Source of the DNA: Larkinella humicola
Lineage (GTDB): Bacteria > Bacteroidota > Bacteroidia > Cytophagales > Spirosomataceae
DNA: 64,000 nucleotides
Direction: 5' to 3'
Assembly: GCF_008727875.1 (NCBI RefSeq)
Contig: NZ_VTWS01000002.1
Span: 868,001 to 932,000 of the forward strand
Of the stretch, positions 1 to 64,000 are shown piece after piece. The notes under the pieces are model-generated. The model did not search any database. It was not told the origin of the DNA and saw only the letters and a program-made list of their open reading frames with translations. The position numbers and the translations under genes were made by a program. Each line of letters begins with the position of its first letter. The first letter of the stretch is position 1.

Positions 1-1134
1 ATTTTTCGTACTTTTCAGTTCTTCAGCCGTCGGCTTCGAACTCCGGATCGCTTTCAGTTCCGTCATAAATTCCGCTACGGCGCTGTCGGTCACCGCATTC
101 CGCACGTTGGCGTTGGCCCGGAAGCGGCCCACCAGCCGGTCGCTCGTCAGCGAGGAATACGCGCCGTAGGTATACCCGTGTTTTTCGCGCAGGTTGTTAT
201 ACAAACGGGCGTTGCCACCGCCACCGCCCAGGATGTCGTTGGTCAGGCTGGCCTGAATCGACTCGGGCGTATACGGTTTCAACAGAACCGGATGCGTGAT
301 GTAGACCACCGACTGCACCGAACTCGGCCGGTCGATGAGCGCAATGGTCGTTTTGGCGGGCGGTTTTGGCGTTTCATAGCTCGGTTTCGGAACCTCGCCC
401 GGCTGCCATTTGCCAAAGTACTTCTCCACCATCGGACGTGCTTCTTCCGGCGTAATGTCGCCCACCACGGCCAGATAACCGATGTTGGGCCGGTAATAGG
501 TTTCGTAGAATTTGCGGCAATCTTCAAGTGTAATCCGGTCAACGGTTTCTTCCGAATCCGGCTCACCGTACGGGTGGTCTTTGCCGTAAACCAGCATGCT
601 GCTCACCCGCGTGGCAATGGCCGCCGGATTGTCTTTCTGCGACGCCAGCCCGGATTTGGTCTGTTTTTTCAGCTTGTCCAGTTCTTCCTGCGTAAACTTC
701 GGATTCAGCACCACATCCGACATCACTTCCAGCATTTTGGGCGTGTGCTTTTTCAGCGACATCGCATAAACGCCGGTTGGCGAGGTGTTCAGGCTGCCAC
801 CGATGAAATCAACCGCTTCGTCAATCTGGTCTTTTGTCCGGGTTTTCGTCCCGGTTTTGATCAACTGGCTCGCAATGCTGACGTACCCCGCCTTGTCGCC
901 TTCGCGGATGGGCAGGTAGTCGAACAGCAGACTGAAACCGACGCGCGGCAGTTTATTATTTTGTACCACGAACACTTTCAGGCCGTTAGCGAGCGTAAAC
1001 GACACAGGTTTGCCCACTTTAATGACCGGTGCCGGAGCATCGGCGGGCAGTTTTGACCGGTCAAGCGTTTGCGCCTGCACCGACAGACCAAGAGCCATCA
1101 AGCCCGCAGCCAGGATATAGTTTGCTTTCATCAT
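1..1134 (-). CDS. M16 family peptidase-like subunit, exported, C-terminus off the window
   Basis: 378 codons are visible and the frame runs off the left edge, so the C-terminus is missing. The N-terminus is a signal peptide ending near VQAQ. What follows has the M16 (insulinase/PreP-like) layout, including a second-half motif around YYRPNIGYLAVVGDI. At the place where the zinc motif HxxEH should stand, the protein reads SIASQLIKTGT, so the catalytic ligands are absent. In two-subunit M16B enzymes one partner lacks zinc and helps bind substrate, and that role is inferred here. The gene directly upstream on the same strand (38 bp gap) encodes the catalytic type. Two adjacent ATGs are possible starts (1134 or 1131). 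Confidence 0.85.
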   Translation of the reverse strand, partial: MMKANYILAAGLMALGLSVQAQTLDRSKLPADAPAPVIKVGKPVSFTLANGLKVFVVQNNKLPRVGFSLLFDYLPIREGDKAGYVSIASQLIKTGTKTRTKDQIDEAVDFIGGSLNTSPTGVYAMSLKKHTPKMLEVMSDVVLNPKFTQEELDKLKKQTKSGLASQKDNPAAIATRVSSMLVYGKDHPYGEPDSEETVDRITLEDCRKFYETYYRPNIGYLAVVGDITPEEARPMVEKYFGKWQPGEVPKPSYETPKPPAKTTIALIDRPSSVQSVVYITHPVLLKPYTPESIQASLTNDILGGGGGNARLYNNLREKHGYTYGAYSSLTSDRLVGRFRANANVRNAVTDSAVAEFMTELKAIRSSKPTAEELKSTKN

Positions 1135-1146
1135 TCCTTTTTCAGA

Positions 1147-1181
1147 ATTCAATATTCGTTATTCACTATTCATTATTCCCC
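1147..1181. repeat. single-arm array of imperfect 7-bp repeats
   Basis: Five successive heptads with the pattern TATTCnn fill the 38-bp gap between the two M16 genes and run into the last codons of the second one. No complementary arm is present, unlike the other heptad arrays in this window. Confidence 0.55.
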
Positions 1182-2606
1182 TTTACTTTCCTTCTTCGGC
1201 TCCATCGCCTTAGGCAGATAATACAACACCACGCGGTTTTCTTTCGTGAGGTATTTGTTGGCCACCCGGCGCAGGTCTTCCTTCGTCACCTTATTATACC
1301 GCTCCAGTTCCGTGTTAATCAGGTTAGCATCACCCAGATACATTTTGTAGTTGGCCAGACTTTCGGCAATACCGGCGACACCCGCGTTCTGGTTCACGAA
1401 ATTGGTTTCAATCTGGTTTTTCACCTTCTGAAATTCGGCATCGGTAACCAGGGTTTTCTTCAATTTCTCAATTTCGGCGTTCATACCGGCTTCCAGGTCT
1501 TCGGCTTTGACGCCCATGTTGGCAATGCCGATGGAGATAAACAAACCGGGGTCTTCAGTGGAGAGGGGAAATACACCGGTCTGAACCGCTTTCTGCTGTT
1601 TATCAACCAGTTCCTTGTTCATCCGGGAGCTTTCACCGGCGGCAAGCAGGGTTTGCAACACGTCCAGCGCGTAATAATCCGGATCACCCTGGGCGGGCAT
1701 GTGATAGGCCTGGAAAACGCCCGGCAGCGAAACGTTGTCGTACACGATGTCACGTACTTCGGTTTTCTGAACCGGCTCTTTTACGGTCGGACGATACGGC
1801 GTTTTCGTTCCTTTCGGAATTTCGGCAAAATATTTCTCAATCAGTTTTTTTGTATCCTCGGGATTGATGTCACCGGCGATGGACAGAATGGCATTGCCCG
1901 GGATGTAAAACTCCTTGTAGAAATCCCGGAATTCATCAATTTTGGCCGCATTCAGGTCTTCCATCGAGCCAATGGGCGCCCATTTATACGGGTGTACTTT
2001 GAACGCATGGCTCAAAACCTGCGGAAAAAACGTGCCATACGGCTGGTTTTCATACCGCTGCCGCCGTTCTTCCTTCACCACTTCGCGCTGGGTTTCAACG
2101 CCTTTTTCATCGACTTTAGCGTGCAAAAGCCGCTCCGATTCCATGTATAGGCCCAGTTCCAGTTTGTTAGAAGGCAGGATTTCGTAATAGAACGTCCGGT
2201 CGGTAGAGGTGTTGGCGTTTAACTGTCCTCCGGCCCCCTTTACGATCTTCATGTATTCCCCGCGCTTGATGTTATCGGAACCTTCAAACATCAGGTGTTC
2301 GAAAAAGTGCGCAAACCCTGAACGCCCCGGCTGCTCGTTTTTCGAGCCGACGTGATACATCATGGTCACCGCTACCAAGGGCGTTGTATTGTCCTGATGC
2401 AGAATGACATGCAAACCGTTCGGCAAATCGTATTCAGTAAATTTGATGCGTGCCGCCGACTCGGTCGATGGGCTTTTCGGAGCGGTCGAAACCGTGGCGG
2501 CTGGCTTGGGAGCAGGCCGGTTTGGGGTCGATTTCTTAGGCGTTTGCGCCACCGCCGACCAGAGCAGGCACTGGCTTAACGCAACGTAAAGCACGGTTTT
2601 TTTCAT
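1173..2606 (-). CDS. M16 family zinc metallopeptidase, exported catalytic subunit
   Basis: A 477-residue exported peptidase with a signal peptide (about residues 1-20) followed by a Pro/Thr/Ala-rich linker to about residue 50. It carries the inverted zinc motif HFFEH at residues 100-104, with Glu near 180 (VVKEER) as the likely third ligand. The second half has the M16 C-terminal domain signature around IPGNAILSIAGDI. Family members degrade peptides in the periplasm. It is transcribed first, with the zinc-less M16 protein 38 bp downstream, so the two probably form a heterodimer. A -7 type box lies about 55 bp upstream of the start. Confidence 0.9.
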   Translation of the reverse strand: MKKTVLYVALSQCLLWSAVAQTPKKSTPNRPAPKPAATVSTAPKSPSTESAARIKFTEYDLPNGLHVILHQDNTTPLVAVTMMYHVGSKNEQPGRSGFAHFFEHLMFEGSDNIKRGEYMKIVKGAGGQLNANTSTDRTFYYEILPSNKLELGLYMESERLLHAKVDEKGVETQREVVKEERRQRYENQPYGTFFPQVLSHAFKVHPYKWAPIGSMEDLNAAKIDEFRDFYKEFYIPGNAILSIAGDINPEDTKKLIEKYFAEIPKGTKTPYRPTVKEPVQKTEVRDIVYDNVSLPGVFQAYHMPAQGDPDYYALDVLQTLLAAGESSRMNKELVDKQQKAVQTGVFPLSTEDPGLFISIGIANMGVKAEDLEAGMNAEIEKLKKTLVTDAEFQKVKNQIETNFVNQNAGVAGIAESLANYKMYLGDANLINTELERYNKVTKEDLRRVANKYLTKENRVVLYYLPKAMEPKKESKGE

Positions 2607-2660
2607 AGAGTAAGAACACTAAAATGTAGGTTATGACAACGCCGGCAACCCGGTCTTTCT

Positions 2661-2668
2661 CAAATATA
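2661..2668 (-). promoter_or_regulatory. probable Bacteroidota -7 box for the M16 operon
   Basis: The minus strand reads TATATTTG, an exact match to TAnnTTTG. Only a weak TTTC stands at the -33 position. It lies about 55 bp upstream of the M16 start codon. Confidence 0.5.
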
Positions 2669-2845
2669 CAATGTTTTTTTCGGAGGGAAACAGATCGGAA
2701 ATAACCGGTGTGTAAAGTTTGTCAAAAGGCTGAAAAGGAATGGTGAGCGGTTTTATTTTGTTACCTGAACGACTTACCTTACCCATTAGCAGACAACGAA
2801 TGGGACGTCAGGAAAGGCCTTCTGTTTTCTTTTTAAAATTGCTTT

Positions 2846-3184
2846 ATGATCATCGTTCGCGTACCGTTTTTGTGGGTCAGTGGCATGGCACTATTTCCGT
2901 TCGTATTGGTACGGACGAAACGCCCGGATGCGGTCTTGCTCCACCACGAACGCATACACCTTCGCCAGCAACTGGAACTGGGCCTACTCCCCTTCTACGT
3001 CTGGTATTTGCTGGAATACCTGATCCGGCGCTGGCAATACACCCATCATTATGATGCGTACCGTAACATCAGCTTTGAGCGAGAAGCCTTTGACAATGAG
3101 CACAATCTGACGTACTGGAAAACGCGGAAATGGTACGGTTTTCTGGCGTATCGTACCGACAAACCGCCGGGCGGTGCTGTTTAG
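2846..3184 (+). CDS. small membrane protein with HExxH motif (mini-metallopeptidase-like)
   Basis: A 112-residue protein. Residues 1-22 form a hydrophobic segment, then the motif HHERIH gives a zincin-type H34-E35-x-x-H38. A second hydrophobic stretch follows at about 46-62, with acidic candidates for a third ligand at E78, E80 and E85 (FEREAFDNE). I recognise it as a type of conserved short Bacteroidota protein without assigned function. The motif and membrane location are seen; peptidase activity is inference, since the domain is far shorter than known zincins. Its stop codon overlaps tail to tail with that of the antiporter gene. Confidence 0.75.
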   Translation: MIIVRVPFLWVSGMALFPFVLVRTKRPDAVLLHHERIHLRQQLELGLLPFYVWYLLEYLIRRWQYTHHYDAYRNISFEREAFDNEHNLTYWKTRKWYGFLAYRTDKPPGGAV

Positions 3185-4362
3185 TCTGCAGGGGTGTCAT
3201 GCCGGTAACTGATGACGCCCACCATCATCACCAACGCCGTCAACAGCACTACGGCCATCAGAATCCCGTCGCGGAAACCCACCAGTTTGAGGTTATCGGG
3301 AATGCTGAGGTACAGCAGCACCGTGATCAGCCCGCGCGGGGCGATGAAAACCACCGGATTGATGCTGCCCGGCAACGACAACCGCAACACACCCGCCCGA
3401 ACGGAGTAGAGAATCAAGAGGAGTAAAAAGCCAACAATCAGAGCATCAGGCTCGATCAGGGTGTAGAAATCGGAGGCATACCCGAACAACAGGAAGAAAA
3501 ATGTCCGGACAATGAAGGCTCCCTCCGCCGTCAGGTTTTTAAACTGATCCAGTTCTTTTTCGAACAGCTCATTTTTAAAGATTCGGTCGAGCCGACCCCG
3601 GATGAACAGTTCGGTGTTGTTCAGGAATAACCCAAAAACCAGAATCAGCAAAAGCGGGGAAAGCTGGTAAATCCGGCTGACGGCGTAGACGAGAAAAAGA
3701 ACCGAAATGATCGGCAGGAATTTGATCCGATGGCTGATTTTACTGATCAGATACAGCAGAAAAAAGCAGCAGATCAGGGAGATAATCACCATGATGAGGG
3801 TGTCTTTGGCAAACGACAGAATCGATAGAATGCCACCGGAAGCGTTGTATACCAGAAAATTAAAAATCATTACTCCTAAAATATCGGACAGCGATGATTC
3901 GTAAACGACAAATTCCCGACTCGTTGGGTTCAGGTTGTTGCTGCCCGGAACAGCCACGGCACTACTGATGACGGCAAACGGCGTGGCCGCTACTAGGCAC
4001 TTGAAAAACGATGCTTCCATCAGCACGTAAAACAGCGAGGCCATGAGCAGCGACGTGACCAGGATGGACGACAGCGACGCCCAGAACGCCCGGCGGATCA
4101 TTCCCAGTTTCTCCCCCGTCAACTCCAACTCCAGTGCGCCTTCCAATACGATCAAAATCAGCCCCAGCGTCCCCAAAGTCGGCAAAATGGTGTCGACATA
4201 CGGCAGTTGAAACGCAAAATAATTCGTCACCTGCCGCATCAACATGCCCGACGCCAGCAGCAAAATCACCGACGGCGTTTTGTATCGGCTGCTGAGCAGG
4301 TCGAACACGTACGAAAGGAGAACCGATAAACTGAAAATAATAATCAGGTACGAGGTATCCAT
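3181..4362 (-). CDS. CPA-type sodium/proton antiporter
   Basis: A 393-residue polytopic membrane protein with about 11-12 hydrophobic segments and essentially no soluble tail. The segment with SSAVAVPGSNNLNPTS and the one with LGTLGLILIVLEGALEL fit the Na+/H+ exchanger (CPA) fold. It would exchange monovalent cations for protons across the inner membrane; the ion is not readable from sequence. The gene stands alone on the minus strand. Its TAA stop shares the four bases TTAG with the stop of the convergent small gene. Confidence 0.85.
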   Translation of the reverse strand: MDTSYLIIIFSLSVLLSYVFDLLSSRYKTPSVILLLASGMLMRQVTNYFAFQLPYVDTILPTLGTLGLILIVLEGALELELTGEKLGMIRRAFWASLSSILVTSLLMASLFYVLMEASFFKCLVAATPFAVISSAVAVPGSNNLNPTSREFVVYESSLSDILGVMIFNFLVYNASGGILSILSFAKDTLIMVIISLICCFFLLYLISKISHRIKFLPIISVLFLVYAVSRIYQLSPLLLILVFGLFLNNTELFIRGRLDRIFKNELFEKELDQFKNLTAEGAFIVRTFFFLLFGYASDFYTLIEPDALIVGFLLLLILYSVRAGVLRLSLPGSINPVVFIAPRGLITVLLYLSIPDNLKLVGFRDGILMAVVLLTALVMMVGVISYRHDTPAD

Positions 4363-4441
4363 GCCGTCGAGTTTCAGTGCAAAGCTTGCAATATACGGTT
4401 TTCAGCCTTTCAGCGGATAGCCGGAGGAATTACCAGACAAC

Positions 4442-5920
4442 TCATAGCAAATCCGTTGCAATTTTAGCCGACAGCAAACAGAGCGGAATGCCGCCCCCCG
4501 GATGCACACTGCCGCCAACAAAATACAGATTCCGGAACTGGTGCGAGAAGTTAGCGTGGCGCAGAAAAGCCGCAAACCGGTTGTTGGAACTGTTGCCATA
4601 CAACGCGCCCTGCGAGCTTGAGGTGCGATTTTCGATCTGAATAGGATCTAAAAGGGCTTCGCAGGCAATCAGGGGCGCAATGTCGACACCGAGGTTCCGG
4701 CTCAGTTTCCGAATGACATTCTGCCGGGTTCTGGTAATCAAAGCCTCCCAATCCTGCCCCGTATTATTCGGTGCATTGATCAGAATAAACCAGTTTTCGC
4801 AACCTGGTGGCGCATCGTCCGGTTTGTGTTTGGAGGTGATGTTGAGGTAAACCGTCGGATCGTCCGACAGCGTTTTCTGATTGAAAATGTGGTCGAATTC
4901 GGCGCGGTAATCAGAACTGAAAAAGATGTTGTGCAGGCCCAGTTCCGGAAATTCCCGCCTGATGCCCCAGTAAAAAATCAATCCGGAGCTGGACTTCGGC
5001 TGGCGTAAAATCCGCTCCGGCTGCCGGGCGTTGGGCAACAACCGCCGGAACGTGCTGACGACGTCCATGTTCGAAACGACGACATCGTAAGGTTTCGGTT
5101 CGCTCCGTGCATTGTCTCCATTCCCGGTTCTGACGCCTACAATCCGTTTTCCTTCCGTCACCAATTCCGTCACCCGCGTGTTGAAATGAAACCTTACGCC
5201 CAGTTCTTCCGCCAGCCGCACCAAGCTGTTGGTGATGCCGATCATGCCTTCTTTCGGAAAAAAAGCCCCGATGTTGTATTCCAGGTGCGGAATGATGTTC
5301 ATCGTGGCGGGCGTCTGGTACGGATCGGAGCCGTTGTAGGTCGCGTAACGGTTGAAAAGCTGCACCAGTTTCGGATTCTGAAACCGCTGTTCGTTGGCCC
5401 GGTTCATGGTTTTGAACACCTCCAGCTTCGGCAAATTCAAATAGCCATACAGCGCGTCGCGGTTAAACCAGGTCGATAGCTTATGGAGCGAGCGGTGCAA
5501 AAACAGTTTTTCGGTGAGGTGGTACTTGGCGGCACTGTCGGCCAGATGCGCCAGCAGGTGATCGGCGGGTTCGCCCAGTTGGGTCGCCACTTCGCGGGCA
5601 AAACCGTCGCGATCGGCCCAGGCGGTCAGGTGCGTGTGGTCATCCCAGAAATACCGGCAGGTCTCATCCAGCCGACTGTACTTAAAATAGTCGTCAGGAT
5701 TTCGGCCCGCCAGCCGGAAAAGGTCTTCGACCAACTGCGGCATGGTGAAGAGCGACGGCCCGGCATCGAACCGAAAACCGTCGAGCGAAAAACCGGACAA
5801 TTTCCCGCCGGGATACGCATTGGCTTCGAACACATCGACACGGTAGCCTTTGACGGCCAGCCGAATAGCAGCGGCAATACCGGCAATACCGGCTCCAACG
5901 ATGGCAGCGGTTTTAGACAA
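4442..5920 (-). CDS. crtD: carotenoid desaturase, CrtI/CrtD family, probably CrtD
   Basis: A 492-residue FAD enzyme with an N-terminal dinucleotide-binding motif GAGIAG at residues 9-14 and the family stretches YPGGKLSGF and FDAGPSLFTMP. The C-terminal motif FVGGSVHPGGGIPLCLLSA is typical of phytoene-desaturase-type enzymes. The YFWDDHTHLTAWAD stretch resembles Bacteroidota 1-hydroxycarotenoid 3,4-desaturases (CrtD) more than phytoene desaturase (CrtI), so CrtD is my preferred reading. No other carotenoid gene adjoins it; a CrtA-like gene lies about 34 kb away. CrtI is the main alternative. Confidence 0.8.
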   Translation of the reverse strand: MSKTAAIVGAGIAGIAAAIRLAVKGYRVDVFEANAYPGGKLSGFSLDGFRFDAGPSLFTMPQLVEDLFRLAGRNPDDYFKYSRLDETCRYFWDDHTHLTAWADRDGFAREVATQLGEPADHLLAHLADSAAKYHLTEKLFLHRSLHKLSTWFNRDALYGYLNLPKLEVFKTMNRANEQRFQNPKLVQLFNRYATYNGSDPYQTPATMNIIPHLEYNIGAFFPKEGMIGITNSLVRLAEELGVRFHFNTRVTELVTEGKRIVGVRTGNGDNARSEPKPYDVVVSNMDVVSTFRRLLPNARQPERILRQPKSSSGLIFYWGIRREFPELGLHNIFFSSDYRAEFDHIFNQKTLSDDPTVYLNITSKHKPDDAPPGCENWFILINAPNNTGQDWEALITRTRQNVIRKLSRNLGVDIAPLIACEALLDPIQIENRTSSSQGALYGNSSNNRFAAFLRHANFSHQFRNLYFVGGSVHPGGGIPLCLLSAKIATDLL

Positions 5921-5977
5921 GGCGATGGGGTTTTGAGCGTTTCGAACCGGAGAACTATTCTCCCCTGTTTTAACGCT

Positions 5978-6856
5978 TTACAACCGTTTGTAATAGTTCA
6001 AGGTGACAGAAGCCTGGTTTCCTTTTTCGGGCAGGGTGTAGTAGCCGTTGCTGTTTTTATCGAAACAGATGGTTTCGCTCTGAATGCCGAGCGGATCGGT
6101 CGCCAGGGTTTTAAAGCTGTTTTTTTGCATCGCATCCGCCAGCGACTGCCCGCTTTTCCGACGCCAGTGGTACGCACCCAGGTAGGAGATCAACGCGATT
6201 TCGTTGCCATCCGCCGAAACGCTGCCGCCCGTAATCAGCGTCAGCGGAATTTCGCCGTAATAATCCGCCCTCATCTCAACGCTCGTACTTTGGGGGTATG
6301 GCAGGCGGTAGATGCGTACTTTTTCTTCGGCTTTACTCACAATCCAGAGATCGCGGGTTTGGGGGTCGAGCAGGATCGCTTCGGCATCGCGGGCACCGTC
6401 GGCATACCGAAAACTGATGCGCTCGACGCCATTGACGGATTCGTTGGCATTTTTCGGTTCCGGAAACCGGTAGATGTAATTGAGGTCGTTTTGTTTGAGA
6501 TTATCGCCGATGTCGGCCAGGTAGAGGTACGAAACGCCGTCTTGCGGCCCCGGTCCGATGGCCAGGTCTTCCCAATCCCGATTGGAGGCTCCCGGTATCG
6601 GGAACCGCTTTTCCAGCTTCCCATCGGTGGTTAACAAATTGATTTCGGCGGGATTGCCGCTGTCTTCCTGCACCCACAACCGCCCATCCATCGTGCGGCT
6701 GGCAACCATCCCGGATGCTTCGTCGACCAACCCCGGCTGAACGGCAAATTTCTCCGGACTGGTCGAAAACCGGTCGGAACTGGACGAGTTGGGCGAAATA
6801 ATCCCGCAGGAGCAAAGGGTCAAAAGCAGGCTAACGGCCAGATAACGAAGATACAT
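5978..6856 (-). CDS. lipoprotein with predicted beta-propeller-like fold
   Basis: A 292-residue protein with a lipoprotein signal (LLLTLCSCG; Cys17 probably lipidated). The body has repeated stretches such as LWVQEDSGNPAEI, LYLADIGDNLKQNDL and LWIVSKAEEKVRIYRLP, which look like propeller blades. Similar Bacteroidota proteins are annotated only as hypothetical or propeller-containing. No catalytic motif is visible. It lies 57 bp upstream of the carotenoid desaturase on the same strand and may be co-transcribed, but a functional link is not evident. Confidence 0.7.
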   Translation of the reverse strand: MYLRYLAVSLLLTLCSCGIISPNSSSSDRFSTSPEKFAVQPGLVDEASGMVASRTMDGRLWVQEDSGNPAEINLLTTDGKLEKRFPIPGASNRDWEDLAIGPGPQDGVSYLYLADIGDNLKQNDLNYIYRFPEPKNANESVNGVERISFRYADGARDAEAILLDPQTRDLWIVSKAEEKVRIYRLPYPQSTSVEMRADYYGEIPLTLITGGSVSADGNEIALISYLGAYHWRRKSGQSLADAMQKNSFKTLATDPLGIQSETICFDKNSNGYYTLPEKGNQASVTLNYYKRL

Positions 6857-6966
6857 GCGTTTCTACAAGGTTGTATGCCACAAATAACGCGAAATCGGAT
6901 GCATATAGTTGTAGAATCGTGAGAATTTTGAGTAAGCGTGTCGGCGGACTCAAGTCTGGAGCTTTG

Positions 6967-7629
6967 CTAATGAGCAACTTTGTAGCTAAAATTTTCGCGG
7001 TAGAGTTGGATGAAACTCATCGAGTAAATAATAGCGATGGAGCAGAGAATGGCAGCAATACCCGCATTTATTTGTAATGGGCCTTGCGCTCCAAAAATCA
7101 CGCCCGTGGAACGCATGTTCAGAAAGAAGCCAGCACTGTTTAATAAAATCCCCGCTCGATAACTCAATGAGTCCCAAATAATCTTTTTAGAAGTACCGGC
7201 CAGTTCTTTACTTTTATAGCAGCAATACTGAACAACAGCCATTTGGATAAACGCTGAGAGCAAGAGTATAAGGACAAGCACATCGTCGGCTAAAACAGGT
7301 ATAACAATATATACCAGAACCCCCACCAACAAGGTCGTCAAAACCGTCGGCCAGCGGAAATAACGCTTCAGAATTTCCAGATGCCGGCTTGAAATCTGTT
7401 TGCGGATATTCTTTTCATAATCCCGCTGAATGGCATTCAAACCGGGTCCGGCTCCCAGTTCCGCCCAGGCATTCGCGCTGGCATGTTCAAAATCCTGCCC
7501 CACTTCCATTCTCTGCTCCGTAAGCGTCGCATAGTGGTCCAGAAGCTCGTTTTCAACTTCTTCGTATTCGATGTGAGCCAGCGTGCGGAAGTCTTGACGA
7601 AGATGGGTGAGGTGGTGTGGCGTGAGCAT
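6967..7629 (-). CDS. integral membrane protein, second of a paralogous pair with PadR
   Basis: A 220-residue protein. The first 80 residues are soluble and contain a helix pattern (EEVENELLDHYATL...) shared with its neighbour (LIAELTDHYANGM). Four hydrophobic segments follow, between about residues 90 and 215. It starts 4 bp after the end of the paralogous gene and is the third gene of a padR operon. Such N-terminal domains accompany membrane proteins encoded next to PadR regulators in Bacteroidota. Function is unknown; a sensor or permease-accessory role is a guess from context. Confidence 0.75.
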   Translation of the reverse strand: MLTPHHLTHLRQDFRTLAHIEYEEVENELLDHYATLTEQRMEVGQDFEHASANAWAELGAGPGLNAIQRDYEKNIRKQISSRHLEILKRYFRWPTVLTTLLVGVLVYIVIPVLADDVLVLILLLSAFIQMAVVQYCCYKSKELAGTSKKIIWDSLSYRAGILLNSAGFFLNMRSTGVIFGAQGPLQINAGIAAILCSIAIIYSMSFIQLYRENFSYKVAH

Positions 7630-7633
7630 AAAT

Positions 7634-8299
7634 CTAAGATTGAACGCTTTTCAATCGTTTGCTTTTGTACTGCATTAATAGTTCAAGGGTACTGACTTCG
7701 TACAAAAAGAATACGATACAAATTAACGTAGTCACGGCCGGATGTAAGTTCAACAAGATTTTATCCGGCAGAAATAATCGCAGGTAAAAAAAGCTTAAAA
7801 ACAAAGCATTAGATCCCTGCAAGACCAGATTAGCCAGATCATTTCGACCAAATCCGGACTTGTGCCAGTACATCAATCGTTTGAAAGCAAAGAAATAAGT
7901 GACCAAGGCGACAGTGGCGAGGGCAAATCCCACATAATCCGATTTCAATGAAAGCGGAAACATCACATTTAAACCATACAGAACCAGAGAGGAAAGAACG
8001 CTGATACCCAGTCGTGGCATTTTAAAATAGCTGATCAGAATGGATCGGAGCAGCCGAATGTGAACTTTCGCCTGCATAGTATGATACTCTTCCTCCATCT
8101 TCAACAACCCCTTCCGCCCCCCGAATCCCTTATGAATGTCGATCAGGGCTAGTTCAAACGAAATGCCGTTGGCCAGTTGTTCGGCCATGCCGTTGGCGTA
8201 GTGATCGGTCAGTTCGGCAATCAGGTCTTCGTTGAGGAGCCAGTTTTCTTTCCGCAGGTGGCGATCGATCGCGGTGAGTTGGTCGGGTGTCAGTGCCAT
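7634..8299 (-). CDS. integral membrane protein, first of a paralogous pair with PadR
   Basis: A 221-residue protein with an N-terminal soluble domain (about 1-85) holding the ELTDHYANGM motif and four predicted membrane segments behind it. It is related in layout and motif to the downstream gene. Its start lies one base after the padR stop, so translation is probably coupled. I do not recognise an enzymatic or transport motif. Confidence 0.75.
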   Translation of the reverse strand: MALTPDQLTAIDRHLRKENWLLNEDLIAELTDHYANGMAEQLANGISFELALIDIHKGFGGRKGLLKMEEEYHTMQAKVHIRLLRSILISYFKMPRLGISVLSSLVLYGLNVMFPLSLKSDYVGFALATVALVTYFFAFKRLMYWHKSGFGRNDLANLVLQGSNALFLSFFYLRLFLPDKILLNLHPAVTTLICIVFFLYEVSTLELLMQYKSKRLKSVQS

Positions 8300-8300
8300 A

Positions 8301-8639
8301 TCAAATTGCCGGTTTTAAGGTCAAAAGCCGTTGCAGGTTCTCCAGCATGATGCCTAGTTCCGAAATGCGGCTGACGGCTTCGGTGTGGCCGTCTTTCGTC
8401 AAAGAATAGTATTTCCGCGCGCGCCCTTCCACCACCTGCGTTTCGGTGGTCAGCAGGCCCTCGGCTTCGAGTTTGTGCAGAGCCGGGTAAAGAGCTCCCT
8501 CCGTAATCGCCATCTGCCCCGCCGTCAACGCTTTCACCTTCTGCGTGATTTCATAGCCGTACATGCGCTCCTGTTCTTCGAGTAGTTTCAGGATTATGAC
8601 GGATAAACTGCCTTTAAGTAACTGCTGATTGCTGTTCAT
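8301..8639 (-). CDS. PadR family transcriptional regulator
   Basis: A 112-residue winged-helix repressor. The start at 8639 (MNSNQQLLKGSLS) is chosen over a longer frame because PadR proteins begin just before this helix and because the promoter and operator lie directly upstream. Family motifs are LLEEQERMYGYEITQKV and EGALYPALHKLEAEGLL, followed by the wing RARKYYSLT. It heads an operon with two membrane proteins and is divergent from an ABC exporter, a common arrangement in which PadR responds to a toxic small molecule. The inducer is unknown. Confidence 0.9.
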   Translation of the reverse strand: MNSNQQLLKGSLSVIILKLLEEQERMYGYEITQKVKALTAGQMAITEGALYPALHKLEAEGLLTTETQVVEGRARKYYSLTKDGHTEAVSRISELGIMLENLQRLLTLKPAI

Positions 8640-8644
8640 ACCGG

Positions 8645-8677
8645 CAAGTATACAAAAAATGTCGGTATACCTACAAA
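8645..8677 (-). promoter_or_regulatory. padR promoter with overlapping inverted-repeat operator
   Basis: On the minus strand a TTTG (8674-8677) is followed 21 bases later by TATACTTG (8645-8652), a near match to the Bacteroidota -33/-7 pair. The hexamer GTATAC occurs at 8648-8653 and 8665-8670, forming an inverted repeat (AAGTATAC and GTATACCT) across the promoter. This suits autoregulation by PadR. The divergent ABC gene could be covered by the same site. Confidence 0.55.
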
Positions 8678-8722
8678 TCTTAGGCATCATTTTTCAAACT
8701 GGGTAATCCCGGTTTCAGCCGC

Positions 8723-8730
8723 TATCTTTG
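8723..8730 (+). promoter_or_regulatory. -7 box just upstream of the ABC exporter
   Basis: TATCTTTG is an exact TAnnTTTG match ending six bases before the ATG at 8737. No clear -33 TTG is found. If used, the mRNA would be leaderless or nearly so. Confidence 0.45.
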
Positions 8731-8736
8731 CAGGCA

Positions 8737-10563
8737 ATGAAAACTTATTTTCGCTTACTTTCGTACGCCAGACCGCTGGGTCGTTTTCTGACGCCCTTTT
8801 TGCTAACCTCCATGTTGGCCAGTGTATTTGGTGTGCTGAACTTTACGCTGCTGATTCCGTTGCTGGATGTTCTTTTCGATAAAGTCGACCCGGCCAAGTT
8901 GCAGGCTTTGCTGAGCCAACCCGCTCCGAGGCTGTCGTTCGAAACCTCGCCGACCGAGGTTTTTCAATATTACTTCGCGCTTTTTTTCCGGCAATACGGC
9001 AAACTCGGAGCCTTGCAGTTCGTCTGCGGCATTGTGGTGACAACGGTCTTGCTCAACAATTTATTCAAGTATTTGTCGGTCCGGCAATTGGAGAGCTTCA
9101 AAGCCCGGATGGTGGCGCGGCTGCGCGAGACGGTTTTTACCAAAGCCATTCAGTTGCACCTGGGTTTCTTCTCCAATGAACGCAAGGGTAACCTCATCGC
9201 CCGCACCATCACCGACGTTCAGGAAGTCGAAAATTCCATCGCCAACAGCCTCTCGGCGGCTTCCAAAGAGCTTTTTCTGCTCATCGCCTACATCATCGCC
9301 CTGTTCAACATTTCGGCCAACCTGACGTTTTTTGCGCTGCTGGTCATCCCGGTTTCGGGTGGTTTTATCGCCATGCTCGTCCGGCGAATGAAGCAGGACG
9401 CCCAGGCCGGACAACAGCGGTTGAGCGGTATTCTGAGTCTGCTCGATGAAACCTTCGGCGGGATGCGCGTCGTGAAAGGGTTCAACGCCGAGGGCTTCGT
9501 GACCGAGAAATTTCAAACCGAAAACGATGGCTACCGCCGGGCCGTCCGCTCGCTGGCCAACCGGCGCGAGCTGGCGTCGCCCTTCTCCGAATTTATGGGC
9601 ATTCTGGTTGTCGCCATCATTCTGCTCTACGGCGGTTCGCTGATTCTGACCCAGCAGTCGGAATTGTCGGCCTCGGACTTCATCACGTTCATTCTGATTT
9701 TTTCGCAGGTAACGCGCCCGGCCAAGGAGATTTCCAATGCTTTCAGTGGTTCGCAACGCGGGATTGCGTCGGGCGAACGGGTGCTGGAACTGATTGATAC
9801 CGTGCCGCTTATTCAGGACAAACCCAACGCCCTTACGCTACCCGGTTTTCGGCAGAACATCGAAGTCCAGAACGTGTCCTTTGCCTACCAGCCCGACCGG
9901 CCGGTTTTGAAGGGAATTAGCTTTACGTTGGAAAAAGGCAAAACCATTGCCCTCGTCGGGTCGTCGGGGGGCGGAAAATCGACCATCGCCGACCTCATTC
10001 CGCGTTTCTACGACCCCACTGCCGGGCGGATTCTGATCGACGGCGTGGACCTGCGCGATTGTACGATGCATTCCCTCCGCAACCTGATGGGGATTGTGAC
10101 TCAGGAGAGCATTTTGTTCAACGATACTATTTTTAACAACATTGCGTTCGGCAGCGAGGCCACGGAAACCGACGTGATGCGGGCGGCCGAAATTGCCAAT
10201 GCCCACGACTTCATCCTGGCCCAACCTGATGGTTACCAAACCGTTATCGGCGACCGGGGTGGGCGGTTGTCGGGCGGACAGCGGCAGCGCATCAGCATTG
10301 CCCGGGCGGTTTTGAAAAATCCGCCAATTCTGATTCTGGATGAAGCGACCTCGGCCCTGGATACCGAATCGGAGAAACTGGTTCAGGAGGCCCTCACGCG
10401 CCTGATGGCCAACCGCACGACGCTCGTGATTGCCCACCGGCTCAGCACGATTCAGCACGCAGATGAGATTCTGGTGGTGCAGAACGGGGAGATTGTCGAG
10501 CGCGGCACGCACCAGGATTTGCTGGAACTGGAAGAAGGATTCTACCGGCGACTCACGGTGTAG
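8737..10563 (+). CDS. MsbA-like ABC exporter (fused membrane and ATPase domains)
   Basis: A 608-residue half-transporter. The ATG at 8737 is preferred to a TTG nine bases earlier. The N-terminal half is a six-helix ABC exporter membrane domain. The C-terminal ATPase has Walker A (GSSGGGKST), the signature LSGGQRQR, Walker B (ILILDEATSALD) and a switch His in IAHRLST. Close Bacteroidota relatives are annotated as lipid A or multidrug exporters; substrate cannot be told from sequence. It works as a homodimer in the inner membrane. It is divergent from padR, so regulation by PadR is plausible. Confidence 0.9.
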   Translation: MKTYFRLLSYARPLGRFLTPFLLTSMLASVFGVLNFTLLIPLLDVLFDKVDPAKLQALLSQPAPRLSFETSPTEVFQYYFALFFRQYGKLGALQFVCGIVVTTVLLNNLFKYLSVRQLESFKARMVARLRETVFTKAIQLHLGFFSNERKGNLIARTITDVQEVENSIANSLSAASKELFLLIAYIIALFNISANLTFFALLVIPVSGGFIAMLVRRMKQDAQAGQQRLSGILSLLDETFGGMRVVKGFNAEGFVTEKFQTENDGYRRAVRSLANRRELASPFSEFMGILVVAIILLYGGSLILTQQSELSASDFITFILIFSQVTRPAKEISNAFSGSQRGIASGERVLELIDTVPLIQDKPNALTLPGFRQNIEVQNVSFAYQPDRPVLKGISFTLEKGKTIALVGSSGGGKSTIADLIPRFYDPTAGRILIDGVDLRDCTMHSLRNLMGIVTQESILFNDTIFNNIAFGSEATETDVMRAAEIANAHDFILAQPDGYQTVIGDRGGRLSGGQRQRISIARAVLKNPPILILDEATSALDTESEKLVQEALTRLMANRTTLVIAHRLSTIQHADEILVVQNGEIVERGTHQDLLELEEGFYRRLTV

Positions 10564-10570
10564 GGTTTTA

Positions 10571-10648
10571 CCCCAACCCCTAAAGGGGTCTTCGAAATCC
10601 GGATATTTTAGCCCGGCACCGGCCGCCCGGCCTTTATGGGGTTGGGGC
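10571..10648. repeat. CCTAAAGGGG-type gene-end palindrome, copy 1
   Basis: Arms of about 16-18 nt (CCCCAACCCC plus TAAAGG, one-base offset) enclose GC-rich inner hairpins. It lies between the convergent ABC exporter and HExxH genes and starts 8 bp after the first stop. Two relatives are at 17883 and 31058. Confidence 0.75.
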
Positions 10649-10652
10649 AATC

Positions 10653-11708
10653 TTACTGGCGGGCCTGGTAACAAATCTGATGGATAAAACTCAGCTTTTC
10701 CAAAACACCCGGCGGAATGATAAACGGATAAAGATCCGGGTGGCCCATGCTGCGGTTGAGGTTGTTCATGGCAAACGATAACGGCCCCCAGAGATCCATC
10801 AGCGTTTTGAAATCTTCCGGATCATAGGGATCGGTTTTCTCTTCCTGTGCCATACTCATCGAGTCCATAACCGGCTGAAATTGAACGCTTAGCCCAAAGG
10901 CATAAGCGGTTTCGAGCGTATCCAGAATGTGCAGGTAATGCGCCCAGGTTTCGGCCCAGTCTTCCCAGGGGTGTGCGCTGGCGTAGGCGCTGATGTAGTT
11001 CAGGTTCCAGCCCGCCGGAGGGCCCTGCTGGTAATGGTCCCGCAAAGCATCTTTGTATAGCTCCCGTTCGTCGCCAAACAGCTCCCGGAACTGGTCGATC
11101 CGGTCGGTGTTGCGGATCAGACGATCCCAGTAATAATGCCCGATTTCGTGCCGAAAGTGGCCCAAAACCGTACGATACGGTTCGTCCATTTTCTGGCGGG
11201 TCATCTCCCGCTCAATGTCATCGGCTTCCACGATATTGATGGTAATCAGGCCCCGCATGTGACCCGTTCGAATGCGTTTCTGGGTTCCGTCGGCCAGAAA
11301 ATCGAAGGAGAGCCCCCGTTCCGGATCAGCCGACCGGCCAATCACGGGAAGTTTCATGCGCCGGAGCGAATAAATAAGCCGGTGCTTGGCGGTTTCGATC
11401 ACTTTCCAGCGTTGCAGATATTCCGGTTTACTCAGGTTTGGAATGGTCCGGTTCAGCGTGCAGGCTTCACAATAGCGCGATTGTCCATCTTCCACCAACC
11501 AGTTGCAAACGCCGTACTGGTGGTTGGCACAATAGCGGTAAAGGGTTTCGCCCTGGTTATAAATCCGGAATGTATCGGTGCCTGCTGCCTCCAACGGCAG
11601 CAGCTCCAGTTGCCCGGCGACAAAGCCAAGCGGATATTCACACTTTGTACATCGACTGTTTTCAAAATAAATCGGTTCTCCGCAGTGTGTACATTTAAAA
11701 AGTTTCAT
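10653..11708 (-). CDS. zinc-ribbon putative metallopeptidase (Peptidase_Mx type)
   Basis: A 351-residue cytoplasmic-looking protein. It opens with a zinc ribbon (C6, C9, C20, C23); further Cys at 60, 68, 80 and 83 may form a second metal site. The middle holds the zincin motif HEIGH at 187-191 within FRHEIGHYYWDRL, and the tail has an acidic WEDWAETWAHYLH stretch that could supply the third ligand. I match it to the family of putative zinc-binding metallopeptidases with an N-terminal zinc ribbon. Substrate is unknown. Confidence 0.8.
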   Translation of the reverse strand: MKLFKCTHCGEPIYFENSRCTKCEYPLGFVAGQLELLPLEAAGTDTFRIYNQGETLYRYCANHQYGVCNWLVEDGQSRYCEACTLNRTIPNLSKPEYLQRWKVIETAKHRLIYSLRRMKLPVIGRSADPERGLSFDFLADGTQKRIRTGHMRGLITINIVEADDIEREMTRQKMDEPYRTVLGHFRHEIGHYYWDRLIRNTDRIDQFRELFGDERELYKDALRDHYQQGPPAGWNLNYISAYASAHPWEDWAETWAHYLHILDTLETAYAFGLSVQFQPVMDSMSMAQEEKTDPYDPEDFKTLMDLWGPLSFAMNNLNRSMGHPDLYPFIIPPGVLEKLSFIHQICYQARQ

Positions 11709-11986
11709 ACGATAACAGACTCAGGAATCTCAAAACTCCCCATCTTCTAAACCCTAACCTACTCTAAATTACTTTCTCTTTAACGTCTTTGCGGAAAAAT
11801 GGTTCGATAAACGTCCTTATTATTTGGTGTAATAATGCAAAAAATTAAAAATTCTATTACAGCTTTTTGTCTTACAATCAGAAAGTTACTAATAATTATA
11901 ACATAGAAACATTCAATTATACGCCTGTTACCCTTATTTTCGCATCATTCTTCTTTGAATCAGATTCTACTCCTGATAAAGACCGT

Positions 11987-13048
11987 TCAATACCAGTCGC
12001 GAACGATTTTCTCCAGGTCGGCAGGTCGGGCTACGGTGACGTTTACCAGTGCAAAAGCCGGTTCGCCCCGGAGCATCCGCCAGCGAAAATCGAACTGGCC
12101 GATGGTTTGCTGAACGCCGTTTGTAAACCACCAGGCAGTATACAGCCGCTCGCTCCCCCGCTGCAACGACCCGACGTAAATCCGGTGGCCGTCGATCACT
12201 TTTTCCGCTACGGCCCCGAACGCATATCCGCTTCCTTTCCAGCACACCAGCGGGCTGTGTTCAGCACTGTACGCCGTCCGAACCGGTTTGACGTACACCA
12301 GTGACCCGGTCTTGCTGTATTGGGTAAACCCATGATCGAGTTGGCGAGAAACATAGCCGGACGGAACATCAACCGCCACCGGTGTAACCGGCTGACTCCG
12401 GTGAATGATCCCAAAACCGGCCAGTCCCACGACGCCGTACATCGCTGCCAGCCGCGCCCAGACCCGATCTGAATGCGCAGGCAACGGTTTTCCGACCCGC
12501 TCATAAAGCCGATGCAATCCCCAGGTCAACGGAACGAGCAGGTACAGAGCCAGACACGCCAGACCGACCAGATCGTGCAACGGGTCTTCGGGCGCAATCC
12601 GGAAAATCACCAGGGTCAGAATCCGCAGCAAGTTGGTCAGAATCAGTAGCGCAACTGTTCCAGCCGTCACCAGTACCAGCCAGCCGAACGAAAGCCGCGT
12701 GTGCGTGCGGTTTTCCAGGTGAATGACCAGAAATAAGCCCGCCAGCATCGACAAACCCGTCATCTGTAGCCCCATGCAGGCCGGATCGACGGCAAAATCG
12801 AGGCCATTCAGCCGGATCAGATTGCCGCTCACGGTGGCATCGGCACCCAGCATCTGTAAAATCGCGACGACCCACGCGCTCAGTTGCAAACGGATCGGAA
12901 ACCCGAAAACCGTCGTTAGCCAGCGCAGTCCGGGCGACGCCAGCGCCAGACCGCCCAGCAAGGCCATCCACCGGCGACGGGCTGGCGTCAGCAGCACATA
13001 AACCGCCAACGCCAGCCCGATGAGGAAAGTCAGATCAAAGACCCACAT
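11987..13048 (-). CDS. xrtN: exosortase XrtN
   Basis: A 353-residue membrane protein. The exosortase triad is visible: Cys91 in DPACMGLQMTGL, Arg142 in LTNLLRILTLVI and His158 in EDPLHDLVGL, all in the multi-pass N-terminal 185 residues. About 160 residues of extracytoplasmic domain follow. Exosortases recognise C-terminal PEP-type signals and process the protein during sorting. The start overlaps by 14 bp the end of the adjacent gene, whose product ends in a PEP-CTERM-like signal. That pairing with a VIT-domain partner points to the XrtN type. Confidence 0.88.
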   Translation of the reverse strand: MWVFDLTFLIGLALAVYVLLTPARRRWMALLGGLALASPGLRWLTTVFGFPIRLQLSAWVVAILQMLGADATVSGNLIRLNGLDFAVDPACMGLQMTGLSMLAGLFLVIHLENRTHTRLSFGWLVLVTAGTVALLILTNLLRILTLVIFRIAPEDPLHDLVGLACLALYLLVPLTWGLHRLYERVGKPLPAHSDRVWARLAAMYGVVGLAGFGIIHRSQPVTPVAVDVPSGYVSRQLDHGFTQYSKTGSLVYVKPVRTAYSAEHSPLVCWKGSGYAFGAVAEKVIDGHRIYVGSLQRGSERLYTAWWFTNGVQQTIGQFDFRWRMLRGEPAFALVNVTVARPADLEKIVRDWY

Positions 13049-15665
13049 AACTGCCTTTTTGCCAGAGGTAGAAAACCCACACTACGGCCAGGATCAGCAA
13101 AACCCATTCGTGCGGTTCGGGAACCGCGCCGGTATTTTTCAGGGTGGCATTATCCAGCCCGGCTTTTGATTTTTTGATCCCAAACCGGTCGTAGTCCTGC
13201 TGCGTTTCCAGCACAATGAGGCTCGAAACCGGGGAAACGATGTTGGCTTGCTGCGCTTCGGCAACGAGCGATTCCGTCGCATAATCCGGCTCGAAATACC
13301 GCGTCCCCAACTGGTGTAGCAAGTGAGTATAAGCATACAAACGAAACAAATGATCGGGTGCCTGAGCGGCTGACGATTCTGTATTTACCGTTGCTGTTCG
13401 GATGATGCGAATGCCCGACTGCGGTAACGAAATTGACTGATCAGAGGCTGTTTGCCGGATAAACCGGTTGTTTTTCACCAGCGTTTGTAGCTCCGAAACC
13501 GTACCGTAATCCGTTTGAAGAACGCCCAGTTCGCTCAGCGTTTTCACCAGATCCGACGGTTTTGAGAGGCAAAACGTTCGCAAGGCCGGGCGGTTTCTGG
13601 CCTGCGTCTTCAGCGTTTCAGCGTAGGAACTCCCGGCCAGATCGCTCAGTTGTGGCCCGATTTCAGCGCCTTTCGTCACCAGCAAGGCCACCGCCGGATT
13701 GGGAATTTGATGGATCGGAAAGACACTAAACCGCTGTTGCAGAATCCGTTTGGTTAGTTCGGCGCGGTTGGCGTTGGTCAGTTGAACCAGGCCTTCGTCG
13801 TAGACCCAGACCGGACGGTTTCCAGCTATTTTCAGGACTTCATCGATGTCGGTTTCCGCCCAGTCCTGATTCAGATCCAGAAAAACGGCCTGCGGGTTGA
13901 ATCGTTCGGTGATCGTCCGCGCGGGTTGCAGGTGGTACGTATGCCCATCGAACCGAAAACCGCCCGTTGCCAGCTTCGGCGCGTCAAAGCGACATTCCCA
14001 ATACCGCTGGTAATTCGACTCGCTGATCCGTTGATTTTCAACTGGTTTTTCAAAAAAGCCGGGTTCCAGAGAGTCCGGCCACGCCGGATTTTGCGGTTTC
14101 TGCGAAAAATCAAGTTTTACGGTTTCGGTGGCACCCTGCTCATCGGGACCTTCAAACCAGGCGTTTTCATACACCAGTTGGGGCGGCCCGGCCAGCCGGT
14201 TTTCCAGCCGCAGGGGCGAGGTAATGCCGATTTTAACCTGCCGCGCGTCGTGGGGCAGACAGGGAAAAACCCGTACGCTGATCCGGTTTCCTTCGCGCCA
14301 GTGAACCACCGACGGATCGCGCCGTTCCACGCCCACGATGGTCCGGTAGGCCGTGTCGGCTTTCGCTTTGGTGGTCAGGATGCCTTTTTCTTCCCTCCCA
14401 TTGATCCACAACGACAACGAAGTGACTACCGAGCCTTCCGGCAGGTGAAAGGTGTAGACCGCTTCCTGCTGCATCGGGCCGCCGTTGTGAACGTGCAGGG
14501 TTTTCTCGGTATACGCCAGCCGGTATTCCGGGTAAATCCGGGCCTGGGTCAGCACATTGGTCGTCCGCAGGTGGGTCCCCGACCACAGCCGTTCTTCGGT
14601 CTGGTGCCGGGAAGTATACAGCGTTCCGATGAGTTTTCCTACGTCCTGATTCCAGGAATCGGCCGGTTTTCGGTACGCCGACGCAATAAACACCAGGGGG
14701 TCGTGCCGTTTCAGTTCGTCCTGCCGCCCAAACACGCTGTTCATCCGGCTCCCCTGCTGGCTGTAGATCGACCCGGTTTTCAGATACCGCTCCGTAATCC
14801 AGTCGTTCGGAAGGTGCTGCGCCAGCAACACCCAGGACGGCAGTTCGTCGTCTTTCCGGGCCGTAATGGCGTTCGAGGCATAGCGAATCCGGGTATCGAT
14901 CTGCGTCCATTGGTATAAAAACCAGGCGATAACGACGAGTGGCACGAAAAAACCGGCGATGATGGCCGGACGCCGGTGTTCGTGTTCATTCCAGCTTCGT
15001 TGAAGAAGCCGACCCAGCGCAATGGTGATGAACAGGGGAACGAGAATATGTCCGCCAATGCCCAGCAGGATGATTCCAAAAAGCCCGAGGTGGTAATGCG
15101 GAGCGACATAAACCGTCTGGTAAAGAAACAGGCACCAGACCACGGCCAGGCCAAACACCAACGCCTGCTGTCCCCGAACCGACAGACCATCCAGCCAGGT
15201 GGAACCTATCATCAGAAAGCCCGCAAAAATCAACATCACTTTCAACCACGGAACCGATTCCTGAAATACCGGTATGTCCCGATTCAGGGCGTAGGCACTG
15301 ATCAGCCACAACAGCAGCATGAGCATACGGGCCGGGTGCCCCTGGGGTGGCTGCGTATACACACTCAACTCCTTCTTCATCAGCAGCCAGGCGGTGTAGG
15401 CAATGGCAAGCCCGTAATGAAACACAAATACCACCATCGGGGCGGGTGATCCATTTCGGGCCACGTAATACTCATACAGGGCAAAGAGAGTGGCCGAAAC
15501 CGCGACAAACCCGAGTCCCCAGCGGAAGGTCGGCTGCCGGAAAGCCAGCCACCACCAGGGCGTTTGATCGGTTAGCGGATGAACCTCTTCGGGTTGTTCC
15601 GTTGGCTGGAAAGCGGGAGCGGTTTGGGCCGGTTCGCTCGTAACGGGCGTTACAGGTGTGCTCAT
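13035..15665 (-). CDS. XrtN-system VIT domain protein with PEP-CTERM-like sorting signal
   Basis: An 876-residue protein. Residues about 45-270 hold 7-8 membrane helices. A region near 370-530 (YTFHLPEGSVVTSLSLWING; RISVRVFPCL) resembles the VIT domain of inter-alpha-trypsin inhibitors. The C-terminus is a textbook sorting signal: PEP at 849-851 in AVPEPHEW, a hydrophobic helix, then Lys870. It should therefore be a substrate of the exosortase encoded by the overlapping downstream gene. This matches the known pairing of VIT proteins with XrtN; their biological role is not established. Confidence 0.88.
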   Translation of the reverse strand: MSTPVTPVTSEPAQTAPAFQPTEQPEEVHPLTDQTPWWWLAFRQPTFRWGLGFVAVSATLFALYEYYVARNGSPAPMVVFVFHYGLAIAYTAWLLMKKELSVYTQPPQGHPARMLMLLLWLISAYALNRDIPVFQESVPWLKVMLIFAGFLMIGSTWLDGLSVRGQQALVFGLAVVWCLFLYQTVYVAPHYHLGLFGIILLGIGGHILVPLFITIALGRLLQRSWNEHEHRRPAIIAGFFVPLVVIAWFLYQWTQIDTRIRYASNAITARKDDELPSWVLLAQHLPNDWITERYLKTGSIYSQQGSRMNSVFGRQDELKRHDPLVFIASAYRKPADSWNQDVGKLIGTLYTSRHQTEERLWSGTHLRTTNVLTQARIYPEYRLAYTEKTLHVHNGGPMQQEAVYTFHLPEGSVVTSLSLWINGREEKGILTTKAKADTAYRTIVGVERRDPSVVHWREGNRISVRVFPCLPHDARQVKIGITSPLRLENRLAGPPQLVYENAWFEGPDEQGATETVKLDFSQKPQNPAWPDSLEPGFFEKPVENQRISESNYQRYWECRFDAPKLATGGFRFDGHTYHLQPARTITERFNPQAVFLDLNQDWAETDIDEVLKIAGNRPVWVYDEGLVQLTNANRAELTKRILQQRFSVFPIHQIPNPAVALLVTKGAEIGPQLSDLAGSSYAETLKTQARNRPALRTFCLSKPSDLVKTLSELGVLQTDYGTVSELQTLVKNNRFIRQTASDQSISLPQSGIRIIRTATVNTESSAAQAPDHLFRLYAYTHLLHQLGTRYFEPDYATESLVAEAQQANIVSPVSSLIVLETQQDYDRFGIKKSKAGLDNATLKNTGAVPEPHEWVLLILAVVWVFYLWQKGSYVGL

Positions 15666-15682
15666 TTTTTTATATTTAAAAG

Positions 15683-15720
15683 TACTTTGTAAATCAAAGT
15701 AAAAAGCACAGAATTGTCAA
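15683..15720 (-). promoter_or_regulatory. inverted repeat and weak promoter upstream of the xrtN operon
   Basis: TACTTTG and CAAAGTA form a 7-bp inverted repeat with a 5-nt spacer at 15683-15701, about 18-36 bp upstream of the start. On the minus strand it overlaps TTACTTTG, a one-mismatch -7 box. A TTG lies 15 bases further up, closer than the usual spacing. An operator role is inferred. Confidence 0.4.
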
Positions 15721-15801
15721 TGGGCGGATGGGAAATAATTTTTATATTTTAATTAAGTATTGGTTTTCAGACCATTAAAACAATATCTAAAAGAGACGGG
15801 A

Positions 15802-15816
15802 CGGATTGCAAATCCG
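15802..15816. repeat. GATTTGCAAATC-type small palindrome, copy 1
   Basis: CGGATT and AATCCG enclose the loop GCA. It lies 13 bp from copy 2, between the xrtN operon and the glycosyltransferase stop. Confidence 0.6.
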
Positions 15817-15828
15817 CGACAGAGTGGA

Positions 15829-15847
15829 TCAGGATTGCAAATCCTGA
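15829..15847. repeat. GATTTGCAAATC-type palindrome, copy 2, containing a stop codon
   Basis: TCAGGATT and AATCCTGA enclose GCA. The left three bases are the glycosyltransferase stop codon on the minus strand, so the palindrome encodes the last residues (QDLQS) of that protein. It could act as a terminator hairpin. Confidence 0.65.
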
Positions 15848-16635
15848 CCAGCGTGTTTCCTCCGCAACTCCCGTAGCTTTGCGTATTTCACCACCGGATA
15901 CATCGCCGAAAACAACGACCAGATAAAACCGGGATAGCCGTTCAGGAAATTCCGTTTAATCACATACTCTTTTACGAAGGTGATCGGGAGCCGGAAAATG
16001 ATCTGAGCAATGGAACCGCGTTTGCCCCGGCTCAGCAAATCGCGGGCACCGGCGGTGGTGTAGCGGTTGAATTTCTCGAAGTAGTCGTGCAGGCTGCCGT
16101 AGCTGTCGTGCAGCATGTGGTGCGTCAGTTTACCGACCGGGCCGGTCAGCACCACGTCTTCGTGAACCCGGGCGGTGTTGTAGTTGCCAAACCGTTTGTC
16201 GAAAAGCCGTAGGTGGGGCATTTTGTATTCTCCCCCAAACCGCATCAGCCGGTCGAGAAAAACCAGCGAAATCGGAACTTCAAAACCGTGAAAATCGCGT
16301 TGCCCGGCTTCTACTTCCGCCAGCCGAAGCTGGATTTCGGATCGGAGTTCGTCGCTCACAACTTCGTCGGCATCGACCACCAACACCCAGGGATTCCGGG
16401 CCTGGCTGACGGCAAATCCTTTCTGTAAACCAAACCCGTCGAAATCCCGGTGGAGAACACGGCAACCGAACTGCTGCGCCAGGGGAAGGGTTTGATCTGT
16501 ACTGCCAGAATCGACTACGACAATTTCGTCACACCAACGTAAGGCACTCAAAACCAGCGGCAGAATGCGGGCGGAGTTGAAGGTAATCATGACAGCACTC
16601 ACTGGCGGTGAGCTGGGCAATGGCAACACGGACAT
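15829..16635 (-). CDS. family 2 glycosyltransferase (WaaE/KdtX-like)
   Basis: A 268-residue GT-A fold enzyme. Residues 13-20 (SAVMITFN) start the nucleotide-sugar domain and the metal-binding DAD is at 88-90 in VVDADEVV. The RVHEDVVLTG stretch and the conserved tail (FVKEYVIKRNFLNGYPGF) are those of the WaaE/KdtX branch, which adds a hexose to the LPS inner core. The acceptor here is inferred only by family. The C-terminal QDLQS is encoded by a palindromic repeat and probably not functional. Confidence 0.85.
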   Translation of the reverse strand: MSVLPLPSSPPVSAVMITFNSARILPLVLSALRWCDEIVVVDSGSTDQTLPLAQQFGCRVLHRDFDGFGLQKGFAVSQARNPWVLVVDADEVVSDELRSEIQLRLAEVEAGQRDFHGFEVPISLVFLDRLMRFGGEYKMPHLRLFDKRFGNYNTARVHEDVVLTGPVGKLTHHMLHDSYGSLHDYFEKFNRYTTAGARDLLSRGKRGSIAQIIFRLPITFVKEYVIKRNFLNGYPGFIWSLFSAMYPVVKYAKLRELRRKHAGQDLQS

Positions 16636-16805
16636 AGAAAGACTGAAATCGAGATGGGACTACAAATGAGTGTTTTGAAAGGCGAAAAATCAAATTTTAG
16701 CAGATTTCTAAGAAGTTATTTTTTTGCCCGCCCAACAACTGTTTGATACCTATGGAGTTATTCAGAAAGCGGCTACCCGGCTAGTTTCACCCATCAATTT
16801 TTAAG

Positions 16806-16835
16806 TTGCATTCCTCCGCCAATGCGATAACTTTG
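16806..16835 (+). promoter_or_regulatory. nrdB promoter, Bacteroidota type
   Basis: TTG (16806-16808) and TAACTTTG (16828-16835) with a 19-nt spacer match the Bacteroidota -33/-7 consensus. The box lies 56 bp upstream of the nrdB start. It is the clearest promoter in the window. Confidence 0.7.
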
Positions 16836-16891
16836 TTAGCCCGCTTTTTAGTTTACTGAACGTTACACATACCACTAAGTCTATAAGAATC

Positions 16892-17881
16892 ATGGCTCAA
16901 CCTGAAGCACTCGAACCGATCTTGCAAGATGATCCACTCCGGTTCGTTCTTTTCCCGATCCGACACCACGACATCTGGAGAATGTATAAGCAGCACGAAG
17001 CATCGTTCTGGACGGCGGAGGAAATTGACCTCTCGCAGGACCAGCGCGACTGGGAAAATCTGAACGACGGCGAGCGGCATTTTATCTCCAACGTCCTGGC
17101 GTTTTTTGCCGCTTCAGACGGTATTGTCAACGAAAACCTGGCGGTCGGTTTTCTATCGCAGGTGCAGTACGCCGAGGCTAAATGTTTCTACGGTTTCCAG
17201 ATTATGATGGAAAACATCCACTCGGAAACCTATTCGCTGCTGATCGATACCTACATCAAAAACCCGGTCGAAAAAGACAAGATGCTGCGGGCGGTCGATA
17301 CCATTCCGTGCGTGAAACGGAAAGCCGACTGGGCCATGCGCTGGATCGAAAACGGTTCATTCGTGGAACGGCTGCTGGCATTTGCGGCCGTGGAAGGCAT
17401 CTTCTTCTCCGGTTCGTTCTGTTCTATTTTCTGGTTGAAAAAACGGGGTCTGATGCCCGGTCTGTCGTTCTCGAACGAGCTGATTTCGCGTGACGAAGGC
17501 TTGCACCGCGACTTTGCCTGCATGCTCTACACGGAACACATCAAGAATAAACTGCCGGAATCGGAGGTATACGCGATGATTCAGGATGCGGTCAGCATCG
17601 AGCAGGAGTTTGTCAGTGAATCACTGCCGGTTTCGCTCATCGGGATGAACGCCGAGTTGATGAAGCAATACATCGAATTTGTGGCCGATCACCTGCTGGT
17701 ATCACTGGGCTTGCAGAAGGTGTATAGCTCCACGAATCCGTTCGATTTTATGGATATGATTTCGCTGCAGGGCAAAACCAACTTCTTCGAGAAACGCGTC
17801 GGCGAATACCAGAAAGCCGGTGTGATGTCGTCTACCAAAGAAAAAGAAGATCAGAAAATTACGTTTGATGCTGATTTTTAA
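16892..17881 (+). CDS. nrdB: class I ribonucleotide reductase beta subunit
   Basis: A 329-residue ferritin-fold subunit that makes the radical for reducing ribonucleotides. Diiron ligands are recognisable: Asp46 in EEIDLSQD, Glu107 and His110 in [10 protein letters not shown], and later EGIFF and DEGLHRDF. Tyr114 stands where the radical tyrosine belongs, so a tyrosyl radical type is expected. The C-terminus ([10 protein letters not shown]) is the peptide that docks to the alpha subunit. nrdA is not adjacent, since the next gene is convergent recX. Confidence 0.95.
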
Positions 17882-17882
17882 T

Positions 17883-17974
17883 GCTTGTTGCCCCTAAATC
17901 CCCTAAAGGGGACTTTTGGCACCCGGAGAATTCCGTGTCCAAGTGCCCCTTTAGGGGATTTAGGGGCAACAAGC
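17883..17974. repeat. CCTAAAGGGG-type gene-end palindrome, copy 2 (perfect 29-bp arms)
   Basis: Arms 17883-17911 and 17946-17974 are perfectly complementary over 29 nt, with a 34-nt centre that itself partly pairs (ACTTTTGGCAC with GTGTCCAAGT). It starts two bases after the nrdB stop and precedes a second long palindrome. A bidirectional terminator role is likely. Confidence 0.85.
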
Positions 17975-17989
17975 GAAAGTCCTAAAGCT

Positions 17990-18070
17990 AAGAGTAAAGA
18001 AAGAAGGCAGGAGAGGAATAGGGAGAAATTGTCCACCTGTATTCCTCTCCTGCCTTCTTTCTTTACTCTT
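17990..18070. repeat. heptad-armed gene-end hairpin (perfect 31-bp arms)
   Basis: Arms 17990-18020 and 18040-18070 are perfectly complementary. The purine-rich arm reads as 7-bp units of the AAGAGTA/AAGAAAG type. The right arm contains the recX stop codon at 18063-18065 and its last codons. Confidence 0.85.
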
Positions 18071-18524
18071 TACTCTCCTCAATAACCGCCCACACCATCT
18101 CGCTTTCGTAGCCTTTGCTGATGGCGTAGCGGACCAGTTTCTGCTTCAATACCAGTGGGCTTTCGCCCTGGAGACTGCGCTTCTTTTTTTCGAGTAAATC
18201 GATCAGCGTCTGGCGGTAATCGTCGGGTTCAATTTCCTTCATGGCCTGTTCGAGGTTGTAGCCGGTAATGCCGCGCTGCTTGAGGTGTTGCCGGATTTTG
18301 TGCAGCCCCCAGCGTTTCACCCGGAACTTGCTGCCCGCAAACGTTTTGGCAAACCGCTCCTCATTCAGGTAATTCTGTTCGATCAGCCACGCAATCATCT
18401 CCTCAGCCTCATCGCCGAACACCTCCCACTCACCGAGTCGTTCACGGACTTCCCGCTGGGTTCGTTCCTGATAAGCGCAAAACGAGGCTGCCCGGCGCAG
18501 AATGTCTTTTGTTTGGTCGGTCAT
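18063..18524 (-). CDS. recX: RecX family regulator of RecA
   Basis: A 153-residue all-helical protein with three helical repeats, including QREVRERLGEWEVF, EMIAWLIEQNYLNEERFAKTFA and KIRQHLKQRGI. RecX binds RecA filaments and modulates recombination. recA is not in this window. Its last codons (SKE and stop) lie inside the arm of a long hairpin, so the tail sequence is set by that repeat. Confidence 0.88.
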   Translation of the reverse strand: MTDQTKDILRRAASFCAYQERTQREVRERLGEWEVFGDEAEEMIAWLIEQNYLNEERFAKTFAGSKFRVKRWGLHKIRQHLKQRGITGYNLEQAMKEIEPDDYRQTLIDLLEKKKRSLQGESPLVLKQKLVRYAISKGYESEMVWAVIEESKE

Positions 18525-18572
18525 TTTTGGGAAGAAAGACGTAAGCGTAGAGACAAAAGAACATCCCGGCCC

Positions 18573-19193
18573 TTAGTGTTTGTTCCCGGCGAGTTTTAAG
18601 TGGATAGCGATTTCGGGCAGAATGTATTGCGCATCGGGTAAAGCGGGATCCGCGCTGTACGTCATGCCCCATTGGGTGCGGTCCACCTTGAGCGTGGCTT
18701 CCACGGCCAACTGATTGTCTTTCAAGGCAATTTTCGCAGGAAAGTTCACCGGATGGGTCTTGCCCAGCATCGTCAGACTGCCATTCACCCGGTAATTGGC
18801 CCCGGCCACGCCTTCTCCACCCGCATAAGGTTCCAGGCTGGTGATGGTGTAGGTAATCGACGGATGCAACGCCATGTTGAAGAAATCGGCACTTTGAAGA
18901 TGGTGTACCAACACCGGTTTCAGCGTATCGGGCAAACTGGTGCTGACGATGGACGAAACCGGAATCGTGAACGAGCCGCCGGTTACTTTCCCGTCTTTCA
19001 CCGTCAGCGCATCGCTCGTCACGGCAATGGAGCCTTCTTCAAAATAACCGGTTCGCAGACTGCCTTTCCACACGGCGACGGACGTTTTTTCGTCAAGCTG
19101 GTACTGCTCCTGCGACGGATCTAAATGGTCTTTTGTGCAATTCAACAGAAAGGACGACAAGGCAATGGCGCAAAATAAGCGTACTTTTTTCAT
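18573..19193 (-). CDS. YceI-like lipoprotein
   Basis: A 206-residue lipoprotein (FLLNCTKD, Cys19). The body has the YceI lipocalin-like pattern: SVAVWKGSLRTGYFEEGSI, GGSFTIPVSSI, VNGSLTMLGKTHPV and a C-terminal DRTQWGMTY. YceI-fold proteins bind isoprenoid-type lipids in a beta-barrel. It lies 56 bp downstream of a cytochrome c gene on the same strand, a pairing seen elsewhere that may link it to quinones or electron transfer; that link is inference. Confidence 0.85.
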   Translation of the reverse strand: MKKVRLFCAIALSSFLLNCTKDHLDPSQEQYQLDEKTSVAVWKGSLRTGYFEEGSIAVTSDALTVKDGKVTGGSFTIPVSSIVSTSLPDTLKPVLVHHLQSADFFNMALHPSITYTITSLEPYAGGEGVAGANYRVNGSLTMLGKTHPVNFPAKIALKDNQLAVEATLKVDRTQWGMTYSADPALPDAQYILPEIAIHLKLAGNKH

Positions 19194-19249
19194 GGTGTAT
19201 TCGTTGTTTTTGACTTAAAAATTAGATTTAGAACGCGGATTTTTCGAAC

Positions 19250-19843
19250 TCAGGGCGCGGGCGGAATCGGGGCGGGTACGGCATTGGAAACCGGTTTGAG
19301 CGATTTCAGATAGGCAAAAACCGCCTTCATGTCCGCATCGGTCATCCCGGCATAGTTCGGCCACGGCATCGGCGGCAGCAAGGGTCGGCCGCTGTCCAGC
19401 CCTTTGGATTTCCCCTGCCGCATGGCTTTGTTGAACTGCTCCTCCGACCAGTTGCCGATTCCGGTGGCATCCGGCGTTAGGTTGGCCGCAAACGACACGC
19501 CCCAGGGGCCGATGAAGGCGGTATTCTGCCCATTGAACAGCACCCATTGACCCGACTTAACCAGATTTTTGTCGTACGAACCCAGCGGTTGAGCGCTGTT
19601 GTAACCGGACAGAAAGCGGTCCGGATCGGGTGCGGGACCCCGGGCTGTCATTTTCTTGGGCGCGTGGCAATCCGCACAGCCCATAATCGTCACCAGGTAT
19701 TCGCCCCGTTTGACCAGCTCGCCCTGGGTTGGTTTTTTGGGTACCAGAACCGGACTGAATTCCGGTTGGGGGGCGTTATGCGGTTGGGTAAAGGCACAGG
19801 CAAGCCCGATGGCGGCTGTAGCCGCCAGATAAATCCATCTCAT
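19250..19843 (-). CDS. monoheme cytochrome c, exported
   Basis: A 197-residue protein with an N-terminal signal (possible lipobox around Cys16) and one heme site CADCH at 56-60. A Met in PPMPWPNYAGM is the likely sixth ligand. The FDNLTPDATGIG-like stretch NLTPDATGIGNWSEEQF is typical of cytochromes that accompany dehydrogenases. The Pro-rich tail is short. It probably carries electrons in the periplasm; the partner is not encoded here. Upstream of the YceI lipoprotein in the same direction. Confidence 0.88.
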   Translation of the reverse strand: MRWIYLAATAAIGLACAFTQPHNAPQPEFSPVLVPKKPTQGELVKRGEYLVTIMGCADCHAPKKMTARGPAPDPDRFLSGYNSAQPLGSYDKNLVKSGQWVLFNGQNTAFIGPWGVSFAANLTPDATGIGNWSEEQFNKAMRQGKSKGLDSGRPLLPPMPWPNYAGMTDADMKAVFAYLKSLKPVSNAVPAPIPPAP

Positions 19844-19878
19844 GGTGTGTTTGGTTGTAGTGAAAAAAAGACCCCTGT

Positions 19879-19902
19879 GGTCTGCCGGATTCCCGGCAGA
19901 CC
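19879..19902. terminator. hairpin between the cytochrome c and AraC genes
   Basis: GGTCTGCCGG pairs with CCGGCAGACC over a 4-nt loop. On the minus strand a T-run follows about 10 bases later, so it may end AraC gene transcription. Confidence 0.6.
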
Positions 19903-19971
19903 GTCATTGAAACGGTAAAAAAGTGAACGAATAAAACCGGCAGCGTCTACCAAAAACCGGAATCAGATGCC

Positions 19972-20817
19972 TTAGGCATGGGTCCGGATCAGTTGCCGCC
20001 CCGGAACCCGATAATAGTGGCCCTGATCATTAAACACCATCGTCGGGGCGTCATTGGTAAACAGTCTGAATTCCCGGATAAAATGGGCCTGGTCCGAATA
20101 GCCAAACGTGTGCGAAACATCCAGCCAGTTGGGGAGCGTCGTTTCCTGCTGGAACGACTCGTAGGCATTCCGGAAGCGAATGATCCGCTGGTACATCTTG
20201 GGCGTGGTGCCGTATTTGTCTTTAAAACTGCGTTCCAACTGCCGCTTGCTCACGTATAGATGGGTACTCAGATCTTCGATCGACAGGTTTCCTTTCGCTT
20301 TCCGGATCAGCCGGGTGGCTTCGAACACGTAGTTGCGTTCGGCTTTCAGATTCCGGAGTTGCCCCAGCAGAAACGTCTCCGCTGCGCTGACCACCGCCTG
20401 GATATCCGGCAAACCGTAGACGCTGTCGACCAGGCGGTTCATGCGTTTTCCGAAGAGACTTTCCAGATCCGTGAAATTATTGAACAGCGATGCGCCCGGC
20501 ACTTTGAACAGTTGCGGCAGGCTCTCCGGTTTGAGCTGAATACCGAATTTGCGGGTCGTTCCCACCGACTTCCACTGCACGGCATCCTGGTAAAGCCCCG
20601 CAAAAAACGCCTGCGGAAGCTTTTGCCACTGGTTATCAAACAACGCATAGGCGCGGTTATCGTCCAGGTGCATGATCAGTTCCAATGTTCCGAAAGGCAG
20701 GCAACGTTGCAGGGGCGACTCTTCATTACCGCTGGTTTCAAAATGATGCAGCCAGTAACATTCAACGAAAGGTTGCAGCGCGGCCGACGGTTTAAATTCC
20801 TGATACCATGTATTCAT
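19972..20817 (-). CDS. AraC family transcriptional regulator
   Basis: A 281-residue regulator. The N-terminal 160 residues form a sensor domain that begins with FVECYWLHHFE, as in AraC proteins with a DUF6597-type N-terminus. The C-terminal 100 residues hold two helix-turn-helix units (LSIEDLSTHLYVSKRQLERSFKD and LDVSHTFGYSDQAHFIREF). Ligand and targets are unknown. It stands alone, with a hairpin on its 3' side. Confidence 0.88.
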   Translation of the reverse strand: MNTWYQEFKPSAALQPFVECYWLHHFETSGNEESPLQRCLPFGTLELIMHLDDNRAYALFDNQWQKLPQAFFAGLYQDAVQWKSVGTTRKFGIQLKPESLPQLFKVPGASLFNNFTDLESLFGKRMNRLVDSVYGLPDIQAVVSAAETFLLGQLRNLKAERNYVFEATRLIRKAKGNLSIEDLSTHLYVSKRQLERSFKDKYGTTPKMYQRIIRFRNAYESFQQETTLPNWLDVSHTFGYSDQAHFIREFRLFTNDAPTMVFNDQGHYYRVPGRQLIRTHA

Positions 20818-20950
20818 TCCTGTTCAATCGTAGTGTTGTTGCGAATTGTGCCGTAAAAGTAAAGCCCCAATCGGTTCCGGTATTGAAAAAATGCGACATT
20901 TTCGCAACCGGTCACACCCCTGAATGTATTTTTCTTTCGAGCCCGACGGG

Positions 20951-20982
20951 CAAAAAAAATGGCCGAAGAGATCTCCGGCCAT
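20951..20982 (-). terminator. rho-independent terminator after the RraA-like gene
   Basis: ATGGCCG pairs with CGGCCAT (20959-20965 with 20976-20982) around the palindrome GAGATCTC. On the minus strand an eight-T run follows directly. It sits 26 bp after the stop at 21008. Confidence 0.75.
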
Positions 20983-21007
20983 CGTACGTATCGATTGAAA
21001 TAACAAT

Positions 21008-21940
21008 TTACCAGGTTCGTTTGCTCATGACTTTGTCCAGCTCCGGCCGGGTCATGGCGCCCAGCTCGGGATGTTGCCCCAGCCATTTCAGGAATTCCGT
21101 CTTGATTTCGTCGGTCCACTGGCTGTCGATCTGGCCGGTGGTGTAGCGGTTTGATTTCACCATCTCGAAGCCAAACTGATCTTTGCGGGTCACAAATTCG
21201 CAGGTAACAATCACCTGCTCGGCCATGTGCGCCGGTACGAACAGAATGCCTTCGCGCTGGGCAATCACCAGATCGCCCGGCAACACCATCGTGCCACCCA
21301 TCCGAATCGGTGTATTGAGTCCCATCAACACCATTTCTTCCAGAAACGACGGGTGGAAGTCCCGCACAAAAGCGTTGAATCCCTTGATGTTCTGCAATTC
21401 CTGCAAGTCGCGGGCGGCTCCGTTGAAGACGACGCCGTTGCCGGTTTTGCTGAAAATGGCGTTCCCCAACGTCGCCCCCACGAGCGTTCCTCCGCCGATT
21501 TTCCCAAAACCGTCGGCCACGTACACATCACCCTTCGTCAGCGTTTCAATGGGCCAGGTGTTGGTATTTCCCTTGCGACCCTGTTTGGTGGTTCCGCGCT
21601 CCTTGATGTTTTTCTCCACATCCGGTCGGCTAGGCATAAACATGGCCGTTACGGCCCGGCCCACGACAATCACGTCGTCGTGGATGAATTTCCAGCCACC
21701 CTCAAACTGGTTCGTGTAGCCTTCGTTTTTCAAAACCGTCCAGGCATCGTCGATTCCGATTTTTTTAGCCCGTTCCACGAGGGCATCCGGAATTTTAGGG
21801 CGTCCGTCGGGAAACCGTTCCCCCTTCCACTCCGACGTCAAAAACGTCAATTCTTCCTTCGGAATGGTTTGGGCAACCAACGAATGCGCGATAGATACGA
21901 GGGCAAGCAACGAAGCTAAAACGGTAACTCTGGATTTCAT
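21008..21940 (-). CDS. exported RraA-family protein (aldolase-like), copy 2
   Basis: A 310-residue protein with a cleavable signal (ends near SLVAQ). The body has the RraA/HMG-aldolase fold signature GDVYVADGFGKIGGGTLVG, then GVVFNGAARDLQEL with the Arg-Asp used for pyruvate and metal binding in aldolase members. About 60 residues beyond the core are present at each end. It follows a paralogue of equal length on the same strand, with a long hairpin between them. An exported sugar-acid aldolase is the favoured role; an RNase E inhibitor role is unlikely for a secreted protein. Confidence 0.8.
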   Translation of the reverse strand: MKSRVTVLASLLALVSIAHSLVAQTIPKEELTFLTSEWKGERFPDGRPKIPDALVERAKKIGIDDAWTVLKNEGYTNQFEGGWKFIHDDVIVVGRAVTAMFMPSRPDVEKNIKERGTTKQGRKGNTNTWPIETLTKGDVYVADGFGKIGGGTLVGATLGNAIFSKTGNGVVFNGAARDLQELQNIKGFNAFVRDFHPSFLEEMVLMGLNTPIRMGGTMVLPGDLVIAQREGILFVPAHMAEQVIVTCEFVTRKDQFGFEMVKSNRYTTGQIDSQWTDEIKTEFLKWLGQHPELGAMTRPELDKVMSKRTW

Positions 21941-21959
21941 ACGGGATCAATTAATCTAT

Positions 21960-22057
21960 AAACAATATCAAATGTTAAATGAGTAATATTAAATGTAAAA
22001 GTGCTGGATTGAAAACTACTTTTACATTTAATATTACTCATTTAACATTTATTGTTT
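21960..22057. repeat. heptad-armed hairpin between the RraA paralogues
   Basis: Arms 21971-22002 and 22018-22049 match perfectly over 32 nt with a 15-nt loop; pairing continues outward to 21960 and 22057 after a 3-nt bulge. The left arm is a row of 7-bp units such as AATGTTA, AATGAGT and AATATTA. Confidence 0.85.
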
Positions 22058-22066
22058 CCTTTCTTT

Positions 22067-22999
22067 TCAATGTTCTTTCGCCAGATAGGCGTCGATGTCT
22101 TTCTGGGTAATCGCTAGTTTTTTGGGGTATTTACCCACCCAGGCTCTGAATTCATCTTTGATCTTGGCCGACCAGTCGCCGTGAATCTCGCCCGAGGGGT
22201 ATTTTCCCTGCTGCAAAAGTACACGTTCAAATTCATCCCGCAAGGCCGTCATCTCCGAAGCCGACACCAGCCCTTCGACGAGGTGCGCCGGAATGAACAC
22301 CACGCCATATTCGTTCGCAAACACGACATCGCCCGGAAAAACCGTCACTTCACCGATGCGAATCGGCGCATTGATGGACGTCGGGGTCATGTCTTTGATG
22401 TATGACGGATCGTGCCCTTTCACCCAGGCGTTGAACCCCTTGGTGTCTTTTAATTCCTGCATGTCCCGAACCGACCCGTAGAAAATCACGCCCTTCCCGG
22501 TTTTGCCGTAGATCGCGTTGCCGAGGCTCGAACCAATCAGGGTTCCGTCTTTAATTTTTCCGTAGCCGTCGGCCACATACACATCGCCTTTGGTCAGAAT
22601 ATCGATCGGCCAGATGTTGATACCGCCTTTTTGCGACCGCCCTTCGGCTTTGCCCTGCTTCCTGACCAGGCTGTCGAGGTCGGGCCGGGTTGGCATAAAC
22701 TGCGCCGTGACCACCCGCCCGGTCATGGTTTCGCCGGGTTTGAGAATGACCCAGTTTTTCTCGACCTGATTGCGGTAGCCTTTGTTGCCCAGGTAGCCCC
22801 AGATTTGCTCCAGCGTACAGTTTTGCAGCCGCTCCAGAACCAGTTCCGGTACATTCGGCCGACCGTCGGGAAGACGTTCCCCTTTCCAGTTCGACGTTAA
22901 GGCGGTAACCTGCTCAACCGATGAGCCAATCCGCTGGGCCTGGGCCATCAGATTTCCCGAAAGGGCCATTGCCAGTACTACGAGTGTTCTCTTTATCAT
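22067..22999 (-). CDS. exported RraA-family protein (aldolase-like), copy 1
   Basis: A 310-residue paralogue of the downstream gene, with its own signal peptide (ends near LMAQAQ). The core motif GDVYVADGYGKIKDGTLIG and GVIFYGSVRDMQEL is kept, so the Arg-Asp pair is intact. It also shares the N-terminal block SNWKGERLPDGRPNVP. Divergent from an exported enolase-superfamily enzyme 279 bp away. An aldol cleavage of a keto-acid in the periplasm is inferred, not shown. Confidence 0.8.
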   Translation of the reverse strand: MIKRTLVVLAMALSGNLMAQAQRIGSSVEQVTALTSNWKGERLPDGRPNVPELVLERLQNCTLEQIWGYLGNKGYRNQVEKNWVILKPGETMTGRVVTAQFMPTRPDLDSLVRKQGKAEGRSQKGGINIWPIDILTKGDVYVADGYGKIKDGTLIGSSLGNAIYGKTGKGVIFYGSVRDMQELKDTKGFNAWVKGHDPSYIKDMTPTSINAPIRIGEVTVFPGDVVFANEYGVVFIPAHLVEGLVSASEMTALRDEFERVLLQQGKYPSGEIHGDWSAKIKDEFRAWVGKYPKKLAITQKDIDAYLAKEH

Positions 23000-23278
23000 C
23001 GCTTTTTAAGGGTTGCCGGTCTGCAAAACTGCAAACAGCAGTTGCCGCATCCGGAAAGATTAAGGAATCAGAAAAGTCAAAAAGGTCTACTCATAAAGAC
23101 AGGAGGTTGGGTAAAATACTGACCTAAGCGGCTGGTGTAAAAAAATAGGCTACCAAAACGAAAAAATGAGGTTTTTCATTAACTTTCTCAATAAATTGAA
23201 TTATATCCAGACTGAAATTTGCTTTTCTATGTAAATACCGATTGAATGAAATAGTAGTACCTAAATCCGGTTAATCGC

Positions 23279-24751
23279 ATGAAAAAAATTCAACACTTAC
23301 TTGATTTATTGAAGAAGTATCCGGCACCGACAGCTGCCGAACCGCGTCCAGGAGGTGCGTCTTCCGGCGTCGACCGGCGTGGTTTTCTGCGCAACTCGGC
23401 TCTGGGTGGCCTGTCGATGGGAATGCTTTTTGATGGGAGACCGGAGCGCGAGCTGGAGTTCATCACCCAGAAAGTAAAGCGCGAATCGAAACCGGCGGAT
23501 CTCAAGATCACCGACATGCGCATTGCAGTTTTGCAGGGCGTTCCTTTTTCGAGCCCTATCATCCGGATCGATACCAACCAGGGGCTGGTGGGCTGGGGTG
23601 AAGTGCGTGACGGTGCCAGTGCCAACTACGCGCTCATGCTGAAAAGTCGCATTCTGGGAAAAAACCCGTGCAATGTCGAGCAGATTTTTAAACAGATTAA
23701 GCAATTTGGGAATCATGGCCGGGCTGCCGGGGGCGTATGCGGGGTCGAAATGGCCCTGTGGGATCTGGCGGGCAAAGCCTATAACGTGCCGGCTTACCAG
23801 TTGCTGGGTGGTAAATACCGGGATTACATCCGGCTCTACGCCGATACGCCCGAAGGCAAGGACTACGACGAATTTGCCAAACACATGGTCCGGCGCCGGG
23901 ATCAGGGCTATACGTTCCTGAAGATGGACTTCGGCATCGGGATGATCGCCGATACGCCGGGGATGCTGGTGGGTTCTAAAAACTGGAACGTCAAGCAGCA
24001 GTGGAACGATGGAAAACCGGGGCTGATGGGCAATTATGCGCAGACCAAACACCCGTTTACCCGCATTCAGGTGACGAAAAAGGGCATCGATGCTCTGGCA
24101 CTGCACGTGAGCAAAGTTCGGGATATTGTGGGCTACGACACACCACTATCCGCCGACCACTTCGGACACTTTGACGTCAATACTGCCATTCAGATTGGCA
24201 AAGCCATGGAACCGTTCCGGCTGGCGTGGCTCGAAGACCTGGTGCCCTGGTTCTATACCGATCAGTGGAAACAAATCTCGGATGCCATCGATACGCCCAC
24301 GCTGACCGGTGAGGATATTTTCGCCAAGGAAGAATTCATCAAGCTCATCGATGCCAAAGCCGTCGACATGATCCACCCGGATCTGGCTTCGTCGGGCGGT
24401 TTGCTGGAGACGAAAAAAATCGGGGATTACGCCGAAGAAGCCGGCATTCCGATGGCGATGCACTTTGCCGGTTCGCCAATCTGCATGATGGCCAACATTC
24501 ACTGCGCGGCTGCTACCGAAAATTTCGTGGCGCTGGAACACCACGGTGTCGATGTGGACGGCTGGGAAGACATTGTAACCGGGATTAAACCAATCGTTGA
24601 GAAAGGCTTCGTGAAAGTACCCGACAAACCGGGTCTGGGCGTTGAGCTCAACGAAGAAGTTGCCAAGAAATTCCTCCGGAAAGGCGCAACCTGGTTTGCC
24701 CCCACCGATAGCTGGAACACCCGCGATTCGTCGGACCGGGATTGGAGTTAA
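23279..24751 (+). CDS. mandelate racemase/muconate lactonizing family enzyme, Tat-exported
   Basis: A 490-residue enolase-superfamily enzyme. RRGFLRN at 33-39, followed by a hydrophobic stretch, looks like a twin-arginine signal. The barrel shows K215-x-D217 (FLKMDFG), metal ligands D293 (SADHF), E319 (WLED) and E345 (GED), and H395 in AMHFAGSP. The arrangement suits a sugar-acid dehydratase (galactonate/mannonate type), but the exact substrate is not readable. Divergent from two exported RraA-like genes that could cleave a keto-deoxy product. Confidence 0.85.
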   Translation: MKKIQHLLDLLKKYPAPTAAEPRPGGASSGVDRRGFLRNSALGGLSMGMLFDGRPERELEFITQKVKRESKPADLKITDMRIAVLQGVPFSSPIIRIDTNQGLVGWGEVRDGASANYALMLKSRILGKNPCNVEQIFKQIKQFGNHGRAAGGVCGVEMALWDLAGKAYNVPAYQLLGGKYRDYIRLYADTPEGKDYDEFAKHMVRRRDQGYTFLKMDFGIGMIADTPGMLVGSKNWNVKQQWNDGKPGLMGNYAQTKHPFTRIQVTKKGIDALALHVSKVRDIVGYDTPLSADHFGHFDVNTAIQIGKAMEPFRLAWLEDLVPWFYTDQWKQISDAIDTPTLTGEDIFAKEEFIKLIDAKAVDMIHPDLASSGGLLETKKIGDYAEEAGIPMAMHFAGSPICMMANIHCAAATENFVALEHHGVDVDGWEDIVTGIKPIVEKGFVKVPDKPGLGVELNEEVAKKFLRKGATWFAPTDSWNTRDSSDRDWS

Positions 24752-24753
24752 AA

Positions 24754-24845
24754 GAATTAAGAGTTAAGAGTTAAGAGTTGGCTGACGCAAGCAGAAAACA
24801 AACGCGTCAGCCAACTCTTAATTCTTAACTCTTAACTCATAATTC
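24754..24845. repeat. heptad-armed gene-end hairpin with GGCTGACGC core
   Basis: The left arm (24754-24788) has five 7-bp units and the right arm (24804-24845) six. They pair if one GAATTAA unit is skipped. The apex is GGCTGACGC with GCGTCAGCC. The right arm runs into the DUF1684 gene and supplies its last nine residues. Confidence 0.85.
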
Positions 24846-25444
24846 TTCTCCCCCGCTTCCACCGCCACCACCAGATGGTTGTCTTTGGGTGGAATCGGAC
24901 AGGCATACCCGTCGCTGTAGGCACAGGACGGATTGTAGGCTTTATTGAAATCGACCACCACTTTCCCGTCTTTGATATCCCCCATCCGCAGGTCGATGTA
25001 ACGTCCACCCCCGTAGGATTCCCGGCCGTTGGTGGCATCTTTAAACGGCAGAAATAAATAGTCGCGGTATTGGGGCAAACGCGCCAGTTGCAGGCTGCGG
25101 TAAACCGTCAGGTGGTACGGTTTTCCCTGCATACGGAACGTCAGAACCGCATACGGAACGTAACTTTTTTTCTGACCGTCGTAAGTAGGCAATTCAAACG
25201 GCTCGGCCTGGGGCGTTCGCTGAACCGTGGCTTCAACCCGATAGGTAGAATCAGGGTCGTAGAAGCGGAGATTTTTTAAATCCTCTTTCTTTAACGGACT
25301 TTTCGGCGATTTCAGGAATTCGGCTTTATAATTTTCCCGGTGCGCCACTAGCTGCTGGGAATACGTTGACTGAGAAAAGCCGGAAAGGTTCGCCCCGAGA
25401 GCGAACACCAATCCGGCTATCCGAAGCTTATTCTTCCGATGCAT
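24818..25444 (-). CDS. DUF1684 family exported protein
   Basis: A 208-residue protein. The start at 25444 (MHRKNKLRIAG) is chosen because a good signal peptide follows and because a longer frame would run deep into the upstream gene. DUF1684 hallmarks are GGGRYIDLRM, FNKAYNPSCAYSDGYACP and PPKDNHL. The function of the family is unknown. The C-terminal KNYELRVKN is encoded by the heptad hairpin, not by family sequence. It overlaps the upstream gene by 17 bp. Confidence 0.85.
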   Translation of the reverse strand: MHRKNKLRIAGLVFALGANLSGFSQSTYSQQLVAHRENYKAEFLKSPKSPLKKEDLKNLRFYDPDSTYRVEATVQRTPQAEPFELPTYDGQKKSYVPYAVLTFRMQGKPYHLTVYRSLQLARLPQYRDYLFLPFKDATNGRESYGGGRYIDLRMGDIKDGKVVVDFNKAYNPSCAYSDGYACPIPPKDNHLVVAVEAGEKNYELRVKN

Positions 25445-25880
25445 CAGAGTTTGCTGTGCGTGGAGTTTGCTGGTCAGAAACCAGTTCAAAACCGGATACG
25501 CCATCGCCATAATCATACGGTTTAATCACGAACGTGTATTCATGATCCTGAAAATTAAGGCCAATCTTCTGGAAAACGCCTTTCAGGGGAATGGAATAAC
25601 CACGACCGGTTTTTGACAGCTCAAACGCTTCATCATCACCAGCTTCCGTTGGAATCAGATACAACGCTTTTACACCTTTCCGACGGTTAACCGTTCCCAC
25701 TTTGTAGTGGGGTTTCGATGGATCGATACTCAATCCTTCCATCAGTTTTTGGGGGAAAGCCAGGCGACCGGTTTTGGTCACAGACGTCGAAAACGAAGTC
25801 TCTTTCGGGGTTACTTTGGGTGCTTCATCCGTATTGTCTTCTGGTGAGAAGAATCGGATTTTGTTCGGTTTTACTTTCAT
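25428..25880 (-). CDS. hypothetical protein, possible AbrB-like fold
   Basis: A 150-residue hydrophilic protein starting at MKVKPNKIRFF (25880). The middle stretch KTGRLAFPQKLMEGLSID has the look of a swapped-hairpin (AbrB/SpoVT-like) beta unit, followed by charged strands and a flexible acidic tail. I do not recognise the family with certainty. It overlaps the start of the DUF1684 gene by 17 bp, so the two are probably translated together. Confidence 0.65.
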   Translation of the reverse strand: MKVKPNKIRFFSPEDNTDEAPKVTPKETSFSTSVTKTGRLAFPQKLMEGLSIDPSKPHYKVGTVNRRKGVKALYLIPTEAGDDEAFELSKTGRGYSIPLKGVFQKIGLNFQDHEYTFVIKPYDYGDGVSGFELVSDQQTPRTANSDASEE

Positions 25881-26437
25881 TGGGTGTGTTGAAAAATGTT
25901 TGCCCACAAAGCTATTCAATTCTGTTTAATTTATTTCACTTTTGTTCGAAATAGCTCGTATTAAGAAACGCTATTTTAATGACTAATTAATCTCATTTAG
26001 GAACAGATCAACGGTTCACATGAAAAATTATCAAGGCAAAACAGCGCTACTTTCCATAAAAAAAAGGTCTGGTAAACTAGCCGTTTCATCCGGTCGTCTC
26101 ACGATAAATCAGAAAAAAGGAAAAATAAAGTTGCACAAAGACGATTTAAAAAATTAGGTATTTTTCAACATGGATTGTCGTATTGTTTCATCATTACCTG
26201 ATCATTCATTAATTAGCTTGTTTTTTTGGTACAGCAAGCCCGGCAATTATCCCTCAAATCAGGATTCATTTTCCGAATACGAACGCAGAAAAGCGACTGC
26301 GCGGATTCGGCCCGGCCCGGAGGCTATGCCCGGGCCTTTGGATAATATTCAGGATTATTGAAAACACTTTACCCACGCTATCGAGTTTTACTACACAGAG
26401 TCTAACAAAACATCTCACGTAATAAAGCTCAACGATC
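25881..26437. other. 557-bp non-coding stretch
   Basis: No convincing gene. It is AT-rich up to about 26270 and then has a GC-rich hairpin: GGCCCGG (26314-26320) with CCGGGCC (26330-26336) and a 9-nt loop. A small frame at 26170-26361 has no family features. The DUF4142 promoter must lie here but no clear TAnnTTTG box is found. Confidence 0.5.
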
Positions 26438-26989
26438 ATGAAAAAAGTAAGTTTATTTTTACTGTTAGCATTAGGGACGTATACCTTCCAGGCGTGTAAT
26501 AGTACCAGCAATAAGGACAGCGCAGAACAGGCCGAAGAAGCCAATGACGAGAAAGACATGCCCGAAGATGATTCTGAATTTGCGGTAAAAGCAGCCAGCG
26601 GGGGCATGATGGAAGTGGAACTTGGAAAGCTCGCCGAACAGAAAGCCGTGAATCCAAAAGTGAAGGAATTTGGGGCCATGATGGCCTCCGATCATGCCAA
26701 AGCCAATGAGGAATTAAAAACCCTGACGACCTCCAAGAACATCACCATACCGGCAACCCTGAGCGAAGATCATCAGAAACATGTGGACGATTTAAGCAAA
26801 CTCTCGGGAGCAGAATTTGATAAAGAATACGTAAAATTGATGGTGGATGACCACAAGGAAGATATTGACCTTTTTAAAGATGCTTCCTTTAACGCCAAAG
26901 ATCCGGATGTGAAAGCCTTCGCAGGAAAGACACTTCCGACTCTTCAGAAACATTATGATGCCATCAAAGCGATTCAGGACGCGATGTAA
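26438..26989 (+). CDS. DUF4142 lipoprotein
   Basis: A 183-residue lipoprotein (YTFQACNS, Cys20) with an acidic linker to about residue 45. The rest is a helical ferritin-like DUF4142 domain: EFAVKAASGGMMEVELGKLA, VKEFGAMMASDHAKANEEL and EYVKLMVDDHKEDI. Members are periplasmic or outer-membrane proteins of unknown activity, often stress-linked. Monocistronic, followed by a strong terminator. Confidence 0.88.
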   Translation: MKKVSLFLLLALGTYTFQACNSTSNKDSAEQAEEANDEKDMPEDDSEFAVKAASGGMMEVELGKLAEQKAVNPKVKEFGAMMASDHAKANEELKTLTTSKNITIPATLSEDHQKHVDDLSKLSGAEFDKEYVKLMVDDHKEDIDLFKDASFNAKDPDVKAFAGKTLPTLQKHYDAIKAIQDAM

Positions 26990-27010
26990 GATCACAAAAA
27001 GCTTAGTAGA

Positions 27011-27043
27011 AAAGGAACGCAGGGCGACTTGCGTTCCTTTTTT
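27011..27043 (+). terminator. rho-independent terminator after the DUF4142 gene
   Basis: AAAGGAACGCA pairs with TGCGTTCCTTT over an 8-nt loop, followed by more T residues. It lies 22 bp after the stop. Confidence 0.85.
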
Positions 27044-27157
27044 ATTTCTTTGTTGTATCTTGGAAATTCGTCGGCGCTGTCCTACCCGGGCAATTTTACG
27101 GGAGTAGAAGAGCTCTTTGACGAACGGTTTTAACTTACTCCTAACACCTTGCTGTCT

Positions 27158-28024
27158 ATGAAAAAAACTACGTTTCAGGTGCTGCTGTTCCTGACGGTTT
27201 TGCCTGCTTTGGTGGTTGCCCAAACCGGAAAAGTACTGGACAACCAGTCATTAAAAAGTAAAATTCTGAAGAGTGAACGGAAGTTTGCCATTTATTTACC
27301 CCCCGACTACGAAACCTCGCAACGAACCTACCCGGTGTTGTATCTGCTGCACGGTGCCGGTGACGATCATACAGGTTGGGTTCAGTTCGGCGAGGTGCTT
27401 CACATTGCCGACCGAACCATCGCCGAGGGCAAAGCAACTCCCATGATTATCGTGATGCCCGACGCCAACACCGGCCGTCGTGGTTATGAAAACGATGTAA
27501 AAGGAGAATGGCGCTATGAAGATTTTTTCTTTGAAGAACTGATGCCTTTCGTTGAAAAAAACTACCGAATCAAAGCGGAAAAGCGGTTTCGGGCCATTTC
27601 CGGTCTGTCGATGGGGGGCGGAGGAACCTTCACCTACGCCCTCCATCACCCCGAATTATTTTCGTCGGCCTGCCCGCTGAGCGCTGCTACGGGGCCGGTC
27701 TCAACCGAAGATGCCAGAACCCGCCTGGCCCGAACCAACCAGACCGCAACAGACGAGGAATTGCAGGCTTATTTTAACCGCCAAAGCGTCTTGAACCTGG
27801 TGAACACGATACCCGACAACCAGAAAAAAGCAATTCGCTGGTACATCGATTGCGGTGACGACGATTTCCTGTATGAAGGAAACTCACTGGTTCATATTGC
27901 CATGCGCAAAAAAGAAATTCCGCACGAGTTTCGGATTCGGGACGGAGGCCACACCTGGACCTATTGGCGGACGTCTTTGCCAACGGTTTTAGAATTTGTT
28001 TCGGCTGCTTTTCACCAGTTTTGA
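27158..28024 (+). CDS. exported alpha/beta-hydrolase, esterase D/feruloyl esterase-like
   Basis: A 288-residue enzyme; the ATG at 27158 is preferred over an upstream TTG because the signal peptide starts there. The mature part has the oxyanion region VLYLLHGAGDD, nucleophile Ser151 in SGLSMGG and a catalytic His in DGGHTWTYW. This is the layout of the putative esterase family that includes feruloyl and carbohydrate esterases. The substrate is unknown. It is monocistronic. Confidence 0.85.
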   Translation: MKKTTFQVLLFLTVLPALVVAQTGKVLDNQSLKSKILKSERKFAIYLPPDYETSQRTYPVLYLLHGAGDDHTGWVQFGEVLHIADRTIAEGKATPMIIVMPDANTGRRGYENDVKGEWRYEDFFFEELMPFVEKNYRIKAEKRFRAISGLSMGGGGTFTYALHHPELFSSACPLSAATGPVSTEDARTRLARTNQTATDEELQAYFNRQSVLNLVNTIPDNQKKAIRWYIDCGDDDFLYEGNSLVHIAMRKKEIPHEFRIRDGGHTWTYWRTSLPTVLEFVSAAFHQF

Positions 28025-28889
28025 GTTTCCGAAAAAAGCGCGCTTTATTACCAAAATCATATGGTAATAATTACTCAAAAGAAAACCGTTAGTATGCCAA
28101 CCGGTTTCCCAAAAACCGTCCTTTATTGTCTGGGATAATTCTAAAATCCGGTTCAAATAAGATGAACTAGTATGTTATTATGTGGCCAAATAATTCAAAT
28201 CAGTAACTTATTGAAATTCACCGTTCCCCTTTTTCCGTAAACTAAGGTTGGGTAGGTCTTATAAAGCCTGACAAAATTTGTTCAGGAGTTAACGAGCGTC
28301 GGATGTTCTTATTGTTTGTATGGGTATAAAATCATTTTTATTACGCGGTTTCAGCGTATAAATGTCGGTTGCAATCGGTTGCAACCGACATTTATACGCT
28401 GAATGGAGAGGTAAAAGGAGAGGATGGTGGTCAAAAACCGGCAGGTTTCCTGATTTTTGACGGTTCCGGGTCTTCACTCCTTCTATCGCTTTGGGGTCTT
28501 CGGTATGGCCCCGCACTCCTTTCGGAAAATGGAACCGGTCAGCGTCCCAACGGTTCTCATGTGGCGAACCTTGTGCCGCAAAAAAGCCACGCTTTTTCAT
28601 CTGATTATCAAGCCATAAACAACGAAAGTCTGACTAATCCGACTGCCGTCGTCCCCTCTGAAACCGAACAAAGTTTCCCGGCCCGATCGGCGTCACTGAC
28701 CACCGTATAACGCCCCCGCGGGCTGCTTTCCAAAAGATCTGCAGAAAAAGGACTCGAATCCGAAGCGTCCATCCCGTCTTCACAGGCCGTGTTAATTTTG
28801 AAACACAGCCCTTTCGCCCCCGTTTTCTCCTTGTATTTCTGTGAGAATAAGTGTTATTTTGCGGGTCAAATTTTTGCGTAAAACTAACA
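28025..28889. other. 865-bp stretch without a recognised gene
   Basis: The first 260 bp are AT-rich with nothing recognisable. A perfect 25-bp hairpin stands at 28350-28403. From there to about 28710 frames are open on both strands (28289-28600 minus, 28369-28710 plus), but neither product resembles a known family and both use the hairpin as N- or C-terminal coding. A decayed gene is possible. The ppiD promoter is expected in the last 80 bp. Confidence 0.5.
28350..28403. repeat. perfect 25-bp hairpin with TCGG loop
   Basis: Arms 28350-28374 and 28379-28403 are perfectly complementary and enclose only four bases. No T-run follows on either strand and no gene ends nearby. Confidence 0.8.
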
Positions 28890-30998
28890 ATGGCTTTAAT
28901 TAACAAGATCAGAGAAAAATCAGGCGTTGCGGTCGGTGTTATTGCCGTCAGCTTGATTTTATTTATTGTAGGAGGTGATCTGCTCGGTCCGGGAAGCCTG
29001 TTTGGCGGACAGGACCAGACCGTGGGTGAGATTGCCGGCCAAAAGATTTCGTATCCGGAGTTTAATGCGAAAGTCGATGAAGCCCGGGCCGCTTATGAGC
29101 AACAAACCGGCCGCCCCGCTACCGAACAGGATCAGGTTCAACTCCGTGATCAGGCCTGGAACCAATTCATTTTAGACATTGCCTACCAGAAAGAATACGA
29201 CGCCCTCGGCCTGTCGGTAACGCCCGACGAACTGGTGGATATGGTGCAGGGGAATTACATCAGCCCCGCCATCCGTCAGACGTTTACGGACCCCAAAACC
29301 GGCTCTTTCGACAAAAATACCGTTATCAACTACCTGAAAAACCTCAAAACGCTGCCTGCCGAACAACAACAGGCCTGGGCCAATTTTGAGAAAAATCTGA
29401 GCGCCGACCGGACCCGGACCAAATACGAAAACCTGCTGCGGTTATCGTCGTTTGTCACAACCGCCGAAGCCCAGAAAGAATACCAGGCCCAGAACACCCG
29501 CGCCAACGCCAAATTCCTGCTGGTTCCGTATTACTCCGTTCCGGATACGACTGTAAAAATAACCGATGGCCAGTTGCAGGAATACCTGGACAAGCACAAG
29601 GACGAATACAAGAGCATCAACAGCCGGACGATTCAGTATGTAACCTTCCCGGTGGCGCCGTCGAAAGAAGACAGCACGGCTTTATACGATCAGATTAAAA
29701 CGCTGGCCCGTGGTCTGGCAACAGCCACGAACGATTCATCGTATGCCCGCATGAACTCCGACATTCAGGCTCCGTTGTACATGACGCTTGGCGAAATGCC
29801 CGAGCAACTGAAAGCCACGGTCGGCACGTTTGCTCCGGGTGGTGTCTACGGCCCTTACAAAGAAGGCAACACCTATTTTATTTACAAATACGGCGGTGTT
29901 AAAAAGGATACCAACTTTACGGTTCGCGCCAGCCACATCCTGATTCGTGCTGCCGGAAGCGATTCCGCAAAAGCCGCAGCCCGGATCACCGCCGAAGGCA
30001 TTCTGCGACAAATTCAGGGAGGAGCCAGTTTTGAAGCCCTCGCCCAAACCAATAGCGCCGACGGATCGGCTCAGCAGGGTGGTGACCTGGGGTATTTCAA
30101 AAATAACAACCAGATGGTGAAACCGTTCCAGGATGCGATTTTCGGTTTCAACGGCACCGGTTTGATTCCGCGTCTGGTCGAAACCGAATTTGGCTACCAC
30201 ATCATCAAAGTAACCGAGCCGAAAACGAATACGCTGTACCGGATTTCGACCATCGGCAAAACCATTACCCCGAGCCAGGCAACCCGCGATGAAGTGTATC
30301 GCAAAGCAGAACAGTTCGCGACGGAAAGCCAAACCAAGGAAGCCTTTGACGAAAACGCGAAGAAAGATAAAACGCTGGTCGTAGCCACGGCCGAACGGAT
30401 TCCGGAAAACTCAACCAGCGTCAATGCGCTGGGGAACGCCCGCGAACTGGTTCGCTGGGCGTTCAATGACGACACAGACCTCAACGACGTATCCTCGGCA
30501 GTTGAAGTAGATGACCAGTATGTGGTAGCAGTTTTGACCGGCGAAACTTCCGAAGACGAAGTGAAGATCGACAACTTCCGTCCGGAACTGACCGCGAAAG
30601 TTCGCAACCAGGTGAAGGCGGAACAGATCATTGCCAAACTGAACAGTGCATCGGGAACCCTTGAGTCGATTGCCCAGAAATACGGTGCCGGTGCGCTGGT
30701 CGAAGAAGTACCTGACCTGAACCTGGCCAACGGTTTTCTGAAAAGCGCGGGTGTCGATCCGGTGGCCGTTGGTAAAATCTTCGGTCTGAAAAACGGAAAA
30801 CGGTCGAAACCGTTTGCGGGGGATGCTGGTGTCCTGATTGTGGAAACCAACTCCGTAACGCCAGCCCCAACCGTAGCCGATTACACGGTTTACAAAACCC
30901 AGCTTCAGCAAAACGCCAGCAGCCGTACCGGTTTTATGATCAACGAAGCCATTCGTGAAAGCGCCAAGGTGAAAGACCGCCGGGCGAAATTCTATTGA
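28890..30998 (+). CDS. ppiD: PpiD-like membrane-anchored peptidyl-prolyl isomerase
   Basis: A 702-residue protein starting at MALINKIREKSG. One N-terminal helix (about 12-30) anchors it to the inner membrane. A SurA-N-like chaperone region follows, then a parvulin domain near residues 345-440 (RASHILIRAA; GGDLGYFKNNNQMV; ETEFGYHIIKV). PpiD helps outer-membrane and secreted proteins fold on leaving the translocon. The long C-terminal part is the usual second SurA-like half. It is monocistronic with a strong terminator. Confidence 0.88.
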   Translation: MALINKIREKSGVAVGVIAVSLILFIVGGDLLGPGSLFGGQDQTVGEIAGQKISYPEFNAKVDEARAAYEQQTGRPATEQDQVQLRDQAWNQFILDIAYQKEYDALGLSVTPDELVDMVQGNYISPAIRQTFTDPKTGSFDKNTVINYLKNLKTLPAEQQQAWANFEKNLSADRTRTKYENLLRLSSFVTTAEAQKEYQAQNTRANAKFLLVPYYSVPDTTVKITDGQLQEYLDKHKDEYKSINSRTIQYVTFPVAPSKEDSTALYDQIKTLARGLATATNDSSYARMNSDIQAPLYMTLGEMPEQLKATVGTFAPGGVYGPYKEGNTYFIYKYGGVKKDTNFTVRASHILIRAAGSDSAKAAARITAEGILRQIQGGASFEALAQTNSADGSAQQGGDLGYFKNNNQMVKPFQDAIFGFNGTGLIPRLVETEFGYHIIKVTEPKTNTLYRISTIGKTITPSQATRDEVYRKAEQFATESQTKEAFDENAKKDKTLVVATAERIPENSTSVNALGNARELVRWAFNDDTDLNDVSSAVEVDDQYVVAVLTGETSEDEVKIDNFRPELTAKVRNQVKAEQIIAKLNSASGTLESIAQKYGAGALVEEVPDLNLANGFLKSAGVDPVAVGKIFGLKNGKRSKPFAGDAGVLIVETNSVTPAPTVADYTVYKTQLQQNASSRTGFMINEAIRESAKVKDRRAKFY

Positions 30999-31020
30999 TC
31001 GAATCTGATCTTATCTGAAC

Positions 31021-31052
31021 AAAAAAGGCTTCCCGAACGGGAAGCCTTTTTT
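31021..31052. terminator. bidirectional terminator after ppiD
   Basis: AAAAAAGGCTTCCCG pairs with CGGGAAGCCTTTTTT over a two-base loop, a 15-bp stem flanked by A and T runs. It is followed within six bases by a CCTAAAGGGG-type palindrome. Confidence 0.88.
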
Positions 31053-31057
31053 GTTGT

Positions 31058-31128
31058 TTGCCCCCCAAACCCTTAAAGGGGGGAATTTTCTCGCACTCCA
31101 AGCTCCCCCTTTAGGAGTTTGGGGGCAA
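31058..31128. repeat. CCTAAAGGGG-type gene-end palindrome, copy 3
   Basis: Left 31058-31083 and right 31105-31128 pair with one inserted base and two mismatches. The right arm includes the rdgB stop and encodes its last residues (LPPNS). Confidence 0.75.
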
Positions 31129-31698
31129 CTCGTTCAAAAACGCCACCAATTTGGCAAACGCCTTTCCCCGGTGGCTGATGTCTCCTTTCTCCTCCATGCT
31201 CATCTCGGCAAACGTACGATCGTGGCCGTCGGGTTGAAAAATGGGGTCGTAGCCAAACCCGCCGGTGCCGCGCGGTTCAGTCAGGATCTGTCCTTCGGCA
31301 TTGCCCTCGAACGACCAATACTGCCCATCGATGACCAGTGTGATCACCGTCCGGAACCGCGCCCGGCGATTGGTCTGGTTTTTCAGGTTGGTCAGCAGCA
31401 AATTCAGGTTGCGTTCGTAGCTGCGCGGATGCCCGCCATAATAGGCGGAGTGAACGCCCGGTGCGCCGTCCAGCGCGTCGACTTCCAGGCCCGAATCATC
31501 GGCAAAGCAGTTGACGTGGTAATGGTCCCAGACGTGTTCGGCTTTCTGGCGGGAATTGCCGGGAATCGTGTCCTGTGTTTCAGGAATTTCTTCGAAACAG
31601 CCAATGTCCTGCAAGGTTTTCAACGTAAACTGGTCGCCCAGCAGAGCCGCGATTTCGGCCAGTTTGTTGGCGTTGTTGGTGGCGAAACAAAGCGTCAT
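31111..31698 (-). CDS. rdgB: RdgB/HAM1 non-canonical purine NTP pyrophosphatase
   Basis: A 195-residue housecleaning enzyme that hydrolyses dITP, ITP and XTP to the monophosphate. Motifs are FATNNANKLAEI at the start, FADDSGLEVDALDGAPGVHSA in the middle, then WSFEGNAEGQI and GGFGYDPIF. Length is normal for the family. The last residues (LPPNS) come from a gene-end palindrome, so the native tail was probably replaced. Convergent with ppiD. Confidence 0.93.
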   Translation of the reverse strand: MTLCFATNNANKLAEIAALLGDQFTLKTLQDIGCFEEIPETQDTIPGNSRQKAEHVWDHYHVNCFADDSGLEVDALDGAPGVHSAYYGGHPRSYERNLNLLLTNLKNQTNRRARFRTVITLVIDGQYWSFEGNAEGQILTEPRGTGGFGYDPIFQPDGHDRTFAEMSMEEKGDISHRGKAFAKLVAFLNELPPNS

Positions 31699-31718
31699 AG
31701 AAAATAATGGGTTAAAAA

Positions 31719-31748
31719 AATAGGCTGCCTCGCTAAAGGCAGCCTATT
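31719..31748 (-). terminator. terminator after the FKBP lipoprotein gene
   Basis: AATAGGCTGCCT pairs with AGGCAGCCTATT over a 6-nt loop. On the minus strand a seven-T run follows. It lies 17 bp after the stop at 31765. Confidence 0.85.
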
Positions 31749-31764
31749 GATCTGGAAAGATTGT

Positions 31765-32655
31765 TTATTTAGCACTAACGACTTCTATATCAAATGCGAG
31801 CGAAGCATAGGGAGGAATGGGAGCCTTGCCTAACTGCCCATACCCAATGGTAGATGGCAGAACGATGGTCGCTTTTTCACCTTCCCGCATTTTTACCAGC
31901 GCTTCATCCCAGGCGGCAATAACTGCACCCGTTCCGATGTTGAAATCGGCCCCATCGGCATTGGCATCGAATTGATTGCCATTCAGCAGGGTACCTTTGT
32001 ATTTGATTTTTACCGACTGCCCTACTTTCACGAGGGCTGAATCGGGATAGGCTTTTGTCAGCAGAAACCGGAGACCGGAAGCGGTTTTTTCGGCCGCCGT
32101 CAAGCCTTTGGCAACCAGATAATCCTGAATCTGTTCTTCTTCGGTCCGGACGCTGACCACTGTAATGTCGTACCGGACGGGCGTATAAGCCGGGAGGAGT
32201 AAATTGCCGCTCTTGTTGTCGGTCGGGTCGTAGGGCGCCAATACGATGGCTTCTTCGCCTTCTTTCAACAATTGCAGGCCGTTGTAAAGTCGGGCCGTAA
32301 TCGTTCCCTGCGAGGGCGCGCCAATCGTGACGGTACTCGGCTTTTTGGCGAATGTTTCGGAACTGTCGACAATAACACCATCCAGCCGGGTTTGCACAAA
32401 ATAAAAACGAACTTCGTCGCCTGCCACCGGAGCCTGACCAGTCGGTACAGCTTTGGTTTTAGCGATATACAAACCGGTCACATCGTCCTTGGCGGCCTGA
32501 AGGTTTTTTTGAGCAAGATAGGCGTTAATCTCCTCTTCGTTTTCGCGTCGTTTGCGATCGTTCAGCGCTTCGCCCGGATCCGGCGCACAGCTTACCTGTG
32601 CGATCAGTAGCCCAATCAGCGAAACGGCAAAACTCCATTTCGGCCAATTTTTCAT
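31765..32655 (-). CDS. FKBP-type peptidyl-prolyl isomerase lipoprotein (two domains)
   Basis: A 296-residue protein starting at MKNWPKWSFAV (32655; 32664 is an alternative). The signal ends in AQVSC, a fair lipobox. Two FKBP-like regions follow. The first (GDEVRFYFVQTRLDG... near residues 75-160) is degenerate; the second (KIKYKGTLLNGNQFD; AAWDEALVKM; GYGQLGKAPIPPYASLAFDIEVV) is complete. Such proteins assist envelope protein folding and resemble the GldI group. Its upstream neighbour has the same design. Confidence 0.85.
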   Translation of the reverse strand: MKNWPKWSFAVSLIGLLIAQVSCAPDPGEALNDRKRRENEEEINAYLAQKNLQAAKDDVTGLYIAKTKAVPTGQAPVAGDEVRFYFVQTRLDGVIVDSSETFAKKPSTVTIGAPSQGTITARLYNGLQLLKEGEEAIVLAPYDPTDNKSGNLLLPAYTPVRYDITVVSVRTEEEQIQDYLVAKGLTAAEKTASGLRFLLTKAYPDSALVKVGQSVKIKYKGTLLNGNQFDANADGADFNIGTGAVIAAWDEALVKMREGEKATIVLPSTIGYGQLGKAPIPPYASLAFDIEVVSAK

Positions 32656-32713
32656 TCCTGCCATCTCATTCGTAAATCTAAATACGCTCTTTATTCTACT
32701 TCTATTCGTAAAC

Positions 32714-32748
32714 AACGAACCCGATACGAATCTGGTATCGGGTTCGTT
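32714..32748 (-). terminator. hairpin between the two FKBP genes
   Basis: AACGAACCCGATAC pairs with GTATCGGGTTCGTT over a 7-nt loop, 20 bp after the stop of the upstream FKBP gene. No long T-run, so it may be a processing or partial terminator. Confidence 0.7.
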
Positions 32749-32767
32749 CACAGATTTCGGGTATTGC

Positions 32768-33682
32768 TTACCGTCCGCCCTGCGGCATTTGCGGCATCTG
32801 TGGGGTCGGTGCGGCTCCTTTTTTAACATCGACCAGTTCCACATCGAACATGATCACGGAGTTTGGCGGAATGGCACCCGGTGCGCCTTCAATGCCGTAG
32901 GCCAGGCCCGACGGAATGATCAGGAGTCCTTTACCGCCTTTTTTCAGTTGGCGGACGCCTTCATCCCAGCCCGGAATAACGGCACCCTGACCCAGCGGAA
33001 AGTCGATTCCGGCCTGCGTCTGCGGATTTTTGTCGGAGCTGTCGAACACTTTTCCGTTCATCAGTTTACCGGTGTATTTTACTTTCACGACATCCCCCGA
33101 ACCCGGGTTTGCGCCCGTTCCCGGTTGCGTAATGACGACATACAAACCGGATGCGGTTTTCTGCCCCGCCAGCTTGTTTTTGGCTACGTAATCGGCGATG
33201 GTTTTGTCGTCGGTACCTTTTTGCTTTTCCCGAAGCGATACCTGCGCTTTCTGAAATTCCTCCATCGACTGGATATCGATCACTTTGATGGTATAGGCAA
33301 TGTCGGAGCCTTTCGGAATAAACGGCGGCAGAGGTTGCTGCGACCGGCCGGCAATCGAATCGGCGTTGACATAAATGGTGGCACTGTCGCCCTTGCTCAA
33401 CAGAGCAAGGCCTTCTTCAAGGCTACCTTTGAAGGTCGATGCCTGCAACGGCTGTTTCACCGGCGCCCCATTCTGATAGCTGCTGCCCAATGTCGAGTCT
33501 TTGCTGTTTTTGACCGTTAAATTAAAGGTCATCACGTCGCCGACTTTCGCTTTACGCGTATCTTCAACATCTTCGTGAAACTTGTACTTCAAGCCGGTTT
33601 CGGTTACTTGCACCCGGTTGTTGTCGCAGGAAGCCAGTACCACGACCAGCAGAGAGAGTTTACTAACGGTTTTGATAGTCAT
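32768..33682 (-). CDS. FKBP-type peptidyl-prolyl isomerase lipoprotein (two domains)
   Basis: A 304-residue lipoprotein (VVVLASCD, Cys19). The first FKBP-like domain (about 25-140) is degenerate. A charged helical linker follows, then a full domain with VKVKYTGKLMNGKVFDSS, VIPGWDEGVRQLKKG and SGLAYGIEGAPGAIPPNSVI. The tail is Pro/Gln/Met-rich. It precedes a second FKBP lipoprotein, and the two look like an old tandem duplication. Two hairpins lie upstream of its start. Confidence 0.88.
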   Translation of the reverse strand: MTIKTVSKLSLLVVVLASCDNNRVQVTETGLKYKFHEDVEDTRKAKVGDVMTFNLTVKNSKDSTLGSSYQNGAPVKQPLQASTFKGSLEEGLALLSKGDSATIYVNADSIAGRSQQPLPPFIPKGSDIAYTIKVIDIQSMEEFQKAQVSLREKQKGTDDKTIADYVAKNKLAGQKTASGLYVVITQPGTGANPGSGDVVKVKYTGKLMNGKVFDSSDKNPQTQAGIDFPLGQGAVIPGWDEGVRQLKKGGKGLLIIPSGLAYGIEGAPGAIPPNSVIMFDVELVDVKKGAAPTPQMPQMPQGGR

Positions 33683-33690
33683 GAAATTTA

Positions 33691-33752
33691 GTGTTTGTAG
33701 TTCGTAGTTTGGTTTTAGAATTTGTGGTTAACTACACACCACAAACGGAACT
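33691..33752. repeat. imperfect heptad hairpin upstream of the FKBP gene
   Basis: GTTTGTA-type units on the left (from 33693) pair with their complement near 33730-33752 with about three mismatches over 17 nt. It lies 27 bp from the larger palindrome at 33779. Confidence 0.5.
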
Positions 33753-33778
33753 TGGTTTAGTTGACAAAAATAGTATAT

Positions 33779-33870
33779 GGTTCACGGTTTTCCGTATTCG
33801 GTTTACGGTGGCTGACGTGAGAATACGAATGCGTCAGCCACCGTAAACCGAATACGGAAAACCGTGAACC
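33779..33870. repeat. heptad-armed hairpin with GGCTGACG core (perfect 39-bp arms)
   Basis: The 40-nt left arm (33779-33818) and right arm (33831-33870) differ at only the innermost base and enclose 12 nt. The units are of the GGTTCAC, GGTTTTC and GGTTTAC type. It begins 5 bp after the nrnA stop. Confidence 0.9.
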
Positions 33871-33874
33871 TATC

Positions 33875-34891
33875 TCAAACCGACTCCAGCAATTGCTCCT
33901 GATACGCGGGCAATACACTCAGTAGTTTTTGTTCTGTTTCCTTGAGCGTCAGCGTTGTCCGGCCTCCGGCGGCATTTTTATGTCCTCCCCCGCTGAAATG
34001 CTGGCTGGCCAGGTCACGCACCGAAAAATCACCCACCGACCGGAACGACATTTTCACCTCGTCTCCCCGATCGATCAGAATGGCCGCCATAATGACGCCT
34101 TCGACCGCCAGCGCCTGATTCACCAGACCTTCCGTATCGCCCATTTTCGACCGGAACCGCTTCAGTTCCGCATCGGTAATGGTGATGTAGGCAAACCGGT
34201 ATTCCGGCAAAACCACCAGCTTTTCCGATAACGCATAACCCGTAAACCGCAGTTTGTCGAGCGAAACGTTGTCGTAAATCCGGCGATGGATGGGACTCAC
34301 GTCAATGCCAATGTCGATTAGTTCAGCCGCCACCCGATGCACATCCCCCGTGGTGCTGGCGTGCCGGAATGAGCCCGTATCGGTCATAATACCGGCATAA
34401 AGGCATTCGGCCATGGGCACATCGACGAGTTTTTTATCACCAAACCGGTCGATCAGTTGAAAAATAAGCTGAGCGGTTGCGGCAGCTTTCGTATCCCAGT
34501 AGGCAAAATCGGCAAACGACTCCGGTTCCAGGTGATGATCGATCATCACCTTTTTGGCGCGCGACTGCCGCACCATTGGTTCCAGATCCCGAATGCGGTT
34601 GAGCGCTGAGAAATCCAGGCAAAAAATAACGTCGGCCTGTTCAAATAACTGACTGATTTCGACCCGTTTCTTTTCGTCAAACACCAGCACGTCGTCGTTA
34701 CCGCTCAACCAGTACAGGTTTTCGGGATAATCGGTCGGCGTGATCACCGTAACATGGTGATTCCGTTTTTTCAGATAACCCGCCAGGCCCAGCGACGAGC
34801 CCATGGCATCGGCATCGGGGTTTAGGTGGGTGGTAATCAGCACCGTTTGGGGCTGGTCAATCAGCGTACGGATAGCGTCGAAGTCTTGCAT
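33875..34891 (-). CDS. nrnA: DHH phosphoesterase, NrnA-like nanoRNase/pAp phosphatase
   Basis: A 338-residue enzyme. The DHH domain shows [26 protein letters not shown], and the name motif IDHHLEP; the DHHA1 domain ends with [11 protein letters not shown]. NrnA degrades short RNAs to mononucleotides and removes the 3' phosphate of pAp. Divergent from ndk with 109 bp between starts. A long perfect hairpin follows its stop within 5 bp and is likely its terminator. Confidence 0.9.
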
Positions 34892-34962
34892 TTATGAATT
34901 ACCCCGGGTGAACGGGCAGGTATCAATTCGCAAAATTACGAAGAATTGTTCTCTAATCTTTA

Positions 34963-34970
34963 TACCTTTG
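34963..34970 (+). promoter_or_regulatory. -7 box of ndk
   Basis: TACCTTTG is an exact TAnnTTTG match 30 bp upstream of the ndk start. The nearest TTG (34946-34948) is only 14 bases up, closer than usual, so the -33 element is unclear. Confidence 0.5.
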
Positions 34971-35000
34971 GAGCCAAATAATATTTTGTTTCACTCCCTG

Positions 35001-35420
35001 ATGACGACCAACCGTACGTTCACGATGATTAAACCCGACGCCGTGGCGGAGGGGAATTCCGGTGCAATCATTCAAATGATCGAAGAAGCCGGATTTCGGA
35101 TTGTAGCCGTAAAGAAAGCCCTGCTGACGAAAGAGCGGGCCGGACAGTTTTACGCCGTTCACAGCGAACGCCCTTTTTACAACGACCTGTGCGCCTATAT
35201 GTCGTCCGGAGCCATCATTCCGATGATTCTGGAAAAAGACAATGCCGTGGCTGATTTCCGCAAGCTGATTGGTGCCACCAACCCGGCCCAGGCCGAAGAG
35301 GGAACCATCCGGAAACGGTTTGCCAAGTCGATCGAAGCCAACGCCATTCACGGCTCGGACTCCGATGATAACGCGAAAATCGAGGGTGATTTCTTCTTTG
35401 CCGGTATCGAGCAGTTCTAA
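35001..35420 (+). CDS. ndk: nucleoside diphosphate kinase
   Basis: A 139-residue enzyme that equilibrates NTP and NDP pools. The start [15 protein letters not shown] is fixed by the family N-terminus; the frame is open much further upstream but that part overlaps nrnA. The phospho-accepting His117 is in NAIHGSDS. Length is normal. A -7 box precedes it. Its 3' side faces nth across a 32-bp-arm palindrome. Confidence 0.95.
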
Positions 35421-35426
35421 TTGCTA

Positions 35427-35513
35427 ATGGGAACGCGGATTTGCCGGATGGAAGGGATTTAAACTCATTTATCTGTTTTTTATCCGTTCCATCCGCTAAA
35501 TCCGCGTTCCCAT
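35427..35513. repeat. gene-end palindrome between ndk and nth
   Basis: Arms 35427-35458 and 35482-35513 pair over 32 nt with three mismatches. The right arm holds the nth stop codon and encodes its last five residues (MGTRI). Confidence 0.8.
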
Positions 35514-36149
35514 CAATTTTTCGAAGTATTGGCAAAAATGCGTCAGGGCGCATTCTGAACATTTCGGTGACCGGGCGACGCACACATACCGTCCGTGCAA
35601 AATCAGCCAGTGGTGCGCTTTGGGAACGTATTCTTTCGGGATGTATTTCACTAATGCCAGCTCGACCGCCAGGGGCGTCGTAGCGGTTTTAGGCACCAAT
35701 CCCAGCCGGTGCGAAACGCGGAAGACGTGGGTATCGACCGCCATCGTCGGCTGATTAAAAATGAGGGACGCAATGACGTGGGCGGTTTTTCGACCCACCC
35801 CCGGCATTTTCTGCAGGTCGTCCACTTTCGCCGGGACTTCTGACCCAAACTCCTCCGTCAACACCTTCGCCATTCCCACCAGGTGTTTCGCCTTGTTGTT
35901 CGGATACGAAACACTCCGAATGTAGCCAAACACTTCATCGACCGACGCTGCCGCGAGCGATTCCGGTTCAGGAAACCGTTCGAACAGCTTCGGGGTCACC
36001 TGATTGATCCGTTTATCGGTGCATTGGGCGGACAAAATAACCGCCACCAGCAATTCATACGGATTGCGGTAATGCAATTCGGTCTCCGGTTCCGGGAAGT
36101 GGGTAATGAAGTAATCGAGAAAATGGCGAAACCGTTCTTTCTTTAGCAT
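35496..36149 (-). CDS. nth: endonuclease III
   Basis: A 217-residue base-excision DNA glycosylase/AP lyase. The ATG at 36149 (MLKKERFRHF) is preferred to a GTG at 36167. The helix-hairpin-helix MPGVGRKTAHV includes catalytic Lys121, and Asp139 is in MAVDTHVF. The iron-sulfur cluster loop has C190, C197, C200 and C206. The final MGTRI is encoded by a palindromic repeat arm, an addition after the normal end of the cluster loop helix. Confidence 0.94.
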   Translation of the reverse strand: MLKKERFRHFLDYFITHFPEPETELHYRNPYELLVAVILSAQCTDKRINQVTPKLFERFPEPESLAAASVDEVFGYIRSVSYPNNKAKHLVGMAKVLTEEFGSEVPAKVDDLQKMPGVGRKTAHVIASLIFNQPTMAVDTHVFRVSHRLGLVPKTATTPLAVELALVKYIPKEYVPKAHHWLILHGRYVCVARSPKCSECALTHFCQYFEKLMGTRI

Positions 36150-36166
36150 ACAGCAAAAATAGTCCA

Positions 36167-36259
36167 CTCCGCTTAACTCTTTTTATCTCTGCTTAACTCC
36201 GCGAAACAATTTTTAAACTATTTCGCGGAGTTAAGCAGAATAAAAAGAGTTAAGCGGAG
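36167..36259. repeat. long hairpin upstream of nth
   Basis: Arms of 41 and 39 nt (36167-36207 and 36221-36259) pair with one small bulge and one mismatch around a 13-nt loop. Units of TTAACTC recur, though 7-bp phasing is weak. It lies 17 bp before the nth start and after the sigma operon. Confidence 0.8.
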
Positions 36260-36267
36260 AAAACAGA

Positions 36268-36302
36268 AACCCGTCAGCCAGATGGATTCAGGCTGACGGG
36301 TT
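36268..36302 (-). terminator. terminator of the sigma operon, sharing the GGCTGACG core
   Basis: ACCCGTCAGCC pairs with GGCTGACGGGT over an 11-nt loop. The stop codon of the small gene (36288-36290) is in the loop, so the arm encodes its last residues (NPSA). Confidence 0.75.
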
Positions 36303-36524
36303 TGCCGCGTAATTTCTCGAATAATTCAGGATATTTTGAACGGTGCGCTCGGCCGGTTTGCGTTCGATTTTATTCATCAAACACTTGATTTCGAGCGTAT
36401 CTAAATAGAAGCTCATCAATTCCGGTTCTGCCATGAGGGCGTCTTCGATCAGGAGATTTTCTTCGGTGGAAGTCTCTTCGTAGACATACCGGATTACGTC
36501 ATCGTTGGTAAAAATTTGTATCAT
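36288..36524 (-). CDS. small acidic protein co-encoded with an ECF sigma factor
   Basis: A 78-residue acidic, helical protein with no membrane segment. It overlaps the sigma gene by 26 bp and is surely co-translated with it. Similar short proteins follow this sigma factor in Cytophagales. It might modulate the sigma factor, but no anti-sigma zinc motif (HxxxCxxC) is present. Function is unknown. Confidence 0.75.
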   Translation of the reverse strand: MIQIFTNDDVIRYVYEETSTEENLLIEDALMAEPELMSFYLDTLEIKCLMNKIERKPAERTVQNILNYSRNYAANPSA

Positions 36525-37098
36525 AGTATGGGGAACGTTTGCTTAACTGCTTACGCAAATTAATTAAAGCATAACGCATTCTCCCCAATGCCGTATTGAT
36601 ACTGACTCCGGTTGCATCGGCGATTTCCTGGAAACTCATTTCCTCGTAATGCCGCATAATCAGAACCTGACGTTGCTGCTCGGGCAGCCGTTGAATCAGC
36701 TCACGCAGATGTTCATGTGTCTCCTGTCGAATCTGCACCGACTCGATCGAGTCTTCGGCAAATTCCAGCGTATTGAACACATTACTACCATCTTCAAACA
36801 CTACATTGGGGTAGCGTTTTTCTTTCCTAAAAAAGTCGATAGCCAGGTTGTGAGCGATCCGAATAATCCAGGGCAAAAATTTACCCTCTTCGTTGTACTT
36901 ACCGGATTTTAATGTTTCAACGGCCTTGATGAAGGTGTCCTGCATTAAGTCTTCGGCAACGTACTGGTCCTTTACAATCAGATAAATCGTGGTATAAACT
37001 TTCGATTTGTGGCGCTGAACCAGTTTTTCGAAGGCTTTTTCACTACCGCGGATGTACAGGGATATAAGCTCACTGTCGCTAACCTGCAATTTGTCCAT
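36499..37098 (-). CDS. ECF-type RNA polymerase sigma factor
   Basis: A 199-residue sigma-70 family protein with region 2 (YLIVKDQYVAEDLMQDTFIKAVE and FLPWIIRIAHNLAIDFFRKEKR) and region 4 (LPEQQRQVLIMRHYEEMSFQEIADATGVSINTALGRMRYAL). No membrane anti-sigma factor is adjacent; instead a 78-residue partner overlaps its end. Targets are unknown. A 405-bp non-coding stretch lies upstream. Confidence 0.92.
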   Translation of the reverse strand: MDKLQVSDSELISLYIRGSEKAFEKLVQRHKSKVYTTIYLIVKDQYVAEDLMQDTFIKAVETLKSGKYNEEGKFLPWIIRIAHNLAIDFFRKEKRYPNVVFEDGSNVFNTLEFAEDSIESVQIRQETHEHLRELIQRLPEQQRQVLIMRHYEEMSFQEIADATGVSINTALGRMRYALINLRKQLSKRSPYYDTNFYQR

Positions 37099-37503
37099 TT
37101 TCAGTAATCAGTTAGGTAACGTAGAGCTTTGTATCGATAGTGTGTGAGCGTTGGGATTTTTAGTGAAAGATCTGATTGGTTGTCTCAAAGTAAAATATTT
37201 TCATTGTACTTTGCAATAGGCGGAAAAATTATTTTCATACTAATCAGTCAAAATACAACACTTTATTGTGTGAATTGTAAAAAAAACTTTAATTCCTGAT
37301 CATTTCTACATTTCTGCCTTATTCAAGGATTCATTTGTACTTTTTCCACCGCCTTATTGGATAGACCCAAAATGATGCCAAAGGGTTTAAACCTCTGAAA
37401 TTCTTTCTCTAAAATTCGGGTAGCACTCCTGAGATTTTTAACGGAACTTTGCAATTCTTACTTACATACGAAATTCGCCATCGGTGCGATTGAATACATT
37501 CTC
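37099..37503. other. 405-bp AT-rich intergenic region
   Basis: Divergent promoters for the sigma gene and the ferredoxin-like gene should be here. On the minus strand TTTTACTTTG near 37186-37195 resembles a -7 box with one base missing. Nothing else is recognised. Confidence 0.4.
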
Positions 37504-37809
37504 ATGAAATTTAAGAAACACGTTTTTATTTGTACCAATCAAAAACCGGCCCCCAAAAAAAGCTGCGGAGAAGCCCATGGCCTGGCGCTGGTTGACGCGT
37601 TCAAGGAAGCCTTGAAACAACGCGGTTTGCAAATCGACATTCGCGCCCAACGCGCCGGTTGCCTCGACACCTGCGCCCTGGGGCCGTCGATGGTGGTGTA
37701 TCCGGAAGGAACGTATTACGGCAATGTACAACTTTCGGACGTCGAAGAAATTGTGGAAAGCCACCTCGTCAATGATCAACCCGTGGAGCGACTGGTGCTC
37801 CCGTTTTAA
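37504..37809 (+). CDS. thioredoxin-like [2Fe-2S] ferredoxin
   Basis: A 101-residue protein with four Cys (C10, C21, C53, C57) in the spacing of the thioredoxin-fold [2Fe-2S] ferredoxins (FICTNQKP..., RAGCLDTCALGPSMVVYPEG). It probably carries one electron in the cytoplasm; no partner enzyme is next to it. Followed by yjjG in the same direction after a hairpin. Confidence 0.88.
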   Translation: MKFKKHVFICTNQKPAPKKSCGEAHGLALVDAFKEALKQRGLQIDIRAQRAGCLDTCALGPSMVVYPEGTYYGNVQLSDVEEIVESHLVNDQPVERLVLPF

Positions 37810-37815
37810 GAGTTT

Positions 37816-37873
37816 AGGCGTCAGGACATACCGGCCGGGCATGGATACGCAACGTCTGCCGGTTCTGACGCCT
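37816..37873 (+). terminator. hairpin with GGCGTCAG core after the ferredoxin gene
   Basis: AGGCGTCAG (37816-37824) pairs with CTGACGCCT (37865-37873); a second inner pairing of ACCGGC with GCCGGT follows. It fills the 77-bp gap before yjjG and shares the GCGTCAG word of the larger hairpins. Confidence 0.65.
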
Positions 37874-37886
37874 GACTTTCTCAGCC

Positions 37887-38579
37887 ATGTATAAACATCT
37901 TTTTTTTGATCTCGATCATACCCTCTGGGATTTTGACCGAAACTCAACGGAATCGATTTTTGAATTGTATGAGGTGTTCCGGCTCTCAGAGGCCGGTATT
38001 GCCTCCGCCGACGAATTTAACCGTCACTTCATTGCCATCAACAACCAGCTCTGGTCTGATTTTTACAACAACCGGCTGACGCATACCGACATTCGGAAAT
38101 ACCGGTTTCGGATGGTCATGGATGCCGTCGGTGTTTCGGACCATTCCGTTTGTGACCAGATGAACGAGGCTTATCTGCAACTGCTGCCTCGCAAACCACA
38201 CCTGATGGAATCGGCCTCCGATGTGCTGGACTACCTCAAAGAGCGCTATCAGTTGCACATCATCACCAACGGTTTCGACGAAATTCAGGCGTTGAAAATG
38301 GCCAGTTCGGGCCTGACCGACTACTTTCAGCACATTGTCACCATTCAGAAAGCCGAAGCCAAAAAGCCGGAACCACGCATTTTCGAGTTTGCACTGAACG
38401 TGTCGGGCGCATCCCTCGGTGAAAGCCTGATGATTGGCGACAATTACGAAGCCGACGTCTGCGGAGCCCTGAACGCGGGCATGGATGTGGTGTATTACAA
38501 CACCGCCAGCCTGCCGATCGAAGGAGCTGCGCCAACGTACGAAATCCAGCATCTGAAAGAATTAATGGCAATTCTATAG
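37887..38579 (+). CDS. yjjG: YjjG-type HAD nucleotidase
   Basis: A 230-residue HAD phosphatase. The nucleophile motif FFDLDHTLWDF has Asp8 and Asp10. Motif II is HIITNGF, then KAEAKKPEPRIF (Lys) and MIGDNYEADV. YjjG enzymes dephosphorylate non-canonical pyrimidine nucleotides. Its last six bases overlap the convergent crtA-like gene. Confidence 0.88.
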   Translation: MYKHLFFDLDHTLWDFDRNSTESIFELYEVFRLSEAGIASADEFNRHFIAINNQLWSDFYNNRLTHTDIRKYRFRMVMDAVGVSDHSVCDQMNEAYLQLLPRKPHLMESASDVLDYLKERYQLHIITNGFDEIQALKMASSGLTDYFQHIVTIQKAEAKKPEPRIFEFALNVSGASLGESLMIGDNYEADVCGALNAGMDVVYYNTASLPIEGAAPTYEIQHLKELMAIL

Positions 38580-39269
38580 AACGGTTTCCGGTAGAAGCGG
38601 TTTTCCGGAAAAAGTCCCTTCGCTGCCGACGACGGCAAACCGGGCAAACAATTCCTCCGAATACCACCGCCGTTCGCGCGTCAGCCGAACCACCTCCTTG
38701 TGGCCGCTCTGCCGGTAGGCAAACTGATCGATGGTTTTCTCATCCTTCCAGACGCTGACCGTGCATTGTTGCGTAAACGGTTTTTCGCCGACGCCAATGG
38801 CAAGCAGCAGGTCATCCGCATGAGCTTTCAGGCGTTGGCGGGCCTGCGGAATGTGTCGCCAGAAATCGGGCAAAGCCGCCAGCCGAAGCGTAGCACGGGT
38901 CAGCACGGCCACCGGAAAACCGGTCGAACGCGAGGGCGACGCCACGTCAAACGGATTTTGTCCGTCCCAAGCGCCATGCGACCGCAACGGGTTCATATAC
39001 AGCGTGCCCACCTCCTTCGTGCTTTTGCAGAGGGTTCTCCAGCGGTCTGACTCAAAGAATAACCGCGCGGCTTGTTCATCTGCCCAGACGCCGAGAAAAA
39101 CATAGGCCGATAAGTCCGGAATCAGGCCGAAGTTTCGCCCACAACCCATCATCTTCTGAAATTGGAGCCCTTCGGCCTGAAAAGGTCGCATGACCCACCG
39201 GCCCATGTTGGCAAAAGCCGGATACCAGCCCCGCGCCGGATACCGCAGCAAAGTGAACGTTACAATCAA
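38574..39269 (-). CDS. crtA: CrtA-like spheroidene monooxygenase family protein
   Basis: A 231-residue protein. It begins with a TTG codon (IVTFTLLRYP), since no ATG fits the family N-terminus. Motifs GCGRNFGLIPDL, FLGVWADEQAARLFF and VAVLTRATLRL match the spheroidene monooxygenase family as seen in pigmented Bacteroidota. It may put a keto group at C-2 of an acyclic carotenoid, which fits with CrtD elsewhere in the window. Function is inferred by family only. Confidence 0.75.
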   Translation of the reverse strand: MIVTFTLLRYPARGWYPAFANMGRWVMRPFQAEGLQFQKMMGCGRNFGLIPDLSAYVFLGVWADEQAARLFFESDRWRTLCKSTKEVGTLYMNPLRSHGAWDGQNPFDVASPSRSTGFPVAVLTRATLRLAALPDFWRHIPQARQRLKAHADDLLLAIGVGEKPFTQQCTVSVWKDEKTIDQFAYRQSGHKEVVRLTRERRWYSEELFARFAVVGSEGTFSGKPLLPETVL

Positions 39270-39438
39270 GGGGTGTATGCGGATTAAGTACTTTTGCTGG
39301 ATAGGTGGCTGTCACCAGGTATTTTTTTGGGAGGCTTGAAAAAAAAGTTACCAAGGTCTCCAAAACCACCGAACTCCCAACGCTTTTTTTCCCGACACTG
39401 TTCATTTACGCCAACACTCTGTGTACATTTTTCCACAA

Positions 39439-39475
39439 AAAAGCCGCCCCAACCAGCGCGGTCGGAGCGGCTTTT
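39439..39475 (-). terminator. terminator after the coiled-coil lipoprotein gene
   Basis: AAAAGCCGC pairs with GCGGCTTTT. On the minus strand the T-run follows the stem. It lies 19 bp after the stop at 39494. Confidence 0.75.
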
Positions 39476-39493
39476 CTACTTACCTAACTGAAA

Positions 39494-40018
39494 TTATTCG
39501 TTATCGTTTTTGTCGTTGTCGAGTTTATCACCGGCTTTGTCGAACGCATCGCCGATGCTTTTGCCCGCTTCCTTAAAGCCTTTCTTCACGTCTTTCCAGG
39601 CAGCTGCGGTTGCGTTCTGAGCATTTTCCAGATCCTGACCCAGTTCTTTCCGGTCTTCTTCCAACTCAGCTAGTTTTTCTTTGGATTTTGCCTTGGCTTC
39701 CGCCCCTTCGCGGTTGATATCCGCCTTTAATTTATCGATACGGGCATCTAGATCCCGTTGTTCTTCTTTAATATCAGCCACTACTTTGTCGCGTTCCTCC
39801 CGAAAATCGGCAGCCGCTTCATCGCCTTTGGCTTCCATTTTATCACCGGCTTCTTCGGCATCAGCCTCTACGGCCTCACCGGTTTTTTCCATGGCATCTT
39901 CGGTGCGGGATTCATTTTTCCCATCATTCTGACAAGACGTCAGCGATAATGAAGCCACAAGGAAAGCAGCCCCGGCCAACATACGAATCTGTTTGAACGT
40001 CATGATCACCTTTTTCAT
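39494..40018 (-). CDS. coiled-coil lipoprotein
   Basis: A 174-residue lipoprotein (LSLTSCQN, Cys29). Residues 40-170 are almost pure charged Lys/Glu/Ala/Asp helix, a long coiled coil resembling YtxH or apolipoprotein-like repeats (e.g. WKDVKKGFKEAGKSIGDAF). It is likely an envelope or periplasmic protein that is stress-related; no enzymatic feature. It is monocistronic. Confidence 0.8.
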   Translation of the reverse strand: MKKVIMTFKQIRMLAGAAFLVASLSLTSCQNDGKNESRTEDAMEKTGEAVEADAEEAGDKMEAKGDEAAADFREERDKVVADIKEEQRDLDARIDKLKADINREGAEAKAKSKEKLAELEEDRKELGQDLENAQNATAAAWKDVKKGFKEAGKSIGDAFDKAGDKLDNDKNDNE

Positions 40019-40074
40019 ACGATTTACTGATTGATTGGTTTGTAATCAGCCCTTGTCAAAAGCAGTGCCAAAAG

Positions 40075-40162
40075 GAATGAAGAGTTAAGAGTTAAGAATT
40101 AAAAATTAAAAGTAGGCTGACGCGTAAAATACTTTTAATTTTTAACTCTTGACTCTTCATTC
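40075..40162. repeat. heptad-armed hairpin with apical GGCTGACGC
   Basis: The left arm (40075-40114) is five full 7-bp units plus five bases; the right arm (40130-40162) is exactly 7 bp shorter. They pair perfectly except one base if one GAATTAA unit is looped out. GGCTGACGC occurs once in the loop. It lies just 3' of the thioredoxin-like gene. Confidence 0.85.
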
Positions 40163-40170
40163 TCCACTCC

Positions 40171-40800
40171 TCAAATGCTTTTCCACTTGATGGCGCAACC
40201 AATGGCTTTGGTGGTGGTCAGAACAACGGGGCGGCCCAGCAGCAGATTATTGACCGCGTCCTCCACATACCGTCGTCGCACGCCCGAGGGAATCTGCGGG
40301 CTGTCGTCGATGGAGCCGGTATACTCGACCGTGAACCGGTCGCCAACCCGTTTCAGAATAAACACTTCGGGTGTGCGGTTGGCGCCAAAAGCATGGGCCA
40401 CAGTCTGGCTTTCGTCCGACAAATACGGGAATGAGTAGTTTTTTTCCTGCGCCCGGATTTTCATATTCTCAAACGAATCCTCGCTGTAGGCGCCCGGGTC
40501 GTTGGGCTGAATGGCAATCACCGGAAAACCGGCCACGGCGTATTTCCGATCCAGCGCCATCACGCGCTCTTCGTAGGCTTTCGAAAACGGGCAGTGGTTG
40601 GACGTAAAGACCAGAATGACCCCTCTCCCGTTTTTATAATCGCTCAATGAAACCAGGCGACCATCGACATTTTTCAGCTTAAAATCCACAACGGCGTCAC
40701 CAATGGCATACACTTTTTCCTCTGCAAAAGGGGGTGCCGGAGCAAACGTGGCCGCTGCCGCAATCATCAGCACAGCAAGCAGGCTTATCCATGCTTTCAT
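40171..40800 (-). CDS. exported thioredoxin-like/redoxin protein
   Basis: A 209-residue protein with a signal peptide; the start at 40800 (MKAWISLLAV) is chosen because it begins the signal. The redoxin fold has VDFKLKNVDGRLVSLSDY, then FTSNHCPFSKAYEERV with a single Cys (CPFS) at the active position, and the cis-Pro region GANRTPEVFILK. A second Cys is near the C-terminus (AIGCAIKW). It could act as a peroxidase-like or thiol oxidoreductase protein; the missing second Cys of CxxC argues against a disulfide reductase. Confidence 0.82.
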   Translation of the reverse strand: MKAWISLLAVLMIAAAATFAPAPPFAEEKVYAIGDAVVDFKLKNVDGRLVSLSDYKNGRGVILVFTSNHCPFSKAYEERVMALDRKYAVAGFPVIAIQPNDPGAYSEDSFENMKIRAQEKNYSFPYLSDESQTVAHAFGANRTPEVFILKRVGDRFTVEYTGSIDDSPQIPSGVRRRYVEDAVNNLLLGRPVVLTTTKAIGCAIKWKSI

Positions 40801-41034
40801 ACGAATCGAGTTAAAGTCGGAAAAATCTTCTCCGTAGGACGATGCAGTGCCGAACCCCATATACCTTTCCGGCCAGGTAACCAGACGGCCAGCCCTCCTA
40901 CGTTCCGCGAGCCGTTTTACCCGGAAACTCTTCACAAAATCCGTGCTAACCAACAAATACCCAGCGTGTTTCCTGTTAATTTAACATTTCTGGTGAATAG
41001 AAGGTTCTGGTTTCTTTTTTCAAACTAAAACTCC

Positions 41035-41042
41035 TATATTTG
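41035..41042 (+). promoter_or_regulatory. -7 box of the rplU-rpmA operon
   Basis: TATATTTG is an exact TAnnTTTG match 38 bp upstream of the rplU start. The -33 element is only TTTC-like. Confidence 0.55.
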
Positions 41043-41080
41043 CACCTCATTTCTGAGAAACAACATTTTCTGTATCAATC

Positions 41081-41392
41081 ATGTATGCAATCGTAGAGAT
41101 CGCAGGGCAGCAATTTAAAGTTGAAAAGGGCCGATACGTCTATACCCACCGGTTGGAAGGCGACACGGACGCTGCACTTGTGTTCGACAAGGTACTACTT
41201 GTCGATAATGACGGGACTATTTCGGTAGGCGCCCCGACCGTCGAAGGCGCCCAGGTTTCCGGCAAAATTCTGGAACACCTGAAAGGCGAGAAAGTAATCG
41301 TCTTTAAAAAGAAACGTCGGAAAGGCTACAAGAAAAAAAATGGCCACCGTCAGTATCTGACCAAAGTATTAATCGAAGACATAACTGTATAA
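41081..41392 (+). CDS. rplU: 50S ribosomal protein L21
   Basis: A 103-residue protein starting MYAIVEIAGQQFKV. The basic C-terminal block KKKRRKGYKKKNGHRQ binds 23S rRNA. It is followed by rpmA, the usual L21-L27 pair, with an unusual 115-bp spacer filled by heptad repeats. Confidence 0.97.
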   Translation: MYAIVEIAGQQFKVEKGRYVYTHRLEGDTDAALVFDKVLLVDNDGTISVGAPTVEGAQVSGKILEHLKGEKVIVFKKKRRKGYKKKNGHRQYLTKVLIEDITV

Positions 41393-41395
41393 TCG

Positions 41396-41495
41396 TTTTC
41401 GGTTCCCGGTTTTCGGTTTTCGGTTGGTTGACCCGTGCTTGTCTCGGATGTATTAGCTAACCAGAAACTGTAAACCATAAACCGTAAACCGTAAA
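41396..41495. repeat. two opposing heptad arrays between rplU and rpmA
   Basis: The left array (41396-41430) has TTTTCGG-type units and the right (41461-41495) CCGTAAA-type units. They are near-complementary but with a systematic mismatch in each unit, so this copy is less perfect. The array ends 12 bp before the rpmA start. Confidence 0.7.
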
Positions 41496-41507
41496 CTTTC
41501 TAAAAAA

Positions 41508-41816
41508 ATGGCACACAAGAAAGGTGTAGGTAGTTCGAAGAACGGCCGCGACTCGATGAGCAAACGCTTGGGTGTGAAACTGTTCGGTGGTCAGTCGGCC
41601 ATTGCCGGTAACATCATCGTTCGTCAACGCGGCACCAAGCATCACCCCGACAAAAACGTCGGCATCGGTCGCGATCACACGCTGTTTGCGTTGGTCGATG
41701 GCTCCGTACAGTTTCGCAAAGGCAAAGGTGGTCGTTCCTTCGTGAGCATCATCACATCAGCCCCCGCGGTTGAAGCGGCTCCGGCAACGGAAGTAGCCGA
41801 AGCTCCGGCCGCTTAA
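41508..41816 (+). CDS. rpmA: 50S ribosomal protein L27
   Basis: A 102-residue protein: [20 protein letters not shown] at the start, then [15 protein letters not shown]. The N-terminus is already in mature form. The C-terminal 20 residues are an Ala/Pro/Glu-rich extension beyond the standard core. Terminator follows. Confidence 0.97.
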
Positions 41817-41857
41817 TCAACTATTTTTGTGATTCCGGACGGTTTCACAACGATCTT

Positions 41858-41890
41858 AAAAACCTGTCTGGGAATACCGGACAGGTTTTT
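41858..41890 (+). terminator. terminator of the rplU-rpmA operon
   Basis: AAAAACCTGTC pairs with GACAGGTTTTT over an 11-nt loop, with a further T. It lies 42 bp after rpmA. Confidence 0.85.
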
Positions 41891-41969
41891 TATTGTTGGT
41901 AAACTAATCAATCCGGACGGGTGTTTGCCCAGTAGCGGTTTTTAATACACAACTGAAACGATTACGAAA

Positions 41970-42572
41970 ATGACGAGTACGTTATATCCTGCTCTATCGC
42001 TGTATACTGAAAGCAGCCCGAACCCCAACTCCATGAAGTTCGTGGTGAACTTCCCGTTGGCACCGGAAGGGCTTTCGTTCGATTATGCCGATGCGTCGGA
42101 AGCCCTGCTCAATGGGAAAAATTCGCCCCTGGTCGTGGCTTTATTTGGCTTCGATTACGTGAAGCGGGTGTTTATTGCCAGCAACTTTATCACGGTTACG
42201 AAAGACGAACAAACCGAGTGGGAAGATGTTCTGATTGAGGTAAAACAATATATCCGGGCGTATTTCAACGACCAGAAACCGGTTTTTGCCCAGCAAACCA
42301 TCGACTCCAACACCACCAAAGTGGAAGCGGATTCGCCGACCATTCAAAAAATCAAGTCCGTTCTGGATCAGTATATTCGCCCGGCCGTTGAATCCGACGG
42401 GGGGGCCATCAGCTTCCACTCGTTCAACGACGAAGACGGCACCGTCAAGGTATTGCTGCAAGGTTCCTGCAGTGGGTGCCCCTCTTCCACCCTGACCCTG
42501 AAAGCCGGTATCGAAAATCTCCTGACGCGTTTAGTGCCCGAAGTAAAACAAGTCGAAGCAGAAGGCGTTTAA
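41970..42572 (+). CDS. NifU family Fe-S cluster assembly scaffold
   Basis: A 200-residue protein. The N-terminal Nfu domain begins with YTESSPNPNSMKFV; the C-terminal NifU domain carries the cluster-binding CxxC in LQGSCSGCPSS near residues 166-169. It transfers 4Fe-4S clusters to target enzymes. It is followed by a heptad hairpin two bases after the stop. Confidence 0.92.
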   Translation: MTSTLYPALSLYTESSPNPNSMKFVVNFPLAPEGLSFDYADASEALLNGKNSPLVVALFGFDYVKRVFIASNFITVTKDEQTEWEDVLIEVKQYIRAYFNDQKPVFAQQTIDSNTTKVEADSPTIQKIKSVLDQYIRPAVESDGGAISFHSFNDEDGTVKVLLQGSCSGCPSSTLTLKAGIENLLTRLVPEVKQVEAEGV

Positions 42573-42573
42573 A

Positions 42574-42686
42574 GAGTGAAGAATTATGAGTTAAGAATGA
42601 AGAGTTGGCTAACGCACGTGTATTCAGCTCGCGTCAGCCAACTCTTCATTCCTAACTCATAACTTTTAACTTTTAACTCTTCACTT
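42574..42686. repeat. heptad-armed hairpin with GGCTAACGC/GCGTCAGCC core
   Basis: The left arm has six 7-bp units (42574-42615), the right eight (42631-42686), a difference of exactly two units. The inner 32 nt pair with two mismatches, one of them in the core. The right arm ends 3 bp before the next start codon. Confidence 0.85.
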
Positions 42687-42689
42687 TTT

Positions 42690-44132
42690 ATGGGGTTGCG
42701 CCTGCTGCGTTGTTTATTCCTGATTTGTTTGTTTGCTTCTTCGGTTGCGGCCCAAAATTTTCTGGGTGTCGCGCCCAGTCCCTACGGTGGCACGCAGAGT
42801 CTCTATCTGAATCCTGCTTTTGCCACCGACTCCAAATACGGTTTTTACCTGAATCTGGGGTCCGGCAATGCCCACATCGACAACAATTACGTTCGCTACC
42901 AGGCACCTTATTCGCTGACCTCCCTCGCGCTGAAACGGGTCCCCGGCTCCTATAAACTGGCCGACGGTACGGTTTTGTTCCGCCCCGAATACCTGGAGGA
43001 AATTGCGAATGGAAAACCTAAAAATGCTACCGCCTGGACCGATCTGCGCGGGCCGTCTCTGCTGCTTCAACTGGGCGGTCGGGCGGCCATCGGGCTGACA
43101 ACCCGGCTGCGGGCCACGGCCCAGGTCCGCAACGCGTCGGAATCGCTGCTGTCGGTGGTGCGGGCGGGTTTGCAGGACGAACAGCTCTACAACATTCCGA
43201 ACAAGGACAATCAATTCAGCATCAACACCAATACCTACGCCGAAATCGGGCTGACGCTGGCGGCAGCACTCATACAGGACGAGTATCAACAGCTATCGAT
43301 TGGCGTCACGGTGAAGCGCCTGCAAGGCATCACGGCCGGTTTTCTGAACAATAAAGGGCTGTCTTACCGCGTCCTGTCGGATACCACTAACGCAGGTTCC
43401 TACTACATGCAGGTCGATCAGCTCAACGCCGATCTGGGCTACACGACCTATTTGCAGGATCAGGGGCGGTCGGTCAGCCTGCGTCAATTTTTCGACGGCA
43501 ACAACCCCGGCAGAGGCTGGGGAGCCGATATTGGTTTTTCGTACCAGCTTAAATCGTCTGATGACCCGGACCAGTATGCGCTGCGTTTAGGGGTAGCGTT
43601 GATGGATATTGGTGCCATCCGGTACGCGGATAACCGGTATGTCCAACGGTATTCGATCAATACGACCAACCAGCAATTTACTTCCGACGATTTTAACAAA
43701 GCCAAGGGGAGCGAAGGCATTGCCGAAGTGGTTCGGGATGAACTGAATCTGACCGAAGCCAACAACACCGGGCGCTTTACGTCCGGACTGCCAACGGCAC
43801 TTTCCCTCAATGCCGATGTCAACGTTGGGCGGGGCTTCTACCTGACGGGGACTTTACTCCAGGATCTGCGGGCCAAAGACGCGATTGCCATCCACCAGCC
43901 CTCGCTGCTGGCGATCACGCCCCGGCTCGAAACCTCGACGGTTGGCGTAGCCATTCCGCTCGTGTTCCTCAACAACGCTTTTATGGCCGGTGCCTCCATT
44001 CGGGTGGGCCCGGTTTTTCTAGGAACTGATAATTTGTTTGGAATGATTGGCAGTAGTTCCAACAAATTGCGTCCGCGCGGGGCCGATGTCTATGCCGGGC
44101 TGGCGCTGGGTAGCCGTCGCCGAAAACCGTAG
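42690..44132 (+). CDS. DUF5723 outer-membrane barrel protein
   Basis: A 480-residue protein with a signal peptide (ends near SSVAAQ). It opens with APSPYGGTQSLYLNPAFATD, a hallmark of DUF5723. The body alternates amphipathic strands with Gly, as in outer-membrane beta-barrels of the PorP/SprF style. It precedes an OmpA-like gene by 12 bp. A role with T9SS or in cell-wall anchoring is suggested by the neighbours, not by a motif. Confidence 0.78.
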   Translation: MGLRLLRCLFLICLFASSVAAQNFLGVAPSPYGGTQSLYLNPAFATDSKYGFYLNLGSGNAHIDNNYVRYQAPYSLTSLALKRVPGSYKLADGTVLFRPEYLEEIANGKPKNATAWTDLRGPSLLLQLGGRAAIGLTTRLRATAQVRNASESLLSVVRAGLQDEQLYNIPNKDNQFSINTNTYAEIGLTLAAALIQDEYQQLSIGVTVKRLQGITAGFLNNKGLSYRVLSDTTNAGSYYMQVDQLNADLGYTTYLQDQGRSVSLRQFFDGNNPGRGWGADIGFSYQLKSSDDPDQYALRLGVALMDIGAIRYADNRYVQRYSINTTNQQFTSDDFNKAKGSEGIAEVVRDELNLTEANNTGRFTSGLPTALSLNADVNVGRGFYLTGTLLQDLRAKDAIAIHQPSLLAITPRLETSTVGVAIPLVFLNNAFMAGASIRVGPVFLGTDNLFGMIGSSSNKLRPRGADVYAGLALGSRRRKP

Positions 44133-44144
44133 TCTTCAAGCGAA

Positions 44145-45329
44145 ATGAAAGGTTTTAACGCTTTTATTCTTTCCCTGCTCCTGACGCTGCAGGCCGTAGT
44201 GGGTGCCGGACAAACCAACTCGGTGGAGGAATATACCGTTCGGATTGAAACGAAAGACCGCAGCGGTCGCCTTCTTCCGGCAACCCTGACCATTACCAAC
44301 GAAAAAACCAGGAAGGTTCAGCGCGGTACGTTGAAGTTGGGCTCCTACACGGTGGCATTGCCAGCCGGCAATAGCTACCGGCTCGATGCCAACTATGCCG
44401 GCTACCGGCCGGCGCAGAAAATTCTTCGTCTCGACCGTGTAACGGACCCGGAGCAATCCCAGCAAACCATCGTGCTGGAAATGGAACGCGAGATTTCGAC
44501 CGAATCCCCCGTTAATGTCACCGTGGTCGACTACGACACCAAGCAACTCATCCGGCAGAAGCTGAATGTCCAGATCCAGGAATTTAATGGAAAACGGGTG
44601 ATTATGACCGGGCCACCGCGTGAAGGACGCTTTACGTTTCTGGCGGAATTCGGGCAAAAAATCCGGTTTACCGTGGAAGTTGAAGGGTATCAGCCTTACG
44701 AGTATACGGTTGATGTGAAAGACCAGCACGACATCACAATCCGGTTGCAGCGGGCCAAAAATCCGGTCGTTGCTGAAACGAAGCCCACCACAGAACCGGT
44801 TTCACCAGCCACCACCCCGCCGGTGGTGACGCCCCCCGCGACGACTTCGCCCCCCGTGGTGTCGACACCCAGCCCAAAGCAAACAACTCCCCCGGTGGTT
44901 GCCGAGACCAAACCGGTGGTGCCGGAAGCCAAACCAGCGATCGCAGCCGCTCCGGTCAACACGGATTTGGCCACGCTGACGACGGGCAAAACCGTTACGC
45001 TCAACAACGTTTATTTCGACCAGAGCAGTTATTTACTGCGCCCCGAATCCTACACCCAATTGAATCAGTTGATGGCCCTGCTGAAAAGCCGGCCGGGTTT
45101 GCGAATTGAGATTTCGGGCCATACCGACAACGTGGGCGACCCCCGGCTGAATCTGGCGCTTTCCGAAAACCGGGCCCGGGTCATTACGACCTACCTGATT
45201 ACCAACGGCATTCCCGAAAACCGCCTTCGTTTTAAAGGATACGGTCAGACGAAACCCATTGCGGCCAACGACACAGAAGAAAATAAACGGAAAAACCGGC
45301 GGGTCGAAGTGCGGCTACTGGACGGATAA
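44145..45329 (+). CDS. OmpA family peptidoglycan-binding protein
   Basis: A 394-residue protein with a signal peptide, two carboxypeptidase-regulatory-like beta modules (about 25-110 and 115-200), a Pro/Thr/Val linker (about 205-275) and a C-terminal OmpA domain at about 285-394. Family residues are in ISGHTDNVGDPRLNLALSENR and NRRVEVRL. It would bind peptidoglycan. Probably in one operon with the DUF5723 barrel upstream. Confidence 0.9.
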   Translation: MKGFNAFILSLLLTLQAVVGAGQTNSVEEYTVRIETKDRSGRLLPATLTITNEKTRKVQRGTLKLGSYTVALPAGNSYRLDANYAGYRPAQKILRLDRVTDPEQSQQTIVLEMEREISTESPVNVTVVDYDTKQLIRQKLNVQIQEFNGKRVIMTGPPREGRFTFLAEFGQKIRFTVEVEGYQPYEYTVDVKDQHDITIRLQRAKNPVVAETKPTTEPVSPATTPPVVTPPATTSPPVVSTPSPKQTTPPVVAETKPVVPEAKPAIAAAPVNTDLATLTTGKTVTLNNVYFDQSSYLLRPESYTQLNQLMALLKSRPGLRIEISGHTDNVGDPRLNLALSENRARVITTYLITNGIPENRLRFKGYGQTKPIAANDTEENKRKNRRVEVRLLDG

Positions 45330-45785
45330 ATTGTTGGCTGATGACGCCGACGTCAGTGCCAGCCAATGCTGGTAAACCTGCCGCATCAGCTCTTTAATCT
45401 CCTCAAAATAAAGGGGTTTACTGATGCAAACTGTGGCTCCAAGGTCGACGCACAGCTCCATTTCACCCTGATTCTGGGTATTGACAAACAAGACCACCGG
45501 AATGCGTTGCCAGACCGGATTGTCCTTGATTTCCCGCAGTGTGTCGAATCCGCTCAGGCCCGGCATATACTTATCCAGAATGATAATCCATGAATTCAGC
45601 GCAGTTGGCGACTCACCTTCCTGCTGCATGAAACTCAGCAAGCGCTCTCCGCTGTCAAACTCCCGAATCGGAGTCGCCATTTCCATCGATTCAAGCGCCA
45701 TTCGCATCAACATCCGGTCCTCTTCGTCGTCATCTACCAACAAAACCGTTGGTCTACTCTCAGAATTAGTATACTGTGTTTCCAT
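45315..45785 (-). CDS. stand-alone response-regulator receiver
   Basis: A 156-residue single REC domain; the start METQYTNSE (45785) is chosen because the receiver begins there. Acidic pocket is DDDEED at 18-23, phospho-acceptor Asp71 in IIILDKYMPG, and Lys123 in ISKPLYF. By eye, the switch Thr/Ser after beta-4 is Val101 (PVVLFV). No output domain, so it would signal by protein contact. It overlaps the OmpA gene tail by 15 bp; no kinase is nearby. Confidence 0.88.
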   Translation of the reverse strand: METQYTNSESRPTVLLVDDDEEDRMLMRMALESMEMATPIREFDSGERLLSFMQQEGESPTALNSWIIILDKYMPGLSGFDTLREIKDNPVWQRIPVVLFVNTQNQGEMELCVDLGATVCISKPLYFEEIKELMRQVYQHWLALTSASSANNLSVQ

Positions 45786-45964
45786 GCGATCCAATTTTTG
45801 TTCACAAGAAGCGCCAAAAATCGACAATCACGGGCAATGGTTAAGCCCATTCAATCAAAAAATAAAGAATGTTGAAGAAAAATTAAACAAAATACCGCAG
45901 TTACTAGGTGGAAGGCCGCTTAGGGACTACAGTGGGTCGATTCTACGACGGCGGTTTTTCATTT

Positions 45965-48364
45965 CTACCGGGTAATCAGCAAACTGCCGCTCCGGTGGGG
46001 TTGCGAACCGCCGGGTTTAATCACGTAATGATAAACCGCCGGGGGCAAATCCTGCCCTTCACTTTTTCCGTCCCAGGGCTGCGAATAGCCCTGGGAAACA
46101 AAAACCGGGTTGCCCCAGCGATTATATACTTCAACCTGACAATCCGGATAATCGACGATGCCCCGGATCACCCAATTGTCGTTCATGCCGTCGTTGTTGG
46201 GCGTAAAGGCATCGGGGATAAAAAGGGGCGTCATCACCGTTACCGTCAGCCGGGTAGTGTACTCACAGCCCTGGGGGGAAGTAGCTCTCACCCGATAGGT
46301 GGTGGTAGTGTCGGGGCTGGCAAAAGGCCGGGCGGCTACCGGGCTGCTTAATCCGACGGAAGGTGTCCAGTAATACCGGAGCGAATCGATGCTGTTTTTG
46401 TTCAGTTGAACCTCGCTGCCCCGCCGAACCGTCGCGTCGGCAACGGTGATGGTCGGAGCCTGATGGACGACCACGGTCTGTTGCGCCCGGCCCGGACAGG
46501 TATTGCCCGGCATCGACAGCGTGTACGTAATCACAAATTGGCCGGGACCGGTTTTAGCCGGGTCGAATTCCAGCCCCGACACGGCTCCAGCCGCCCTTCC
46601 CAGCCCCGCAAACGTTCCGCCACCGGGTTCGGCACTCAGTACCAGGCGAGCGGTGGCATTTTCGCAAAGGGCCGGTAAAGGCGCCATTGCAACGGTGGGC
46701 GCGGTCTTAAATTGCAACAGAACTTCTTCGGAGGTCGCCTGACACTGGTTGGTGTCGGTGACGGTCAGTACGTAATGACCGGTTTGCGTAACCGCCAGCG
46801 ATGCCCCTGCTTCCTGGTCGATAAGGGTCCCGGTATTGGCCCACTGGTAGGTATAGGTTGGGCGGGTGATGGCGTTCAGCCGGATGGTATCACCGGAACA
46901 GGCCGTTGTCAGTGCCGGGGGCACAATCGACGCCTGTGGTTTGGGCTTCACCCGAACCATAACGCTGTCGGTGACGACGCAGCCGGTGGTGGCACTGGTA
47001 ATCCGAACCTTGTATTCGCCGGTTTCGTGCGGCTGGTAATCTGGCCCAACGGCCCCCGGAAACACGCGGTCATCTTTGAACCATGCGTAGGAATACCGGC
47101 CTGCGGGGGCTTTCAGGATAACGGATTTTCCGTCGCAGAAGGTTGTCGGCCCCGTCGCTGTCAGCTTCAGGGTTTCGGCTTCCGACAGGTCGACTTTCAC
47201 GCTGGTTTGCGCCGGACTGGGTTTGCCGCAGGTGTTCCGGAACTGTTTGACTACCGTGTAATTTCCGGTTTCTTTGGCCACCAGCGTAGGCAGGGTATCG
47301 CCCGGCAGATTGAGACCGTCGCGCTGCCACTGAAACGACCAGGAGGGGGATGCATCGGTTTTGAGGGTTACACTCTGACCCTGGCAGGCCGACACGCTCA
47401 AAATGGCTCCGTTTGCCGCCTTTCCAATCTGGGCATTTTCGGGGGCTTTCTCCAGCGTAATCGTTGGAGCGGGTGGCGTGGTATTGGGGCAATCGACGAC
47501 CGCCAGTTGAAAATCCCGCCGAACGGAACCGATCCGTTTTCCACCCCGGTATTCTTCGCACAAAACCGCAAAAGCAAACAGGCCAACCTGGCTGGCGGTT
47601 ACGGTGAGCACGCCGGTTTCGGCATTAACCTGTAGTCCGGGAGTGCCCGGGACGGAACTGGCCGCACTGAAACCGGCCTTCCACCCAACCGTCGGATAAG
47701 CCGAACTGGGCTGGTTGTCAAAGGCAACACCCTGGTTCGTAAAGCCTTTGTAGGGTGTAACGAGGGAATATTTCAGTTGATCACCATCGGCATCAGTGGC
47801 TTTGAAACTGAAGGTGAACGGCTGTCCCTTACAAGCATATTCACCTGTGGGGACCGAAAAAACCGGTGACGAATTCGGAACGGTTTTGATGGCCGGAAAA
47901 TCCAGGTAAAAAACCATGCCCGACTCATCAGCCTGAACGATGTTATCAATGGCTCCGCTGCGGCAACACACGCCGTGGACGACGTAATAGCCATCGGGAT
48001 CGTCGAAACGATCGCCGGACAGCTCAATATCTTTGCTGTAAATAATTTCGCGAAGTTTCAGAGGACGCAGTTGCGCACACGCCTGATTGGACACAGCGAG
48101 GGCCTGTTCACTGAGCAAGGGCAGTTCGAACTCGCCCATTTTTAGATTGTCCCGCCGGCGATAGATCGCCAGTTTCAGGCTTGGCTTGATGTCGCCCGCC
48201 CGGCTGTTCTGTTCGTCAATGAACAAATTCAGCGACAATGTAAACTGATCAGGAGTTCCCTTTGCGGTAAGCCGAACGTTGCCGCCGACGATGTGTGAAG
48301 CTGATGCCCAGCGACTTAAGCCGATTAACACCAGGAGTAAAAAAAACGTATTCCGTTGAGCCAT
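45965..48364 (-). CDS. T9SS-sorted surface protein with PKD/Ig-like repeats
   Basis: A 799-residue secreted protein; the ATG at 48364 (MAQRNTFFLLL) starts the signal peptide. The N-terminal half has a cadherin-like KATDADGDQLKYSL stretch, then three or more Ig/PKD-like units of about 85 residues (e.g. GPTTFCDGKSVIL..., TTACSGDTIRLNA). The C-terminus is the gliding-type CHU_C sorting domain: IPDAFTPNNDGMNDNWVI, VYNRWGNPVF and WDGKSEGQDLPPAVYHYVI. It should be secreted by T9SS and displayed on the surface. Confidence 0.9.
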   Translation of the reverse strand: MAQRNTFFLLLVLIGLSRWASASHIVGGNVRLTAKGTPDQFTLSLNLFIDEQNSRAGDIKPSLKLAIYRRRDNLKMGEFELPLLSEQALAVSNQACAQLRPLKLREIIYSKDIELSGDRFDDPDGYYVVHGVCCRSGAIDNIVQADESGMVFYLDFPAIKTVPNSSPVFSVPTGEYACKGQPFTFSFKATDADGDQLKYSLVTPYKGFTNQGVAFDNQPSSAYPTVGWKAGFSAASSVPGTPGLQVNAETGVLTVTASQVGLFAFAVLCEEYRGGKRIGSVRRDFQLAVVDCPNTTPPAPTITLEKAPENAQIGKAANGAILSVSACQGQSVTLKTDASPSWSFQWQRDGLNLPGDTLPTLVAKETGNYTVVKQFRNTCGKPSPAQTSVKVDLSEAETLKLTATGPTTFCDGKSVILKAPAGRYSYAWFKDDRVFPGAVGPDYQPHETGEYKVRITSATTGCVVTDSVMVRVKPKPQASIVPPALTTACSGDTIRLNAITRPTYTYQWANTGTLIDQEAGASLAVTQTGHYVLTVTDTNQCQATSEEVLLQFKTAPTVAMAPLPALCENATARLVLSAEPGGGTFAGLGRAAGAVSGLEFDPAKTGPGQFVITYTLSMPGNTCPGRAQQTVVVHQAPTITVADATVRRGSEVQLNKNSIDSLRYYWTPSVGLSSPVAARPFASPDTTTTYRVRATSPQGCEYTTRLTVTVMTPLFIPDAFTPNNDGMNDNWVIRGIVDYPDCQVEVYNRWGNPVFVSQGYSQPWDGKSEGQDLPPAVYHYVIKPGGSQPHRSGSLLITR

Positions 48365-48527
48365 AGACCACATGCTATCCCGGTATATTCTTACAAAAAG
48401 TAAGCCATTATGGGATAAATCAAAAGAATAGTTCTACAAATTTTTGTTTTTTAGCGCAGGAAGTCTGATTTCGAAGCCTCATTGCACATCAACTCATTCG
48501 AAAAACAGTATCTTTTACGAAATTTTG

Positions 48528-48535
48528 TAGTTTTG
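48528..48535 (+). promoter_or_regulatory. -7 box of recG
   Basis: TAGTTTTG matches TAnnTTTG 64 bp upstream of the recG start. No -33 TTG at usual spacing. Confidence 0.4.
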
Positions 48536-48599
48536 GTTAACCACAAGGCCGACTCCGGAACCATTCTGCCCCGGCGGGGTTGTTCAACAAACTGAGGGT

Positions 48600-50702
48600 A
48601 TGACTGAGCGCGTAACGTTTTTCGATACAAAAATTGACTATTTGAAGGGTGTGGGCCCTCAGCGGGCGTCGTTACTCAATACCGAACTCAACATTTTCAC
48701 GTACCGGGACCTGATTCAGTATTACCCGTTCCGGCACGAAGACCGCACCCGGTTTACCACCATCATTGAACTCTCGGAAGCCCTCCCGGCGGCTCAGGTC
48801 ATCGGCCGCATTCGCGACTGGGCGATAATCGGTGAAGGTCCCAAGAAACGGCTGGTGGCCGAGTTTACCGACCATACCGGTTCGATGGATCTGGTTTTTT
48901 TTCAGGGCATCTCACATTTTGAAAAATTTCTGCGCCCCGGTGCCGAATACATCGCCTACGGAAAACCCATTGCTTTTGGCAGCAAATACAGCATCACCCA
49001 CCCGGAACTCGACCCCTTAACGGCCGAAAACGAGCAGGGAAGTACGTTTCACCCGATTTATAACCTGACCGAAAAGCTGCGCCGGATGCGGGTCGACAGC
49101 AAGCTGATTGCGCGCATGATGCAGCAGTTGCTCGAAATAGCGTATCCGCATATTCACGAAACGCTGCCCAATTCGCTGCTGGAAAAATACCGGATGATTT
49201 CGAAAGCCGACGCGATTGAGAACATCCATTTGCCCAAAAGCCAGGCCTGGCTCAAACAGGCCGAACGGCGGCTGAAGTTCGAAGAACTGTTTTACAACCA
49301 GTTGCGGCTGATCAAAAACAAGCTGATCCATAAAACGGAATACCCCGGTCAGGTGTTCCGGAACATGACGCTGCTGAACCGGTTTTATAAGGAGTTCATG
49401 CCGTTCTCACTAACCGATGCCCAGAAGCGGGTTTTGCGCGAAATTCACGGCGATCTGGTCAGCGGAAAACAGATGAACCGGCTGTTGCAGGGCGACGTCG
49501 GCAGCGGCAAAACGATCGTCGCCTTCATTGCCATGCTCATGGCCATCGACAACGGCGCCCAGGCCTGCATCATGGCCCCGACCGAAATTCTGGCCGACCA
49601 GCATTATTATGGACTGAAAGTATTTGCCGACCAACTGGGCCTGACCATCGGGCGGCTGACGGGCTCAACCCGTACCAAAGGCCGCCGGATCATCCATGAC
49701 CAGTTGCAGAGCGGTATGATGCACATCATCGTCGGCACGCACGCGCTGCTGGAAGACGTGGTGCAGTTCAAGAACCTCGGGTTGTGCATCATCGACGAGC
49801 AACACCGCTTTGGCGTGGCCCAGCGCGCCCGGCTCTGGAACAAAAACCAGGAGATTTACCCGCACATGATGGTCATGACAGCCACGCCCATTCCGCGGAC
49901 GCTGGCAATGACGCTTTACGGCAACCTGGATCTGTCGGTGATCGACGAACTCCCGGCGGGTCGGAAGCCGATCAAAACCGTTCATCGGTACGATACCCAC
50001 CGGCTGGAAGTGTTTGGGTTCATCCGGCAGCAAATTGAGCAGGGGCGGCAAATTTACATCGTGTATCCGTTGATCGAAGAATCGGAAAAACTGGACTTCA
50101 AGGACCTCATGGACGGGCACGAAAGCATCACGCGGGCGTTTCCGAATCACCCCATCGGTGTTTTGCACGGTCGGATGACTGGCTACGACAAGGATTTTGA
50201 AATGGACCGGTTTGTGAAGGGCGAGACCAAAATTATGGTGGCTACAACCGTGATCGAGGTCGGCGTAAACGTACCGAATGCCAGTGTAATGGTGGTCGAA
50301 AGTGCCGAGCGGTTCGGGCTGGCGCAGTTGCACCAGTTGCGGGGGCGCGTCGGGCGGGGGGCCGAGCAATCGTACTGCATTCTGATGACGGATTATAAGC
50401 TCTCGAAGGAAACCCGCACCCGCATCGAGACGCTGGTGAAAACCAACAACGGTTTTGAAATTGCCGACGTGGACCTCCAGCTTCGCGGCCCCGGCGACCT
50501 CTCCGGCACGCAGCAAAGCGGCATTGCCGACCTGATTCTGGCCGACCTGGCCAAAGATGGTGCCATTCTGATGGCGGCCCGGGAGTCGGCGCAACACATT
50601 CTGGACGAAGATCCCGATTTGATTTTACCCCAACATGCCCCGATCCGGAACCAGATCGAAATGCAGCGGGCAGACGAAACGAACTGGAGCCGGATCAGTT
50701 AG
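48600..50702 (+). CDS. recG: ATP-dependent DNA helicase RecG
   Basis: A 700-residue helicase that reverses stalled forks and branch-migrates junctions. The wedge domain is in the first 250 residues. Helicase motifs include LLQGDVGSGKT (Walker A), IIDEQHRFGV (DExH box), VMTATPIPRTLAMTLYG and HQLRGRVGRG. The C-terminal RGPGDLSGTQQSG is a RecG hallmark. Length is normal. Confidence 0.96.
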   Translation: MTERVTFFDTKIDYLKGVGPQRASLLNTELNIFTYRDLIQYYPFRHEDRTRFTTIIELSEALPAAQVIGRIRDWAIIGEGPKKRLVAEFTDHTGSMDLVFFQGISHFEKFLRPGAEYIAYGKPIAFGSKYSITHPELDPLTAENEQGSTFHPIYNLTEKLRRMRVDSKLIARMMQQLLEIAYPHIHETLPNSLLEKYRMISKADAIENIHLPKSQAWLKQAERRLKFEELFYNQLRLIKNKLIHKTEYPGQVFRNMTLLNRFYKEFMPFSLTDAQKRVLREIHGDLVSGKQMNRLLQGDVGSGKTIVAFIAMLMAIDNGAQACIMAPTEILADQHYYGLKVFADQLGLTIGRLTGSTRTKGRRIIHDQLQSGMMHIIVGTHALLEDVVQFKNLGLCIIDEQHRFGVAQRARLWNKNQEIYPHMMVMTATPIPRTLAMTLYGNLDLSVIDELPAGRKPIKTVHRYDTHRLEVFGFIRQQIEQGRQIYIVYPLIEESEKLDFKDLMDGHESITRAFPNHPIGVLHGRMTGYDKDFEMDRFVKGETKIMVATTVIEVGVNVPNASVMVVESAERFGLAQLHQLRGRVGRGAEQSYCILMTDYKLSKETRTRIETLVKTNNGFEIADVDLQLRGPGDLSGTQQSGIADLILADLAKDGAILMAARESAQHILDEDPDLILPQHAPIRNQIEMQRADETNWSRIS

Positions 50703-50710
50703 CGTCCGCA

Positions 50711-50734
50711 GATCAAGATTTGCAAATCTTGATC
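50711..50734. repeat. GATTTGCAAATC-type palindrome, copy 3 (perfect 24-nt)
   Basis: A perfect 24-nt palindrome lies between the convergent recG and caspase genes. Its centre is the GATTTGCAAATC word shared with the two copies near 15.8 kb. Confidence 0.75.
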
Positions 50735-50747
50735 CGCACGGTTTTTA

Positions 50748-52820
50748 TCAGAATTTCAACTTGATTTCCTGCGCCATTTCGGTAACAACTTGCGGATTTT
50801 GCCGGTTTTGGGTTTGCCGTTTCACCTCGATCTGTGTGCGTAACAAGACATCATCCAGCACTTCGCCCGACCGAAGGTGGTTGAGCAGCGAACGGGTGTA
50901 TACGCCATTTCTTCCGGAACTATTTTCGGCAACGTTTCCCCAGCCGGTTGCCATGGCCAGATACATATTGCCTTCGCCGGAAAGATCACCAACGGGTTTA
51001 AACCCCCGGGAACCGCCCCGGCTGAAGGATTTAAACGGGTTATCGCGGCAGGCGTCCATGATAATGACGTTAAAAGCCGCATGGGTATTCCGGCGCATCC
51101 GGTCGATCAGTTTCTGCACATCGACCCCCTGGAGATCCACATCGTCCGGATCCGTCAGCTTTGCATCCACCGGAATCAGGTAGTTGTGATTATCGAACTC
51201 AATACCGTGTCCGGCATAGAAAAAAAGCGCGACATCGGCGTTTTTAAGCTGTTGATTGAACTGACCGATGCTTGTTTCAAGCGTGGATTTGGTAGAATTC
51301 GTCACCAGCGTCACCAAAAAACCCAGCGCGCGCAGCCGATCGGCGATATCAGTGGCATCATTGACGGGCATTCCTTCCAGCGACGACCCATTCTGGTAAG
51401 CGGAGTTGCCGACCACGAGCGCAAAGCGTCGGGGAAAGGCTACGACAACGGCCTGGCTGGTCGGTGGTTCAGTCGGCTTATCGGGTTTCGAATCGACCGG
51501 TTGCCGGGCAGCCGCCGTGGTAGTAGGGGTGGTCTGGCCCGGTTTTGGGCCCGGCGTGGTAGTTGGTTTAGATTCGGGAGGGCGCTGTGTAACCGGGTCG
51601 GCGGGTATTGCGGTCAAAAATGGTTCGTCGCCGATGGGCATGACACAAGCCACTTTTTTCTCCTCAAACTGCTTCAGGATGTTTTGCAGATTGGTTAAAT
51701 GCTCGTTCAGATCAGCTTCTGTACTTTTGGTCTCTCTGGCCCGTTCAAAATACGGTACGACCTTTTTGAACGTGCCACATACCTGCCCTTCTATGCGTCT
51801 GCCATACTGGGCATACTCCGCCGAATTCATGCCATCGACTACTTTTTTAAGTTTAACGGCCTGGTTAAAATACCAGACGCCCATGTTGAAATTGGCATCG
51901 TAATTACCAGGATCAAGGGCTAGCGCGCGGGTCAGATAAGCTTTTTCCAGTTTTTTTTCTCCGACATATTTCTCCCTGACCTCCGCCAGCCGTCTGCCAG
52001 ATTCCAACGCGGCTGAAGCGTGCATGGCCGATTGGTCATTCGCTTCCAGTTGAACGATTGTTGCCTGATTATCAGTAATGCGTTGTTTTACCATGCCTAG
52101 TTGACGTTTCAATTCGGCATTTTGGGGTTGTTTCCTGAGGAGCGCATTGAGTCGCTTCTGCTCAGTCAGATAGACGTCCAGCGTTTTTTTCGTATCCGCC
52201 AGTTGTTTTCCCAGATCGCTTTCTCTCTTGGTCTCGATTTCTAGTTTGCCAACTTCCTCGTCCGTTTTAGCAGCTATATTTGAGTAGATAATGGAAAGAT
52301 TAACGAGACTTTGTACATCGTTCGGATTTCGCACAACCGCCTTTTTCAAATCGTCAATTGCCTCATCGATCCGATTGGCTGTCAAAAAAATATTGATTCG
52401 TTCGTTGGCAAGATCCCGGTTAGCAGGGTGGATGGCAATGGCTTTGTCGAGCGTAGAAAGGGCCTTTTCATAGTCCTGATCGGCTTTATAAATCGATGAC
52501 AAGGCGTAAAAAACTGCGGCATCCCGCCCTCCACGCACAACATACTTCTCAAACTGATTACGTGCGGCCGGCTCATCTTTTAGTTGTTGAGCGGCAATTC
52601 CGGTATAAAGCGGGGCAATGGTATCAGTCGGCATCAGGTTACCAGCTTCCGACATGTATCGGATAGCGGCCGTGAAGTCTTTTTTCTGAAAAGCCGCAAC
52701 ACCCAGGTCCATCAAATCCTTGTACTTTTTGGCATCATTTTTCTGCGCCTGAGCAGCCGGAATGCATTCAAACACACTGATAAAAAGCCACAGTAGGATT
52801 ACAACTGCTTTTCTGTTCAT
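50748..52820 (-). CDS. exported TPR protein with C-terminal caspase-like (C14) domain
   Basis: A 690-residue protein; the start at 52820 (MNRKAVVILLW) begins a signal peptide. TPR-type repeats fill about 30-140 and 290-330, with a charged coiled coil (about 195-280) between. A Pro/Thr linker follows at about 420-460. The caspase-like domain has the His-Cys dyad His538 (FYAGHGIEF) and Cys591 (IMDACRDNPF). Bacterial metacaspase relatives are Arg/Lys-specific. Export and TPRs suggest an envelope role; it is uncoupled from defence or toxin genes here. Confidence 0.88.
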   Translation of the reverse strand: MNRKAVVILLWLFISVFECIPAAQAQKNDAKKYKDLMDLGVAAFQKKDFTAAIRYMSEAGNLMPTDTIAPLYTGIAAQQLKDEPAARNQFEKYVVRGGRDAAVFYALSSIYKADQDYEKALSTLDKAIAIHPANRDLANERINIFLTANRIDEAIDDLKKAVVRNPNDVQSLVNLSIIYSNIAAKTDEEVGKLEIETKRESDLGKQLADTKKTLDVYLTEQKRLNALLRKQPQNAELKRQLGMVKQRITDNQATIVQLEANDQSAMHASAALESGRRLAEVREKYVGEKKLEKAYLTRALALDPGNYDANFNMGVWYFNQAVKLKKVVDGMNSAEYAQYGRRIEGQVCGTFKKVVPYFERARETKSTEADLNEHLTNLQNILKQFEEKKVACVMPIGDEPFLTAIPADPVTQRPPESKPTTTPGPKPGQTTPTTTAAARQPVDSKPDKPTEPPTSQAVVVAFPRRFALVVGNSAYQNGSSLEGMPVNDATDIADRLRALGFLVTLVTNSTKSTLETSIGQFNQQLKNADVALFFYAGHGIEFDNHNYLIPVDAKLTDPDDVDLQGVDVQKLIDRMRRNTHAAFNVIIMDACRDNPFKSFSRGGSRGFKPVGDLSGEGNMYLAMATGWGNVAENSSGRNGVYTRSLLNHLRSGEVLDDVLLRTQIEVKRQTQNRQNPQVVTEMAQEIKLKF

Positions 52821-53066
52821 TTTCAACATGCTTTCATTTCGCTTCAAAGTTCTGACTTAAACAATAGGCGTCTGTTGGAGGGGTAGTATGGTTGCAAAGA
52901 CCTAAACCGGCGAAAAGAGAACCGATCCGGAACAAACGTCATCAAACACCGTCAGCTAAAAATGCCCAATCAGGCAATAAGTTATCATCTGAATTGAAAA
53001 AAAAGGCATAAATGGTAACAAAATCACATTTACCCCAATCCTTGTATATTTACCCAAAAAAATCGG

Positions 53067-53993
53067 ATGCTCTCCCGTCGCCATTTCCTCCAATCCTCCA
53101 CCCTGCTGGCGGGCAGTCTGCTCGTGCCACCGCTACCGGTTTTGAAAACCGCCCCCAAACCGCTGCGGCTCGGCGGCCCCATCTTTCTAAAAAGCGACGA
53201 CCCGGAGGAACTGGCCCGCGAACACCGGCGGCTGCATTACAGCTCGGCGTATGTTCCGGCGGTCAAGCTGACGGAAACCGCCAGAATTGCCGCCATTCGG
53301 AAGGTTTTTGCGGAGCAGAACGTTCTCATCGCCGAAGTCGGTGCCTGGGTTAACATGTTGGATCTGGATACCGAAAAACGGAGAAAAAACCTGGCGTATG
53401 TCACCGAGCGCCTGGCGTTGGCCGAAGAGATCGGGGCGCTGACCTGCGTAAACATCGCCGGTTCCTACAACCCGAAGCAGTGGGATGGCCCGGATGCCCG
53501 CAACCTAACGAAAGAATACTTCGATGCGACGGTAGAAAACTGCCGGAAGGTCATCGATGCTGTAAAACCGAAAAAAGCCAAATTTGCGCTGGAAATGATG
53601 GGCTGGAGTTTGCCCGACGGGCCGGATTCATACCTGAGATTCATCAAAGCCATCGACCGCCCGGCTTTTGGCGCCCACGTCGACATCGCCAACATCATCA
53701 ACACGCCCGAACGGTTTTACAACAACACGGCCCTGATCGACGAGACTTTCCGCACGTTAGGGCGCTGGATTGTGGCAGTTCATGCCAAGGATGTCCACGG
53801 CAAGGATGTCCATTTTGCCGAAACCATGCCGGGTCGCGGAACGCTTGATTACGTTGCCTACATCCGAAATGTCACCGCCTTACCGCAGGAAGTCCCCTTT
53901 ATGCTCGAACACCTCCGCACCCCGGAAGAATACGACGAAGCCCGGCAATTCGTTATCCGCAAAGCGACCGAAGCGGGGATTCCGCTGGCGTAG
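53067..53993 (+). CDS. TIM-barrel sugar isomerase/epimerase-like protein, Tat-exported
   Basis: A 308-residue protein. The N-terminal SRRHFLQSS followed by a hydrophobic run is a Tat-like signal. The AP endonuclease-2-type barrel shows acidic and His metal candidates: LIAEVGAW, FALEMMGW, AHVDIANII, VHAKDVHGK and FMLEHLR. Such proteins act on sugars or inositol derivatives; the substrate is unknown. It stands alone. A weak TATATTTA box precedes it. Confidence 0.82.
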   Translation: MLSRRHFLQSSTLLAGSLLVPPLPVLKTAPKPLRLGGPIFLKSDDPEELAREHRRLHYSSAYVPAVKLTETARIAAIRKVFAEQNVLIAEVGAWVNMLDLDTEKRRKNLAYVTERLALAEEIGALTCVNIAGSYNPKQWDGPDARNLTKEYFDATVENCRKVIDAVKPKKAKFALEMMGWSLPDGPDSYLRFIKAIDRPAFGAHVDIANIINTPERFYNNTALIDETFRTLGRWIVAVHAKDVHGKDVHFAETMPGRGTLDYVAYIRNVTALPQEVPFMLEHLRTPEEYDEARQFVIRKATEAGIPLA

Positions 53994-54005
53994 TGAAAAA
54001 AGCCG

Positions 54006-54929
54006 TCACCGGATTAAATTGGCAAACTGCTCGATCAGCGTCTTCGGAGCGCCGATTCGTTGCTGATACGATTGGTAAAAAGCCCGGTCGATGGGCCGAA
54101 ATTTCTCGGCTTGCCGGGCTTCCGACCAGCCCGAACGCAGCGCCACCAACACAGCGTGGTTTTCGGTGTGCAACGCTAACAGAACGTCCGTGATCTTTTT
54201 CTGCAACGAAACGTCCAGCGTGTTTTTCAGCAAGACTGGCCCCAGCGGTATCTCCTCCGACTCCCAGACCATTTTAATCCGGTTTTTCAGTGTCGAATCT
54301 TTCCGAACGGCTTTGTGGTACTCTTCACTGCCAAAAGCCGCCAGATCGGTTTTCCGCTCCAGCACCTGCGTCAATCCGTTGGCGTGGGTTTTACTGAACG
54401 CGACCGCCTTAAACTGACGCTCGGGTTCCGGTAGGCCGTTGGCGTACAGATAAGCCCGTGGAATGAGGTTGCCGGAGGTGGAGGTTTCGCTCACAAAGGT
54501 CATGCGATACTGAGCAGCCTGTTTCGTCAGATCGGCCATTCGGTTGACCGGCAACGATGCGTGGGCAATGAGGGCGGTTTTGTAGTTGTCGCGCACACCG
54601 GGCGGCACCTGCAATGCCGCTACCGGCGTATAGGGGCTGGCCCCCCGGTTAATGAGCAGCAAGTACCCAAACGTACTGATGAGGGCTAGATCGACTTCAC
54701 CGGCCTCGATACCGGCAATGAACCCGGCCACATTCTCATAACTTCTGGTCTGAACCGGCATCCCCAGTTTCTGACTCAGGACATCGGCCAGGGGCTGAAT
54801 ATTGCCCAGGCGGTTGTTGTCGGCGTAAGTATACGTGGCCAGTGTTAGTTTCGGCGTCTGGCAAAACGCCGGAAAAGCAAACCATTGAATCAGGACGATC
54901 AGCCGGATTCGGAGCAAAACAGGACTCAT
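54006..54929 (-). CDS. PhnD-like periplasmic phosphate/phosphonate-binding protein
   Basis: A 307-residue protein; the start at 54929 (MSPVLLRIRLIV) begins the signal peptide. The binding-protein fold has the family stretches AGFIAGIEAGEVDLALISTFGYLL and VSETSTSGNLIPRAYLYANG. PhnD proteins bind phosphonate or phosphite for an ABC transporter, but no permease or ATPase gene is present, so another role such as sensing is possible. Convergent with the preceding gene. Confidence 0.82.
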   Translation of the reverse strand: MSPVLLRIRLIVLIQWFAFPAFCQTPKLTLATYTYADNNRLGNIQPLADVLSQKLGMPVQTRSYENVAGFIAGIEAGEVDLALISTFGYLLLINRGASPYTPVAALQVPPGVRDNYKTALIAHASLPVNRMADLTKQAAQYRMTFVSETSTSGNLIPRAYLYANGLPEPERQFKAVAFSKTHANGLTQVLERKTDLAAFGSEEYHKAVRKDSTLKNRIKMVWESEEIPLGPVLLKNTLDVSLQKKITDVLLALHTENHAVLVALRSGWSEARQAEKFRPIDRAFYQSYQQRIGAPKTLIEQFANLIR

Positions 54930-55022
54930 ACAGCGTGGATGGGTTGAAATGAAACCGCGAAAGTAGTCCAAGCAATCCAAACGGGCTGACAACGATTTAG
55001 CAAACGGACATGAAAACCGGTT

Positions 55023-55694
55023 TTACTTCAACTGATTCTGCAACCGTTTGGCCAGCGTGTGGCTCTTGAATGAACTACTGAGCTTGTCGTACATCGCGCG
55101 GGCTTCGGCTTTGGGAAACTGGTTCCAGTACCAGTTCAGCAAATACAGGCTCAGTTGCGAATCAGGGTTGGCCTTGATCTGCTCGGCCACTTTCTGGTTT
55201 TGTTCGGCCTTCAGCCGCTTTTCTTCCCGCGCCACCCGGTTTGCAATGGCCGTATCACCGGTCGAACGCTGGCGGTCGTTGTACAAATCCATCAGCACTT
55301 CGCGGTAGGGGCGGTCTACTTCATTCTGAAATTTCAGCCAGCGGTCGGTCAGTGGTGAGCCTTTTACCTCGGCTTCGCGAAACGCGTCGCGGGTGCCTTC
55401 GAGGGTCAGGTCGCCGTCCCAGATAAATTGCACCTGCCCCGGCAAACCGGCCGCCACAACGTTGTAGAAATCAATTTCAGGAATGGTGCGGCTGAACGTA
55501 AACTTGCCATCGACCGCCCGGGTCGAATCCACGATCAACGGCTTGCTGTTGGCATTATCGGTTTTTTTGAGGTAAACCATAACCGTACCCAGTCCGTTGA
55601 CATTGCCCTGCAGCCTGACGTTTTTCTGGGCCTGAACCGACGTAAAAAATCCAAGACTGAGGAGAAGGACGAGACTATAAATACTTTTTTTCAT
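55023..55694 (-). CDS. DUF4369 domain protein without thioredoxin domain
   Basis: A 223-residue exported protein (signal ends near VQAQ). The first 110 residues have the DUF4369 beta-domain (VRLQGNVNGLGTVMVYLKKTD; DGKFTFSRTIPEIDFYNVV; FIWDGDLTLEGTRD), usually the N-terminal half of a TlpA/ResA-type thioredoxin. The rest is helical and charged, and no CxxC is found. It looks like a thioredoxin-less variant; function is unknown. Confidence 0.8.
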   Translation of the reverse strand: MKKSIYSLVLLLSLGFFTSVQAQKNVRLQGNVNGLGTVMVYLKKTDNANSKPLIVDSTRAVDGKFTFSRTIPEIDFYNVVAAGLPGQVQFIWDGDLTLEGTRDAFREAEVKGSPLTDRWLKFQNEVDRPYREVLMDLYNDRQRSTGDTAIANRVAREEKRLKAEQNQKVAEQIKANPDSQLSLYLLNWYWNQFPKAEARAMYDKLSSSFKSHTLAKRLQNQLK

Positions 55695-55891
55695 GACACG
55701 ATGGTGAGGCTCTTTTAAGATTTGCCGTTAAATAAAACGTTTTGATACCCAGCATGTAACCGGGTATATTACAAAGAATAAACAACAAAAATACCCTTTC
55801 TGTCTGCGTTTGGTGTCCGTAACCGGCAGTAAACTTATCCTCTGGCCTTTTCAAATCAAAACGGTATCGTCAACCTCTACCTTTCTGCTCC

Positions 55892-57244
55892 ATGGATGCC
55901 CTTTCCCCCACCGTCTCGTTGACTTCCGAATCTCCCGGCTACGTCGCCGTTCAGCCCGTTGCCAAAGCCGACCGCATTCAAACCATCGACGTCATTCGTG
56001 GTTTTGCGCTGCTCGGCATTCTGATGATGAACATCCCGTACTTTGGCCTGTCGCACACGGCTACCCCCCGGTTTTTCACGGCCCCGGTCGATTCACCGGA
56101 TTTTAAGACCTTCCTGACGGTTTCGGTGATTTTTGAAGGAACCATGCGGGCCTTGTTTTCGATGTTGTTCGGCGCGGGGATGTTGCTGTTTATGGCCAAG
56201 AAAGACACCCGAACCGATGGCTACGGCATGCCGGATTACTACTACCGGCGGTTGTTCTGGCTCATCGTGTTCGGCATGTTCAACGCGTTTGTGCTGCTCT
56301 GGCCCGGCGACATTCTGTATACTTACGGCGTTTGCGGTTTATTTCTGTTTCCGTTTCGGAACATGAAGCCCCGGACGCATCTCCTGATCGCGTTTTTCTG
56401 CGTGGCGGTTTTGGGCGTAAAAGGATTTTTCAAGGCGATGGAAACCCAGGAGAATCGGGAAGGCTACCTCAAAGCCATTCAACTGGAGAAACAGAAAAAA
56501 CCGCTGACTGACGAACTCAAAAAAGCCAAAGAAGGCTGGCTGGCTGTGGAAAAAAACACGAAATACGACCAGAAGAAAGAGGACGAAATTAACAAAACCA
56601 TGCAGGGCGATTACGGCACGATTTTCAAAGCGTATCTGCCGCTGAATACCAAATTTGAGTCGGTTAAATTCTACCAGAATTTCATCTGGGACGCCTGGGC
56701 GCTGATGTTTCTCGGAATGGCGCTGTTCAAATGGGGCTTCTTTTCCAATCAACTGCCCACCCGAACGTACGTCCTGACCTTGCTTGCCGGTTATGGCATC
56801 GGCCTATCGCTGGGCTGGTTGGCCTTCTGGGATGGCGTCGCCTGGTTCACGAACCCCGGCAAAGTGATCGATGCTGATTCGTTTCCGTTCCAGGCTTTCT
56901 ACCAGATTCGCCGGGCCGCTTCCGCCCTCGGACATGCCAGTTTGCTGTTGTTGATCTACCGCTCGGGCATCGTTCCCTGGCTGATGAAAGCCCTGGCCAA
57001 CGTCGGGCAAATGGCGTTCACCAACTACCTGATGCAGAGCATCATCTGCACCCTGTTTTTCTACGGATACGGTTTTGGCTACTTCGGCAAGCTGTCGTAT
57101 TATGAACTTTACTTCGTCGTAGCCGCCGTGTGGTTGTTTCAATTCATCTTCTCGGCCCTCTGGCTCCGGTTCTTCCGCTTCGGCCCCTTCGAATGGCTCT
57201 GGCGATCGCTGACGTACTGGAAACGGCAGCCCATGCAGGGTTGA
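55892..57244 (+). CDS. DUF418 membrane protein
   Basis: A 450-residue protein with about nine to ten membrane segments. It begins RIQTIDVIRGFALLGILMMNIPYF, the typical DUF418/acyltransferase-like first helix. A soluble charged loop lies around residues 180-260 (KQKKPLTDELKKAKEGW...). C-terminal MAFTNYLMQSIICTLFFYG is the DUF418 signature. No function is established for the family. A perfect 40-bp-arm hairpin starts 5 bp after the stop. Confidence 0.88.
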   Translation: MDALSPTVSLTSESPGYVAVQPVAKADRIQTIDVIRGFALLGILMMNIPYFGLSHTATPRFFTAPVDSPDFKTFLTVSVIFEGTMRALFSMLFGAGMLLFMAKKDTRTDGYGMPDYYYRRLFWLIVFGMFNAFVLLWPGDILYTYGVCGLFLFPFRNMKPRTHLLIAFFCVAVLGVKGFFKAMETQENREGYLKAIQLEKQKKPLTDELKKAKEGWLAVEKNTKYDQKKEDEINKTMQGDYGTIFKAYLPLNTKFESVKFYQNFIWDAWALMFLGMALFKWGFFSNQLPTRTYVLTLLAGYGIGLSLGWLAFWDGVAWFTNPGKVIDADSFPFQAFYQIRRAASALGHASLLLLIYRSGIVPWLMKALANVGQMAFTNYLMQSIICTLFFYGYGFGYFGKLSYYELYFVVAAVWLFQFIFSALWLRFFRFGPFEWLWRSLTYWKRQPMQG

Positions 57245-57248
57245 AGGG

Positions 57249-57341
57249 AATTTCAAATGAGAAATGATGAATGTTAAATGTAAAAGTGTTTCAAGTCCGA
57301 CCACTTTTACATTTAACATTCATCATTTCTCATTTGAAATT
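57249..57341. repeat. heptad-armed hairpin (perfect 40-bp arms)
   Basis: Arms 57249-57288 and 57302-57341 pair perfectly over 40 nt with a 13-nt loop. Units read AATTTCA, AATGAGA, AATGATG, AATGTTA and AATGTAA. It lies between the convergent DUF418 and GNAT genes. Confidence 0.9.
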
Positions 57342-57355
57342 TAAAATTCCTTTTT

Positions 57356-57661
57356 TCACAATCCGTCTTCTTCCTTCGTCCAAACATCCGCATAGTCTTT
57401 CGGATGCCGCTTGAACTGGAGGTGTACGTATGGACAAAGCGGAATGACTTTCAGGCGGTTTTCCCGCGCATACGCCACCATCGCATCCAGCATCTGTTTG
57501 GCGTAGCCCTTTCCTTCGGCTTCCGGGACCACTTCCGTGTGATAAACCGTCAGGTTACCATCGGCGATATTGACCACCATTTCGCCAATTTTAACGCCCT
57601 CTTCGTAGAGGTAAAAAGCGCCGGGACTTTTCTGGTCCAGGTCTAGTTTGATTTCTGCCAT
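57356..57661 (-). CDS. small GNAT-type N-acetyltransferase
   Basis: A 101-residue protein starting MAEIKLDLDQ (57661). It has the minimal GNAT layout of the YidJ/GCN5-like group: GAFYLYEEGVKIGEMVV, HTEVVPEAEGKGYAKQMLDAMV (acetyl-CoA loop) and VIPLCPYVHLQFKRHPK. Substrate is unknown. It is monocistronic. Confidence 0.87.
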   Translation of the reverse strand: MAEIKLDLDQKSPGAFYLYEEGVKIGEMVVNIADGNLTVYHTEVVPEAEGKGYAKQMLDAMVAYARENRLKVIPLCPYVHLQFKRHPKDYADVWTKEEDGL

Positions 57662-57823
57662 CGTATGGTACGGTAAACGAATGCTGCACCGGTCGTTGAA
57701 AAGTAGGGCGGCCGGTTTGCGGAAATATAGGAATAAATCGAATTCCGATCGCTTTTCTGGGCGAAATTCCACCCCGCTTCTTATTATTTGATAACTTACC
57801 CACCGAGCCTACGCAATCACGGT

Positions 57824-59581
57824 ATGAAATCAAAAATGGAACGTTTGACGACGCTTTTCTTTACCGGCTATGCCCTGTGTCTGCTCTTTTCCACGCCGGG
57901 ACTGGCGCAAACGGGGAAAGGTGATCGCATCAGCGGTTTGAACTTCGCTACCCGAAGTCCGGTTGTGGCCAGCCACGGCATGGTGGCGACGGCTCATCCC
58001 CTGGCGTCGCAAATCGGCCTCGACATTCTGAAACAGGGCGGAACTGCCGTCGACGCAGCCATTGCGGCCAACGCGGCCCTGGGCGTGCTGGAACCCAACA
58101 ACTGCGGCATCGGTGGCGATTTATTCGCCATCGTCTGGTCGGCCAAAGACCGGAAACTGTATGGCCTGAACGCCAGCGGCCGGTCGCCCCGGGGACTAAC
58201 ATCCGACAAATTGAAGGCGGTTTTGGGCGATAGCAAGACGATTCCGCTCTATGGGCCCCTATCGGTTTCGGTGCCGGGAACCGTAGACGGCTGGTTCGAA
58301 TTGCACCGGCGGTTTGGCAAACTCACCATGAAAACCCTGCTGGCGCCCGGCATTCGCTACGCCCGCGAAGGTGCTCCCGTTCCATCGGTCATTGCGTATT
58401 CGTGGCAGGAGGCCGTTCGGCGGCTGGAAGCGAGCCGGTCAACGATTCAGGAATTCGATAACTTCCGACGAACCTTTCTGATCAATCAGTTACCTCCCCA
58501 AGAAGGACAAATCTTCAAAAACGCGGATTTGGCGGCTACCTACGAAAAGATTGCCAACGGCGGTCGGGATGCTTTTTACAAAGGGGCGATTGCATCAGTC
58601 ATCGATCGGTACGCCCAAAAAACCGGGCTATACCTGCGCAAAGAAGATCTGGCTAGCCACAAAAGTACCTGGGTCGATCCGGTTTCGGTCAACTACCGGG
58701 GTTTCGATGTTTTTGAACTGCCGCCCAACGGCCAGGGGATCGCCGTGCTCCAGATGCTGAACATGCTGGAAGCGTATGATTTACAGAAAATGGGACATAA
58801 CAGCGCGGAGTATCTGCACGTATTGACGGAAGTCAAAAAGCTGGTGTTTGAAGACCGCGCCCGGTTTTACGCAGATCCGGACTTCGCCAAAATACCGCTA
58901 TCCTGGTTGCTATCGAAGGACTATGCGGCCCGGCGTCGGAAATTAATCGATCCGAAACAGGCCGCCAAACGCGTCGATTCCGATGCGCTGCCGCTGCGGG
59001 AGGGCGACACAACCTACCTCACCGTGGCCGACGACGAAGGCAATATGGTGTCGTTGATTCAAAGCAACATGCTCGAATTTGGCAGCGGGCTGGTGCCCGA
59101 CGGGTTGGGATTTGTCTTTCACAACCGGGGAACGAGTTTCAGCCTGCAAACCGGCCATGCCAACGAATACAAACCGGGCAAACGTCCCTTCAACACCATC
59201 ATCCCGGCATTTGTCCTGAAAGACGGAAAACCGTTCCTGAGTTTTGGCGTCATGGGCGGAGCCATGCAACCGCAGGGCCACGTTCAGATTCTGTGTAATC
59301 TCCTGGATTTCGGCATGAACGTGCAGGAAGCGGGCGACGCGGCCCGGTTCAGCCACTCCGGCAGCAGCGAACCCATTGGCACCCGAATGCTGGACGGCGG
59401 TCACCTGGCGCTGGAAAGCGGTATTTCAAACGAAGTGCGCGAGGAACTGGAGCGCAGGGGCCACCACCTGATTGCCAAGGATTTCTTCGGTGGCTATCAG
59501 GCCATCCTATTCGATACCACGCAAAAAGTCTATCACGGGGCCTCAGAAATGCGGAAAGATGGGCAAGCGGTGGGGTACTAA
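57824..59581 (+). CDS. ggt: gamma-glutamyltransferase
   Basis: A 585-residue exported enzyme; the start at 57824 (MKSKMERLTT) begins a signal peptide ending near GLAQ. It should self-cleave before Thr396 (GDTTYLTVAD), the nucleophile of the small subunit; the usual TTH is TTY here. SFGVMGGAMQPQGHVQ and ELGSGL-type FGSGLVPDG complete the site. It hydrolyses glutathione and other gamma-glutamyl compounds in the periplasm. Confidence 0.93.
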   Translation: MKSKMERLTTLFFTGYALCLLFSTPGLAQTGKGDRISGLNFATRSPVVASHGMVATAHPLASQIGLDILKQGGTAVDAAIAANAALGVLEPNNCGIGGDLFAIVWSAKDRKLYGLNASGRSPRGLTSDKLKAVLGDSKTIPLYGPLSVSVPGTVDGWFELHRRFGKLTMKTLLAPGIRYAREGAPVPSVIAYSWQEAVRRLEASRSTIQEFDNFRRTFLINQLPPQEGQIFKNADLAATYEKIANGGRDAFYKGAIASVIDRYAQKTGLYLRKEDLASHKSTWVDPVSVNYRGFDVFELPPNGQGIAVLQMLNMLEAYDLQKMGHNSAEYLHVLTEVKKLVFEDRARFYADPDFAKIPLSWLLSKDYAARRRKLIDPKQAAKRVDSDALPLREGDTTYLTVADDEGNMVSLIQSNMLEFGSGLVPDGLGFVFHNRGTSFSLQTGHANEYKPGKRPFNTIIPAFVLKDGKPFLSFGVMGGAMQPQGHVQILCNLLDFGMNVQEAGDAARFSHSGSSEPIGTRMLDGGHLALESGISNEVREELERRGHHLIAKDFFGGYQAILFDTTQKVYHGASEMRKDGQAVGY

Positions 59582-59582
59582 T

Positions 59583-59642
59583 GAGTTATGAGTGAAGAGT
59601 TAAGAATTAGCTGACGCATCCATAACTCATAACTCTTCACTC
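59583..59642. repeat. heptad-armed hairpin with AGCTGACGC core
   Basis: The left arm has four GAGTTAT/GAGTGAA-type units plus CTGACGC; the right has three units. They pair imperfectly. The right end overlaps the beta-lactamase stop codon (59641-59643). Confidence 0.7.
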
Positions 59643-60432
59643 ATATTCCCAGTTCCTTCAAAATCGCTTCCGTAATCTGGCGACGGGCGGGGACAAACGT
59701 AGTAGGAACCGGTTTTGGACTTTCTACATTGGTGGCAAAATAATAGACCTTGTCGCCTTTCTCGACGTAGCCTACAAACCAGCCGATGTTGGGGTTGGCA
59801 CTGCCTCCGGCCCAGCCCGTCTTGCCGTAAAGTTTCATGCCCGGTTTTTCGTCGATCAGCATGATTTTTTTCAGAACCGCCAGATTTTTGGGTGCAAACG
59901 GCACCTTGCCCTCGTGAATCCGGTGCAACAGATCGATTTGTTGCTCCTGTGTAATCGTGGATTTGCCTTCCAGCCAGAACGAATCCAGGTTGTCGGCGTT
60001 GATGTCCAGTTTTCCGTAGCCTACTTTAGCAACCCACTCGCGCATCCGTTTCAGGCCCACTTTCCGGGCCACTTCCTGGTAACAAGGCACGCAGGAAACT
60101 TTAAAGGCCGTTTCGAGTGTATTGTCGCGGTTCCAGGTTTCGATTTCCCGTTTAACGCTGTCCCATTTCATAACGGAATTTTCGTCTTTCAGCACACCGG
60201 TTTCCAGGCCGATCAGCGTGTTGAGAATTTTGAACGTGGACGCGGGCAGAAAGCCCTGCCGCGTGCGTTCAAACTGATACGCCGTGTAATGGTCACGCTG
60301 CGGATCGTAGAGCAGAAAGGACCCTTTCAGTTTCTGTTCGGTAAAAAAACGTTCGAAATCCGGGCGTTCCGTCACGGAAGCGGGGCGGTAGCTCAGCAGA
60401 AAAAGCGAAGCGAAGGCAACCAGGGTCTTCAT
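59641..60432 (-). CDS. class D beta-lactamase (OXA-like)
   Basis: A 263-residue serine enzyme with a signal peptide. Active-site motifs are Ser65-x-x-Lys68 (PASTFKI), Ser113-x-Val115 (SCVPCYQ), Tyr139-Gly-Lys141 (VGYGKLD, where most members have YGN), Trp153 (SFWLEGK) and Lys204-Thr-Gly206 (YGKTGWAGG). All catalytic parts are present, so an active penicillin-hydrolysing or penicillin-binding protein is expected; spectrum is unknown. Convergent with ggt. Confidence 0.93.
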   Translation of the reverse strand: MKTLVAFASLFLLSYRPASVTERPDFERFFTEQKLKGSFLLYDPQRDHYTAYQFERTRQGFLPASTFKILNTLIGLETGVLKDENSVMKWDSVKREIETWNRDNTLETAFKVSCVPCYQEVARKVGLKRMREWVAKVGYGKLDINADNLDSFWLEGKSTITQEQQIDLLHRIHEGKVPFAPKNLAVLKKIMLIDEKPGMKLYGKTGWAGGSANPNIGWFVGYVEKGDKVYYFATNVESPKPVPTTFVPARRQITEAILKELGI

Positions 60433-60447
60433 AAAGAAGGGAAAACG

Positions 60448-61926
60448 TTACGGTTTGGACGAAATGGACTGAATTTTGGCAAATTTGCCCGCTCCGCCTT
60501 TTTCGCCCAGGGCTGGCTCAAACCCGAGTTGGATAATGGACCCTTTCCAGGTGGGCACTTTGGTCATATCAATTTCATAGGTCCGGTACTGACCGTCGCC
60601 AATAATCGGAAAATCAACCAGGTTTCCGGCCACAAATTCGGGGTCTTTCGGCACCATCCACCGGAGCCGGGCCTGCGTTGCATCGGTTTTGAAAGCCCCT
60701 TTGATGTACATCTTCGGCACATCGGCGGCCTGATACATTTCGTTGGGGCCAATCATCAGGAAACTCCCATTATCGAGCGGCAGATCCAGTTCGTTTTTAA
60801 TGGGCCAGCCGCGATCGGTTCCCTGATAGTACCACCACGACTGCCGGTCGGCCACAAAGCGATAATCCGGTGTCGATTTGGGACGGGGTTGCGCATACAC
60901 GAACTTCCGGATGTCGTCGAGCGTGCCGACGACCAACGTATAATCGTACTGATACTGGATGTTATAGTCGAGAACCTCATAGGCCGATGGTGTAATGTAA
61001 GCCGTCGTGAAGTCGTATTCGCCCCCAACAACGGAGGTTCCGAACGTACCACCGATAAAATAGTGGTGGTTCGGTTTATACACTGCCACCCCCCAATTGG
61101 CATCGTTGACCATCGCCATCCAGTTTTCCGGAGAGATCAGCGGCTGTCCGCCAAAAATCTCGTTGACGGTCTGGCTGCTCGTTTTGGTCAGCACATCATT
61201 GGTAAAAGGGCGCGCACCCGTGTAGGCAACGACATTCCGAAACGGCGCATTCAGAAAGACGGCCGGTAACTCCTGCGGTTTTGCCGAATATTGTTTCGTG
61301 TCACTCCGGTTGTTGTTCAGCCGGTGCCGCACTTTAACGGTATTTTTATCGAGCGTGATCCAGGTTTCAATCGTGCATTCGCCCACCACATTGTCATTGG
61401 GATAGATCATCGGGACGGTTTTGACGTAAATTTCCCGGCCATCATTCCGCGATTCGAGTACCTTGGAGCGATTGCCAAAGACATCGCCCGACATAATCGG
61501 ATTCCAGCCCAGTTCCTGCCACAAGGGGTGGGGTTGTTTGCCCCCCGGCGCAAAGGGCGTCGGCCCGGCATAAAACGACGCCTGAATCTGGCGGCCCGCA
61601 TCCCAGTTATTCACCACATTTTGCCCGTTGGCCGACGTGGCCAGATAGGTGATGGCGCCCCCCATGTTCAGATCGACGCTCAGGCGGAGCATGCCGTTAT
61701 CGATGTAGGAAGGCCGGGCCGGTGGATTTGGCAAACCGGTGATGGGCGAAGTTCCGGGGCCGCTCCCGCCGGTGTTTCCTCCCGGCGTTCCGGGCGTACC
61801 CGGTGTTCCGGACGTACCACCCTGGTTGGAGGGCGTCCGCCAAACCCGCTCTTCGTATTTGTAACAGCCTGTAAACGTCAGACCAACCACCGCTATCAGG
61901 ATCCATGCACGTCGACGTATCATCAT
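60448..61926 (-). CDS. large lipoprotein, unknown function, collagen-like linker
   Basis: A 492-residue lipoprotein (GLTFTGCYKY, Cys21). Residues 33-60 are a Gly/Pro/Thr/Ser linker with GTPGTPGTPGG. The folded part has RLSVDLNMGGAITYLATSANGQNVVNNWDAGRQIQ-like beta-rich sequence, WNP, and WQELGWNPIMSGDV; it recalls sugar-binding or mutarotase-like supersandwich folds. The YTLVVGTLDDIRKFVYAQ stretch looks like a carbohydrate enzyme accessory. I do not assign a family. It lies 16 bp from the beta-lactamase, same strand. Confidence 0.7.
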   Translation of the reverse strand: MMIRRRAWILIAVVGLTFTGCYKYEERVWRTPSNQGGTSGTPGTPGTPGGNTGGSGPGTSPITGLPNPPARPSYIDNGMLRLSVDLNMGGAITYLATSANGQNVVNNWDAGRQIQASFYAGPTPFAPGGKQPHPLWQELGWNPIMSGDVFGNRSKVLESRNDGREIYVKTVPMIYPNDNVVGECTIETWITLDKNTVKVRHRLNNNRSDTKQYSAKPQELPAVFLNAPFRNVVAYTGARPFTNDVLTKTSSQTVNEIFGGQPLISPENWMAMVNDANWGVAVYKPNHHYFIGGTFGTSVVGGEYDFTTAYITPSAYEVLDYNIQYQYDYTLVVGTLDDIRKFVYAQPRPKSTPDYRFVADRQSWWYYQGTDRGWPIKNELDLPLDNGSFLMIGPNEMYQAADVPKMYIKGAFKTDATQARLRWMVPKDPEFVAGNLVDFPIIGDGQYRTYEIDMTKVPTWKGSIIQLGFEPALGEKGGAGKFAKIQSISSKP

Positions 61927-62067
61927 ATTTCGTAAAGGAGACTAATCCGTTATTTTTCCGATCAACAACTATCTGTTTCTTGCAGAATGCAAACTTGGGG
62001 ATAAGTTTACAAAATAATGGCTTTAATCTTTAACTCGCTCGCCATTTAAACCAAAAGCAATTCAATA

Positions 62068-62269
62068 ATGGTTCTGAAAAGCCTGATTTCCAACCCTATA
62101 AAACAGCGCTTACCCCCTGACATCATCCTGAACCCGGTGTTAACCCACCTACGCCCGGAAAGCGTTCGAAAAAGCCGGGTTGACCATTCGCGATATTAAG
62201 TTTGGCAACGGGTGTGGGCGACTCAATACCGTTGATTACCAGGATTTGATCTTTGTGACCAAAAAATAG
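62068..62269 (+). pseudogene. probable frameshifted remnant of a small gene
   Basis: From ATG 62068 a frame reads VLKSLISNPIKQRLPPDI and on to about 62150. From there the +1-shifted frame gives RKAFEKAGLTIRDIKFGNG and ends LNTVDYQDLIFVTKK at the stop 62267-62269. That final part reads like a true C-terminus. An in-frame stop at 62141 prevents simple joining. I do not recognise the family. Confidence 0.4.
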
Positions 62270-62270
62270 C

Positions 62271-62314
62271 GTTTTTGTCGTTGCCCTGCGGTTTCCGGGT
62301 GCAACGACAAAAAC
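62271..62314. terminator. hairpin after the gene remnant
   Basis: GTTTTTGTCGTTGC pairs perfectly with GCAACGACAAAAAC around a 16-nt loop. It starts one base after the remnant's stop codon. The stem is A/T-rich at the base, as in bidirectional terminators. Confidence 0.7.
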
Positions 62315-62351
62315 ATTTAAAAGTTTTTCTTCCTAATTCGTCTCCATCCAC

Positions 62352-62359
62352 TAATTTTG
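62352..62359 (+). promoter_or_regulatory. -7 box of carB
   Basis: TAATTTTG matches TAnnTTTG. It is 218 bp upstream of the carB ATG; no good -33 TTG is present. Confidence 0.4.
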
Positions 62360-62577
62360 TGGGATTTTTGACCATACCGAAACAGATTGGCTTCGGAAGC
62401 AACTAAACGGTTCGCCCTGTGTCTGCGTTCCGGTCGCTGTGCCAACCTGTTTTCGCTTCGGGCCAGTACGTTTCAGGGGGTCAGGAATAGTGATTGTGTG
62501 TTAAGGATTGACACGCATTTTTCATCGGTTTGCCGTTGCAACGGTCGCCAGATTCATTATTCATTCGTCTCACTGTA

Positions 62578-64000
62578 ATGCCCAAAGACTCCTCCATCCG
62601 TTCGATTCTCATTATCGGCTCCGGCCCTATTGTCATCGGTCAGGCCTGCGAATTTGACTATGCCGGTTCCCAGGCCGCCCGTTCGCTGCGCGAAGAAGGC
62701 ATCGAGGTATCGCTCATTAACTCGAATCCGGCCACGATCATGACCGATCCGATCAATGCCGATTACGTCTATCTGAAACCGCTTGAGAAAAAATCCATCG
62801 TCGAAATTCTCAAAAAGCATCAGGAAGAAGGCCACCCCATCGATGCGGTTTTACCGACGATGGGCGGTCAGACGGCCCTGAACCTGGCCATTGACTGCGA
62901 CAAAGCGGGTGTCTGGAAAAAATACGGCGTCCGCATCATCGGCGTAGACATCAAAGCCATCGAGACCACCGAAGACCGCGAGAAATTCCGGTTGAAAATG
63001 CTCGAACTGGGCGTTGGCGTTTGCAAAGGGCGCACAGCCCGTTCGTTTCTCGAAGGAAAAGAAATTGCCCAGGAAATCGGTTTTCCGCTCGTCATCCGGC
63101 CGTCCTATACCCTCGGCGGAACCGGGGGCGGTTTTGTCGACCGACCCGAAGACTTCGATCAGGCCCTCAACAACGGGTTGCACGCTTCGCCGGTGCATGA
63201 GGTGCTGGTTGAACAGAGCGTGATGGGCTGGAAAGAATATGAGCTGGAACTCCTCCGCGACGGTGCCGGGAACTTCATCATCATCTGCTCCATCGAGAAC
63301 TTCGACCCGATGGGAATTCACACCGGCGACAGCATCACGGTGGCTCCGGCAATGACCCTGCCCGATACGCTCTACCAGCAAATGCGCGATCTGGCCATTA
63401 AAATGATGGATGGAATCGGGAAATTTGCCGGGGGCTGTAACGTCCAGTTTTCGGTTAATCCGGCCGACGACTCCATCATCGCCATTGAAATCAACCCGCG
63501 CGTGAGCCGGTCTTCGGCCCTGGCGTCGAAAGCCACCGGGTATCCGATTGCGAAAATCGCGGCCAAAATGGCGATTGGCTACAACCTGGATGAACTAATC
63601 AACCCGATCACCGGCTCGACCTCGGCATTCTTCGAACCCGCCATCGACTACGTGATTGTGAAAGTCCCGCGCTGGAATTTCGACAAATTTCCGGGTGCCG
63701 ACCGCTCGCTGGGTCTGCAAATGAAATCCGTAGGCGAAGCCATGGGCATTGGCCGCAATTTCCAGGAAGCTTTGCAGAAAGCCTGCCAGTCGCTCGAAAT
63801 CCGGCGCAACGGTCTGGGTGCCGACGGCCGGGAACTGACCGACCAGGCCGCGCTGACCTACAGCCTGGCACACCCAAGCTGGAACCGGCTGTTCCACATT
63901 TACGACGCCTTCAAAATCGGCATGTCGTTCAAAACCATCCAGAATCTGACCAAAATCGACAAGTGGTTTTTGTACCAGATCGAAGAACTGGTGGAGCTGG
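62578..64000 (+). CDS. carB: carbamoyl phosphate synthase large subunit, truncated by window end
   Basis: 474 codons are visible of a family that is normally about 1,070 residues. It starts MPKDSSIRSILIIGSGPIVIGQACEFDY. The first ATP-grasp domain is present: FPLVIRPSYTLGGTGGGF, VEQSVMGWKEYELEL, and IEINPRVSRSSALASKATGYP. CarB uses ATP, bicarbonate and ammonia to make carbamoyl phosphate for arginine and pyrimidines. carA is not in this window. Confidence 0.97.
   Translation, partial: MPKDSSIRSILIIGSGPIVIGQACEFDYAGSQAARSLREEGIEVSLINSNPATIMTDPINADYVYLKPLEKKSIVEILKKHQEEGHPIDAVLPTMGGQTALNLAIDCDKAGVWKKYGVRIIGVDIKAIETTEDREKFRLKMLELGVGVCKGRTARSFLEGKEIAQEIGFPLVIRPSYTLGGTGGGFVDRPEDFDQALNNGLHASPVHEVLVEQSVMGWKEYELELLRDGAGNFIIICSIENFDPMGIHTGDSITVAPAMTLPDTLYQQMRDLAIKMMDGIGKFAGGCNVQFSVNPADDSIIAIEINPRVSRSSALASKATGYPIAKIAAKMAIGYNLDELINPITGSTSAFFEPAIDYVIVKVPRWNFDKFPGADRSLGLQMKSVGEAMGIGRNFQEALQKACQSLEIRRNGLGADGRELTDQAALTYSLAHPSWNRLFHIYDAFKIGMSFKTIQNLTKIDKWFLYQIEELVEL

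Follow-up and report, generated by a model that had tools for sequence, protein, structure and literature searches.

The STRR heptanucleotides of filamentous cyanobacteria are 7-nt units in tandem arrays, and hairpin arms are, to our knowledge, not a defining feature of them. Imperfect 7-nt intergenic units are also found in Xanthomonas (GGGAATC / GGGANTN) and Nostoc (GGGGA(C/T)T), described in a paper that mentions the Calothrix heptanucleotides as well (PMC4692102). According to its passages on Xanthomonas and Nostoc, these heptamers often lie 50 bp or less from a stop, are rare between divergent genes, and vary in length and sequence between species. Two Xanthomonas genomes contain 70 and 75 convergent pairs forming inverted repeats, few inverted pairs occur in Nostoc, and at quadruplex-forming heptamer repeats transcript starts and stops are more frequent than at controls (PMC4692102, same passages). 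The intergenic TAACTGA heptamers, present also in five Bacteroidetes, are arrayed as direct repeats, in most cases shortly before a start codon, with one indirect repeat in the main genome (passages of PMC4679880). REPs are dispersed extragenic palindromes, 20-40 bp long and marked by a GTAG or CGTC tag that stays unpaired (passages of PMC3733652). Finally, template-switch (quasipalindrome) evolution homogenises arms together and inverts loops, as laid out for RNA genes and yeast coding DNA in passages of PMC8794818 and PMC8604942.

The heptad hairpins of a 64,000-nt stretch of the Larkinella humicola genome (the window; see Table) are a variant of the known inverted heptamer repeats near stops, as in Xanthomonas. 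Like the Xanthomonas heptamers, they are built of imperfect 7-nt tandem units (8/9 loci) and lie near stops (34/40 within 30 nt) with few in divergent gaps (4/40). The Xanthomonas word, however, is G-rich (GGGANTN) with quadruplex potential, whereas the Larkinella words are of the GAGTTAA, AATGTTA, CGGTTTA, and GATGAAC types. Moreover, the shared tips, compensated arm changes, word switching, and loop inversion of the Larkinella elements were not found in the passages of PMC4692102 on Xanthomonas and Nostoc. The first-pass annotation of this DNA had named the cyanobacterial STRRs as the nearest known system; these are likened by description only, through their 7-nt tandem units, and the Xanthomonas GGGAATC heptamers, with inverted pairs near stops, are the closer described case (passages of PMC4692102). 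TAACTGA repeats are direct and precede starts, whereas the Larkinella elements have other words, are inverted, and follow stops. Compared with the 20-40 bp of REPs, the Larkinella elements span about 60-105 nt with heptad arms. Template switching is a process rather than an element family, its likeness to the Larkinella case lying in joint arm changes and inverted loops. The annotation knew of no description in Cytophagales, and our search of the open-licence literature likewise found none of heptad gene-end hairpins for Cytophagales or Larkinella.

At least nine loci had been proposed to hold opposing 7-bp arrays. All nine that were named are strong inverted repeats, and lag-7 self-similarity is significant in both arms at eight of them (arm-shuffle p 0.0002 to 0.016), but the locus at 17990 carries no heptad signal. 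Our alignments give 23-51 nt per arm in place of the 28-56 nt suggested. Arm pairing, described as almost perfect, is indeed perfect in stems of, e.g., 33, 39, and 40 bp but imperfect at 41396 and 59583. Whole-unit differences in arm length at 24754, 40075, and 42574 did not hold up, since the best alignments show gaps of 0-2 nt and none of 7, although the repetitive arms allow alternative alignments at these three loci. In a wider set of 47 heptad hairpins, the two halves were aligned to each other with the loop included, and 5/8 alignment gaps of at least 5 nt have a length that is a multiple of 7, compared with 1/14 for other inverted repeats by the same measure. At the 24745 element, the stop codon (24749-24751) of the plus-strand ORF 23279-24751 is itself the TAA of the first GAGTTAA. 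Rfam RNA families gave no match above the gathering score in the window.

Table. Hairpins of the window (coordinates within the 64,000-nt stretch) and, in the last row, sites of word switching (C13 is the contig that contains the window).
Position	Strand	Feature	Remarks
17990..18070	.	Perfect 31-bp purine/pyrimidine hairpin, not heptad	Lag-7 match 0.46; p 0.39 and 0.40 (two arms)
21970..22050	.	Heptad hairpin, AATGTTA words, AATGTAAAAGT tip, 33-bp perfect stem	
24745..24840	.	Heptad hairpin, GAGTTAA words	Overlaps stop codon of upstream ORF
24780..24812 (= G000:C13:892780-892812)	.	Tip of 24745 element: GGCTGACGC - 15-nt loop - GCGTCAGCC	
33779..33870	.	Heptad hairpin, GGTTTAC words, GGTGGCTGACG tip, 39-bp perfect stem	
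35427..35513	.	Related gene-end hairpin (CGGATT type), not heptad	Lag-7 p 0.52
36167..36259	.	Related gene-end hairpin, ~10-bp words (GCGGAGTTAA type), not heptad	Lag-7 p 0.83
40075..40162	.	Heptad hairpin, GAGTTAA/GAATTAA words, one-sided GGCTGACGCG in loop	
41396..41500	.	Imperfect heptad hairpin (CGGTTTT / TAAACCG)	Gap between ORFs 41081-41392 and 41508-41816, which we take from size and order to be rplU and rpmA
42574..42672	.	Heptad hairpin, GAGTTAA words	Directly 3' of Nfu/NifU gene
57249..57341	.	Heptad hairpin, AATGTTA words, AATGTAAAAGTG tip, 40-bp perfect stem	
59583..59645	.	Short heptad hairpin, GAGTTAA words, half tip GCTGACGCAT	
C13:744286, 812195, 910584, 927587, 936905, 946818, 998148; G004:C45:32452		Sites with accepted word switching	

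On a larger scale, inverted repeats with arms of at least 20 nt number 44, 70, 35, and 31 in segments of 264, 400, 280, and 200 kb, while one locally shuffled copy of each segment contains none. In the long inverted repeats of four segments the mean lag-7 match is 0.40-0.49, and that of the other lags from 3 to 12 is 0.23-0.32; the 7-bp autocorrelation proposed as a check thus stands out in the genome samples. Further, when at most one mismatch is allowed, the 7.86-Mb genome contains 141 overlapping matches to GAGTTAAGAGTTAAG and none to its backward control. The proposed family, gene-end hairpins whose arms consist of imperfect 7-bp repeats, is present across the genome samples and in relatives; consequently, neither a missing 7-bp excess nor a lack of similar elements in relatives was observed.

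In 664 kb sampled, one of 41 heptad hairpins lies inside a gene and 40 are intergenic, at a median distance of 5.5 nt from the stop codon. Relative to random placement of an 85-nt span in gaps of at least 85 nt, the 34 intergenic hairpins with a stop codon within 30 nt compare with an expected 14.7% (binomial p 7e-23) and the four in divergent gaps with an expected 35% (binomial p 3e-4). Long non-heptad hairpins are also found near stops (48/80 within 30 nt). The heptad hairpins fall into several dispersed families, in each of which a short tip, specific to the family, is joined to a pair of long arms that repeat an imperfect 7-nt word. Their tips recur at tens of places (41 and 35 exact copies), and for 29 of the first 30 listed of these 76 copies the 49 nt upstream match themselves best at lag 7. 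The GGCTGACGC tip occurs in 4/36 genera sampled in the family and in 0/118 other genomes sampled from the class.

We consider it somewhat probable that these are dispersed gene-end hairpin families with a role at RNA 3' ends, the arms of which are kept matched by template switching. Several observations would suit selfish or neutral MITE-like repeats without function, inserted many times and surviving only just after stops, where they do least harm, an account that we regard as rather unlikely. The AATGTAAAAGT tip is patchy, with 35, 45, 32, 3, and 21 exact copies in five of nine Larkinella genomes and none in the other four. In the one pair of dispersed copies checked, an 80-nt element occurs with 95% identity at two places of the L. 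humicola genome (G000) whose flanks are unrelated, and the copies have the same loop, oppositely oriented. Words are replaced at orthologous sites, and the element is present or absent between species at C13:792711, 998148, and 1014182. Against the MITE-like account, no clear target duplication was seen by eye at the few filled versus short heptad sites, and 0/7 Y1 transposase (Y1_Tnp) matches in the genome adjoin a heptad array (about 3 kb inspected at each). Another family (gcccctaaatcccc) does look inserted. A link to REP/RAYT systems was rejected on the same seven loci; the single hairpin at one of them (L057; lag-7 0.53) is a nested palindrome and not an array.

The retention of hairpins at orthologous places also argues against the MITE-like account. 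Among the heptad comparisons within the set of G000 and the close species G007 and G004, 45 of 52 resolved cases have a hairpin at the orthologous place (including three where another inserted hairpin was measured) and seven have none. For tandem and convergent gene ends of the window, pooled comparisons of G000 with G007, G004, G005, and G008, which share G000 sites and count any hairpin scoring at least 13, ordinary terminators included, give a hairpin in both genomes in 32 cases, in one only in 2 and 4 (6 discordant), and in neither in 37; the divergent gaps hold one in 0/29. With the distant G003, G002, G001, and G006, the corresponding numbers are 13 in both, 14 and 6 in one only, and 19 in neither, which is not significant (p 0.09). 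Thus, the same gene ends of close relatives usually still hold a hairpin, even after a change of word, which is what the suggested alignment of orthologous regions, run here between species, brought out.

Word types vary between loci, as the annotation had noted, but the word at a single locus can also change between species while the hairpin stays. Such changes with the hairpin retained, frequent between close species, were accepted in 12 comparisons at 8 sites, after manual reading of the 19 cases among heptad hairpins that a cut-off had assigned to other words. Of the remainder, four were the same word family reshuffled (779778 versus G007, 901779 versus G004, and 20039 and 241246 of G004), and in three a different hairpin in the interval had been measured (936905, 961329, and 1007263 versus G004). 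In the window, the 42574 site has GATGAAC words in G004, G005, G007, and G008, and at the 59583 site G007 has an element of the AATGTTA type, while the 21970 element keeps its words in G004 and G007. The non-heptad hairpin at 36167 shows a between-species word change similar to that of heptad hairpins.

Placement directly 3' of stop codons is also expected of ordinary intrinsic terminators with stems that are repetitive by chance, which we judge improbable. Consistent with such terminators, hairpin gene ends rarely carry a T-tract terminator as well (1/48 for heptad hairpins versus 33/316 of the other gene ends, with p 0.065, and 6/133 versus 28/231 for long inverted repeats of any kind, with p 0.015), and U-tracts may be dispensable for termination (passages of PMC8355165). 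However, only 11/50 sense-strand hairpin ends have at least 6 T in the next 10 nt and 39/50 lack them, so that most are not textbook terminators, and dispersed families with shared tips are left unexplained. It is most improbable that each array was born on the spot from a heptad seed by local slippage and then mirrored by fold-back: the single-unit short sites at C13:792711 in G007 and G004 (GGTTTACG or GGTTTACT) and the GAGTTAA matches of genome G058 (29 forward, 2 reverse; no heptad hairpin in two stretches examined) would suit such an origin, but it is already strained by the tips common to tens of loci, which, with the taxonomic confinement of the GGCTGACGC tip, require descent by copying.

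Joint changes of the two arms bear on the template-switching part of our preferred reading. In 67 comparisons of orthologous hairpins with the same word, 26 of them heptad and 41 not, the 1766 base pairs include 67 that are changed on both sides (61 compensated, 6 other) and 116 on one; since one site can enter as many as three species comparisons, these counts are not independent. Double changes are about five times commoner than in shuffled data (mean 12.8, maximum 24 in 1000 shuffles). Heptad hairpins alone contribute 22 doubles (21 compensated; shuffled mean 3.9, maximum 10) and 60 singles, among them 3/3 compensated changes versus G007 in each of the 21970 and 33779 elements. Single changes in heptad hairpins are clearly tolerated, and part of them may reflect unit misregister. 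The compensation could also be explained by selection for pairing, without template switching. Of 49 loops compared, 9 are inverted, 16 direct, and 24 unclear, i.e., inversion is seen in 9/25 of the loops that could be read, for example at C13:946247 (CGAATAAGAA versus TTCTTATTCG), and most of these cases are non-heptad hairpins. Two of the nine belong to heptad-class hairpins, one of them weak (C13:927587), and that at C13:718651 has a best lag of 7 but falls under the heptad cut. Three others (C13:715086, 801789, and 885883) belong to a MITE-like family, in which independent insertion in the opposite direction could give the same picture. The 40075 loop in G004 looks inverted by eye and was scored as unclear by script.

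The elements probably act at mRNA 3' ends. As RNA, a strong 3'-end stem, mostly without U-tract, would serve whichever gene reads through it, by end formation or by blocking 3' exonucleases. As DNA, replication would copy one arm from the other through template switching in the hairpin, thereby keeping the arms matched and sometimes flipping the loop, and slippage may add or remove units in steps of 7 nt. Elements would spread to gene ends and replace one another there by some copying route, for which we found no clear target duplication or enzyme. On a more tentative reading, which we hold to be rather unlikely, transcript-end elements would be selected for fold and place rather than sequence, and other elements of the genome would overwrite them time after time by template switching, with shared tips and heptad words as the anchors. 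Both arms and the loop could then be rewritten in one or two replication events, the hairpin would rarely be lost, and 7 nt would reflect the step by which the copying enzyme moves.

It is an open question how pairing persists in long hairpin stems as their sequence changes (passages of PMC8794818), and bacterial hairpins with flipped loops at fixed places offer a useful case for the copying and upkeep of matched arms. Extrapolated from the 41 found in 664 kb, several hundred heptad hairpins would be expected in the 7.86-Mb genome, and as gene ends are comparable among nine Larkinella genomes, one can count how often and in what way arms are copied. The heptad hairpins are further of interest for two wider questions, the preference of bacterial tandem repeats for heptamer units and the way in which transcripts are ended in Cytophagales.

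Direct reading together with an inverted-repeat search reveals significant 7-nt self-similarity in both arms at eight of the nine hairpin loci whose arms the first-pass annotation had described as imperfect 7-nt words, the exception being 17990 (p 0.39). The whole-unit differences in arm length proposed there for 24754, 40075, and 42574 are not reproduced. When the halves of 47 heptad hairpins from a larger collection are aligned, five of the eight long gaps (≥5 nt) have a length divisible by 7; for other inverted repeats the figure is one of 14. Predicted hairpin strength at the nine loci ranges from −26.6 to −78.3 kcal/mol. The window spans C13:868001-932000 of the Larkinella genome G000 (family Spirosomataceae, order Cytophagales).

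The expectation that the 7-nt period extends beyond the window is borne out, as lag 7 (self-match at a 7-nt offset) stands out in the inverted repeats of four genome segments, two from the host (G000, 7.86 Mb) and two from Larkinella sp. C7 (G007). These segments contain 44, 70, 35, and 31 inverted repeats with arms of at least 20 nt; one locally shuffled copy of each contains none. At lag 7, arm self-match averages 0.432, 0.402, 0.493, and 0.454, against 0.235–0.319 at the remaining lags from 3 to 12. Among arms with a best-lag match of at least 0.55, lag 7 is best in 14/19, 24/28, 17/24, and 12/18.

Heptad hairpins are placed at gene ends. In 664 kb of G000, annotated with a simple purpose-made gene caller, 40 of 41 (arm ≥18, lag-7 self-match ≥0.5) are intergenic and one lies inside a gene; the intergenic ones occupy 22 tandem, 14 convergent, and 4 divergent gaps. 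The median distance to the adjoining stop is 5.5 nt (n = 36), and a stop lies within 30 nt in 34/40. If 85-nt stretches are placed at random in gaps of that length or more, 14.7% fall within 30 nt of a stop and 35% land in divergent gaps. Other long hairpins are likewise close to stops (48/80 within 30 nt). T-tract terminators occur at 6/133 gene ends with long hairpins versus 28/231 others (p 0.015), and at 1/48 heptad-hairpin gene ends versus 33/316 others (p 0.065). Only 11 of 50 sense-strand ends have at least six T within 10 nt after the heptad hairpin.

Two apical tips flanking the loop define dispersed families, GGCTGACGC..GCGTCAGCC with 41 exact copies in G000 and AATGTAAAAGT..ACTTTTACATT with 35. 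Lag 7 is best in the 49 nt upstream of the tip for 29 of the 30 copies read (the first 15 of each kind, out of 76). Of 200 genomes sampled from the family, with G000 among them, 38 contain the former tip, and they represent 4 of the 36 genera; sampling 118 further genomes from the class, just 3 of which share the order, yielded none. The former is also missing from the Larkinella genomes G001 (L. arboricola), G002, and G006 (L. soli). The latter is present in five of nine Larkinella genomes, and the word GAGTTAAGAGTTAAG (≤1 mismatch) in all of the nine except G006. In G033, from another genus of the family, heptad and 8-nt arms bear GCTCCGC or GCTTCGC tips. GAGTTAA is abundant in a few other-genus genomes (G033, G074, G152, G158, G167, G176, and G058), and forms no heptad hairpins in two stretches read of G058. 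A survey of 43 named loci, none longer than 20.6 kb, recovered heptad hairpins (arm ≥16, lag-7 ≥0.5) in 13 of the 21 belonging to Larkinella, Fibrisoma, or Spirosoma, confirming similar elements in relatives, and in 0 of the other 22.

Flanks were compared for two pairs of copies only. Copies can spread without their flanks: an 80-nt element is common to two G000 places at 95%, its loop is identical but faces the other way, and the 2.5–3 kb compared show no further similarity. The pair at C13:225344 and 230343 is uninformative because its flanks are homologous. Heptad elements display no clear target duplication by eye at the few filled or short sites, and none of seven Y1 transposase matches has a heptad array beside it. 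A separate MITE-like hairpin family, gcccctaaatcccctaaagggg, has a loop of ~25 nt and differs in presence or absence between Larkinella species.

Heptad hairpins, related sites, and other hairpins (bare positions, window; C13, host contig; L, extracted loci)
Feature	Location	Observation
MITE-like copies	17883-17974; G000 C13:801789, 840738; G004 (L. punicea) C45:38412, 157766 (in L161-L170)	short flanking duplication by eye at C13:801789 and G004 157766
Perfect 25-bp hairpin	28350-28403	4-nt loop; inside 865-nt gap; without heptad periodicity
Non-heptad gene-end hairpins	35427-35513; 36167-36259	~10-bp words, CGGATT and GCGGAGTTAA/CTCTGATTAA types; words likewise change between species
Ordinary-looking hairpin, then TTT	36267-36303	GTCAGCC..GGCTGACGG, similar to tip GGCTGACGC
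Heptad sites	24754; 40075	GAACAAT-like words in G005 (L. rosea), tip GGCTGACGC retained
Heptad site	42574	GAGTTAA in G000; GATGAAC in G004, G005, G007, G008 (L. terrae)
Heptad site	59583	GAGTTAA in G000; AATGTTA type in G007
Tip in L. punicea	orthologous to C13:744286	GCTTCGC
Tip in further genus (g9)	L199 18638-18740	GGCTGACGC..GCGTCAGCC joined to other heptad words, e.g. ATGTCCA
8-nt word arms in G033	L192-L195	GGTTGAAT type
Imperfect, internally repetitive 135-nt inverted repeat	L053 2158-2496	near Y1 transposase match
Perfect loop inversions	C13:946247; C13:718651	
Inverted loops, MITE-like family	C13:715086, 801789, 885883	

The same gene ends usually carry hairpins in close relatives, often with other words. 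In each of G000, G007, and G004, we traced heptad hairpins through ~340 kb. From G000 to G007 (n = 22), nine keep their words, six have other words, four have no hairpin, and three no anchor; from G000 to G004 (n = 22), the numbers are seven, nine, two, and three, with one long interval; from G004 to G007 (n = 17), ten, four, one, and two. Thus, a hairpin is present in 45 of 52 resolved comparisons, and on reading, word change was accepted in 12 of the 19 “other words” comparisons, at eight sites. At tandem or convergent gene ends in the window, any hairpin scoring at least 13 was counted, which takes in ordinary terminators; on this count G000 strongly shares hairpin presence with the pooled G007, G004, G005, and G008 (both 32, one only 2 and 4, neither 37). 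Against G003 (L. knui), G002, G001, and G006 pooled, sharing is not significant (both 13, one only 14 and 6, neither 19; p 0.09), and pooled p-values overstate independence because each pool reuses the same G000 sites.

Where words are retained, the two arms change together more often than shuffling yields. The 67 orthologous same-word comparisons (26 of heptad hairpins and 41 of others, with a site recurring up to three times) cover 1766 paired positions. Of these, 1583 are unchanged, 116 differ on a single side, and 67 differ on both; 61 of the last group remain Watson–Crick. Re-dealing changes within hairpins (1000 trials) yields a mean of 12.8 double changes and a maximum of 24. Heptad hairpins alone (733 positions) have 60 single and 22 double changes, 21 of them paired (shuffled mean 3.9, maximum 10), and G000–G007 alone (23 sites) has 33 paired doubles, one other double, 39 single, and 563 unchanged. 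Among 49 comparable loops, 16 are direct, nine inverted, and 24 unclear. Only two inverted loops belong to hairpins classed as heptad, one of these weak, and the three of the MITE-like family could stem from insertion in the opposite direction. Template switching by a polymerase from one inverted repeat to the other is described as producing loop inversion along with arm homogenisation (PMC8604942; PMC8794818).

The closest described case found is the Xanthomonas GGGAATC repeat rather than the cyanobacterial heptanucleotide repeats favored initially; like the Larkinella hairpins, it consists of imperfect heptamers, forms inverted pairs, and lies close to stop codons (PMC4692102). TAACTGA repeats are direct and start-side, unlike these hairpins (PMC4679880). 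The Larkinella elements differ from these accounts in that they use many words, share tips, switch words between species, and flip their loops, which sets them apart as a variant. They are taken as dispersed gene-end hairpins, most likely acting on RNA ends: their place, predicted strength, and retention in close relatives suggest a putative role at the RNA ends of adjoining genes, and template switching would keep their arms matched.
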